Source: a virus. Taken from it: a stretch of DNA of 39,996 bases. Under the pieces are notes generated by a model. The model did no database searches and was not told the origin of the DNA. It worked only from the letters and a program-made list of their open reading frames with translations. The position numbers and the translations under genes were made by a program. The stretch lies in the IMG/VR virus record IMGVR_UViG_3300044613_003349, positions 1 to 39,996 of that record. One strand, 5' to 3'. This document shows positions 1 to 39,996 of this stretch, piece after piece (the first letter of the stretch is position 1; each line of letters starts with the position of its first letter).

Positions 1-1665
1 TACTTGTTGAAGTACGTCGGATATGGAAAGACGAACAAATCGCGCTTTGATTAAATTATACAGGGCTTTTTTATCCAGGGTATCTGGCCAAGTGAGTGTT
101 AGCCTGTATCTATAACTCGCGGCCGTCGCGCTGGTTGCAGGTATTGTACTCACCAAGTCAATAGATACTCTACATTGACCTAACAAATTGTTGTGATACA
201 GGACATTGTCGTCCGACAATCTTTGAAAAACAGACAAAACTTTTCTTTCTTTGAGATGAACAGCGTTCACTCTGTAAACAGTAGTGTTTGTGCGAGAATG
301 TTTACTAGATTTAATGTCGCGGTCCGCAGGCGCGGATCCCCAAAAGTCACCGGCAATGCATGTTCTGTCTAGTGCAATGTCGGCAATTGGCGGAGAAATG
401 TCTATTAAAGGTATGTTTACAGAACGCTTCTGTAGAAATTCCAGTATAAACTTAAATCTTTCTTTAGCACTTTCTATATTTGATAATTTGCTAGTAAAAA
501 CGATATTCACAGTCATTGGATTCGCTTCGGCAGCGTTAATACGCTTCACTGAGTTTCCCACTTGCACTGAATTAATTGTTAAGTTGTTTGCAAGCTTAAA
601 AGGGCTAGCCGTGAAAGTGTCAAAAAGGTCGTTACTTAATTCTGGTTTGTTGTCTGCGCTTACATACAGATCGTAAGTAAATTTCAAGTTTGGATATCTT
701 ACAGAAAAACCGCTGTGTTGTTGCACTATGTATGAAAACGCGGAGAAGTCTGACAAATAACTAGCGTTATCTTGATCTTTAATTTCTCTTGTGGTGGTTT
801 CCGCTTGTGACGAATTGGCTTCTCCTACAATTTCAGATTTTACACGTATTCTTCCTGGTTGATTAGTTGAATACGTAAACTTAAACAAGTTAAAAGCAGT
901 GCTGCTGTAGGACGGGTTGAATACAACTTTACTACTGGTTAGCTCAATCTTTTTGCGATACTGAGGCAGTATGCTGTTTAATGATAGCTCAATACCTACG
1001 TACCCACTTGCAATCTTTTCATCTATGTTGTAGTAGCGAAGTGTTGCGGGTATTTCCCAACGATACGCGCTATCTAAAAACTTCTCTCTAAATTCAACAT
1101 CATCCATTTCGTATTCTGATTCTTCCGTATCTTGACCTGAAGCATCTGTGTAGTATCGCTTAGCTAGGGCGGCACGCTCTCCAAAAACATAATTAAAAAT
1201 GCCTACAATTGCTCGTTTTGGAAACGTCACTGAGTAGTTAACGATGGGCGGTAACTTCTGTGCTTGAATTTCCGAGTTGTGTACGAGGTCAAGATTAAGG
1301 GTGCTGCCTCGTTTGAAGATATTGATTACTTTTGTATTTTCTTCATCCGCCGGGTCTGTGCTTTGCAGAAAGTCAATTAGCAGTTCCATCTTCTCAACCA
1401 TTTCAATTTCAGGATTGTAGCCGAACAGTTTAATGTCTGCTATCCAAACATTGACAAGACCCTTGTCCTCACCAACTGTAAACTGATCAAGTGCGATTGT
1501 GTTGGATATTGCTCTAAAATTAACTGTAGAGTTCCGTTGATTATCCGGATAATCCGTTAGATTAGATGCATACATGCTGTCTTTCAGGTAGTCATTAATG
1601 TCCGGATATTTTAATTCTTTTAAATAATCTAGGTCAATACGCGTCATCGGTCTGTTTTTATTCAT
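1..1665 (-). CDS. Tail-tip or baseplate-associated structural protein (3' part beyond window)
   Basis: An open frame runs leftwards without a stop from an ATG at 1665 to the window edge, giving 555 residues of an unfinished protein that begins MNKNRPMTRIDLDYLKEL. Its start overlaps the stop of the upstream gene as TAATG, so the two are translationally coupled. I recognise no named family. The sequence is polar, has no signal peptide or membrane segment, and is rich in alternating hydrophobic and polar stretches typical of beta-rich virion proteins. Being last in the leftward tail operon, after the tape measure and two large tail-tip candidates, it is most likely a tail-tip, baseplate or fibre-attachment protein. 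That role rests on position only. The reading frame is certain, the function is not. Confidence 0.72.
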   Translation of the reverse strand, partial: MNKNRPMTRIDLDYLKELKYPDINDYLKDSMYASNLTDYPDNQRNSTVNFRAISNTIALDQFTVGEDKGLVNVWIADIKLFGYNPEIEMVEKMELLIDFLQSTDPADEENTKVINIFKRGSTLNLDLVHNSEIQAQKLPPIVNYSVTFPKRAIVGIFNYVFGERAALAKRYYTDASGQDTEESEYEMDDVEFREKFLDSAYRWEIPATLRYYNIDEKIASGYVGIELSLNSILPQYRKKIELTSSKVVFNPSYSSTAFNLFKFTYSTNQPGRIRVKSEIVGEANSSQAETTTREIKDQDNASYLSDFSAFSYIVQQHSGFSVRYPNLKFTYDLYVSADNKPELSNDLFDTFTASPFKLANNLTINSVQVGNSVKRINAAEANPMTVNIVFTSKLSNIESAKERFKFILEFLQKRSVNIPLIDISPPIADIALDRTCIAGDFWGSAPADRDIKSSKHSRTNTTVYRVNAVHLKERKVLSVFQRLSDDNVLYHNNLLGQCRVSIDLVSTIPATSATAASYRYRLTLTWPDTLDKKALYNLIKARFVRLSISDVLQQV

Positions 1666-4196
1666 TATGGTATACCCATAGACTCTGCTGCATAGTAGAC
1701 GTCTCCTTGAATGTAGTAGCGCTCTCCGTACGTAAGCCCAGCGAGAGTGTCAAATCCAATAATCACCGTTTCAATGTCGCTCCCTGTCAAACTCTGTGAA
1801 CTTGAGTATTCGAGCTCAAGTGGCTTTGGAAACAATATGCTATCCGGGTTATCTCGATAGATTCGATTAAAGCCTCCCCAGCCAACTGTAATACTGCGTC
1901 CGCGAACAATAAGATAGTCCGCTTGTCGTATGTTACTAAAGTATATTGTGCTGAATTCCGCTTGGTAGAACAACTGGTCAGTGCTTGGGTCCTCTCCGTG
2001 CACTAAGACTTCGTGATGTCTTAACGAGCTTTTTGGCTTAGTCCAAAAAAGCGGTATATATTTATAGGTCGGATCTTGTGTGATGTATGTATAAACAGCG
2101 TTTTGACGGTTGTTCACAGCTTTTAAGTAACCCAACACACCCGAGTATGGAACCAGGTCAAATGATTTAAAGCGCATCTCTGGTGCTGGTGGATCAATGG
2201 TAGTTTTGCGAGTAACCTCAGCTAAACGAAAAGTTGCTATGTAGCTGGCTTTATTAAACGCACGTGTATCAAAGGATTCAAGAATCAAACCGCTTGCTCC
2301 GCCGTAGTAGCCGATTGCGTTACTGTACGAAGGTGAGCTCTCTTTTAGAGTTATTGCGAAATCTGTGTAATCATCGCTGGCAGTGTAATAGTAGTTAGCG
2401 TGCCCATCAATGCCGGTGTAATCTCTGTAGATTTCTGGATAGTATTTTGAAGAGTTAGCAGTATGCTGCTGAAGAGAAAAGTTAAAGTTGTCCACGTAAA
2501 TAGAAGCATCTCTAAACTCACCACTAACCGCGCGAGGTCCTAAAAACATATTTTCTTCAAGGCCCACAGGGCTACCTGTTTTTGCGTTGTAATAAGGAAC
2601 TTTACCTGTAACAAAACTGGGCAGGATAAAGTAGAACCCGTGCCATGACGACTGGCCCGCAGGTTGAGTGCCCGCCATATAAAGAAACTCTCTTGGATTT
2701 GGGTAACCGTTGGGCGTCGATAAGCCTGTCGGAAGTATCGAAGTTGCCACGTCATTTGCAGTGTCTACCGAAAAATTACCCATAAAATTTGTCAGTCCTA
2801 CGCGAGCCAGAAAGTTAGCATACTTTCTTCGGTTCTCTATTGACTGCGTTGTAAAATCTTGGTAGTTCATCCATCCGGCAGGAACAACCATGGGGTATGA
2901 TGCTTTTGGTTTTCCGTTTACTACGGGGAAATTGTAACTAATGATAAACGAGGGTGAGTTTTTTGTAGATTCATAGTACATAACTTTGCGCGTCATGTGC
3001 GGTGCAATTGCAGACTTGCTCAGAAGTCCCTGCAGAGAAAATGCCGTTCTCGTATTGACTGCTACATTATAGGACAAACTTATAGTGTTCTTTAGATTAA
3101 AACGTTTTGGTAAGTAATATCTTGCCTGAGATGCACTTGCGTCCATTACTGTGTAATCCTGAGCGTGTACAAGGCCCCAACTTGCAAGCTTTTGCAGAGC
3201 AGTTGCCATAAACCTACCGTAGTAGGGAAAGTGAGAAGTACCTGCCATTACTTGATCCCAGACTGCTGCTCGCAAGGGGATATCATACTTTGTAAAATAG
3301 TCAACAAGCATCCGTTGATTCTCAGCGACATTTACAATTTTATCTAAAGTTGTAATCGAGTTTGATTCTAGAGCGCTCCACGAAAAGCTGCTTACATCAT
3401 GAGCAATATTAGCGTAGACCATGCTAAAGTAAAACCTACGCCCTAGTGAAAGCACCGGTTTGTTATCCCGTGTTTTTATCTTAAACTTAACGGAAACAAT
3501 TTCCCCAGGAACAAACTTAAGATCCGCGATGTCCATGGTGAATTCATGATATCCCCTCACATTGAACCCATTAGGAGACCAAGTATCTTCGGGCAGCAGT
3601 GTCGCGGCAACGGTGTCGTCAAACACGTAAGAATTTATTGTATCGTTTAGCGGCTGCTTGTACAGAGATTTTTTAGTAGAGTCGTACACCCAGGTTCTCG
3701 TATATTGTTTGTAACGAGCCGTGGCCTCTTTGACAGGTACGTCAGTATACTTCAGAATAAGCACGAGGCTTGTAGAAGGATTTACCCAGAGTGCGTTGCT
3801 CTCAATTTTATTGTAATTGACCTTAACTGCATCCTCTAAGTCAAGCGGCGTCTTACCCATACCGTCAAGTCGCTCTTTTAACGCGTACGTATTGAAAGCC
3901 AACCTCAACGTATGCATGCCCTCACGGTACATAAAGGAGCCTTCCCAAACATCGATTTCTGAAAGGCTCATAGCGAACGTGAGCCCTTCGAGTGTCTGCT
4001 TGTTACCTGGATCACTCTTTTGCTCAGTCAATTTAAACACCGGGGGAGCTAATTTCCAGTCGCTTAGGAACAAGCGATCAGGGCCGCTGATAACCTGTTC
4101 AAGAATTTCAGCGTTTTGAGCAAGGTTGTTTAAATCCTGTGCCGAGACTTCCTGTCCCTTGAATAATTTCGGTACCTTACCAAGTGCAAAAATCAT
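1665..4196 (-). CDS. Large tail-tip / tail fibre protein, 843 aa
   Basis: The 843-residue protein begins MIFALGKVPKLFKGQEVSAQ and is preceded by a textbook AGGAGGA site that overlaps the stop of the gene before it, which settles the start. The first 40 residues, with a short coiled segment ending in a Gln-Asp-Leu-Asn-Asn-Leu-Ala stretch, resemble the attachment ends of phage fibre and tip proteins. The remainder is rich in Tyr, Ser, Thr and Asn with many aromatic beta-strand-like stretches, fitting an extracellular receptor-binding or tip structure. No catalytic motif, signal peptide or membrane helix is visible. It lies in the tail operon behind the hub candidate and overlaps the next gene by TAATG. 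Receptor binding is inferred; a baseplate or hub-extension role is equally possible. Confidence 0.7.
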   Translation of the reverse strand: MIFALGKVPKLFKGQEVSAQDLNNLAQNAEILEQVISGPDRLFLSDWKLAPPVFKLTEQKSDPGNKQTLEGLTFAMSLSEIDVWEGSFMYREGMHTLRLAFNTYALKERLDGMGKTPLDLEDAVKVNYNKIESNALWVNPSTSLVLILKYTDVPVKEATARYKQYTRTWVYDSTKKSLYKQPLNDTINSYVFDDTVAATLLPEDTWSPNGFNVRGYHEFTMDIADLKFVPGEIVSVKFKIKTRDNKPVLSLGRRFYFSMVYANIAHDVSSFSWSALESNSITTLDKIVNVAENQRMLVDYFTKYDIPLRAAVWDQVMAGTSHFPYYGRFMATALQKLASWGLVHAQDYTVMDASASQARYYLPKRFNLKNTISLSYNVAVNTRTAFSLQGLLSKSAIAPHMTRKVMYYESTKNSPSFIISYNFPVVNGKPKASYPMVVPAGWMNYQDFTTQSIENRRKYANFLARVGLTNFMGNFSVDTANDVATSILPTGLSTPNGYPNPREFLYMAGTQPAGQSSWHGFYFILPSFVTGKVPYYNAKTGSPVGLEENMFLGPRAVSGEFRDASIYVDNFNFSLQQHTANSSKYYPEIYRDYTGIDGHANYYYTASDDYTDFAITLKESSPSYSNAIGYYGGASGLILESFDTRAFNKASYIATFRLAEVTRKTTIDPPAPEMRFKSFDLVPYSGVLGYLKAVNNRQNAVYTYITQDPTYKYIPLFWTKPKSSLRHHEVLVHGEDPSTDQLFYQAEFSTIYFSNIRQADYLIVRGRSITVGWGGFNRIYRDNPDSILFPKPLELEYSSSQSLTGSDIETVIIGFDTLAGLTYGERYYIQGDVYYAAESMGIP

Positions 4197-4205
4197 TTAT
4201 TCCTC

Positions 4206-5948
4206 CTACCACGACAAATACTTTTCAGTAGTGCCTGTGTATGTTTCACCAATCACAAATAGTTCTTCGCGCGTTCGTATGTCTGAAACGTCTACGCAGG
4301 TTATATCCATGAATGCTCCCGAATTCTTTATAACTATTTCAGTTACTTTGTGCTTTCCGGTAACCCCGTAATAAAGACTGTTCAGTGTAATTATATCGCC
4401 AATCTCTAACGCCGGGTTATATACCATGTCTATAATTCGGACAGCTGGTCTTGGCCGTTTGTGTAGATACTTGATTACGTCAATAAACCTCATTGCGTGT
4501 TCTTTAGACTGTATGTACGGGTTATCTCTTGCAGTCACTTCCCTGAAACCACTTGGTACGATACCCGCGGTAATTAATCCAGTAAAGTCTAAAGGTATAT
4601 CCCGTTTTATAGTCTGCGGTTCTCCGGCAATCACCGGTACACCAAATAGCGTAAGCTTAGACAAGTACAGGCTGCGCGCCTGGTCCACACTCTTAATAAG
4701 TAGCTTCATGTACTGGGCAGCTGTTTTCTTTACGTCATGCTCGTAGTACCAGTAACTGGTGGCCGTGTTTCCTGTCCAATTGTACCTATGCCTTGGAAAA
4801 TAAACTTCCGTAAGCGAGGGTACTCGCAGTTTTACAGTCGCAGTCTCACCGTTATAGTCGACAGCCTTTACAAAATCGCGACTCTCGATAAACTGATCAA
4901 TACCGAAGTATCCGCCAGTTTGACCAAACGTAATACCAGAACCGAAATAGGTGTTGTTTGTAATCCGATCAACTGGCTGTGTAAACTCAGCCTCGTGCGT
5001 GTACTCCTCGTTGTACGGTAGATACACGCCCAGCGTTGAGTCAAGCACTGTCTTGTTTGCTCCTAGCATTCTCGGTGAGAATGTCACAGTCACTTTGCCA
5101 TAGGTAGATGCCGAAACTTCTTCGACACTTAGTGATCGGAACATTGAATCCGTGACTGTGACATTTTTAGTAGCTGGTACAAATGAATGCGGGTTTATAA
5201 ATTTCACTACCCCGTTACCAGCCTGAGTAATTTGACCGCCAGCACTGGAGACAAGCATTAAAAAATCGTCGTTAATGTTTTCTTGATTGAGCCAAGTAAA
5301 GCTGGGTGTAATGGGTGCGTGGTCGCAATCAAACCAGAATCTTGCTGTATCTCCTACTCGAGTGACTTCATCCCTTAGTTTGTAAGGCCTGCCGCCCATC
5401 AGCCAGAAAATAGTATTTACTGTGCCTGTAAAGGACCCGCTAAGTGTTGTCGGTTTCTGGTCGTTGTACATAAGTCGCCACAATCCGCTAGTAGTTGTAC
5501 TCCATACCGGCGGATCGGGAATGTTAGTTGCCACTGGTTTATCTCGCCACACCGGTGTGGAATGTTTGTAGTAATCCATGTATCGTAAGTATCCAACACA
5601 TCGGAAGGATACGGTGTTGAGATCTTCTGTGCGTCCATCAATAAACCCTGCAAATGCGTCGTAAAAGTTAATACCGTCTATCGAAAACAGAACAGCTACG
5701 TTAGCCATGCGCCAGTCATACGTTCTCCCTGTAGCCAGGCTTTGATTGTTTTTGATCAGAGCTATAGTGGCTTCTGGAGGACTAGTTATGCCAAGTGTAA
5801 TTCCTGCAACATAATCAATGCTGGTTGATTGAGAGGTGTCCACCGACTTCACTACCGAACTTGGAATAAGGTACTGAGAGCTCTTCACGGACAAAAGTGG
5901 AACAGTGATGGGTGCTATATATACTTTGTAAGCAAGAACATAACTCAT
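4206..5948 (-). CDS. Probable tail hub (Tal-like) protein, 580 aa
   Basis: This 580-residue protein starts at an ATG overlapping the previous stop as ATGA, so it is coupled to the 138-residue gene before it. Near the C-terminus (about 500-570) it reads NPALEIGDIITLNSLYYGV followed by a strand ending MDITCVDV. This is the pattern at the end of many siphovirus tail-hub proteins, where a beta-domain carries a 'GDiv.l' turn. The N-terminal third is beta-rich with a segment about the deformation of a field (SIDGINFYDAFAGFIDG) also common in hub proteins. Known hubs close the tail tube tip and seat the fibres. The position, third after the tape measure counting itself, agrees with that. The family assignment is from pattern only. 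Confidence 0.55.
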   Translation of the reverse strand: MSYVLAYKVYIAPITVPLLSVKSSQYLIPSSVVKSVDTSQSTSIDYVAGITLGITSPPEATIALIKNNQSLATGRTYDWRMANVAVLFSIDGINFYDAFAGFIDGRTEDLNTVSFRCVGYLRYMDYYKHSTPVWRDKPVATNIPDPPVWSTTTSGLWRLMYNDQKPTTLSGSFTGTVNTIFWLMGGRPYKLRDEVTRVGDTARFWFDCDHAPITPSFTWLNQENINDDFLMLVSSAGGQITQAGNGVVKFINPHSFVPATKNVTVTDSMFRSLSVEEVSASTYGKVTVTFSPRMLGANKTVLDSTLGVYLPYNEEYTHEAEFTQPVDRITNNTYFGSGITFGQTGGYFGIDQFIESRDFVKAVDYNGETATVKLRVPSLTEVYFPRHRYNWTGNTATSYWYYEHDVKKTAAQYMKLLIKSVDQARSLYLSKLTLFGVPVIAGEPQTIKRDIPLDFTGLITAGIVPSGFREVTARDNPYIQSKEHAMRFIDVIKYLHKRPRPAVRIIDMVYNPALEIGDIITLNSLYYGVTGKHKVTEIVIKNSGAFMDITCVDVSDIRTREELFVIGETYTGTTEKYLSW

Positions 5949-6361
5949 ATCTCCACCAGCCTGAACGATACGTTGTAATAGGGTTTATTCGTCATTGTCA
6001 CGCTTGTTGAAGCAAGCTCTGCCTGCCAACTGTTAGGCTCAAAAAATACCGGATATTCCTTCGATTCGAAGCAAAAAACAATGTTCGTCGATACGCTAGA
6101 AAACCCTTGATAGATACCGCGCAAATTCGCTACTGTTGCTAAGGGATAGCCTAAACTACCCGAGTACACAATCATGTTAAAAGTAACATTCCACATGCGT
6201 TTGTACGCTCTATGCAGATACGAACTCGTTCCATCAATAGCCTGAAGCACCTCAGACACATTGTTCATTGTGGTACTTATTGAAGATGCTTTTAAATCTT
6301 GATAAAATCCATAACCATGTAAACTACCGCTTAGGTAGATAGGTTGTATTGTATATGTCAT
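5945..6361 (-). CDS. Small distal tail / minor tail protein, 138 aa
   Basis: A 138-residue protein (MTYTIQPIYLSGSLHGYGFY) starts directly after the tape measure gene, with an AAGGA site about 10 bases upstream. It ends with an ATGA overlap onto the hub candidate. It is beta-rich, without signal peptide or cysteine clusters. In siphoviruses the gene right behind the tape measure usually encodes the distal tail protein or a minor tail protein that links tube and hub, and the size suits a short form of this. I do not recognise a specific family. A candidate promoter and a perfect palindrome lie just upstream, so this gene probably heads its own tail-tip transcript. Confidence 0.6.
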   Translation of the reverse strand: MTYTIQPIYLSGSLHGYGFYQDLKASSISTTMNNVSEVLQAIDGTSSYLHRAYKRMWNVTFNMIVYSGSLGYPLATVANLRGIYQGFSSVSTNIVFCFESKEYPVFFEPNSWQAELASTSVTMTNKPYYNVSFRLVEI

Positions 6362-6376
6362 ATTTTATTTATCCTT

Positions 6377-6406
6377 GCAGAGCAGGGGTTTAAACCCCTG
6401 CTCTGC
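6377..6406. repeat. 30-bp perfect palindrome between tape measure and tail-tip genes
   Basis: The half-site GCAGAGCAGGGGTTT is followed immediately by its exact reverse complement, so all 30 bases form a perfect palindrome. As RNA it would fold into a stem of about 13 pairs with a minimal loop. No T-run follows on the minus strand (AAGGATAAATAAAATATG follows, which is the next gene's ribosome site), so it is not a classical intrinsic terminator. It begins one base after the -10 box of the candidate promoter at 6407-6415 and covers the expected transcription start, as an operator would. It could equally be an mRNA 5' stabilising hairpin or a processing site. Confidence 0.8.
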
Positions 6407-6415
6407 ATTATACCA
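6407..6415 (-). promoter_or_regulatory. Extended -10 promoter for tail-tip genes
   Basis: On the minus strand this reads TGGTATAAT: a consensus -10 hexamer with the TG of an extended -10 element. It sits just behind the tape measure stop and about 50 bases before the start of the 138-residue gene. Only a poor -35 (CCGACA, 19-base spacer) is present, which extended -10 promoters tolerate. This is a sequence match, and a chance hit in AT-rich DNA is possible. Confidence 0.45.
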
Positions 6416-6419
6416 TATT

Positions 6420-9400
6420 TTAACTAGATGTTGTCGGTGGTCCTGGTTGCGTCCAACCGCCTGGAGGTGGAGGAGTTGGAACAACTGGTGGTTTTTTCTC
6501 AAGTGCATAAGTAGGTTTAACTCTCAATGCCCAACCGTCTTCTGTGTTCACACCGAACTTGCCTAAGTCACCTTGAGGTACATCACGAGCTGCTACGTCA
6601 GCCATGTCTTGATAGTTTGCGCTGTATTTGTCGGCGTATTCTTTACCCTGACCTTCACCGTACACGACCTCACCGAGCTTAAGCATGCCTTGATACGCTA
6701 GTGCATTTGCTTCGTCGGTCCTGCCAGATAACCACAGTAAGTCTGCTTGTCTTTGAGTATTCATAAACGCAGATGTTGCTGCCATTATCGGGACCATTTC
6801 TTCCGGAACAATTGATGCGATTTCAACTGCAGCGTCAGCAAACGCTTGAATCATGTCCAGTCTTTGATTATTGAAGTTTCTTAGAGCGTCTTCCATTTGT
6901 TGTTGAAACGAGGTTTCAAAATCATCAAGGCTGTAGAGAACTCCCTGAGTTGCGCTACCTGCAACATCCGCTATTTGTTTAAACGACTCAGTAGTGTTTG
7001 CTTCGAAAAGACTGCCTGTTCCTAATAATCCCGATAGACTGTTCATAGTCTCAGCTAATCCAATATCAGATTGAGCAAACCCACGAGACATTGTTTGACT
7101 TGAACGACTAGCGTTAAGAAAAGCTAAAGGATCTTTTGACTTTGCTGCATCGGCTAGACTTGCAGCGTCATTTGCAATATCTAAAGGTCTAAACTGATTT
7201 TGAAACTGTTGATCGCTAATTTGTTGGCCCAATTGTTTTGCAGTTATTTTGTCTCCAAGAGTTTGTTGGAGCCATGTCTGGTTCGCATTTTGACCTGCTA
7301 TTGTTTTTGATGCATCTGGGCTTAATCGCACAATTGCTGAGTCAATTGCGGCCAATTGCGTTGGGTCGGTCACAGTGCTTCGCATGTTGCGTAGTTTTTC
7401 TAAAATTGGCTCTATTTCACTTCTTTTTGCGTCCTGTAAAGCTTGCCTGTTTGGGTCTGTAATAGACGATGCTTCGTATGCGGCGTCTGCTGTTCGTAAC
7501 GCATCAAAGTTTGCAGATAGCGAAGGATCAATTGCAACAAGGGCGTCCATCGTCGCAGTATCTTTTGCAAGGAAATTTTTTGAATCACCCTGTCCTAGAT
7601 GTTGAGAATACATGTCTTGCGCCCAATACTGTGATTCAACTGCTGCTTTGTCTGCTGGGTCAATGGCAGCCATGGCGATGCTTCTTGTAGCGTTTGCTCG
7701 TGTTACACCTTTAACAAGGTCGGCTTGCATGGTCATTTGTTGCATGGTTCGTGTGTAATTTAAATGAATGCTTTCTAATTGACGCATGCCGTTTCTTGCT
7801 ATGTCTTCAAGATTACGTTGGTGATTCTTATTCAGATCACGTTCTTGAATTGCATTACTCATTCCTCTTCTTTGAAGTTCGGCATTTGCATTTGTGGCAT
7901 TTGATACAAACTGCTGCCACTGCGAAGGAGCAATGCCAAGCGCGTTTTCTCGAACGCCTTGCGCGTTTACTGCCATCATGTCTCTTGAGTATGCTATTGT
8001 TCCTCGAGGTCCTGATGTGTACGGCATAACCATCGGTCCGCTACCTGAGTAAGGCTGTCCGTTAAGACCGTTCAAACTCGATATTGGATTACCGTTTTCG
8101 TCGTTTCCTCTAGGACGCAGTTGCATTCCAATCATGCTGTCATAACTAAACCCTGTCATTTGCTGTGCTAAGTCCAGGCCATACCGTGGGTTCCCTTCGG
8201 ACATTATATTCATAGTATCCATAAAAGAACGTCCAAGATCTTGTGCAGTGGATCCTGCCAAGTTCATGTACATAGCAAAGTTAGTGAAGCCCGACTTTAG
8301 TAATTGAGCTTCGGGTGCATTAGCTAAGGCTATAGCGCGATTTGTACGTCCAATATCCTGCTGCTCTCTAACTGCTGCTCGTTGAGCCTCAGTTACCATC
8401 TGCACTGTGTCTTCTGCACCTGCGCGATTACGGGGCATCAACCCGGAACGTTGTGCCATACGCACAGCTCTCGCTTCCGGAGTATTATCCATTACCAGGC
8501 CGGCGCTACCAGAACTTCCGTTAGCGTTAACTCCTGTTAAATTAGCTGTAGTTTGTTCCCCTAATCCCATAATTGATTGCCTTGCAAAGGCAGTTAGAGT
8601 AGTATCCACACGTTGTTGCCGTCTTTGAAAATTGCGATCCATTGTGCCGTCAAAAAAGTTTTTTGCTTCTTGTTTGTAGTCAGTTGGATTAAGCCCCTGT
8701 TGGTAAGTTTGATCAGCTGCTAATCTTATCTCCTCTGCAGTCATATTATTAACTTCTTCAGCAGACATTATTAAATAACGCATAGCTTCAGGTACTTTAT
8801 TCCACTCAACATCTGTGTATGTAATTTCTTCTATTTTAGCAGCAGCCTTATTAATTTGAGTTTGATATTTTTGACCTTCAGCTAAAGCTCCTGCTTCAAA
8901 CGCGTCGTCTCTCTTTTTAGTTAAGTCTACGATGTCTGCTCGAAGTGGAGAAGCCTTGGCTTCAGCTAACGCTCGTTTGTCTAACCTGGTTCCATATTTA
9001 ATGCCACGCTCAACTAATTTCTCATTTTCAATAAGTGCCCCAGTCTGCCCTATAGGCTTTAGTATTTCCTCACGCATTGAATCAAATTTTCTGTATGTGG
9101 TCGGATCTACGTCGGCTGTTTTTTTAAACGCAATAGTTTGAGCTTCGTAATCAACATACGACATCATGCTTTTCGATATTGGGTCGTATACCTGACGCTC
9201 TAGTATTCTCTTAGTTGCATCACCAGCTGTAGCAAATCGCTCTTGCCCACTTTTCGCAGCTTCTTCGTAATTTGCCAAATAAACTGGTCCTAACGAAGCG
9301 ATGCTCTCTTCCATAATTAGAGCAGTTGATTTTTTCGGGGTCCCAGTACCTGGAAGAACTGTAGCACCCGCTCCAAACCCAGGGGCAAGTACAATTTCCT

Positions 9401-12400
9401 TACTTGGCTTATCAGATCGATATTTAGAACCTCCGACATACTGACCGATCTGCTCAGCTTCTAAGTTTGCCTCAGCTGCAAAGCTAGTAAATACGTTCAT
9501 TTTTGCATTTTGTTGATTTAGCTCACTTTGCATTCTATACAATTCTCTCATTTTTTCAGGAGAACTATCTAACCGATCTGACACATAAGCCCCGCCTGCA
9601 TATAAACCTACGGCCGCCACGGCAGGAAGTGCTACTGCAGCGGCTATCTCAGCGGCCATCAACCCACCAAGGCCCGCTAATCCAGCTGTACCAAGTGTGG
9701 CGTTGGTAGCAAGCGCTGCTCCGCCTAAACCGGCTGCCGATCCTGCGACTGCAGATCCGCCCAAGCCTAATCCATATTTATTCCAAAAATAGGAACTGCG
9801 TACTTCTTCCGAAATTTCGGGAGTTCCTCCAAGGTTTAAATCTCTAGCTACTCTGTTTTGTGGGCCTACTCCATTATCAGCAACTACCTTCTCTATGTAT
9901 CCAAGACTATCTATAGTCTGTTTATCAAGTCCTTGCATAAAAGCGGAAGATGCGTTTCCGGTCGCTATCATCTCGAGCGAGTAGTTTTTACCCTCGCTAT
10001 TTAGCAGCTGAGCAACTACTCTATTGTTCTCGTCAATGTTTTTTAAAGTCCCTACCAGTGTAATTTCCGGTCCTTCTCCGGATTTATATTCCCCACCAAT
10101 CATGGCTCGGTCCATTCCTACTATATCAGCACCGCCAACACGAGCTGCAAACTCATCTTGAGTTCCTTTTTCCTGTGCGTCTATAACACCCGTTCTCACC
10201 CTGACCAAATCTTCACGTCCTGGTATTTCTATATCATACGTATCAGCGTCAACTTGCTTTCTTATTCTCCCCTTAGTCATAAGAGGTTTGTCTTTTACAG
10301 GCTCGTCATTAAAGTTAATATAGCCCAAGCCCAGAACGCTGAGATCTGTTGCACCTTGATCCGCTACAAGCAAACCAGCTTCGGCTTTTTTGTAAGCCTC
10401 TGCATACGCCGCGGGGTCAGCATTCACTTGCCTAGTTTTTAAAGACTCGCGCTGATTTAAAAATTCAGGACTTGAGTTGTAGTCACCAGGATTATTTCGC
10501 ATAGCTCGCATAATTGCCTGAGTTGCATTCATTCCCTGTGCTTGACCAAGCAGTGCCTCAAACTGAATGTTTGCTCGTTCCTGGGGCTTCATATTACCGA
10601 GAAGTCGATAACCGGGAACTGACACAGACGCGCCGGTAGCGCTATTATATCTTCCCGCCTGGCCGGCCATTCTTCCGTTCGCTGTTGCTAAAATTGTATC
10701 CATTTGAGAAGTAAATGTGCTTAAGCTGCCACCTATGTTAACGCTATCTAACCCAGTTTCTGGATCACTTAGTACGTCGTCTCCATACGAAGTAATAGTT
10801 TCTTTAAGTACGGTATTAAGTGAACGCTCTTTTACGTTCTTACCAAAGTACGACTGCTCTCCAATTAAAGATTCAAGCGCCGGAGTGATAAAGTCGACTA
10901 TCGCCGTAGTTGAGCTAATTTGCACACTTTCCAGATTACCGATCATCTTGTCGTATTTAGTCGCCATAGAGTTTGCTTGCTCATCAATAAGTCTATCAGT
11001 AACGCCCATACTTGAAAGAAGCTGATCAAGACTATCAAGCATTTGTGTTGCATCGCCGGTATTAATTTTAGAAAGCGCGGATCGATTAATTTCAAATCGA
11101 CGTGAGAGAGACGAAACGTTACCAGATAGAAATTCTTTGATTGCTATGCCAGCACCTTCCATACCTTGAGCTGGGTCAAACGCGGCTAATTTTCTAGCTA
11201 CTTTTACAGACTTTCCAATATCTACACCGTACGCGTTTGACAAAGGAATAAAGCTAGTAACTTGACCTAGATTTGAAGTTAATGAGCCGCCGAATTGCTT
11301 TCTCTGCATATCAGCCGCATTTAATGCGGCTGTATAATTCTCTGGATCAAGTGCTAACCCTCTTGCAGTCGTCATTACCCTGTTAGATCCTGTAGCACTA
11401 CTCGCAAACTGCTGAATCATTCCTCCGGCCATTTGCGGTATGTTTGCTAGACTAGTAACAGTATCAACTGCCGCTTGAACTACACTCTGCGTGTCTCTAA
11501 TTTTTGACGCGGCATAGAATAACTTATCGCCCATCGGTGCAGATCTTTTTGTCTGTTCGACTCTGCCGGACATTCGTGCTATACCTGTCATATCTTCGGC
11601 AGTAATATTAATACCTTGTTTTTGTAATCGTTCAACTGTGTCTCGCTGCTCTTGTACAGTTGCTTGCGCCATGTCAACACGTTTTCCTGTTGCTGTATAT
11701 GCTCTTATTCTTCCTCGGTGCATAAGGGCGTCTAGTCCTTCCTTACCGAAAGTGTCTCTTATGTATCCCTCTTGTATCTGCCTCATTTCTCTTTCACGTC
11801 TGCCGCCGGCAAAAAATCCAGGTCTACTTGCTGCTGCTTGCATTTGTTCTTCGACAAGCGAAACTTTCTTTCGATTGTCCGTTTCAATTACACCTGCAGT
11901 TCCCCGCTGTTCTTTTCCAGCCGCACTTGTTTCGTCAATAGCAGTTTGAACAACCGCCAAAGCTGCTGCTGCTTGAGGAGAGGTAGCTGCTATAGGAGTA
12001 AGCGCCGCTTTCAGCTTCTCTAATCCAGAAACTACAGTAAATAAGTCGTCAGCGACGTCTGTAATTGTACCGCCAACTTTTCCACTAAAATCTGTTAAAC
12101 TTTTAGCTGCATCATCATAAGCTGACTGTACTTCGGGACTTGTTGCTGCAATCGCTGCAATATCGGCGGCCATTCCCGGAGCTTGTATTCCCGAACTGTT
12201 AATCATTGTCGTTGCAGTACTGCGCGTAAGGTCTGTTAAAAATTTACGAGAATCGGCCGTTGTTCCGCCCGCAATACCCATAGACCCCGCTGATTGATCG
12301 AATGAGTTTCGCGCTAACTGTAGAAATACCTGCTCGTCTTCTTTCGCTTTTCTTGAGTAGTATTTACTTGCTGATGTTCCCGTACCAGTTCCGGATGTAG

Positions 12401-15400
12401 TACCGTACGGACTGTTTACATTGCGTGTACCACTTGCCGATCCAACGCGTTGTTCTATAGCGTTTAATTCGGTCAGTGCATTAATGAGCTCCTCAACCGC
12501 GGCTATTTCTGCTTTTAATCTTTCAATCTCTGTATCTCTTCCGCTTGTACCTTCAGGCAGTGCCTCTTGTGTAGCCAATTCGGTTGAGAGATTATTGAGA
12601 TTATACTGGGCCATTTCATTGTAAGAGACTAGTGCTTCTTCAGGACCCATTGGCAAAGCCGAAAGCGCCGCAAGCTGCGTCGGATTTAATACCTTCGCCG
12701 CTTTAGGTTTAATAACTTCGTTAATAGCCCGCTCGCTTGCATTTACAAGACTCTGACGCAGCGCGTCACGTGCTGCTGAATCGGTCTCATCTCTCAGTCT
12801 TGCGGATACCTCATTTTTTGTAGATTCCAGAACATTAAAAGAAGCCTGGTCCGCAAACGAAACTTTTCTATATTTGTTAGCTCCTGCACGCGGATCTGCA
12901 GTTGGTTTTGGTCCGTAAGGACTTTCAGCATTACGTGTTGCACCAGCTGCACCAACTCGTTGCTCAGCCTGATTAAGCTCGGTCAAAGCGTCTATAAGCT
13001 CGTGGACTTGCTGTATTTCTCTTTTAGTTCTCTCGATTGCTTCTTCACGACCCGGAGCATCTTCTCGCTCGCTCTCGATCATAAACAATCTACCGTTTAA
13101 TTCGCTAAGTTTGCTCTGCGCCGCCTGACTATAGTTAACTAATGAGTCTTCTGGAGATGTTGATAAGGCGTCGACAGTATTTACAAAACCATAGCCAAGT
13201 AGCTTTGTTGCTTTCGGTTTAATAATATCTGCAATTGCTTTTTTGCTCGCACCGGTTAGTGTTTCTTTTAATCTTGCCCTGGCTTCTGGATCTTGCTCAG
13301 TTCTCAGCTGCTCGCTTATTGAATTTTTTGTAGCGTCGAGTACGGCTAATGAAGCACGATCTTCTGGAGACAACTTTCGATAACCGCTATTATTCGTAGG
13401 ATATGCTGGTTTTTTTACTTCAGTAGGATCAACAATTGCTCTAGTTGAAGTTGCACTACCTACACGCTGCTCTGCTTGATTAAGTTCTGTAAGCGCATTG
13501 ATAAGTTCCTCAACTAACGATATTTGCTTTTGTATTCGCTGAATTTCTTCATCTCTTCCGTCAGTTCCTTCTGGAATTGCCTGTTGAGCTTCAAGTTGTG
13601 TAGTGAGGTCTTGATGTGCCTGTGCCACCGCGTCATTGTAATATGTCAACGATTCTTTAGAATCTGTTGTTTCATCCCCGTAGTAAAAACGTTCGTTGAC
13701 GTAAGGTTCCATACCTTCGCTATCAATTGCTTTTACCTTAGGCTCAATAATGGCGCGAATTGCTTGCCTGCTGACCTCATTGAGGTTACCGCGCAACCGT
13801 TCTCGTGTTGCTGGGTCAGTTTCTGTTTGAAGTTGCCCAGCTATCTGGTTTTTTGCTGCGTCAAGTTGATTTAATATAGATCTGTCAGCAACTGACACCC
13901 GTCGATAGCCACCGCCACCACCGCCCGTACCTACACTAGTGACATCGCCGTTTACGTTCATACCATCTTTATTTGATATGTACACTAACGATTTTTGCAT
14001 TTTCTCTGCAGCGCCTGCACTGAAGTTGGCATCTATAGTAACGTTACCACCATGAATGTTTATCTCTACCGCACCGGCATGCAACGTGTCGATAGTAGCC
14101 GAAGCTATTGTAGTAATACCGCCGCCAGGACCACCACGCTCGCCAGAGTCCGCGTCGTCTGAGAAAGTAACTGGTGGTTCTCTTGGGGGTTCTTTTGAGC
14201 CGCCGTCCGAAGTACTTGCAGTTACCGATGGTGCAGATCCGGGAGTTTTCACTTTTGTCGGTCTTTCAGTTGCTAATGATATATCTTCAATTGCATCGCC
14301 CACTGTTTCTTTACTTATGGCAGGACCAACTGTAACAGGCGACAAATCTGCAGTTGCAACTACATCCTCAATTGTTTTACCTTTAATGTCAGCAACACGT
14401 GCATCTTTTGCGCGAAAGTCACGAAACGACATACCTCCGCCTACTTTTTCTTCCAGCAGTCTTTTCATTCCGCCAAAATCTCCACCTACTGCGGCATCTG
14501 CATTGGGTTCTAAGTATTCTGTATTTATTTTTTTAACAAACTCTCCTAATTCCTCAGGGTTAAGTTCTTCTATTTTTTTCCCTTTGAGATCTCCTGCAAA
14601 CATACTGTTCATTCGATCGAATAAACTAGATTTCTCAGATGCACTCATATCGTACCAGTCTTGTTCAGCAGCGACTGTTCTATCGGCGTCCCTCAATATT
14701 GTTTTATCGCCGCGTCTTGCGATACGACGTGTAAATTCCTGCATGTCTGCCAATGGTCGGTAGAAAGAATGCGCGGCCGCCACTCGACTAGTCGCTTTCT
14801 TTCGTTCTTCCGCATCCGCAATGTCTTCTAACTTAGGCGTAGCAACAAGCTGACCAACAGTAGAATCCACTGCAATTCCGTGTTTTGCTAAGTATGCTTC
14901 TGTTACTTTTGCACGTTCCTCTGGATCTGAAACTTGCGGAAATATTCTTTGCACTGCTCGCGTGTCGACTGCAGCATCGTGAGCGTCAACTAACGGATCT
15001 CCAGTAACTGCTTCGTATGTTGCACCCAACGTATGTGATCCGGGATACATATCACGGCTCATCAACAAAGTGTCTTCTGTCTTTGCCTTTACTGCATCCG
15101 GAACGGCCATGGTACCGCCGTACACTGTTGGTAAGTCAAATTTTTGAATATTATGCCCTGCTACAGTAGTAGCACCTTCTATCTGCAGTTGTAAATTTTT
15201 ACGTATTTGACCTTGAGACATTATCTGACGACCTGACATTGCGGTATCAACTAACTTGTCGATGACTCCAGAACTAACGTCATTACCGCTTGCTCTACCC
15301 TCAACTAACGGAAGTTTGCCCTCTCGTTTAAGAGCTAACGCTCTAATTAGTTTTCTCTTCTCGTCATCGGGAATTGTGGGATCCGCTGCTATTCTGTTTA

Positions 15401-18400
15401 TTTCTTCAGCACTCGAATCTAACGGAACTGCGTACATATCGGTAACCGCCCCGTCGTTAACACCCGTAGCCGCTTGAAAGATTAGTCGATCTTCCGGTTT
15501 TTTTGCAATATTTGTTTCTAAGTCAAAAAACAATCGCTTTGCCTCAGCAGCTGTCGAGGTCGTTGGTTCGTCCGGTTCAGGAACAACTATACGTTCCCTT
15601 GCTCCTTTAATTGCCCCTAACAATCCCTTTGCTTCATCATATTCTGTTGTACCCGATCTAAATTTAAGAACAGATTCGATATCTTGGTCAGCCAGCATCG
15701 CCATAATAGGCTGCAAGGCCGGATCTCTAGAAAGTATGTCCATTTGCACTGGATTTGTTAAATCCGCATCTTTTAGTTTTGCCAATTGTATTGGTTTTAA
15801 ACTAGCCATTGCTTGTGATATTGCCGAAACACGGGCACTCTGCACGTCATCTTTTGCCCAATCGGGAGGAGTTAAACCGGCAACTACGTTTGCAATTTGC
15901 ATCACGCCTTTGTTGTCCCCGAAATTAGTCGTCAACCGCTTCATTGCATAATTGTGTAATTTTTTTCTTGCTTCGCTTAATTGTCTTTTTTGTTCGGCTG
16001 TGAGGTCGGTTCTGCCAGCTAAAGCCCTTACCTGTGCTCGAGCATACTTTAACTGATTCTCAGTGTAAGGTTGTTCAACGTCTGCAACTACATCAGCCGG
16101 GGCTCTTCTAGGTCTTCTCGGTGCTCTATCAGTAGAGCCTTTAATTTCAGGTATTCCCCCTTCAAAGCTTGAAATAGTTTTGTCCAATGCTACCGCTGTT
16201 TCTGCAGATCCAGCTGGAGCGCTATCTACTTCGGCTCTTGCGGAAGATGCTAAGAGCTCGTCCATTACCTCGCGCGCACTAAACGCAGGCTCTACTCCAA
16301 ATTCTGTTTCATACGCTCTGACTGCTGCACGAGACGATCTGAATAAACGAGCGGCGAGTTGTAGAGGAGAAGCTGAAGATTCGGCTGCCGCAACTGCGGG
16401 AGCTGTCAAAGCAGCACGAGATGCGTCATGCTGAATTACTAAATTTTCTTGTTTTTGAATTTCATCGACAATTGTTTTAAGTTCCGGATGAGTTTTCAAA
16501 AGTTCGTCTTTGCGATCTCCACTTGGAGTCCTATAGTATTCTTTTATTGCCGCAGATATCGGTCCCTCTGTGTTATACAACCTGCTGGCATAGTTCTGTG
16601 CTTCTCTTGATTTTCTTTTCAATTCATCATCGATTGCTTGATCTTCTGGCGATAATGTAGCTCGAGGCATTTTGACAGCAGCGAGATCGGCATCGGACAT
16701 TTTACTGATTTCGTCCATTAACTCGGCGGTTGGCTTGACTGCTTCTGCTTGATCTACGATATCTCTAACATTCAAATTAGAAACAAATCCTGATTCACCA
16801 GTGTCATCAACAGTCATTTTTGTCCGCACTAGCGGACGCAAAGAAGTTCGGTCAATTACCTGCTTATCTTCGTAACTTACCGGAATGCCTGTATTGTCAA
16901 CAACAAAACGAATGTCGCTATCTTCCGTGTCTAAACCCTGGGCCTGTCTTTGCATTAACTCTATAACCTGTTGTGATTGTGCTACAGCTTGTTCGGCTTC
17001 TGCTATTTTTGCATCTACGTCTGCTTTTCTTTTTTGAATTTCTTCAGTAGGTACTTTGATGTCGGCGCTAACTTTTACGGTTTCATCTGCGACTCTTTTT
17101 GATTCTTCAGTAACTGCTGTAACATCCACACTTGGTGTTGAAGCTGCGGCTGCTTCTTGTTTGAGCGCTTCTGATCTTGCTTTTAAAGCTTCTAATTGCT
17201 GTTTTTGTTGTTCTAGTTGACTTTGAAGTTCTTGTGCTCTACGCTCAGTCTCGCTGTATTTTGCTTCTTCTCTAAGTGTTGGTTCTACCTGCAACGATAA
17301 AGATTCGCTACCTAGGTGTTTTGCAGTGTTGGGAATAACTGGGTCAAGAACAAGTGCAGTAGCCGCAGCATTAAACAAGTTTAAATGAACCGGTGTGTTA
17401 GGATTGTGCTCGGCTCTGTATCTTATTGCGTCGTAACCCATGGCTACGGCTAACTCATCCGGTTTCGGTGCAGCAACAAACTCTTCGTGAAGGGCTTGAA
17501 GACGAGTCTGTACCTCTTCAGGAACATCTGTTCTTCTACTTACTGGGTAGCTTTTGACGCCGAGGTTAATGTTACTGCTTCCGCCACCATATGGTAACAT
17601 TAGCATGTCAGCTTCATTTAATATGTCAGATTGCAATCTTGCAGTGGGATCTACTTTTTCTCTGTACAACTCCTCCATAACATCTTCTACACCGCCACGC
17701 ATAGCCGAAGCTGTGTCTTTGGGCAAGGGAGTCAATCCTAGGGCTATTCGCCGTTCGTCAACACGTTGCTGAGCTTTTTGAATCATTTCTGAATCAGCAT
17801 CTAAAAGAGAGGCCGTTGACAGTAAAGCGGATACATTCACACTAGATCTTATTTCCCCTTCTACGCTTTTCGATCTGTATCCGTGCGCGACTTCTCTACT
17901 TGTATCTGGTGATTGTTCCTCATCAGTTTCACTGCCTGTTCTGGTTGACGTGTGATAAAGACCCTCGCCATAGCGGCTTCCGCCACCCATAGCCATCGGA
18001 AACTCTGACGGAAACACAGCCAGTGGGTCTCCTTCCCTTTCAACGGCTTCGTAGGCTAGCGGAGTTTCGCCTTGTTTCGCTGCCACTTGATCTTCGTCTT
18101 CCCCACGATAAATGAGTATAGGCTGACCGTCTTTATCGAGCAGTAGTTGATCTTTGTTTGCTAGTAGCCCCGCCAAAGTAGGTACTGTAATAGCAGGACC
18201 AGTCATCCCTTGTGTTCTTCTAGCAGATTCAAATCCAATCGTCTCTCGCAGAGTATTTTTGTTTCCGGCTAAACCCACATCAAGAATTTCTTCAGGAAGT
18301 TTATGTAATTCTTCATTTCTGCCTACCCTCAACTCGTCAACAGACAGTACAGGTCGATCCGCAGAAGGTGCTCGATCTTCCAGAATCATACGAGCGATCT

Positions 18401-21400
18401 CGGTTGAAGCAGCATTTAGCACACTGGTAGTTACAGATTCAGATGAATCTGTAGGAGACACGGTTACTCCTAAATCTTGAAGAATTGCCTTATCTTCTTC
18501 AGCTAGCTTGTCTATTTCCTCGATTTTTTGAAGTCTTGCAGCAACATCTTCATTTTTTGCACGTATTCCTTGGTTAACTCTTCGCGCACGCTGTATATCC
18601 CACGATGGCTGGTGCATTTCGGGAGGATTGGACTCATCCTCAATTGCAAAATCCTCAAGCATCGCCCGCTTAAGTTTTAAACGATCTCTTTTTTTACTTT
18701 CTTCTGATTTTTCCTTAGAAGCTGGATCAGACGCAAGTAAATTGGCGCGCTCTATCAGCGCTTGAGCTGCTTCAGGGTTTTCGGCTGCGTTGTTGAGTAT
18801 AGCCGTAAGATCTTCCGGATTCCAAGAATCTCTATCTTTTTCGTCTTCCGGTGCCATAGATATGGCAGCACCTATAATATTTCCAAAGTCTAACCCAACG
18901 AATGGTGAATCTGTTGAAATTTCGCCATTTTCCATGTCCAGACCAAGTCTAGCAAACGCATCTAGAAGCGGCGGCATTCCGCTTTCTTGAGTGCCTTCTT
19001 TAATACCGCGATTTGCTCTTTTTTTGAGCGGTTCAAAACTCTCTATTTCTGATTGTCTTTTTTCTTCTTCGGGTTTTAGTAAACTATCTAATTTTTCTAT
19101 TTCAGAGTCTAATTGTGCTATGTATTCTTCTGAGGGCACGCTATCAAAAAGTTCTTCTACAAGTTCGTCAAAAACAGATTCTTGTTCTGCTCGGGACCCA
19201 GGTGCCTCATATGAGTATGCAAAGTTTGGCCGCTGGTATTCTTGTATAGTTACAGGGCCGGTAACAGATTGCTTCTCAATTTGTCTTTTTTTAGATCTTA
19301 TTGTAACTTCTTGAAGTGTTTTTAGTTTTTCAGTACGTTGTATTTCCTGCTCAAGCGCTGCTACTTTTTCCTCCCCTGCAGCTATTTCCTGATCTACTAT
19401 TGTTTGTGCATCTTCTCCGGTTATTGCTGCTTTTTTCTTTGCTTCTAGCTCAGTCAACTCAGCAGTCAATTCGATCATTTTTTGCGTTTGTTCGTTGCTA
19501 ATTGGAGTTTCTTCTTGATCGTTTGTAATTTCCCCTGACGCTACCATTGCCTGCAGTGCTACTAAAGCTTCTCGACCAGCAGCCACGTCTCTTTGAGTAC
19601 TCATTCTACTAGCGTCTATCTGACCAATTGCAGCGGAAAGCGGCAGTATTTGAACTCCTTGAGTTTCAAAATGAGTTGCCGCAGGTGATACGCTTTGAAC
19701 TCTACGCATGTAAAACGCATCAGTTGTTGTTGGAGAAATTGCAACAGGCACGTCAGCTTTAGGGTCGAACACCACTCCGAGTTCTTCTTGCGCCTCTCTT
19801 TCAGCGGCTTGCCATTGTGTTTGACCAGGATCAACAGTACCCATTACCGGAATGGCTACTCCTCTCCCTTTGTACGATTTTGTAGACTGCCCGACAACAA
19901 CCATTGGCTCGGATTGACCTGGTACAAAGAAATAAGGTACTGCTCCTGCAGAAGCTCGATTACTTGCAGAAGTATCGGGTACATTATCTGGTGTAATTGC
20001 CGAAACCTCCGGCATTACCTCAGGACCGACAGAAAGACCTAAAGTTTCGGCTACTGCAGCGTTTACAACTCTTGATGCATCACTGCCAGGAACTTCTGGA
20101 GAAATATCAATTCTACCCGTTTTTGCAAATCTTTCACTTATCTGCTCTGGATAATCTGCGGTCAGCGGTAAAGTGCTGCGTCTTGACATGTACGTAAGCT
20201 CACCGTGTGATACATCTGGGTGAACATACGTTCGTCCTGCTACTTGACCTTGGCCCGTTACTCCTCTTTCTGCTGCTTCTCTTGCAAGTTTAGTTGCGGG
20301 AGATTCTAATGCTGCTATCTCTCCTTGTACTCTTGCTATTTCTTCGTCTATTGTTTCTGGTGTTGAAATTACTGATACTGGAGTTTCTGGTGTTGCAGTT
20401 TCCGATGCGGTAGTCAATATTCCCCGTTTTACAAGTTCTCCCTCAATTGCCTGAATATTAGCTTCTGTAACTACTTTAGCTTTTCTTGCACTTATTGGCC
20501 GAGTTTGCTCAGCTGCTTCATACTCTTTTTGAGCTCGATGCGCCTCGTCTCTTGCTTTGAAAACTTTTTGCATTTCCGGTGTTTGTTGCAATCTTTGTAA
20601 CGTGGCTTTATTTTCTTCAGCTTCCTCGTAACTTAGGGAATTTCTTTTTAAGCGTGCCTGTAATGCTGCATCGTATTCATCGACAATATCTTTATGTGTT
20701 AGTTCAATCAGATTTAAAAGCGATTTTTTTCGCTCAAATTTATCTTTAGCTCTTTCTATATCTTCTTGACGTTCTTTTTCTAATCTTTCATCTATGTCTG
20801 GCTCGTCAGTCATCGCTTGCTTTATCTGACTTAGTTTACGTTTTTCTTGTGCTAAAGACGCCTCTAAATGCTCGGTAGATTGAGTTTCGCTAAATGATTC
20901 TTTAACAAGTCCGCCAGTCTTTACTACAGGACCTATTTGCTCGCTTCCCGTAATACCTATAAAACTTCGGTCGTCTTGCAAAGTACCCAACTCCCCCTCG
21001 TCAAGAAGCAGTCTTTCACCTAAGCCAACAAAACCTTCGGTATCGACCTCTGGATCTAGTTTACTAAATTGTCCGCTATGACTGTATGCATCGGACGCTA
21101 AGAAAACACGTGCCGGAGTTTTTGATTCAACTGCCAAAACCCTGCCTTCATGCATAATTCCGCTTTCAGTAGCCCCAATTGCCGCAGTCGAAGGTCCTGT
21201 ATATCCACCTTTATCTTCGCCCAGCGTTTCTTTAGAAATACCTAGGTCAGCTGATTCTATTAAAGCGTCTCCGGCAGTAACAAATTCATGCTTGTAGCCT
21301 TCTGAACTTCTTGTTCTGCGGTAAGCCGCGAACGTAGCACCAGCAATTTGTCCGGAATCTTTTTTATCTTGCCTACTATGTAAATATTTTATAAGTTCGC

Positions 21401-24400
21401 CAACAGTTGGGCTTGTTCCGGCTTCTTCAAATGGTTTTAAAAATTCTATAAATTGGTTTCTTGATTCATCCGTTTTCTGCAAACCTGCGCGGTTTAACAT
21501 AAGTCTAGCAGTCGAATCTTTGTCATCTGCTGCAAAAAGTTGTAAAAGGTCGTTTACTTCGGTTTGTGCTGATCTATTATTGACTCTTGCTAGAATTGAT
21601 TCGGTTGTAAACGGCTCGTCTGCGGGTAAATTAGCAGCTTCCTGTACCAGCATTTCTGCTAAATGTGTAGAAAACCAAGCTTTACTGACTCCATCAGCCA
21701 CTGCTGCAGTAAGTGTACCTGTTTCCGCATTTTGACGGATGGCTAGTCTATCTTGATTTCCTTTTGCTTCTTGTTCTTCCTTAGAAGCTAAAAACGCGAC
21801 AAAGGCCGGAGATTCTATAAGTTGATCTTCTCCAGTAGTCGAGTGTACAAAAACTGACTCATCCTCGGCTGTAACATCTTCGGTAATATTTTTTCTTTCT
21901 GTAAGATTTATTCTAGGGATTTTTAAAGGTACGGCGTTTTCGTCTATTGCTATTTCTTCATCTATTGTATCAGCATAAGATAAAACATCAATCGCTTTTT
22001 CTGAACCCGCACCTTCTGACCTCATGTCACTAATGTCTTTTTTAACTGCTGCAATTTCCCCGTCAACGTCTGATTCTTTAATTACAGCTTCAACTGCCTT
22101 AGCGGGACCATCTCCAGGTAATTCTGCTTCTAACGCTGCTCGTTCTTCTCTTAGTTTTTGCAGATTATCTAGCTTAGCTTTATGAGCCATCAAGTTAGTA
22201 AGGCGTTGCTCTTGAGTACCAGTTCCGTATCCTTGAGATTCGTCAATCTGGTATCGGCCAGTTTGATTAAAAATTTCCTGCATGATGCCTAAATCGTAAA
22301 TTGCACCACTTCTCGTCGCGGGGTCAATATTGTCCATTTGGGCAATTGTGGAAAGATATTCAAATTTTTGAGAAATAGGATCTGGTTCCGATGCTTTGTA
22401 AGTAGCAAGTTTTTGCTTAAGGATCTTTAGTTGATTGTTTTTTTGATCTATAACCGGAAGTATTTTATCTGCTTCGTGAGGTGCTAAAGCTATTCTGCTT
22501 CGCATTTCTTCTATTTCTGCAGTTAATTGCTCAAACTCACGCATTGCTTCTTGAATTTTTATTTCATTTTCTACGTTGCGGCCATACGCACCACCGACAA
22601 CTTGACCAGACTCTTGGTTTGCAACTTCTGCACCCTTGCCCAACAAGCTGTAAGACGCTCCTTGATCAGGAACGGCTGCAGCTACATCCGGACCCGTACC
22701 AACTAGTCGGTCCTGTCTTCCTAAAACTCGGGCTGCAAACTGAGGCATACCTTCGCCTGACTGCACGTTGTCAGTTAATAAATTGCTGAACAACGAAAGC
22801 GATCGGTTAACCGCTGCAGATACATCGGTTGTGTTTATGTTAGCAGGATCAAACATCGCTAAAGCGCGAAATTCATCTTGAAACCCTGCTGGAGCAACCC
22901 CGGCTGTTTCGTAATCCGAAATCATTTGAGTGACTTCATCAACTCCCATGCCGGCAGCGCCACCTCGTCGCCTAATTGAAGCAACTATTTGATTTTTTAT
23001 TGCTGGGGCTGCCAAAGTCAACACGCGTTTAATTAATTCTTTGGGATCCATCGACGTGTCTAACTCAGCAAGTTGCTTAAGTGATTCAGAATCTATCGCT
23101 TGCAGATGCGGAAGTTTAGCTTGCACCTCTTGAAATAGACTCTGCTCTTCTGCGTCAAGGTCGGTTGAAGTTGCTAACTTAGCATACTCAATTAAGGGAA
23201 TACCGCCAGAGCCGTAACTACCCATTTCTGCGGATGCTTGAACAATTGATTGCAAACCTTTCTTTGTTCTGTAGCCACCACCAAGCGATTGATCAAGCTC
23301 TTCTCCCTCAAGCATTTTACCGCTGGCGTCTGTCGCACGTGCTGCATGATACATACCAGTAATGACATTACCCGCAGAAGCAGACTGTCGAGATAAACCA
23401 AAAGCATCACTTATAATTTCGATAAACTCTCGATTTTGCTGACCTGACGATACTGTGCCGGCTGAGTCTAACTGCTGCGTAATTGGCGTAGTTTGATAGC
23501 GGTCTAGTGCCATAGACTGACCGGACGTCATATACTCTACTAACGACTGTACGGGACTAGTTCCATAAGAGGGCCTTGCTGGAATTGTGAGTCCCGATTG
23601 TGCAAGTCCCGCAGAAACTTCCTGAGCCTTGCTCATAATCGGCGCTACCGCATCAGGTGTTGCAGGAATGGATCCAATAGACTGTTTAAATAAAACAGTT
23701 AGTGCTTGATCTCGCGTTAACGCCGGAGCTGTGTTACTGCCCGGAAGTGCTATCTGTCCACGTCTTTGCGCTAACTTTTTTTCCTCTTCTGGATTTTCAG
23801 ATTCAGCCAGAATCTCATCCAGTAACTGTATCTCTTTGCCAAGCTTTGCCGACTCAGTTCTGTAGCGATTAGCCATTGCTGGAGCCGCAGTTACCATACT
23901 GAGATCCGCCTGATCTCTCTGATAAACAAGTCTTTCGCGCAAACGTTTTGCGTGAGTTACTGCCAACGTAACTTCCTGTTCTTGTTCCGGAGCAACTGTC
24001 TGCTCTACAAAACGACTAGCGGACTGATCTGAAACAGCCCCTGTCGAAGTATATTGATTTATTAAATCGCCCGCAAACAAAGCAACAAACTTTCGTACTG
24101 GATCTCCAGTAACTATCGCCCCTCTAGGTCCCCGAGTTCCAGCCATTCTACCAAAAGCTGTTGTGTGTTCTGACAAAATTGAACTAGATTGAATCGCCTC
24201 CACAACCATTTTTGCAAGAGATTCAGGCAAGTCTACAGTCTGCCCTGCGATCGAAGCGGGCCTTATGTTTCCTTCTTCTATGTCCTGCATAACGGTTGAA
24301 AAGAGCGCGTCAACCGCCTTTTGTACTTCGGCGTCCATGCCCCCACCGAAAACGGCGCTTGAGCTTCCGGCTACTACTTGGGAACCGGCACGAACGTCTA

Positions 24401-25853
24401 CGCCTTGCGCTTCCGAACTGTAACGACGCGTAGGATTTAGTGAAGCTTTAAGTGATTGAATATACTTTGAAATGTTAGCACCAATTCTGGTTACCTGTCC
24501 CGGAAATACTCGGCTACTCCGTAAAGCGTCTACTACTTGAGGACTACCGTCTTCTCCGGCATTTTGTATGCTAAAGTCAGTTCCCAAAAATAACGCAGAA
24601 GAATCTACTTCTTCTGCAGTACCTGGATCGACTGTTCGGCTTCTTGGTATTACCGGTCGAGTCGTTGCTTCTGCAACTACCGTTTTCAATCTTTTCAGCA
24701 ACTGATCAAAAGCCGCCGGACGTAAAAACTCAAAACCTTCAGTACTTAAAGCTGTTTCTCCTACTCTTCCTGCTGCACCATTCTCAAGTCTAGTTACCAA
24801 CATTTCAACGGCTCTGGTTAGAGCGGACTCAATTTCAGAACTGCTAGCTACTGGAGACATTGCCGCATTAAGTATAGGGTCGTCTAATTTTACTGCCCGC
24901 AATGCTTCAATAATTGGGGCAATAATTGATTCTTGTGCCGTTTGTCGCTGTGTGTTGCTTACTGTGCCAGAAGATTGATTTATCTTTTTGAATGCTTGCT
25001 TAATTTGCTGATTTATTCTATTTTTGTCCGCAGGAACAGTTGCCTCTTCTCGGTCTTTTACAAGTTTTTGAAGTTCGGCGACAATCGGGGCAATTTCCGG
25101 ACGAGTTTCGGCTGGATTTTCGTGACGCAGTTGAGTATTCACATATTTAACAATTGCCGAAACGGAGGCGTTTTCGGGAGGCCTTGCTCCGCCCGATTGA
25201 GCTACGCTGACTCGTCCTCCTCGATTCGGTGTAACAGCATAACTTGTAGCGGAACGAGTATCCGGTGTAGTAAGTGCCCATTTCATGTCTGCGTACTCAG
25301 GATCCGCAACTGGTGAACTTGATTGAGAGCTTCTTACCGAAGTTCTCATCTTAGCTTGTGTTCTTCTAACCATATCCCTAAGAGTATCTTCTCGTTCATC
25401 TATTTGCTGATCTAGTTGTGCGAGCAAAAGTTCAAAGTTAATGCTTCTGTCTGTATGTCTTTTTACAACCGCTGGCCTGTTCTCACCACGAATCTCCTGT
25501 ACTCTTGCTCTTCTCTCTTCGTCTAGTTTGTCTTGTACTTCCTTACGCCTACGTGCTGCATCCGAAACTACAGGTGTTGAACGAACACCGCCCGAGACAG
25601 GACTTTCGTCAGCTGATGATTTTACTGAAAGTGAGCTTACAACTTTAATCTCATTTTCTAACTCGTTGATAACTTTGCTAGCTATTTTAGCATCTGCTGT
25701 AATTTCTTTTAAATATCCGGCTAAACCACCTTCGTGTGCGTTTGCTTTGCTTTGTATAACCTTCTCAAAAACAATAGCGGCTTCCTCACTAGTACTTTTT
25801 AAAAGCGTTAGTGTTTCAATTAACTCTACTAATTGTTGTATTTTAACTGACAT
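6420..25853 (-). CDS. Giant multidomain tape measure protein, 6477 aa
   Basis: One unbroken frame of 6477 residues, placed exactly where the tape measure lies: behind tail tube and chaperones G/GT, before the tail-tip genes. Tape measures set tail length and leave the tail during DNA entry. Order seen: coiled and low-complexity N-terminus (1-1350); PP2C phosphatase (about 1355-1640); coiled coils; Nudix (about 1968-2075); ADP-ribosyltransferase-like (about 2570-2830); long coiled coil (2850-3000); DEDDh exonuclease (about 3438-3645); Gly-rich linker (3890-3980); 170-175-residue repeats (3983-4510); tape-measure core (about 4690-5080); SNase-like (5193-5305); hydrophobic Ala/Gly stretch (5360-5423); Gln/Ala-rich helical region; Pro-rich tail PTPPPPGGW. 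The start ATG is 11 bases after the T stop with GGTGG upstream. At 0.15 nm per residue the full chain would span about 970 nm, an upper limit because globular domains do not span tube. The enzyme roles are inferred from motifs; whether the chain is processed is unknown. Confidence 0.93.
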   Translation of the reverse strand: MSVKIQQLVELIETLTLLKSTSEEAAIVFEKVIQSKANAHEGGLAGYLKEITADAKIASKVINELENEIKVVSSLSVKSSADESPVSGGVRSTPVVSDAARRRKEVQDKLDEERRARVQEIRGENRPAVVKRHTDRSINFELLLAQLDQQIDEREDTLRDMVRRTQAKMRTSVRSSQSSSPVADPEYADMKWALTTPDTRSATSYAVTPNRGGRVSVAQSGGARPPENASVSAIVKYVNTQLRHENPAETRPEIAPIVAELQKLVKDREEATVPADKNRINQQIKQAFKKINQSSGTVSNTQRQTAQESIIAPIIEALRAVKLDDPILNAAMSPVASSSEIESALTRAVEMLVTRLENGAAGRVGETALSTEGFEFLRPAAFDQLLKRLKTVVAEATTRPVIPRSRTVDPGTAEEVDSSALFLGTDFSIQNAGEDGSPQVVDALRSSRVFPGQVTRIGANISKYIQSLKASLNPTRRYSSEAQGVDVRAGSQVVAGSSSAVFGGGMDAEVQKAVDALFSTVMQDIEEGNIRPASIAGQTVDLPESLAKMVVEAIQSSSILSEHTTAFGRMAGTRGPRGAIVTGDPVRKFVALFAGDLINQYTSTGAVSDQSASRFVEQTVAPEQEQEVTLAVTHAKRLRERLVYQRDQADLSMVTAAPAMANRYRTESAKLGKEIQLLDEILAESENPEEEKKLAQRRGQIALPGSNTAPALTRDQALTVLFKQSIGSIPATPDAVAPIMSKAQEVSAGLAQSGLTIPARPSYGTSPVQSLVEYMTSGQSMALDRYQTTPITQQLDSAGTVSSGQQNREFIEIISDAFGLSRQSASAGNVITGMYHAARATDASGKMLEGEELDQSLGGGYRTKKGLQSIVQASAEMGSYGSGGIPLIEYAKLATSTDLDAEEQSLFQEVQAKLPHLQAIDSESLKQLAELDTSMDPKELIKRVLTLAAPAIKNQIVASIRRRGGAAGMGVDEVTQMISDYETAGVAPAGFQDEFRALAMFDPANINTTDVSAAVNRSLSLFSNLLTDNVQSGEGMPQFAARVLGRQDRLVGTGPDVAAAVPDQGASYSLLGKGAEVANQESGQVVGGAYGRNVENEIKIQEAMREFEQLTAEIEEMRSRIALAPHEADKILPVIDQKNNQLKILKQKLATYKASEPDPISQKFEYLSTIAQMDNIDPATRSGAIYDLGIMQEIFNQTGRYQIDESQGYGTGTQEQRLTNLMAHKAKLDNLQKLREERAALEAELPGDGPAKAVEAVIKESDVDGEIAAVKKDISDMRSEGAGSEKAIDVLSYADTIDEEIAIDENAVPLKIPRINLTERKNITEDVTAEDESVFVHSTTGEDQLIESPAFVAFLASKEEQEAKGNQDRLAIRQNAETGTLTAAVADGVSKAWFSTHLAEMLVQEAANLPADEPFTTESILARVNNRSAQTEVNDLLQLFAADDKDSTARLMLNRAGLQKTDESRNQFIEFLKPFEEAGTSPTVGELIKYLHSRQDKKDSGQIAGATFAAYRRTRSSEGYKHEFVTAGDALIESADLGISKETLGEDKGGYTGPSTAAIGATESGIMHEGRVLAVESKTPARVFLASDAYSHSGQFSKLDPEVDTEGFVGLGERLLLDEGELGTLQDDRSFIGITGSEQIGPVVKTGGLVKESFSETQSTEHLEASLAQEKRKLSQIKQAMTDEPDIDERLEKERQEDIERAKDKFERKKSLLNLIELTHKDIVDEYDAALQARLKRNSLSYEEAEENKATLQRLQQTPEMQKVFKARDEAHRAQKEYEAAEQTRPISARKAKVVTEANIQAIEGELVKRGILTTASETATPETPVSVISTPETIDEEIARVQGEIAALESPATKLAREAAERGVTGQGQVAGRTYVHPDVSHGELTYMSRRSTLPLTADYPEQISERFAKTGRIDISPEVPGSDASRVVNAAVAETLGLSVGPEVMPEVSAITPDNVPDTSASNRASAGAVPYFFVPGQSEPMVVVGQSTKSYKGRGVAIPVMGTVDPGQTQWQAAEREAQEELGVVFDPKADVPVAISPTTTDAFYMRRVQSVSPAATHFETQGVQILPLSAAIGQIDASRMSTQRDVAAGREALVALQAMVASGEITNDQEETPISNEQTQKMIELTAELTELEAKKKAAITGEDAQTIVDQEIAAGEEKVAALEQEIQRTEKLKTLQEVTIRSKKRQIEKQSVTGPVTIQEYQRPNFAYSYEAPGSRAEQESVFDELVEELFDSVPSEEYIAQLDSEIEKLDSLLKPEEEKRQSEIESFEPLKKRANRGIKEGTQESGMPPLLDAFARLGLDMENGEISTDSPFVGLDFGNIIGAAISMAPEDEKDRDSWNPEDLTAILNNAAENPEAAQALIERANLLASDPASKEKSEESKKRDRLKLKRAMLEDFAIEDESNPPEMHQPSWDIQRARRVNQGIRAKNEDVAARLQKIEEIDKLAEEDKAILQDLGVTVSPTDSSESVTTSVLNAASTEIARMILEDRAPSADRPVLSVDELRVGRNEELHKLPEEILDVGLAGNKNTLRETIGFESARRTQGMTGPAITVPTLAGLLANKDQLLLDKDGQPILIYRGEDEDQVAAKQGETPLAYEAVEREGDPLAVFPSEFPMAMGGGSRYGEGLYHTSTRTGSETDEEQSPDTSREVAHGYRSKSVEGEIRSSVNVSALLSTASLLDADSEMIQKAQQRVDERRIALGLTPLPKDTASAMRGGVEDVMEELYREKVDPTARLQSDILNEADMLMLPYGGGSSNINLGVKSYPVSRRTDVPEEVQTRLQALHEEFVAAPKPDELAVAMGYDAIRYRAEHNPNTPVHLNLFNAAATALVLDPVIPNTAKHLGSESLSLQVEPTLREEAKYSETERRAQELQSQLEQQKQQLEALKARSEALKQEAAAASTPSVDVTAVTEESKRVADETVKVSADIKVPTEEIQKRKADVDAKIAEAEQAVAQSQQVIELMQRQAQGLDTEDSDIRFVVDNTGIPVSYEDKQVIDRTSLRPLVRTKMTVDDTGESGFVSNLNVRDIVDQAEAVKPTAELMDEISKMSDADLAAVKMPRATLSPEDQAIDDELKRKSREAQNYASRLYNTEGPISAAIKEYYRTPSGDRKDELLKTHPELKTIVDEIQKQENLVIQHDASRAALTAPAVAAAESSASPLQLAARLFRSSRAAVRAYETEFGVEPAFSAREVMDELLASSARAEVDSAPAGSAETAVALDKTISSFEGGIPEIKGSTDRAPRRPRRAPADVVADVEQPYTENQLKYARAQVRALAGRTDLTAEQKRQLSEARKKLHNYAMKRLTTNFGDNKGVMQIANVVAGLTPPDWAKDDVQSARVSAISQAMASLKPIQLAKLKDADLTNPVQMDILSRDPALQPIMAMLADQDIESVLKFRSGTTEYDEAKGLLGAIKGARERIVVPEPDEPTTSTAAEAKRLFFDLETNIAKKPEDRLIFQAATGVNDGAVTDMYAVPLDSSAEEINRIAADPTIPDDEKRKLIRALALKREGKLPLVEGRASGNDVSSGVIDKLVDTAMSGRQIMSQGQIRKNLQLQIEGATTVAGHNIQKFDLPTVYGGTMAVPDAVKAKTEDTLLMSRDMYPGSHTLGATYEAVTGDPLVDAHDAAVDTRAVQRIFPQVSDPEERAKVTEAYLAKHGIAVDSTVGQLVATPKLEDIADAEERKKATSRVAAAHSFYRPLADMQEFTRRIARRGDKTILRDADRTVAAEQDWYDMSASEKSSLFDRMNSMFAGDLKGKKIEELNPEELGEFVKKINTEYLEPNADAAVGGDFGGMKRLLEEKVGGGMSFRDFRAKDARVADIKGKTIEDVVATADLSPVTVGPAISKETVGDAIEDISLATERPTKVKTPGSAPSVTASTSDGGSKEPPREPPVTFSDDADSGERGGPGGGITTIASATIDTLHAGAVEINIHGGNVTIDANFSAGAAEKMQKSLVYISNKDGMNVNGDVTSVGTGGGGGGYRRVSVADRSILNQLDAAKNQIAGQLQTETDPATRERLRGNLNEVSRQAIRAIIEPKVKAIDSEGMEPYVNERFYYGDETTDSKESLTYYNDAVAQAHQDLTTQLEAQQAIPEGTDGRDEEIQRIQKQISLVEELINALTELNQAEQRVGSATSTRAIVDPTEVKKPAYPTNNSGYRKLSPEDRASLAVLDATKNSISEQLRTEQDPEARARLKETLTGASKKAIADIIKPKATKLLGYGFVNTVDALSTSPEDSLVNYSQAAQSKLSELNGRLFMIESEREDAPGREEAIERTKREIQQVHELIDALTELNQAEQRVGAAGATRNAESPYGPKPTADPRAGANKYRKVSFADQASFNVLESTKNEVSARLRDETDSAARDALRQSLVNASERAINEVIKPKAAKVLNPTQLAALSALPMGPEEALVSYNEMAQYNLNNLSTELATQEALPEGTSGRDTEIERLKAEIAAVEELINALTELNAIEQRVGSASGTRNVNSPYGTTSGTGTGTSASKYYSRKAKEDEQVFLQLARNSFDQSAGSMGIAGGTTADSRKFLTDLTRSTATTMINSSGIQAPGMAADIAAIAATSPEVQSAYDDAAKSLTDFSGKVGGTITDVADDLFTVVSGLEKLKAALTPIAATSPQAAAALAVVQTAIDETSAAGKEQRGTAGVIETDNRKKVSLVEEQMQAAASRPGFFAGGRREREMRQIQEGYIRDTFGKEGLDALMHRGRIRAYTATGKRVDMAQATVQEQRDTVERLQKQGINITAEDMTGIARMSGRVEQTKRSAPMGDKLFYAASKIRDTQSVVQAAVDTVTSLANIPQMAGGMIQQFASSATGSNRVMTTARGLALDPENYTAALNAADMQRKQFGGSLTSNLGQVTSFIPLSNAYGVDIGKSVKVARKLAAFDPAQGMEGAGIAIKEFLSGNVSSLSRRFEINRSALSKINTGDATQMLDSLDQLLSSMGVTDRLIDEQANSMATKYDKMIGNLESVQISSTTAIVDFITPALESLIGEQSYFGKNVKERSLNTVLKETITSYGDDVLSDPETGLDSVNIGGSLSTFTSQMDTILATANGRMAGQAGRYNSATGASVSVPGYRLLGNMKPQERANIQFEALLGQAQGMNATQAIMRAMRNNPGDYNSSPEFLNQRESLKTRQVNADPAAYAEAYKKAEAGLLVADQGATDLSVLGLGYINFNDEPVKDKPLMTKGRIRKQVDADTYDIEIPGREDLVRVRTGVIDAQEKGTQDEFAARVGGADIVGMDRAMIGGEYKSGEGPEITLVGTLKNIDENNRVVAQLLNSEGKNYSLEMIATGNASSAFMQGLDKQTIDSLGYIEKVVADNGVGPQNRVARDLNLGGTPEISEEVRSSYFWNKYGLGLGGSAVAGSAAGLGGAALATNATLGTAGLAGLGGLMAAEIAAAVALPAVAAVGLYAGGAYVSDRLDSSPEKMRELYRMQSELNQQNAKMNVFTSFAAEANLEAEQIGQYVGGSKYRSDKPSKEIVLAPGFGAGATVLPGTGTPKKSTALIMEESIASLGPVYLANYEEAAKSGQERFATAGDATKRILERQVYDPISKSMMSYVDYEAQTIAFKKTADVDPTTYRKFDSMREEILKPIGQTGALIENEKLVERGIKYGTRLDKRALAEAKASPLRADIVDLTKKRDDAFEAGALAEGQKYQTQINKAAAKIEEITYTDVEWNKVPEAMRYLIMSAEEVNNMTAEEIRLAADQTYQQGLNPTDYKQEAKNFFDGTMDRNFQRRQQRVDTTLTAFARQSIMGLGEQTTANLTGVNANGSSGSAGLVMDNTPEARAVRMAQRSGLMPRNRAGAEDTVQMVTEAQRAAVREQQDIGRTNRAIALANAPEAQLLKSGFTNFAMYMNLAGSTAQDLGRSFMDTMNIMSEGNPRYGLDLAQQMTGFSYDSMIGMQLRPRGNDENGNPISSLNGLNGQPYSGSGPMVMPYTSGPRGTIAYSRDMMAVNAQGVRENALGIAPSQWQQFVSNATNANAELQRRGMSNAIQERDLNKNHQRNLEDIARNGMRQLESIHLNYTRTMQQMTMQADLVKGVTRANATRSIAMAAIDPADKAAVESQYWAQDMYSQHLGQGDSKNFLAKDTATMDALVAIDPSLSANFDALRTADAAYEASSITDPNRQALQDAKRSEIEPILEKLRNMRSTVTDPTQLAAIDSAIVRLSPDASKTIAGQNANQTWLQQTLGDKITAKQLGQQISDQQFQNQFRPLDIANDAASLADAAKSKDPLAFLNASRSSQTMSRGFAQSDIGLAETMNSLSGLLGTGSLFEANTTESFKQIADVAGSATQGVLYSLDDFETSFQQQMEDALRNFNNQRLDMIQAFADAAVEIASIVPEEMVPIMAATSAFMNTQRQADLLWLSGRTDEANALAYQGMLKLGEVVYGEGQGKEYADKYSANYQDMADVAARDVPQGDLGKFGVNTEDGWALRVKPTYALEKKPPVVPTPPPPGGWTQPGPPTTSS
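9585..9776 (-). other. Hydrophobic Ala/Gly segment in tape measure (residues about 5360-5423)
   Basis: About 60 residues of almost only Gly, Ala, Val, Leu and Ile (for example GLGGLMAAEIAAAVALPA, then VGLYAGGAY) with no charge except one Glu. It is long enough for two membrane passes. Tape measures commonly carry such segments, thought to insert into the inner membrane and help DNA pass. It follows the SNase-like domain directly. Confidence 0.65.
9939..10277 (-). other. SNase-like (thermonuclease fold) domain in tape measure (residues about 5193-5305)
   Basis: The stretch VDADTYDI followed by VRVRTGVIDAQE matches the staphylococcal nuclease pattern 'DGDT ... R-x4-D-x2-E'. The spacing is exact: R5220, D5225 and E5228 line up with Arg35, Asp40 and Glu43 of the S. 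aureus enzyme, and D5204/T5205 with Asp21/Thr22. Further on, DENNRVVAQLL and a closing ATGNA match the 'DKYGRgLAyi ... rqGlA' end, with R5278 in the place of Arg87. All main catalytic and calcium-binding residues therefore appear kept. Known SNase enzymes cut DNA and RNA to 3' nucleotides. Activity in this protein is inference. Confidence 0.68.
10614..11786 (-). other. Tape-measure core region (residues about 4690-5080)
   Basis: Helical sequence with features of the conserved siphovirus tape-measure domain: a run of 'LAAFDPAQGMEGAGIAIKEF' type, then SRRFEINRSAL, then an Asn-Leu-Glu-Ser segment before DFITPALESL. These match the phrases I know from tape measures of the TP901/PhageMin family, where a predicted helical domain binds chaperones and tube. 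This region identifies the whole gene as the tape measure. Confidence 0.75.
12318..13907 (-). repeat. Tandem 170-175-residue repeats in tape measure (3 full copies plus a partial)
   Basis: Copies begin at residues 3983, 4158, 4328 and 4498 (nucleotides 13907, 13382, 12872, 12362), so the spacing is 175, 170 and 170 residues. Each full copy opens with Tyr-Arg-(Arg/Lys)-(Val/Leu)-Ser, continues with an acidic helical stretch, and closes with (I/L)INALTELNQAEQRVG or LIDALTELNQAEQRVG or a close variant, then a Gly/Ser/Thr linker. The fourth keeps only the opening. They are protein-level repeats that have diverged at DNA level, which suggests old duplications. Such helical repeats could act as spacers that change measured tail length. 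Confidence 0.85.
14919..15542 (-). other. DnaQ-like DEDDh 3'-5' exonuclease domain in tape measure (residues about 3438-3645)
   Basis: All three Exo motifs are present: motif I FFDLET (D3444, E3446), motif II AGHNIQKFDLP (D3573) and motif III DAHDAAVDTRA (H3625, D3630). Those five residues bind two metal ions in the DnaQ family, and the His makes it the DEDDh type. The distance from motif I to II (about 127 residues) is longer than usual, with an acidic insertion holding a KRKLIRALALKREGK stretch. The family trims DNA or RNA 3' ends. Its place inside a tape measure is unexpected. Confidence 0.75.
17364..18146 (-). other. ADP-ribosyltransferase-like (polyvalent-protein type) domain in tape measure (residues about 2570-2830)
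   Basis: It opens with LLDKDGQPILIYRGEDE (Y2582, R2583), the 'd.dG.P.vvYrG' entry of phage polyvalent-protein ADP-ribosyltransferases. A strand SRYGEGLYHTS (Y2633) follows, then a Ser-Arg-Glu-Val-Ala-His-Gly-Tyr segment that fits the 'A..Y' element after it. The end is AMGYDAIRYRAEHN then HLNLFN, like the 'GYDgi ... vvf' close of the family. The catalytic Glu cannot be fixed by eye. These enzymes move ADP-ribose from NAD onto proteins or nucleic acids. The assignment is from memory of the family pattern. Confidence 0.58.
19629..19952 (-). other. Nudix hydrolase-like domain in tape measure (residues about 1968-2075)
   Basis: A Nudix box spans G2005 to V2027: Gly, five residues, then (position 7) Gln2011 instead of Glu, seven residues, then R2019-E2020-A-Q-E2023-E2024-L-G-V. 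The metal-binding REUXEEXGU part is complete. It is preceded by strands (AVPYFFVPG, then GVAIPVMG) that fit the Nudix fold, and followed by a strand with DAFYMRRV. Nudix enzymes split nucleoside diphosphates linked to another group, such as NAD, ADP-ribose or dinucleotide polyphosphates. The Gln for Glu change occurs at a less critical site. Confidence 0.66.
20934..21791 (-). other. PP2C/PPM-type protein phosphatase domain in tape measure (residues about 1355-1640)
   Basis: The ordered PPM motifs can be read: GNQDRLAI (D1368), AVADGVS (D1387, G1388), SGQIAGATFAAYRR (the 'gGaT' strand), AGDALIES, VFLASDAYS (D1588) and LQDDRSFIGI (D1627, D1628). These aspartates form the two-metal site in PP2C phosphatases, and their order and spacing fit a 285-residue domain. 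The family removes phosphate from Ser or Thr. The target could be host Ser/Thr kinases or a phosphorylated defence protein, which is a guess. Confidence 0.75.
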
Positions 25854-25863
25854 TTAGCACCAC

Positions 25864-26527
25864 CTACATAAATAATTTGAACGTCTCCGCCTCCTCCTTC
25901 AAGTCTTTTTCTTCCTGTTTCTTTATTTGTTGAAGTTTGCGGCGGACGCTAGCTTCTAAAGATTTTTGTTTAATGGCAATAATAGCAGCCATGTCACCGT
26001 AACTTAGCTTACCAAGTTTCTTAGCGTTGAGTGCTGTGTACTGCGTCGAATTGAGAAAGTGATCAATCCACATTGCGAGCTCGTCTTTTGTTGACGTGGC
26101 TGTCGCAAGCAGTTGACCCGCCGCGTTATTCTTGGACGGGCTCCTGTACAGTGGCGTCCTTTTCAAGTGTCTCGAGGTATTTTTCGAAAGCATCTTTTGA
26201 TATTTTTCCAAGAGTCCAAATATTTTCCGCGAGTTCACGTACTACCTCCCCATTCGCGTCAAGCAACTTCTTGGCCTGCGCTGAGTTCATTTTTGGTCTG
26301 ATTAGCCCTTCGACAATAGTATTAATAGTGAATTCGGAGTTGTCCATTTCTCCATTTTTCTGCGACAGTTGATTAATCTTTTCCATCTGTGCGAAGCTTA
26401 GTGCGCGAATGCGTAATCTTTTTTTCAGCCCCTTAATAGTCAAGTCAACCTCTAACATCGAATCATCCGTCAATAAATCATCTACGTTATCGTAGTATTC
26501 TCCGGATCCGAATGCGTAATCTAACAT
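25864..26527 (-). CDS. Tail assembly chaperone GT fusion, made by frameshift
   Basis: Behind chaperone G lies a second frame open to 25864 with no ribosome site of its own and no convincing start inside the overlap. It is offset +1 (equal to -2) from G. Joining them at the CCC-G sequence of 26140-26137 (Pro CCC can re-pair as CCG) would give a 220-residue protein: 129 residues of G, a Pro, then 90 residues of T ending in a Lys/Glu-rich helix EEKDLKEEAETFKLFM. In lambda and most long-tailed phages the G and GT products coat the tape measure and recruit tube subunits. The exact slip site is unproven; the G-T arrangement just before a tape measure is the expected one. Confidence 0.65.
26126..26527 (-). 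CDS. Tail assembly chaperone G, 133 aa
   Basis: The 133-residue acidic protein MLDYAFGSGEYYDNVDDLLT starts 8 or 9 bases after TAAGGAGA, directly downstream of the intrinsic terminator behind the tail tube gene. It is mainly helical after residue 30 (LRIRALSFAQMEKINQLSQ) and ends with a Gln/Glu/Val tail. Size, acidity and position between tail tube and tape measure agree with lambda gpG-type chaperones, which bind the tape measure before tube polymerisation. Its last codons overlap the T frame, which allows the longer GT product. Confidence 0.72.
   Translation of the reverse strand: MLDYAFGSGEYYDNVDDLLTDDSMLEVDLTIKGLKKRLRIRALSFAQMEKINQLSQKNGEMDNSEFTINTIVEGLIRPKMNSAQAKKLLDANGEVVRELAENIWTLGKISKDAFEKYLETLEKDATVQEPVQE
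26137..26143 (-). other. Candidate +1 frameshift site (GAG CCC G)
   Basis: On the minus strand the G frame reads GAG CCC GTC CAA GAA TAA. If the Pro tRNA on CCC moves one base forward it pairs with CCG and the ribosome continues in the T frame. Phage PSA uses a CCC-based +1 shift in its virion genes. No classical -1 heptamer of type XXXYYYZ is visible in the overlap, and the -1 frame does not lead into T. Confidence 0.42.
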
Positions 26528-26547
26528 CTTGTTTTCTCCTTAAATTT

Positions 26548-26590
26548 AAAAAAAAGTGACCCCCTCTAATAGTAATCTATCAGAGGGGGT
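26548..26590 (-). terminator. Intrinsic terminator after tail tube gene
   Basis: On the minus strand a 9-bp perfect stem (ACCCCCTCT with AGAGGGGGT) closes a 14-base loop and is followed by CAC and eight T residues. It lies between the tail tube stop and the chaperone start. It would lower expression of chaperone, tape measure and tail-tip genes relative to the tail tube, which is needed in hundreds of copies. Confidence 0.87.
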
Positions 26591-26607
26591 GCATTAACTA
26601 CTTAATA

Positions 26608-27045
26608 CTAAGCAGGGTAATCGCCGTTGACTGCCGTGGTGACCGAGAAACCGCCGTTGTCCATGAAGTCAAACGAAACAGTAACCTGGTCGTTTGCAGC
26701 ATTGGTCAACTGGTAACCGGTGATGATTGCCGAAGGAATGGTCATGGTGTAGCCACCCTTGGAAACCAACGAAACACCGATGTATTCACCGGAGTTCGAG
26801 ATGTTGATCAAGCGGGTGTGCGTGTCCTGTTGTGCGATTGGCAACGTGACTTGGAATGAACCATTGACACGCTTCGTGGTGGTGAAGGTGTACATCTTGC
26901 CGTTGTCGTTCAAGAAAGGACCAGCATCGACCTGCTGGGTCTGGAGGCTGGCCTGCCACTGCGATACAAACTTAACATTGTCGTAACCAGTGTCAGCTGC
27001 GTTACGAATCTTCAAATACCCTTCAATACCTTTTACGATACTCAT
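26608..27045 (-). CDS. Major tail tube protein, 145 aa
   Basis: The 145-residue protein MSIVKGIEGYLKIRNAADTG is beta-rich and of the size of short siphovirus tube subunits. It reads like them: an early 'G..G.l.i' strand, a Phe-Thr-Thr-Thr-Lys-Arg-Val-Asn-Gly-Ser-Phe strand pair, and a C-terminal NDQVTVSFDFMDNGGFS strand typical of the tube fold. AGGAG lies 9 bases before the ATG. It has its own untranslated leader of 139 bases and an intrinsic terminator right after the stop, as expected for an abundant virion protein. Alternative: a head decoration protein, less likely because of the neck genes before it and the chaperone after it. Confidence 0.75.
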   Translation of the reverse strand: MSIVKGIEGYLKIRNAADTGYDNVKFVSQWQASLQTQQVDAGPFLNDNGKMYTFTTTKRVNGSFQVTLPIAQQDTHTRLINISNSGEYIGVSLVSKGGYTMTIPSAIITGYQLTNAANDQVTVSFDFMDNGGFSVTTAVNGDYPA

Positions 27046-27092
27046 TAACGTAATTCTCCTAAATTAAATTTGATTGGGTGCGGTTATAAATC

Positions 27093-27153
27093 CGGCTTAC
27101 TTTTAATAAGCCGAACAGAAGAGCGGAGAAAATAAGCGTGCTACATCCTCCGC
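27093..27153 (-). promoter_or_regulatory. Tail tube leader with two inverted repeats
   Basis: The 139 bases before the tail tube gene are the longest gap in the leftward morphogenesis operon. They hold CGGCTTA with TAAGCCG around a 7-base loop (27093-27113) and GCGGAG with CTCCGC around a 19-base loop (27123-27153). Neither is followed by a T-run on the minus strand. I see no convincing -35/-10 pair. The hairpins could protect or process the tube mRNA. Confidence 0.35.
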
Positions 27154-27184
27154 GACTTTTTAATATAAAGCCAAGAACTGATAC

Positions 27185-27613
27185 TTACCTCGGGGTTATA
27201 AAAGTTTCAACACCAATAGCCGATGTATAAATAGCTGTGCTATTTAATCGCTCTACCGGATAAGAGTACACTTTATACGGGTAAAACTGAACGTCGTACG
27301 GTATCGAAATATTTGCAATACCTGAAACAACGAAAGGAACAGTGAAGTTGTTGGCCAGTTGAGCAAGGGAGTCTGATGCTCCGGCTAATGTACTGTCGAC
27401 GGAACGCATCGTTATAATGCCTTTCCAGGCAGACATGTTAAGCATGCTGTAACTGTAACCAAGACTGCTATCACTTTGATATATTAAATAGGGATAGGGC
27501 GCTTCTGGCGGAGCAGCATTGAAAAATACGCGACCGCTGTACTGTCCAGATATCTGCACTAATGCCCTGGATACTATGCGCCAAATGTTTGGGTAGAGTG
27601 CGTTTATAATCAT
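27185..27613 (-). CDS. Tail terminator protein, 142 aa
   Basis: The 142-residue protein MIINALYPNIWRIVSRALVQ starts in an ATGA overlap with the gene before it. The opening helix, then VFFNAAPPEAPYPYLIYQSD (a 'p..a..PYivy' strand), follows the pattern of siphovirus tail terminators, which cap the finished tube and join it to the neck. A later PYDVQFYPYKVYSYPVE segment adds the expected beta-strands. It lies just before the tail tube gene, the usual place. No catalytic residues are expected in this family. Confidence 0.68.
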   Translation of the reverse strand: MIINALYPNIWRIVSRALVQISGQYSGRVFFNAAPPEAPYPYLIYQSDSSLGYSYSMLNMSAWKGIITMRSVDSTLAGASDSLAQLANNFTVPFVVSGIANISIPYDVQFYPYKVYSYPVERLNSTAIYTSAIGVETFITPR

Positions 27614-28242
27614 GCGGTACCTTTACCAGATAATACACTATCTATTAATGTAGTTATATATTTGTCAATTTCCGGATCTAGCTCTTTCATAAACTTGTCA
27701 AAATACAATGTTTGTACGCGATCTACTAACTCAGAAAGCATGTCTTCTATCTCAGGCATCGACGCGTCTCTTACTGCGCTATCTACGGCTTTTTCGACAA
27801 TAACGTCTAGGCCGGGTCCATCGATTTTTCCATTTTTGATTAAAAGCACAATTTCGTTTGCTAGCTTGTACAGCTGCATAATTGAGTCGTCTAGCAGAGC
27901 TGTTTTTAAAGGATTCTCAAGTGTTTCTAAACTAAGAGAATCTTCTAAAGGATTTTTGAGGTTTTCTAAACTAAGCACAGGCTGACCTGTGTTTTGTTTT
28001 ATTTCTTTATCTGTATCTTTAAATGAATTAAGTCTATCTCTAAATTTTTTATTATTTGTTACATCGGACTGCCGCAAGGTTCGACCGTACATTTTTGCTT
28101 CTTCTTCAGGACTAATGTCCGCCAAAGTATCTAAGTACTCTTCGACATTCCTCTTTACAAGACTGTTAATAACTTGACCAATCTGGGAATTGAGGTTATC
28201 TAACGTAGTAACAAATGACTTAATCCGATCGATTACGTCCAT
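27610..28242 (-). CDS. Neck-region protein of unknown function, 210 aa
   Basis: A 210-residue, mostly helical and acidic protein (MDVIDRIKSFVTTLDNLNSQ) coupled at both ends: TAATG with the head closure gene and ATGA with the tail terminator. It holds a short internal repeat near residues 91-114 (SLENLKNPLEDSLSLE then TLENPLKTAL). I recognise no family. By position it falls between head closure and tail terminator, where many siphoviruses place a tail-completion protein of the HK97 gp10 or SPP1 gp16.1 type. That reading is from gene order only. Confidence 0.6.
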   Translation of the reverse strand: MDVIDRIKSFVTTLDNLNSQIGQVINSLVKRNVEEYLDTLADISPEEEAKMYGRTLRQSDVTNNKKFRDRLNSFKDTDKEIKQNTGQPVLSLENLKNPLEDSLSLETLENPLKTALLDDSIMQLYKLANEIVLLIKNGKIDGPGLDVIVEKAVDSAVRDASMPEIEDMLSELVDRVQTLYFDKFMKELDPEIDKYITTLIDSVLSGKGTA

Positions 28243-28613
28243 TACTTCTGCTTCTCAATAGAAACAATAAAGGCACCCATTAAGGAGTGCTTTTCGGGGA
28301 CACTTGTTACGTCGTATACCACAGAGTTAAAAACAATCTTATCTCTCGTATTAATTACAGTCGTGTACGGTAGTTGAATACGCAGTGCAGACTGACTAAT
28401 TAAAATTTGAAGATTATCCTGAGAGTTTTGAGAAGCATTTATTTTTCCGGATTTATTGATAATGCGGCAGGGTGTGGCTGCAGAGTCTGTAAAGGACTCT
28501 GCATACTCACCGTCAATTGTGTTGAACCCGTTAAAAACTTTAATAATACAGGTATCAACCAGAAACAATTCTGACTGCTCCCGTATATATAAAGCGTTAC
28601 TAATCAACGACAT
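28242..28613 (-). CDS. Head closure / head-tail joining protein, 123 aa
   Basis: I choose the ATG at 28613 (MSLISNALYIREQSELFLVD) over the upstream ATG at 28640. It lies just after AAGGCGG and overlaps the previous gene by only 14 bases. The protein is beta-rich and closes with IVFNSVVYDVTSVPEKHSL and a strand ending VSIEK. This is the familiar end of head-tail joining (stopper) proteins, where a 'g..y.V..v' strand leads to 'v.ve'. Stoppers seal the packaged head under the adaptor ring. Order after capsid and adaptor candidates agrees. Confidence 0.62.
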   Translation of the reverse strand: MSLISNALYIREQSELFLVDTCIIKVFNGFNTIDGEYAESFTDSAATPCRIINKSGKINASQNSQDNLQILISQSALRIQLPYTTVINTRDKIVFNSVVYDVTSVPEKHSLMGAFIVSIEKQK

Positions 28614-29112
28614 CCTGCACCGCCTTAATTCGAGCCTCAATGGCCTGAACTTTCTTTACCGATTTATTTTCGGAGACGGCATAATCTTTAATTCTTTCCA
28701 GAGTGGAAACAGAGTCGAACTTTTCCAGACGCGATGTAAACTCAACCATGGACCGCAAATCTACAATTTCTGCGACTTCCGAGTCAGATATAAAGTTTCT
28801 CGTGTCAATGGGGAGCTGCGACTCATGGTAATCTTTTAACAGCCCTTTTGCAAAAAGACCTTTGTTTAGGCGCCGAAACATCTTGTCTTCTATTTCTGAA
28901 TAGATTTCAATTACCTCGTCTTCGTACACAAAAGCTTTTCTACTGTTTGACGATAAATCGAAATTCTCTTCGTCGGTACTCAGTAACCACCCAACGTTGA
29001 CTTTTGTGTCGGTGGGATCAACACGAAGACCGGCAAGCATGTTGATTGGCACCTTTGCGTATTTTTTATACGCCTCTTCCGCAACTGTTGGGTAAATGTT
29101 GTTCATTGCCAT
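28600..29112 (-). CDS. Probable head-tail adaptor protein, 170 aa
   Basis: The ATG at 29112 (MAMNNIYPTVAEEAYKKYAK) has AAAGGAATT just upstream and begins 12 bases after the capsid stop. A start at 29190 would run 67 bases into the capsid gene and lacks a ribosome site. The 170-residue protein is mostly helical towards its C-terminus (TLERIKDYAVSENKSVKKVQ), with an acidic middle. I do not recognise a family from sequence. The slot between major capsid and head closure proteins is that of the adaptor (HK97 gp6, SPP1 gp15), which docks under the portal. Confidence 0.55.
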   Translation of the reverse strand: MAMNNIYPTVAEEAYKKYAKVPINMLAGLRVDPTDTKVNVGWLLSTDEENFDLSSNSRKAFVYEDEVIEIYSEIEDKMFRRLNKGLFAKGLLKDYHESQLPIDTRNFISDSEVAEIVDLRSMVEFTSRLEKFDSVSTLERIKDYAVSENKSVKKVQAIEARIKAVQDVVD

Positions 29113-29123
29113 AGTTAATTCCT

Positions 29124-30077
29124 TTAAGAAGTAATCTTGATTACACCGATGTTTTGTGGCATGTCGACAACCAAACCGTAAGACATCCAAGCGTGAAGCG
29201 TGTAGTCTGCTGGTTGAATGTTCATGTCGACACTTTCTTGATATTCAGTACCGCCGTACAACAAGACCTCTCCTGCGTTGTTACCAACGAGAATAATCTT
29301 GTCTTCTGGAATGAGTGCTGCCCGTGGATTTGGGAGGTCGTTCTTGAACACCTGTGGAAGTTCAATCAACGGTACGCCCATGTAGTACGAAACACGATTT
29401 GTGTTGAGGTATTCGAGCAACTTCTCGTTAACCGGGTACGCAATTGTGTTCGATGTGCCACTGTAAATGTACTCGCGGAAAGCAGCAAACTTATAAATAG
29501 GAAGCAATGCTTTACGAGTCCCAATGATAGCTTTGACACCGCCTGCGGTGTACATGACATTCTCCATCAACGTATCCAATGCCGTGTAGGTCAAGGCAGC
29601 GGTTTCGACGTAGTGTGAAGGCGTGTTGGCTGTGGTCCATACCGAGGACAGCAAGTTGAACACACGGTTCACCAAATTGTCGGTAAGGTCGAACGCAAGC
29701 TGCTGACGCATCATTTCGACCGTGATCATGTTGCCCTGCTGCACGTTCCAAAGACTCTCACGCACACCGCCGATCAAGCGATCGAACACATATGAATGAT
29801 AATCCTGGACAGTGGTTGGCTGACTGACTAAATGACTGGTGCCTGGTACCATCGACTGAACCGAGTACTTACCACGACGAAGACGTCGGATAATCGGGTC
29901 GCCGATGTTAGCTTGGCGGGTGGGCATAAATGTATTGAAAAGATCCAGTGTCAAGTGATTTGGCTCAACCATCTGTACAATCAATTCTGCGAATGCGGAC
30001 TTACCTGAAAGAGTAGTCCCGGCCGTTTTTGCCGTCTCAGCCAGGGCTTTCTGAAATTTCTCTGTTTCGTTCATCAT
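29124..30077 (-). CDS. Major capsid protein, HK97 fold, 317 aa
   Basis: The 317-residue protein (MMNETEKFQKALAETAKTAG) has a helical start, then a PNHLTLDLFNTFMPTRQ stretch leading to a beta-strand pair with Arg-Arg-Leu-Arg-Arg-Gly-Lys, and later SHLVSQPTTVQDYHSYVFDR. This is the layout of many HK97-type capsid proteins of the gp5/E group, with a central FDLTDNLVNRVFNLLSS helix as the spine. TAGGAG precedes two ATG codons in tandem (30077 and 30074); either may serve. GC content is visibly higher than in the flanking neck genes, fitting strong expression. It follows protease-scaffold and decoration genes, as expected. No N-terminal delta domain is needed because a scaffold is fused to the protease. 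Confidence 0.82.
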   Translation of the reverse strand: MMNETEKFQKALAETAKTAGTTLSGKSAFAELIVQMVEPNHLTLDLFNTFMPTRQANIGDPIIRRLRRGKYSVQSMVPGTSHLVSQPTTVQDYHSYVFDRLIGGVRESLWNVQQGNMITVEMMRQQLAFDLTDNLVNRVFNLLSSVWTTANTPSHYVETAALTYTALDTLMENVMYTAGGVKAIIGTRKALLPIYKFAAFREYIYSGTSNTIAYPVNEKLLEYLNTNRVSYYMGVPLIELPQVFKNDLPNPRAALIPEDKIILVGNNAGEVLLYGGTEYQESVDMNIQPADYTLHAWMSYGLVVDMPQNIGVIKITS

Positions 30078-30087
30078 CTACTCCTAA

Positions 30088-30618
30088 TTAATGCATAATA
30101 ATGTACAACATCTCAGTGTCAGGCTGATAACGCTCGACAGTGGCGATGGTGTGACTATTAGTGGTGGTGTAAGTAAGCAAGCCGGATGCGCCGACGGCAA
30201 CGCGAGCGCCTGGGACCTTGATATCGGCCGAATTGACAAAACAACCCGAAGTGACGCCGATCTTACCGCGATGCATTGCAACGAGTTCGCCGGACACAAT
30301 GAGTGGTTCTTTCCACATGGAACGCTTTACCAAGTATTGCTTTTTGTGGAAGACTGGATCTCCGTAGAGACCACCGTCATTCAAATTGTAGTTTTTCGTT
30401 CCTGGAACAGTGTACCAATCCTCATAAGTTGGGGACGGAAAATTGTCGGGTGGGAAGAATGCGATGAAAACGCCGTGCTGAGTCTCCGCTGCTGCGTACG
30501 AAACAGTAGGCAAATCTTCACGCACACCAGAAGCGCCAACAACAACGGCGCGCCCTTCAACGATTGTTGAAGATGCAACACCCTGCCGGCTGTGTAACGT
30601 GGTTACAATAACTGCCAT
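30088..30618 (-). CDS. Probable capsid decoration protein, 176 aa
   Basis: A 176-residue beta-rich protein (MAVIVTTLHSRQGVASSTIV) with GAGGTAACTAAAA before its ATG. It lies between protease-scaffold and major capsid, the usual place for a head decoration (gpD-like or capsid-stabilising) protein. Two Gly-Ala-Ser-Gly turns and a C-terminal HTIATVERYQPDTEMLYIIM strand fit a compact beta fold. It ends 10 bases before the capsid start. Like the capsid gene it is GC-richer than its neighbours. The assignment is by position and general character. Confidence 0.58.
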   Translation of the reverse strand: MAVIVTTLHSRQGVASSTIVEGRAVVVGASGVREDLPTVSYAAAETQHGVFIAFFPPDNFPSPTYEDWYTVPGTKNYNLNDGGLYGDPVFHKKQYLVKRSMWKEPLIVSGELVAMHRGKIGVTSGCFVNSADIKVPGARVAVGASGLLTYTTTNSHTIATVERYQPDTEMLYIIMH

Positions 30619-30642
30619 TTTTAGTTACCTCATTTAAAATTT

Positions 30643-30660
30643 AGACTAATTCCGTAGTCT
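30643..30660 (-). repeat. Small hairpin upstream of decoration gene
   Basis: AGACTA and TAGTCT form a 6-bp stem around a 6-base loop in the leader of the decoration gene, followed on the minus strand by AAATTTT. It is a weak terminator or a processing site at most. Confidence 0.3.
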
Positions 30661-30672
30661 TCGGTCTATTCG

Positions 30673-30701
30673 TCTTACAAAGAAGAAAAAGGCTAGGCCT
30701 T
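30673..30701 (-). terminator. Weak intrinsic terminator at end of protease-scaffold gene
   Basis: On the minus strand AAGGC, loop CTA and GCCTT form a 5-bp hairpin that includes the TAG stop codon, followed by TTTCTTCTTTG. The stem is short. Partial termination here would separate catalytic protease-scaffold from capsid expression. Confidence 0.33.
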
Positions 30702-32261
30702 GTTACCCTTCTTTAGAAAGTCTGCCAAAGCTTTGGCACTGACTGATTCAGTTCCAGAGCTCTGGGGTTCTGGAATTGAAATAGGTTCCTTAACGCTTGA
30801 ATTTGATTTCACAGGAGCTGCTTTACGAAGATCCCCGATAATCTTACTCAACACGTCGTCAGTCAAAGACAAGTAGAATTCCAGTTTCTGCTCAATCTCA
30901 CTCTGACTAAACACCGATGAAAGCTCGGCAATTACTTCGTTTTTCCGGGCTTCGGCTTTGGCATGCTGCTCGGCTTCTTCGAAGGCTTGGATTTTGGTCC
31001 GTAAGTCATTTGCTTCCTTCTCCTTCTCAGCCAAGGAGGCTGTAAGTTCTTCAATCTGTTTTTTCAGTTCTTCCATTTCTTCCTTCTCTTCTGCTACTGA
31101 AAGTAGCGGAGTTCTATTTCCATAGGCGGGATTGTCTACGATACAGGTGCCTGCAAAGACTACGTCTTTTAGCCACCTAATACCATCAATCTCCTCAGCG
31201 GAGGAGTAGTACACTTCCCAGGAGGTTCCAATAAACTCACTATCATCTGCGCGCGATTTAAGCAGTTCGTATACTGCTGGGTACTGATCCTTCCAAATGA
31301 AAGCCCGTCCCATAATTACGTCACGCCCTTGATACGTGTCTACAAAAGCCTCTGTGATGGCTCCTACAGGATGTGCTCCTGTATGACCACCGTAGCCATT
31401 TTCCGATACCGAAATCTTTATCGGAGTAAGCTTAGAAGTGCGAATTACGTTGTCAATTTCAGATCTGCTAATACCCTCACTGTTTGAGTTGGGTTCAAAG
31501 TCTGTCAGGACAACTTCGATTTCTTTTATGAATGGGTGGTTAATATCCGAGCTTCGCGCAAGGCGTAAACCACCTTTCACAGATGCCGAACTTTTTTTGT
31601 CAGCTGCGTTCATTTGTTTTACAAGACGAGCAAACCACCCTCTGCCAGATGCTCCACCCCAAAGCAACCAGGAAACCCAAGCTGGGGAATCCTTAGGTGC
31701 GTTCGCGAACCGAGCATTTCGACCGTAAAACCTGTTACCCATGCGGGCTCTTTCAGGACTTACAGAGTCACCGGACACGTACTTCCGTGCCCACGCAACT
31801 GTTGCAGGCTCTAAACCATTCCCGCTCAACCCTTTCTCGTGTAGAGCTAGGCCACGTTTTGCGGCTGAGCGTACACCAGCAGGAGGAGAAAAGTTAATAT
31901 TAGCATAGCGGCCAGCAGAGTAGGATTCACTCGGATCTTCCTCTTCTTTATTATTTGAGTCGGGAACCGGTATAAAATCGGGAATGTTTAAATCTTCGTT
32001 TTCAATAACCCAGAACTTACAGATTGCGTCAGGTTCGATAACTCCTTCTACAACCGCACAGCTATTGCTGTCTTTTGCAAAGAAGGCACAATTGAAACAC
32101 ACAAGGCCCTCGGCTTTAAATGGGTTACTTTCTGCCGGAGTATAATGCGATCCCTCGCTATCTGTACCCCATCCAAATTTTCCGTATTCGTCAGTTATTT
32201 GAATTAGCTCCTCAACAAGATCCTCTTGTCGCGGAGAAAGGTATTCTGCTGTTTCTTCCAT
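30693..32261 (-). CDS. Prohead protease fused to scaffold, with N-terminal Cys motif, 522 aa
   Basis: The 522-residue protein begins MEETAEYLSPRQEDLVEELI right after the previous stop (TAAATG) with AGAGG upstream. Order: a four-Cys motif C55-x2-C58-x9-C68-x12-C81 (CFNCAFF then CKFWV) resembling iron-sulfur HiPIP-type sites; a helical domain (about 123-218; LALHEKGLSGNGLEPATVA then SWLLWGG) known from other phage head proteins; a protease domain (about 235-390) with GAHPVGAI (H297, also H293) and IGTSWEVYY (S347), giving the His-Ser pair of capsid maturation proteases; a charged coiled coil (about 393-455) as scaffold; and a C-terminal FLKKGNKA end. In the families known, the protease trims the scaffold during head assembly. 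Its place before decoration and capsid genes agrees. Confidence 0.75.
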   Translation of the reverse strand: MEETAEYLSPRQEDLVEELIQITDEYGKFGWGTDSEGSHYTPAESNPFKAEGLVCFNCAFFAKDSNSCAVVEGVIEPDAICKFWVIENEDLNIPDFIPVPDSNNKEEEDPSESYSAGRYANINFSPPAGVRSAAKRGLALHEKGLSGNGLEPATVAWARKYVSGDSVSPERARMGNRFYGRNARFANAPKDSPAWVSWLLWGGASGRGWFARLVKQMNAADKKSSASVKGGLRLARSSDINHPFIKEIEVVLTDFEPNSNSEGISRSEIDNVIRTSKLTPIKISVSENGYGGHTGAHPVGAITEAFVDTYQGRDVIMGRAFIWKDQYPAVYELLKSRADDSEFIGTSWEVYYSSAEEIDGIRWLKDVVFAGTCIVDNPAYGNRTPLLSVAEEKEEMEELKKQIEELTASLAEKEKEANDLRTKIQAFEEAEQHAKAEARKNEVIAELSSVFSQSEIEQKLEFYLSLTDDVLSKIIGDLRKAAPVKSNSSVKEPISIPEPQSSGTESVSAKALADFLKKGNKA

Positions 32262-33026
32262 TTACGTACCTCTCACTAAGTGAACTTCAAATGTTCCTGC
32301 AGCAGTTTCTGAAGGACTGAAAGAAATAATAATCCCGTTTACCGCACTCGCTAACAGCGGAATGCTGGTAATAATTCCTGTCGCTGGTACAGATTCGGGA
32401 ATAAAGCCGTAACGCACATTAGGGCTTAAAGACTTACTAAGAACACTCATATCGGCTGTGAGCGAGCCCAAATCGGCAAAAACGGTAACTACACCCGCGG
32501 ATGCTGACTTAATAGAGAACGATAGCTTTCTCCAGCCAGAACGTATCATCGGCACATAAATAAATCGACCGTTCATATACGAAGTGTCAAAGAATGTTCC
32601 GTAAGGGTCAATAACCTCTAACGATTCAGGTGAAAAAGAGTCAAGACATACAAAAATGTCGTCGTACCCATCTGCAATTGTCGAGATCAGTTCGTTAACT
32701 CTGCCGTCTCCGGCAGTTTTCAACCCACCCTTAGCAGTTACTCTAAGAACAGAAATCTCGTTGTCAACTAACTCAGCATTTGAATTGTTGAGCGTCTCGC
32801 TATAAAAAGTACCCGCACTCGGGAATAGAGTGTCGTTAGCGTTAAACGCTTGTGTGAATGAACCAGTTAAGTTCATTGATACGGGAATAGGATATTCCTC
32901 ACTCCCTAAAGAAACACCGCTGGGACTAGTTATTACAAACTGCTGATAATGCGTTGTTGCTTCGTCGTTCAGTATTTCAACTGTACCCAATGTAGTCGGT
33001 GTTGTTGACGGAATATTAATAGGCAT
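32262..33026 (-). CDS. Unknown probable virion protein, 254 aa
   Basis: I choose the ATG at 33026 (MPINIPSTTPTTLGTVEILN), since the in-frame TTG at 33038 lies in the GGAGG ribosome site itself. The protein is rich in Ser, Thr, Val and Ile with many beta-strand stretches (VRYGFIPESVPATGIITSIP) and ends FEVHLVRGT. No motif I know is seen. It lies between the regulator and protease-scaffold and is one base from the latter. A head fibre, decoration or other virion role is a guess from composition and context. Confidence 0.6.
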   Translation of the reverse strand: MPINIPSTTPTTLGTVEILNDEATTHYQQFVITSPSGVSLGSEEYPIPVSMNLTGSFTQAFNANDTLFPSAGTFYSETLNNSNAELVDNEISVLRVTAKGGLKTAGDGRVNELISTIADGYDDIFVCLDSFSPESLEVIDPYGTFFDTSYMNGRFIYVPMIRSGWRKLSFSIKSASAGVVTVFADLGSLTADMSVLSKSLSPNVRYGFIPESVPATGIITSIPLLASAVNGIIISFSPSETAAGTFEVHLVRGT

Positions 33027-33059
33027 GTAACCCTCCAAAAGTATCCTCTAACAGTATAC

Positions 33060-33452
33060 TTATTTTTCTGTCAGTTTTATTTTGTTAATGATCATTCGGA
33101 CGCTCTCTCTTGAGACTGTTAACCCCGTCATATTACAAATTTTAGTCAGTTTCCGCACAGATAAATTTTTCTCGTAAATGCTTTTAATAAAAGATTCAAT
33201 TATGTCTGTAGTTTTGGGTCTGCCTCTTGGTCTGGAAGATCCCCAAAATCTTTCAGGCTCTTTCGATAAATAATCAACTTCATAATTTGTTGATTCAATT
33301 TTTGTTATACGCCGTTGACGGCGCTCCATTGCAACTAATTCTAAAAACCATTCTGACGAAGAGTAAGGCCCATATAAAGAGCGGCAACTCAAACAGAGAA
33401 AATCTCCACTCTTTCTCCGATCATCACAGAATAAACAACGAACATACCTCAT
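33060..33452 (-). CDS. Zinc-ribbon / AT-hook / HTH DNA-binding regulator, 130 aa
   Basis: I choose the ATG at 33452 (MRYVRCLFCDDRRKSGDFLC) after AGGTGATTTT; a TTG at 33467 is the alternative. Residues C6-x2-C9 and C20-x2-C23 form a zinc ribbon. A basic stretch at 44-48 (RRQRR) and an AT-hook-like SRPRGRPKT (74-80, core GRP) follow. A C-terminal helix-turn-helix candidate (about 85-130) reads LSVRKLTKICNMTGLTVSRE, with a second helix ending SVRMIINKIKL. The gene is first in the leftward structural operon and faces the rightward promoters, so it likely controls one or both, perhaps by binding the inverted repeat 24 bases before its start. Its target is not known. Confidence 0.68.
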   Translation of the reverse strand: MRYVRCLFCDDRRKSGDFLCLSCRSLYGPYSSSEWFLELVAMERRQRRITKIESTNYEVDYLSKEPERFWGSSRPRGRPKTTDIIESFIKSIYEKNLSVRKLTKICNMTGLTVSRESVRMIINKIKLTEK

Positions 33453-33475
33453 AAAATCACCTGACAAGTAAATTT

Positions 33476-33489
33476 GGGTATAATTACCC
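33476..33489. promoter_or_regulatory. Inverted repeat (operator candidate) at regulator promoter
   Basis: GGGTA-TAAT-TACCC is a 5-bp inverted repeat with a 4-base centre, 24 bases upstream of the regulator ATG and just past its candidate -10 (TGGTAAGAT on the minus strand, 33497-33505). The position over the likely transcription start suits autoregulation. Confidence 0.42.
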
Positions 33490-33496
33490 CGTTAGT

Positions 33497-33505
33497 ATCT
33501 TACCA
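33497..33505 (-). promoter_or_regulatory. Candidate extended -10 promoter for leftward operon
   Basis: The minus strand reads TGGTAAGAT (TG plus TAAGAT, 4 of 6 to consensus). It lies 45 bases before the regulator start. No good -35. It shares TGGTA with the tail-tip promoter, and as there the next bases form an inverted repeat. Confidence 0.3.
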
Positions 33506-33551
33506 CGAAAACAAGATGTCTCTGCTTTCTTAGTCTCTAACGGAATTCTAA

Positions 33552-33580
33552 TACAAAGGAGTTGACAGGATTGTTATAAT
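33552..33580 (+). promoter_or_regulatory. Rightward promoter P1 (extended -10)
   Basis: TGTTATAAT at 33572-33580 is an extended -10 with a perfect TATAAT; the hexamer 17 bases before it is TACAAA (33552-33557, 3 of 6). Transcription would start near 33587, about 127 bases before the MazG-like gene, giving a long leader that includes the hairpin at 33623-33649. Confidence 0.5.
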
Positions 33581-33611
33581 CCCTACAGAAGAAAAAAAAA
33601 GAATCGCATAT

Positions 33612-33621
33612 AACATATGTT
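33612..33621. repeat. Palindrome AACATATGTT in control region
   Basis: A perfect 10-bp palindrome in the P1 leader, 1 base from the larger inverted repeat that also has ACATAT/ATATGT ends. Together they could be sites for a dimeric regulator. Confidence 0.35.
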
Positions 33622-33622
33622 T

Positions 33623-33660
33623 ACATATTAGATATTAAGTCTAATATGTTTTTGTATTTT
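33623..33660 (+). terminator. Leader hairpin with T-run (attenuator or operator)
   Basis: ACATATTAGA pairs with TCTAATATGT (10 bp perfect) around a 7-base loop TATTAAG, followed by TTTTTGTATTTT. It has the form of an intrinsic terminator, but the stem is AT-rich and thus weak. It lies between P1 and P2, so it could end P1 transcripts early, or serve as a DNA operator overlapping the -35 of P2. Confidence 0.45.
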
Positions 33661-33680
33661 GAAGAAAAATATGATATATT
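33652..33680 (+). promoter_or_regulatory. Rightward promoter P2
   Basis: TTGTAT (33652-33657), a 17-base spacer and TATATT (33675-33680) with the extended TG at 33672-33673. The start would be near 33687, about 27 bases before the MazG-like ATG, just enough for the AGGAGG ribosome site. This is the better-placed promoter for the nucleotide metabolism genes. Confidence 0.55.
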
Positions 33681-33713
33681 GTTCATGTGTTTAATATTAT
33701 CTAGGAGGGGTAG

Positions 33714-34052
33714 ATGGAAAAGGAATTGACTTGGTCTGAGTATCAAGAGTTTGTGGTGTCTACTAAGCGGTATTCCGAAAACTATCGATTGTTATACCCA
33801 GTTCTTGGTCTTGCTTCTGAGGCAGGTGAAGTTGCTGGTAAGTTAAAGAAGATTCTCCGCGATAACAACGGAGAAATTTCTGAAGAGCAGGCTGGAAAAT
33901 TATTTGACGAACTTTCCGATGTACTTTGGTACGTCACCTGCTGCCTAGATGATCTTGGATTGAGTCTTGAGGCATTGGCGCACTACAATGTCGCAAAACT
34001 AACATCCCGTGTAGATCGCGGAGTTATCCAAGGTGATGGCGATAATCGATGA
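33714..34052 (+). CDS. MazG-like nucleotide pyrophosphohydrolase, 112 aa
   Basis: The 112-residue protein starts 6 bases after AGGAGGGG. It carries the metal-binding motif of the all-alpha NTP pyrophosphohydrolase family: E36-x2-E39 in LASEAGEVAGKLKK and E66-x2-D69 in FDELSDVLWY. The family splits nucleoside triphosphates to monophosphate and pyrophosphate. In phages these proteins may clean odd nucleotides or change alarmone or dNTP balance during infection. It is the first gene of the rightward operon, is followed by an ATGA overlap, and shares the transcript with a ribonucleotide reductase, in line with a nucleotide pool role. Length is that of single-domain phage MazG proteins. Confidence 0.85.
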   Translation: MEKELTWSEYQEFVVSTKRYSENYRLLYPVLGLASEAGEVAGKLKKILRDNNGEISEEQAGKLFDELSDVLWYVTCCLDDLGLSLEALAHYNVAKLTSRVDRGVIQGDGDNR

Positions 34053-34330
34053 GGTTCCGCATTGTTGACTGGGCTGAGTCAGAGGGAATTTTTTCTGTTA
34101 GGTTTGTAGTGTCATCTAACAAAGACGATCGACTTGAGTCCTATGTTGTGAGCATCCCGTTTAACGGAGAAGACCCTCAGTTGTTTATGAATAAGCTACG
34201 TAACAATATGGTTAGTTACGTAGCTTATCTCGATAATATGAAGTCAGTTAAGAGTGTTATGACTGACTTTGCGTTTACAGACCCGACCGTTCATTATTAT
34301 GAGAATATAGGAGTAAGTGATGTTACTTAG
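34049..34330 (+). CDS. Small protein of unknown function, 93 aa
   Basis: A 93-residue protein (MRFRIVDWAESEGIFSVRFV) translationally coupled at both ends: ATGA with the MazG-like gene and an 11-base overlap with the reductase gene. It looks like a small alpha-beta protein: two opening beta strands, a helix (NGEDPQLFMNKLRNN), then a DNMKSVKSVMTDFAF segment. No family is recognised. The tight coupling points to a role beside the nucleotide enzymes. Confidence 0.62.
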   Translation: MRFRIVDWAESEGIFSVRFVVSSNKDDRLESYVVSIPFNGEDPQLFMNKLRNNMVSYVAYLDNMKSVKSVMTDFAFTDPTVHYYENIGVSDVT

Positions 34331-36470
34331 CAAATCGTTCCTAAACAAATTTGAAGACAATCCACAATGGCCGAGCTTGCTCGGTCAATTTGTCTACCTG
34401 CGTACTTATAGCCGCTACCTGCCAAACAAAAAACGCAGAGAAACTTGGAAAGAGACTGTTACTCGTGTTGTCGAGTACAGCATGGGCTTGGATACTATAA
34501 CTGATCGAGTAAAGCAGGAAGCAGAAGCGCGCAAACTTTTTGAATCAATGTACAATCTTTCAGTATTCCCGGCCGGCCGCACTTTGTGGACTGGCGGAAC
34601 TGAAGCCGCTAAAAAATACCCGCTGTCAAATTTTAACTGCTCGTTTATGATTGTAGACGACGTGCAAGCTTTTCTTGACGCGTTTTACTTAATGATGCTG
34701 GGAACAGGCGTAGGTTTTCGTGTACTTCCTCAAGATGTAGTTCAGTTTCCGCCAATTATTACTGGTGTGGCTATTGAGCATAAAGAATACACCGCTAAAC
34801 GCAAAGCAGATCGTGAAGAGAACTCACGCTACGCCATTGACAGCGACGTAATGTATCTTTCGGTAGGTGACAGCAAGGAAGGCTGGGTGTGGGGCTTAGA
34901 AGCCTTGTTTGAAGCTTTCTTTAAGGGTTACAAAAAGATTGTTGTCGATTACGACAGCGTTCGTCCTGCTGGCGAGCAACTTAAGACTTTTGGCGGTCGC
35001 GCTAGCGGTCATGTAGCATTGCGGGATATGTATGAGAAGATTGTCAAAGTGCTTAACGAGGGCACTGACCGCCTTTCGACGCTGCAGGCTATGGATGTAA
35101 TGAATTTAATTGGCGAGGCAGTTGTTGTCGGCGGTGTTCGACGGTCTTCCGAAATTACGCTGTTTGACATTAATGATACTGCTGTTCTCGATGCAAAAGT
35201 CGACCTCTGGTCCGATCCCGCCAAAGAAGACAAGCGGTTTCGCTCAATGAGTAACAATTCTGTTTACTTCACTGAGAAACCAACCAAAGAGCAGCTTACA
35301 CAGCTTTTCAGCCGCATCTTGAACAATGGTGAGCCGGGTTTCATTAATGCCGAAGCTGCTTCAAAACGCCGTCCTTGGTACGCTGGTACAAATCCTTGCG
35401 CTGAAATTCTTTTGGCCGACAACGGTGTTTGTAATTTAAGCGAGATCAACGTTCGCAACTTCGTCAAGAATGACGAGTACGGCGGGTATCTTGATATGAT
35501 TGAGCTCGAAGGAGCAGTCGTTCAAGCTACGCGCCTTGGAGTCCGCATGGCTACACTTGAGCTTGAGCTGCCTCACTGGAATAAAGTGCAGCAACGAGAT
35601 CGATTAACAGGAGTTAGTTTAACCGGTTATGTTGAGGCGTTTGACGCCCTTGGTGTCTCAACTACTGAAGAAGACTTGAACGCTATTCGCGTTATCGACC
35701 GAGATGGTGGAGGCCGTCCACGTTTGCGGTTTTACACATTGCGCGATGTCTTGGCAATTATCGGTTCAGTTGCTCAAGAAACAGCTTTAGGATACTCTGC
35801 CGAACTTCGTATCCCAGCCCCACTTCTGGTAACCACTGTAAAGCCGTCTGGTACAATTGCACAGCTTCCTACGGTATCGAGCGGTGCACACGCCTCCTAC
35901 GCCCCCCTGTACGTCCGACGCGTGCGTATCTCGTCGAAAGACCCGCTGGCTCAGGCTATGCGCGAGTCAGGGTATCCGATCTTCCCAGAAGCCACCTCAT
36001 GCATGCCTGAAGTTTTTGCATCTATGAGCGACGCAGACAAAGAAGAGACACTCAAGAATGCGCTGACTTGGGTTGTCGAATTCCCAATTAAAACGTCAGC
36101 AAAGAAGGCGTCTGCGGAGGAAAGTGCTGTCGAGCAACTTAACCGATACTTTATTTTGCAAAAATACTGGACGGACCACAACACGTCGATTACGGTGACG
36201 TTCAGCCCTGAAGAGGTTGACGACATTATTGAGTTGCTGCTCCGCAAGTGGGAGAATTATATTGGCGTTTCATTCCTTCCGAAGTTTACAACTGCTTACC
36301 CACTTATGCCTTATCAAGCGATTGACGAGGAAGAGTATCAGCGGCGGCTTGCAGAAGTCTCGGGCGTGACAGGGAAATCTATTATTGAACTTCTCGAAAA
36401 ACACGAGAACGTAGAGGTAGACGACGATCTAGGTACCGACTGTGAAGGCGGCGCATGCCCCATACGCTGA
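34320..36470 (+). CDS. nrdJ: Adenosylcobalamin-dependent ribonucleoside-triphosphate reductase (class II)
   Basis: A 716-residue monomeric-type class II reductase that makes dNTPs from ribonucleotides with B12. I take the ATG at 34320 since TAGGAG is six bases before it; a GTG at 34317 is in frame. Visible marks, numbered from that ATG: NFNCSF (C107, first redox Cys), GTGVGFRV, GGVRRSSEITLFD, TNPCAEIL (C360, thiyl radical Cys, with the catalytic Glu two residues on), GVCNLSEIN (C371, partner Cys), TTVKPSGTIAQLP and YVRRVRIS, and a C-terminal shuttle pair C708/C713 in DCEGGACPIR. All match the Lactobacillus leichmannii RTPR type in layout and length. It shares the operon with MazG-like and packaging genes. 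No cone-type allosteric domain is evident at the N-terminus. Confidence 0.95.
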   Translation: MLLSKSFLNKFEDNPQWPSLLGQFVYLRTYSRYLPNKKRRETWKETVTRVVEYSMGLDTITDRVKQEAEARKLFESMYNLSVFPAGRTLWTGGTEAAKKYPLSNFNCSFMIVDDVQAFLDAFYLMMLGTGVGFRVLPQDVVQFPPIITGVAIEHKEYTAKRKADREENSRYAIDSDVMYLSVGDSKEGWVWGLEALFEAFFKGYKKIVVDYDSVRPAGEQLKTFGGRASGHVALRDMYEKIVKVLNEGTDRLSTLQAMDVMNLIGEAVVVGGVRRSSEITLFDINDTAVLDAKVDLWSDPAKEDKRFRSMSNNSVYFTEKPTKEQLTQLFSRILNNGEPGFINAEAASKRRPWYAGTNPCAEILLADNGVCNLSEINVRNFVKNDEYGGYLDMIELEGAVVQATRLGVRMATLELELPHWNKVQQRDRLTGVSLTGYVEAFDALGVSTTEEDLNAIRVIDRDGGGRPRLRFYTLRDVLAIIGSVAQETALGYSAELRIPAPLLVTTVKPSGTIAQLPTVSSGAHASYAPLYVRRVRISSKDPLAQAMRESGYPIFPEATSCMPEVFASMSDADKEETLKNALTWVVEFPIKTSAKKASAEESAVEQLNRYFILQKYWTDHNTSITVTFSPEEVDDIIELLLRKWENYIGVSFLPKFTTAYPLMPYQAIDEEEYQRRLAEVSGVTGKSIIELLEKHENVEVDDDLGTDCEGGACPIR

Positions 36471-36491
36471 CAAATTATTAGATACATTGAT

Positions 36492-36525
36492 GAGAGATAG
36501 TCTGCACTTTAGCGGACTATCTCTC
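36492..36525 (+). repeat. Long hairpin between reductase and small-terminase candidate
   Basis: GAGAGATAGTCTGC pairs with GCGGACTATCTCTC over 14 positions (one T-G wobble) around a 6-base loop ACTTTA. Instead of a T-run it is followed by GCAAATTGGAGG, the ribosome site of the next gene. It resembles an mRNA processing or stabilising hairpin more than a terminator. Confidence 0.6.
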
Positions 36526-36541
36526 GCAAATTGGAGGAAGA

Positions 36542-37192
36542 ATGGCAAGAAATCGAAGGTTTGATGAGATTTTGAAGGATTATTCCGACAAGTATGACCT
36601 TGCTACGCTTTCATCTCCAAATGACAAAGCTAATTTGGAGATGCTTATTAACAATCAAATTATTGTTGAAAGCGTTCAGGCCAAACTTCAAGAACTTACG
36701 CAGGATGATCCTGTTGACAACATCGATATGATTCAGCGACTCAGCTCTTCCCTTAAGGACATTATTGAGCGTAATCTTCAATTAGAACGCGCACTAGCTC
36801 TGGACCGCAAAACAAGAAACCAGAACTCTTCAGAATCAGTCGCTGAATACATTGTCCATCTTAAGCAAACAGCACAGGAGTTTTTAGAGAAACGTCTTGT
36901 TCGTATGTATTGCCCTAACTGTAAGATCTTGCTGGCTCGTTTTTCAATTATGCACGATCACAGCGCGTTTGCTCTAAAAGTAAACTGCAATCAGTGTAAC
37001 AAGTCGGTAAGTGCAGAACGTGAGGAAAAAGACATCTTTTTTGACATTAAAGATTCGGGCTGGAGAAAGAAACATAAGTACTCAGTTAAAAGTGCTAAAT
37101 CTTCTGGATCGAGCAGCTCGGACATAGAAGATGACATTGTTCTTGAAGACGAGGACCAGGAGGAAAATTTAAATGCTGAAAGCGAAGATTGA
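36542..37192 (+). CDS. Zinc-ribbon protein, probable terminase small subunit, 216 aa
   Basis: The ATG follows GGAGGAAGA directly. The 216-residue protein has a helical N-terminal half (residues 30-118) with coiled-coil character (LKDIIERNLQLERALALDRK), a zinc ribbon formed by C124-x2-C127 and C149-x2-C152 (YCPNCK and CNQCNK), and a Ser/Asp/Glu-rich disordered tail. It overlaps the terminase large subunit start by 20 bases. Small terminases bind the packaging start on DNA, often through helical domains, and precede the large subunit gene. The location and helical build favour that role, yet the zinc ribbon is not typical and another DNA-binding role is possible. Confidence 0.58.
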   Translation: MARNRRFDEILKDYSDKYDLATLSSPNDKANLEMLINNQIIVESVQAKLQELTQDDPVDNIDMIQRLSSSLKDIIERNLQLERALALDRKTRNQNSSESVAEYIVHLKQTAQEFLEKRLVRMYCPNCKILLARFSIMHDHSAFALKVNCNQCNKSVSAEREEKDIFFDIKDSGWRKKHKYSVKSAKSSGSSSSDIEDDIVLEDEDQEENLNAESED

Positions 37193-39767
37193 CGACGCAG
37201 AGTTGGCGTTAATTGAGGTTTTGGAGGATCCTGTGTGGTTGAACGAATTCCTTCGCTCTACAAATAACGGCGATATGAACCGTTCAAACTGGCCTTCCGA
37301 GGAATTCACTTTTCGCCCTTATCAAAAAGAAATCTTGACCGACCAGACACGACACGTAGTAATCACTGGTGGCCGAGCAATCGGAAAATGCCAACCAGCC
37401 TCCGCTAAGGTTTTTACAAACGAGGGGTATAAAACAATTACGGATCTTCTTAAGAAGCCATCTTTTGTTACCTATGGTTATTCCGTGAACGGTGATTTTA
37501 CACAACGGCGTGCTTTTGTGCGTAAAGACAGGTGGAAGAAGTGCTACTCAATTACTACTAAATCAGGACATATGCTTAAGGCAACGGACGTTCATCCTGT
37601 AATGACTCCAAAAGGATTTATCTTAATGGCGGATCTTCAAGTCGGTGATTTAGTTGCGGTTATGAATAAATTGCCAACTGATCACTGCGTCAGTAACACA
37701 CTGAGTTGGGCGGAACTTCGCATACTTGGTTATTTAGCAGCAGGTAGTATTTACTTCAAGCCCGCAGGAGGCATTGTCCCTCGTTACAAGAGAATAGATG
37801 CCGAGATTAAAGAGATAGCAAACTCACTGTACCTCAACTATCGTAAAGACAGCGAAGGTCGCGTTTATATAGAGCGCATGAAGGCTGGCGGAGTCCGTCA
37901 CTATCTGAATCAGCTCAAGATTGAACTTGGGGCTTACGGCAAAGACTATAGACGAGTTTTTAAACTTGACTGGCTAAAGACGCAGCGCACTGAAAACATA
38001 AAAACGTTTCTCGAGGCTGCTTACGCTCAGCACGGTGAGCTGACTCTCGATCGCGTGGCTATTAAACTGCACAACTGGAAATACGTGCAGGACTGGCAAG
38101 AACTTCTGCTTTACTTCGGCGTAAAAACGCGATCGTACAAGGTTGCTGATCACGCAGACGAGCATCACATATTTGACATAGACGACTCACAATGGATTGT
38201 TGAATCGTACGACAAAAACGCCGCTCACGTTTTTTGGAACCAGTTCAAAGTTCCCGGAGTTTCGGCATCCATAAAGGATCCCGCTTTGGTATCGAGTGAC
38301 TGGTACTGTTGGGAGCCCATTAGTAGTAAGCAGCGCCACGGAATGCAGCTGACATACTCTGTTCATGTTTACCACGACGAAACATACATCAGTGAGAATG
38401 TTGTTGTGCACAATTCTGTAATTTTAGAAGATCTAATAACTTATCAGGTTCTAAACTCTGCAATCGAGTTTCCAAAAACTCCAGAACAGCTTATGGTTAC
38501 GCCTAACAGCAACCAATTGAATCCTATTCTAGACAAAGTTATTTTAAAGTTTACAATTTCCCCGCTGCTTAAGGACTTTTTGAACAATAACGTAAACCGA
38601 TCTAAAGGTACGTTAGACTTTCAAATGGGTACTCGAAGACATCGGTTAAATGCGCGTATTGCAGGCAGTCGCGGTGAAAATAACTTGGTTGGTCTTCACA
38701 TTCCCAAAATTATGGGAGACGAGTTTCAGCTGTTTCCCATGCCTGCATTTGATCAAATGCAGCCAACGCTAAATACCTGGGAACCGAAAGTGGAAGAACG
38801 ATACTTCGGTGTTCCTAACGGAATGAGAAATACGGCTTTGTATGTCTTAGACGTAAAAACACCAAAGTTTAAGAAGTACCGTATTCCCGCACCAAATAAC
38901 CCTTACTTTACAAAAGAGGACTGGGACGATGCTTTGTCTAAATACGGTGGTGAATCTGCAGATATCTTTCAGCAGTTAATTCTGGGTAAGCACGGATCTC
39001 CCTCGTTCCAGGTTATTTCTCGTGATCAAATGAAAATACTGCCGTTTGATTTCTACACGTATCGATACAGTTCCAACGAAAAAGATAAAGGTAGAACATA
39101 TCAAGAGGCTTTGCCAGTCGTCAAGATACCCAAGTGCGACAGCGTTATTTTCGCAATAGACACCGGCTTTAGCGATCCGACAATTATACAAGTAATTGGA
39201 TTGATTGATAATGTTTGGCATTCGCTGGTTCGTTACAGAATACAGCGTATTGACTATCCGGAACAAGAAAAAATTATAGACTACCTCGCGCGCGGGTACA
39301 ACGCAAGCAGAATCGCCATCGACGTAGGAGCTGGCGGCGGAGGGGCAGGAATTGTACAGAGTCTTAAAACTCGTCCCGAATTCGCCTCAAGTAATTACGC
39401 AGCCAGAATAGAAGCAATTCAGTTCAACGAAAAGGTGGGCGTAGGCTCTATCTCCGACGAACAGGAAATAACTGAGTCGTTTAAAGCTTGGGCAACCACT
39501 GAGTTAATTCGTCAAATTACCAACGGGAATCTTGTATTTTCCGAGGTAGACGCTGAGGGTATTTCACAGTTAGAGCGCGTAGCTCGACAACGCAGAGCTT
39601 CAGGACACATGCACTACTACGTCGTATCCCCACGCGGACACGGTGAGAGTAATGATGACCACATCTACGCAAGCTATCTTTGTTTTATTGGCGCACTTCG
39701 TCTTCCGGTGGTTGCTCCTAAAAGCAACACATTGGCACGATCAGCAGCCTATCACACAGTGAGGTGA
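37173..39767 (+). CDS. Terminase large subunit with intein (522 aa after splicing)
   Basis: The 864-residue precursor holds a packaging ATPase-nuclease interrupted by a 342-residue intein (73-414). Extein marks: Walker A GGRAIGK (66-72) continuing with Ser415 after the intein; Walker B KIMGDEF (D516, E517); and an RNase H-type nuclease with D663 (FAIDTGFSDP), D717 (IAIDVGAGGGG) and D828/D829 (ESNDDHIYAS). Without the intein the protein is 522 residues, a normal length. Known function: ATP-driven DNA translocation into the prohead and cutting of concatemers. It is translated from within the end of the small-subunit candidate (no gap) and is followed two bases later by the portal candidate. Full activity requires splicing, as the intein separates the Walker A Lys from the following Ser. 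Confidence 0.92.
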   Translation: MLKAKIDDAELALIEVLEDPVWLNEFLRSTNNGDMNRSNWPSEEFTFRPYQKEILTDQTRHVVITGGRAIGKCQPASAKVFTNEGYKTITDLLKKPSFVTYGYSVNGDFTQRRAFVRKDRWKKCYSITTKSGHMLKATDVHPVMTPKGFILMADLQVGDLVAVMNKLPTDHCVSNTLSWAELRILGYLAAGSIYFKPAGGIVPRYKRIDAEIKEIANSLYLNYRKDSEGRVYIERMKAGGVRHYLNQLKIELGAYGKDYRRVFKLDWLKTQRTENIKTFLEAAYAQHGELTLDRVAIKLHNWKYVQDWQELLLYFGVKTRSYKVADHADEHHIFDIDDSQWIVESYDKNAAHVFWNQFKVPGVSASIKDPALVSSDWYCWEPISSKQRHGMQLTYSVHVYHDETYISENVVVHNSVILEDLITYQVLNSAIEFPKTPEQLMVTPNSNQLNPILDKVILKFTISPLLKDFLNNNVNRSKGTLDFQMGTRRHRLNARIAGSRGENNLVGLHIPKIMGDEFQLFPMPAFDQMQPTLNTWEPKVEERYFGVPNGMRNTALYVLDVKTPKFKKYRIPAPNNPYFTKEDWDDALSKYGGESADIFQQLILGKHGSPSFQVISRDQMKILPFDFYTYRYSSNEKDKGRTYQEALPVVKIPKCDSVIFAIDTGFSDPTIIQVIGLIDNVWHSLVRYRIQRIDYPEQEKIIDYLARGYNASRIAIDVGAGGGGAGIVQSLKTRPEFASSNYAARIEAIQFNEKVGVGSISDEQEITESFKAWATTELIRQITNGNLVFSEVDAEGISQLERVARQRRASGHMHYYVVSPRGHGESNDDHIYASYLCFIGALRLPVVAPKSNTLARSAAYHTVR
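37389..38414 (+). other. Intein in terminase Walker A loop, 342 aa, degenerate endonuclease
   Basis: It begins at C73 (CQPASAKVFTNEGYKTITDL, block A), has T138-x2-H141 (ATDVHPV, block B) and ends with VVVHN (N414, block G) followed by Ser as the first C-extein residue. These are all the residues needed for class 1 splicing. The central part has two degenerate LAGLIDADG-like motifs, LGYLAAGSI (185-193) and FLEAAYAQHG (279-288). Neither keeps the catalytic acidic residue, so the endonuclease is probably dead while splicing is likely intact. Confidence 0.9.
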
Positions 39768-39769
39768 TT

Positions 39770-39996
39770 ATGAATAAATCCTTTTCAAGTAAAGCCGTGG
39801 CGGGTTTTTCGCCAAATCCAATTTTTACTTACAATTTAAATGTAGTAGGTTACTACGATCCACTTAATCAACCGTTCGATAATACGAAGCGGTATACGTA
39901 TCACGAAATGATTGTTTTTTGTCGGTACTTTTATGAGCGAGACACAATCGCACGTACGGTTATTAACCGACTAGTCAATCTAGGCGTCACTAAACT
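39770..39996 (+). CDS. Portal protein, N-terminal part (runs off the window)
   Basis: An ATG two bases after the terminase stop, with GAGGTG upstream, opens a frame of 75 codons to the window edge. The fragment begins MNKSFSSKAVAGFSPNPIFT and reaches a helical stretch HEMIVFCRYFYERDTIART then VINRLVNLG. It resembles the 'y...y...p.v..ai..ia' entry helices of phage portal proteins, and the portal gene follows the terminase in most tailed phages. The fragment is too short to be certain. Confidence 0.65.
   Translation, partial: MNKSFSSKAVAGFSPNPIFTYNLNVVGYYDPLNQPFDNTKRYTYHEMIVFCRYFYERDTIARTVINRLVNLGVTK

Follow-up and report, generated by a model that had tools for sequence, protein, structure and literature searches.

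Several described phage systems resemble in part the gene reported here. Polyvalent proteins combine several effector-type domains of unrelated kinds on a single long polypeptide, which is presumed to be delivered with the DNA (Iyer et al. 2017, PMC5512222, as far as its available text goes). ADP-ribosyltransferase (ART) domains are listed among their frequent cargo, with a link to Nudix mentioned, in the available part of an account of the viral NAD+/ADP-ribose network, whose components include Nudix, SLOG, DUF4326 and ART domains and are often packaged in virions (PMC9503650). Enzyme domains are also found within tape measures: a peptidoglycan hydrolase motif has been described in that of TM4 (work that PMC5099701 lists among its references), and the annotation of P74-26 gp95 reads 'contains metalopeptidase domain'. 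Finally, the BtI1 phage-like gene string encodes a tail protein with an SNase domain, according to the accessible portion of PMC2147016.

The window analysed here is a 39,996-nucleotide stretch of DNA from an environmental phage (IMG/VR record IMGVR_UViG_3300044613_003349), in which a single uninterrupted frame of 6477 codons, with an ATG start and a TAA stop, runs on the minus strand from 25853 down to 6420 (6420..25853); the features described below lie on the same strand. The original prediction, made from the letters alone, was that this gene occupies the position of a tape measure and has a normal tape-measure core, together with PP2C, Nudix, ART-like, DEDDh exonuclease and SNase-like domains. 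We compared the encoded chain (W) with those of 15 related IMG/VR records (G001-G015; 16 chains including W), repeating the BLASTP comparisons with composition statistics. The interpretation we prefer, at roughly even confidence, is that a siphophage tape measure doubles as a polyvalent effector carrier, in which a constant C-terminal unit is preceded by an exchangeable cargo zone and the cargo is injected.

The gene lies where a siphophage tape measure is expected, after a chaperone pair and before Dit/Tal-like genes, the latter assigned by position only. The first chaperone frame (26126..26527) matches phrog_389 (XkdN-like, 2.6e-4) and phrog_344 (tail assembly chaperone, 0.0087); a second frame (25864..26238) overlaps it directly before the tape measure gene and has a homologue in 10 of the 15 relatives. 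A probable tail tube gene, so named by position (26608..27045), encodes a protein 72-96% identical in eight relatives besides the near-twin G001 and had no match in PHROG and Pfam searches. The two Dit/Tal-like tail-tip genes (4206..6361) show synteny in relatives, and profile searches found no family match for either. While the chaperone and tail-tip genes bear out the predicted position, the 'normal' core stands on position and conservation rather than on a curated tape-measure model: there was no such Pfam match across the whole chain and no NCBIfam match in the six pieces scanned, and the sole tape-measure-type model matched by W was phrog_305 (E 0.0045). Six protein queries, made up of pieces of the tape measure and of the head protein, terminase, ART and PP2C sequences, found no match among INPHARED phage records, and a scan of GTDB contigs gave 0 of 107 candidate stretches.

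The C-terminal part of the chain is the conserved one. The core block (aa 4642-5145; 10419..11930) is 36-98% identical in 14 relatives, the near-twin being excluded, and the length from the core onward is 1677-1849 aa (CV 3.1%, n=13, including the near-duplicates G009, G011 and G012). The core is followed by a domain that we firmly predict to be an SNase (aa 5190-5330; 9864..10286), with D5202, R5220, D5225, E5228 and R5278; the catalytic set is D21, R35, D40, E43 and R87 in S. aureus numbering. The W stretch alone scores 18.3 bits against PF00565, below the cut-off of 21. Across the family, 12 of 14 members match this model at E 0.01 or better (best 1.7e-12), the family profile A2 matches thermonuclease (E 3e-16), the catalytic residues are unchanged in all 14 aligned chains and the motif is found in 16 of 16. 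In this family the SNase is constant and the other domains vary, something that the original prediction, made from one sequence, had no means of seeing. Next comes the only hydrophobic segment detected in W by hydropathy at the threshold used, a presumed membrane hairpin (aa 5360-5425; 9579..9776); in all 15 chains such a segment starts 142-227 aa past the SNase motif, and additional segments occur elsewhere in the chains of G007, G008 and G014. The remainder (aa 5426-6477; 6423..9578) shows blocks of conservation around 5700-6048 and 6286-6445 in most of the relatives whose C-terminal end is intact, and is presumed to be the tail-tip end by analogy with TP901-1 (PMC5099701, available text).

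Upstream of the core the chain has a different character. The part before the core ranges twofold, from 2275 to 4641 aa (CV 18.9%, n=10). It includes a conserved N-terminal domain (aa about 330-1230; 22164..24866), found by BLASTP with composition statistics, at least in part, in 10 of the 15 relatives (G001-G004, G008 and G011-G015); the 5' end is truncated in G007, G009 and G010, and G005 and G006 gave no match. It is followed by a probable PP2C-like domain (aa 1360-1640; 20934..21776), in which D1368, D1387, D1588 and D1627/D1628 occupy the positions expected for the metal-site motifs. These motifs are intact in W and G002. Against PF13672 the W stretch covers positions 6-175 of 209 with 20.5 bits (cut-off 24; E 3.8e-4), and matches were obtained in 2 of the 11 records searched (G001, 1.1e-5; G002, 7.4e-5). 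A two-row profile matched no PP2C chains in the PDB, BLAST against E. coli PphC returned nothing, and an AlphaFold2 model from two sequences was unusable (pLDDT 39). Separately, a DGAS motif in G004 was considered as PP2C and dropped, a profile search finding no PP2C there.

The next two candidate domains lie within a cassette (aa about 1863-2906; 17136..20267) that is missing from the sister phage G002, whose chain otherwise shares 94% identity with W in aa 1-1295 and 87% in aa 2858-6463. The edges vary with method: the gap spans W1862-2858 by BLASTP, W1848-2907 with composition statistics, and 1080 aa from W1827 in a MAFFT alignment. Near one edge lies a linker repeat, TIDEEIA (aa 1834-1840; 20330..20357), of which another copy (aa 1296-1302; 21944..21971) sits where G002 has 109 extra residues; together they form a 28-nt direct repeat (89%). 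Within the cassette, aa 1980-2110 (19524..19916) are firmly predicted to be a Nudix domain from the match to PF00293 (30.2 bits, cut-off 21.1; E 5e-7), and PDB Nudix chains were matched with a best E of 0.011. The Nudix box at aa 2005-2027 reads GX5QX7REAQEELGV, with Gln for the first Glu of the standard GX5EX7REUXEEXGU. Among the 16 chains a Nudix domain was seen in W and its near-twin G001 only, as was a loose RExxEE motif; the Pfam scans of the relatives' N-terminal parts on which this bears left gaps, the larger ones being G002 beyond aa 1290-1950 (a region compared with W by alignment), aa 1-1239 of G004, aa 1-639 of G006, aa 2551-3442 of G013, G009 apart from its SNase stretch, and G012.

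The second stretch in the cassette (aa 2570-2850; 17304..18146) is possibly ART-like, from the motifs YRGE (2582-2585), GEGLYHTS (2629-2636) and GYDAIRY (2806-2812). It remotely resembles a duplicated module in a 1846-aa protein of an unrelated phage contig, L064 (composition-corrected E 3e-5 and 0.004). Without composition correction this similarity scores 45.1 bits, the maximum of 300 shuffled copies being 28.9; because aa 1481-1851 of the queried chain, a coiled segment, also get 41.6 bits uncorrected, and the corrected margin is 33.9 versus 25.0 bits, the similarity is weak evidence. The stretch had no Pfam or NCBIfam match, PF18760 (ART-PolyVal) was not found in the seven records searched, the L064 module had no match in INPHARED phage records, and an AlphaFold2 model from three sequences was unusable (pLDDT 32).

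Closer to the core, aa 3438-3640 (14934..15542) are firmly predicted to be a DEDDh exonuclease, with D3444, E3446, D3573, H3625 and D3630. While no Pfam match was found for W's own stretch, it matches phrog_192 (DNA polymerase exonuclease subunit, E 1.5e-6); the homologous stretch of G014 scores 35.4 bits against PF00929 (cut-off 24), and the seven-row profile A3 matches PDB chains named exodeoxyribonuclease III (E 2.4e-9). The DxE, NxxxxD and HxxxxD motifs are also there: D, D, H and D are present in all seven rows of the alignment and E in six. The domain was found in 7 of the 15 relatives. Among the five domains of the original prediction, SNase and DEDDh are therefore sustained through the relatives and Nudix by its Pfam match, whereas the prediction, correct as to the anatomy, was over-confident about PP2C, for which the motifs are intact and the Pfam cut-off is missed, and about ART, which is a motif reading.

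The SNase, DEDDh and PP2C domains are under purifying selection relative to G002 (dN/dS 0.08, 0.14 and 0.31). The low SNase value is nothing special to that domain, its flanks being similarly low (0.06 for aa 4975-5190 before it, 0.18 for aa 5330-5900 after it), and PP2C is level with aa 1-300 (0.32). Values are 0.65 for the coil following PP2C, and 0.50 for aa 2858-3119 and 3690-4000.

Comparison with related phages, proposed at the outset as a check, showed that the cargo differs from one relative to the next. W has a module of roughly 1000 aa, with the Nudix and ART-like stretches, that is absent from its sister G002. Other domains likely occupy the same zone in relatives: SLOG in G005 and G006, which passed in one framing (30.3 bits) and failed when cut shorter (20.2 bits), and DUF4326 in G011 and G015, below cut-off. 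An R2K_2 ATP-grasp match in G011 (0.0038) fell within a K/E-rich coil and was dropped. Over aa 3842-4700 all 859 codons are identical between W and G002, yet DNA identity in the alignable 100-aa windows of the gene can be anywhere from 58% to 100%, which indicates that the gene is recombinant. The family thus carries several unrelated effector domains, some below cut-off, on one chain and in combinations that vary by relative, as polyvalent proteins do. Because the enzyme domains differ between related phages, the tail ruler probably has a second role in delivering proteins that act against the host.

The whole chain lacks cysteine. None occurs in the 73,866 aa of the 16 chains, where 42-59 per chain would be expected from the remaining ORFs of six of these contigs. 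Among control tape measures, seven of eight were cysteine-free, and 22 hand-picked genes near them average 0.70% cysteine. As a counter-argument, several further virion-type genes of this phage are likewise cysteine-poor: of the other ORFs in the window, 8 of 22 are cysteine-free, the largest being 843 aa. Freedom from cysteine as a mark of tape measures is a regularity found here, not a checked published definition. Its extension along the entire chain lends indirect support to the view that the N-terminal half goes wherever the tape measure goes. The lack of cysteine (16 of 16 in the family, seven of eight controls) also points to an easy way of telling from sequence which parts accompany the tape, and bears on whether tape measures traverse the tail unfolded.

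The sequences show a single chain with homologous domains, catalytic residues that are kept, modules that are exchanged, a C-terminal part of constant length and no cysteine. How such a carrier might work can be sketched from there, and in this sketch we infer the orientation, unfolding, injection and targets of the chain. The C-terminal ~1,840 residues are a constant unit of core, active-looking SNase, one membrane segment and tail-tip end. In the zone upstream, enzyme modules are swapped by recombination: PP2C, Nudix and ART-like cargo in W, SLOG-like or DUF4326-like cargo in relatives, and the DEDDh exonuclease where present. Largely unfolded or extended inside the tail, the chain would exit C-terminus first upon adsorption, the hydrophobic segment would enter the inner membrane, and the enzyme-bearing N-terminal part would reach the cell interior before the DNA does. 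Once inside, SNase and DEDDh may degrade host nucleic acid, and Nudix, PP2C and perhaps ART may act on signals or modifications. An argument against delivery is that several folded enzymes abreast have no obvious fit in a tail tube lumen of about 4 nm (PMC9022992, available text).

The alternative that survives best, though we consider it unlikely, is that the chain is a polyprotein. Its N-terminal part would be cleaved in the producing cell, with the enzymes acting there in late host takeover or in nucleotide or signal control, and only the C-terminal part would join the tail. The constant C-terminal and variable N-terminal lengths agree with this, and tape measure processing is known, for example in lambda gpH. 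Separation by peptidases has likewise been proposed for polyvalent proteins (PMC5512222, available text). However, the entire N-terminal part with its cargo is cysteine-free like the control tape measures, for which there is no evident reason in cytosolic enzymes, and W has neither a Pfam peptidase match nor an HExxH motif, which occurs in G003 and G004 alone of the 15 relatives.

It is improbable, to a clearly greater degree, that all 6477 residues simply set the length of a tail of nearly 1 micrometre and that the enzyme folds are inactive captured filler. A helix rises 0.15 nm per residue, so 6477 residues would span about 970 nm, in keeping with such a ruler. There is also precedent in P74-26, with a tape measure of 5006 aa and tails exceeding 800 nm (PMC9022992, available text). 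Against this, SNase and DEDDh keep their catalytic residues with little or no variation, the tail tube proteins of W and G005 are 89.5% identical yet their N-terminal halves do not match with composition statistics, and one large module is present or absent between sisters.

No more probable is an aid to entry: while the phage enters, the domains would act on DNA or at the envelope rather than as cytoplasmic weapons, the SNase for example removing DNA outside the cell or in the periplasm. The hydrophobic segment is a near neighbour of the SNase, and the S. aureus-type enzyme requires calcium, an argument for a site of action other than the cytoplasm. A related domain is found in the BtI1 tail hub protein (PMC2147016, available text). 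Nevertheless, this leaves Nudix, PP2C, SLOG and DUF4326 unexplained. Their usual substrates are cytoplasmic.

The original prediction had named fusion of adjacent genes by a sequencing or assembly error as a possible refutation, and we judge the likelihood of this to be negligible because the near-twin G001 (82,652 b) encodes a chain of equal length with 99.985% aa identity over 6477 residues, the G002 version agrees over 2950 residues with L072, a separate contig from another sample judging by its name, and relatives have long chains within the same gene order.

Returning to the carrier interpretation, we advance its broader form with slightly less confidence: tape measures may be general protein-delivery devices, with a constant ruler, membrane and nuclease module and an upstream bay for swapped counter-defence enzymes, all cysteine-free. 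The cargo would act through NAD+/ADP-ribose chemistry, phosphatase and nucleases, and the cysteine-free chain would thread down the tail and fold again inside the host ahead of the DNA. Should the enzyme part indeed be injected, tape measures would be carriers of early-acting anti-host proteins in siphophages, proteins for which head packaging is assumed in the literature consulted. The distinction between cargo and ruler parts of giant environmental tape measures would then become testable.

Among the listed open-access matches, judged by titles and the beginnings of abstracts, none described a tape measure with this domain set. Known polyvalent proteins are packaged or portal-fused phage proteins or conjugative proteins in the available text of PMC5512222, in which 'tape measure' occurs 0 times, whereas the carrier here is a tape measure, with no detected peptidase domain and with an SNase constant in the family. 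The NAD+/ADP-ribose network concerns head packaging, mostly in myoviruses; in the accessible part of PMC9503650 the term 'tape measure' likewise occurs 0 times, and PP2C is absent from the network as described there. In BtI1 the SNase carrier is a hub protein related to T4 gp27 rather than a tape measure, and its homologue in phage 0305phi8-36 has wall-degrading domains instead (PMC2147016, available text). Finally, the tape measures of TM4 and P74-26 each have one enzyme-type domain named, while the chain described here has three firmly predicted and up to five enzyme-like domains, none of them a wall hydrolase.

The 6477-codon open frame begins with ATG and occupies positions 25853-6420 (minus strand) of the window, a linear virus record of 39,996 b. 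A near-twin IMG/VR record (G001; 82,652 b), in which the window sequence is not present letter for letter, carries the same gene at 99.985% amino acid identity, and the length of the gene is therefore not a single-record artefact. This argues against the worry that an assembly error had fused neighbouring genes. On the same strand, the region 5' of the gene contains head genes, a gene that probably encodes the tail tube (26608-27045) and a pair of frames that overlap each other; the first frame (26126-26527) matches an XkdN-like family (2.6e-4) and a tail-assembly-chaperone family (0.0087), and the second (25864-26238) lies in the +1 or -2 shift frame relative to it. Such overlapping frames resemble programmed-frameshift chaperone pairs; the overlap in this pair (25864-26527, minus strand) requires a +1 or -2 shift, unlike the -1 shift of the lambda G/T chaperones. 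Dit/Tal-like genes, named by position and without family matches, lie 3', and the gene order is kept in relatives. Judged by its place, we therefore consider the gene to be a tape measure as originally predicted, although no curated tape-measure profile matched the 6477-aa chain.

Elsewhere on the plus strand, a terminase large subunit gene (37173-39767) is split by an intein-like insert (aa 80-414; PF14890 at 34.1 bits, just below the cut-off of 35.8) followed by a Terminase_6C match, and a MazG-type pyrophosphohydrolase (33714-34052; 29.4 bits, cut-off 22) sits beside a B12-dependent (class II) ribonucleotide reductase (34317-36470). Three tRNA genes (Leu-TAA, Met-CAT, Arg-TCT) are common to G001 and a sister phage, G002.

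Scans with the C-terminal core identified 15 records holding the family, with chains, in listed order, of 6477, 5521, 4590 (cut), 5155 (cut), 5350, 4813 (cut), 2614 (cut), 3990, 2399 (cut), 2709 (cut), 4476, 4470 (cut), 5119, 5041 and 4665 residues. One more member, a fragment of 16.6 kb (L072), turned up in a subsequent scan that used the N-terminal domain. Six protein queries taken from the window found no relative in INPHARED, and none was found among GTDB contigs (0/107 candidate stretches).

The C-terminal part, from window residue 4642 to the end, is nearly constant in length (1677-1849 aa, CV 3.1%, n=13 chains with intact C-ends, excluding G001 and including the near-duplicates G009, G011 and G012). 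The part before residue 4642 spans 2275-4641 aa (CV 18.9%, n=10 chains with intact N-ends). The constant part comprises the core block, the SNase domain, a hydrophobic segment and C-terminal blocks; the hydrophobic segment starts 142-227 aa past the SNase motif in 15/15 chains, with extra ones in G007, G008 and G014. The SNase motif is present in all 16 chains. Pfam matched SNase in 12 of 14 chains at E ≤0.01 (best 1.7e-12), a profile of the domain finds thermonuclease (E 3e-16), and residues matching D21, R35, D40, E43 and R87 of S. aureus nuclease are invariant in 14/14 aligned chains (near-duplicates G001 and G012 left out). The predicted SNase-like domain is thus well founded.

The domains of the N-terminal part come and go among relatives. 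Using phmmer, DEDDh was detected in 7/15 relatives (G001, G002, G003, G004, G007, G013, G014) and not in six others; the truncated chains of G009 and G010 are uninformative. All seven aligned rows retain the first and middle Asp as well as the His and Asp of the last motif; only G007 has lost the Glu. The DEDDh profile matched PDB chains named exodeoxyribonuclease III (E 2.4e-9) and PolC (0.039), and the G014 domain alone matched PF00929 (35.4 bits) and PolC/DnaQ models (~1e-7, far below their full-length cut-offs), upholding the exonuclease assignment. PP2C profiles matched the window and two of the 11 records searched (G001, G002), but always below cut-off, leaving this assignment probable. 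Nudix and the ADP-ribosyltransferase (ART)-like stretch were found in the window and G001 only, as was a loose Nudix motif, RExxEE (2/16 chains); partial Pfam scans of relatives returned no Nudix. G005 has a cpYpsA-type SLOG match (30.3 bits, cut-off 26.2; 20.2 bits if the stretch is cut shorter), G006 a SLOG match at 19.3 bits, and G011 and G015 DUF4326 matches below the cut-off of 25 (18.8 and 19.3). After the SLOG-like match, aa 780-960 of G005 (L025:13911-14453) have no Pfam match and, judged by eye, appear ASCH-like. An unrelated 100-kb phage contig encodes an 1846-aa multidomain protein (L064:7313-12847) that carries an ART-like module twice, this module having no Pfam match.

Identity between the window and G002 chains is 94% for aa 1-1295, 60% in the PP2C zone and ~87% for aa 2858-6463. 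The window chain has 109 fewer residues at aa 1296 and, with figures that vary between aligners, about 1,000-1,080 extra ones from aa 1827-1862 to 2858-2906. A linker repeat, TIDEEIA (aa 1296-1302 and 1834-1840; 28-nt repeat, 89%), stands at or close to each of the two break areas. Because 859 codons (aa 3842-4700) are identical in DNA amid alignable 100-aa windows of 58% to 100% identity, the two genes are, on sequence grounds, recombinants. L072 matches the G002 version (2950 residues, 100%). For this single pair, by a simple counting method, dN/dS was 0.08 for SNase, 0.14 for DEDDh and 0.31 for PP2C, with 0.65 in the coil after PP2C and 0.50 at aa 2858-3119 and 3690-4000. Values on either side of SNase are also low (aa 4975-5190, 0.06; aa 5330-5900, 0.18), while aa 3119-3425 before DEDDh give 0.35 and aa 1-300 give 0.32; selection therefore keeps the enzymes without setting SNase or PP2C apart from all neighbours.

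Cysteine is absent from all 16 chains (73,866 residues), where 42-59 per chain would be expected from other ORFs of six contigs (0.79-1.14%). Base composition is not the cause, since the other two same-strand frames of the gene hold 136 and 370 Cys codons. Among eight control tape measures (lambda, HK97 lacking its first codons, P74-26, TP901-1, sk1 by position, A118, T5 pb2, P2 gpT) seven lack cysteine and P2 has one, so that its absence is possibly a general regularity of tape measures; 22 hand-picked genes nearby average 0.70%, five having none. Against this, 8/22 other window ORFs lack cysteine, including an 843-aa tail-tip-side protein and a probable head protein (without it in 6/6 records). 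Even judged by the 16 other minus-strand ORFs of the window alone, which hold 23 in 4,606 aa (0.50%), ~32 would be expected in the tape measure. The related ART-like modules of L064 contain cysteines. An N-terminal half cut off to act in the producing cell would have no evident need to lose its cysteine, and the lack of cysteine is thus the best available sign that tape and cargo meet the same fate, although it does not prove injection.

In TP901-1 the tape C-terminus lies at the tip complex and the N-terminus towards the head, the first hydrophobic region being essential, according to PMC5099701. By analogy, the C-terminal part would exit first, the hydrophobic segment would insert in the membrane, and the enzyme-like domains, all N-terminal to it, would enter the cell after it. 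With a 4 nm lumen (PMC9022992), the chain would have to pass extended or unfolded, and the missing cysteine fits such a passage. SNase and DEDDh may act on nucleic acid; we infer that Nudix and the exchangeable domains of relatives would serve NAD+/ADP-ribose chemistry, targeting signals or modifications of defence. The accessible text of PMC9503650 groups Nudix, SLOG, DUF4326 and ART as one NAD+/ADP-ribose network, with PP2C absent.

The phrase 'tape measure' occurs 0 times in the accessible text of PMC5512222 and of PMC9503650, and once in that of PMC7824862, as an ordinary DNA conduit. Among the open-access matches listed, as far as their text was available, no such tape measure appeared, which does not prove absence from print. 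In Thermus phage P74-26 the tape measure (5006 aa; L081:471-15491) is annotated with a metallopeptidase domain and may likewise bear cargo.
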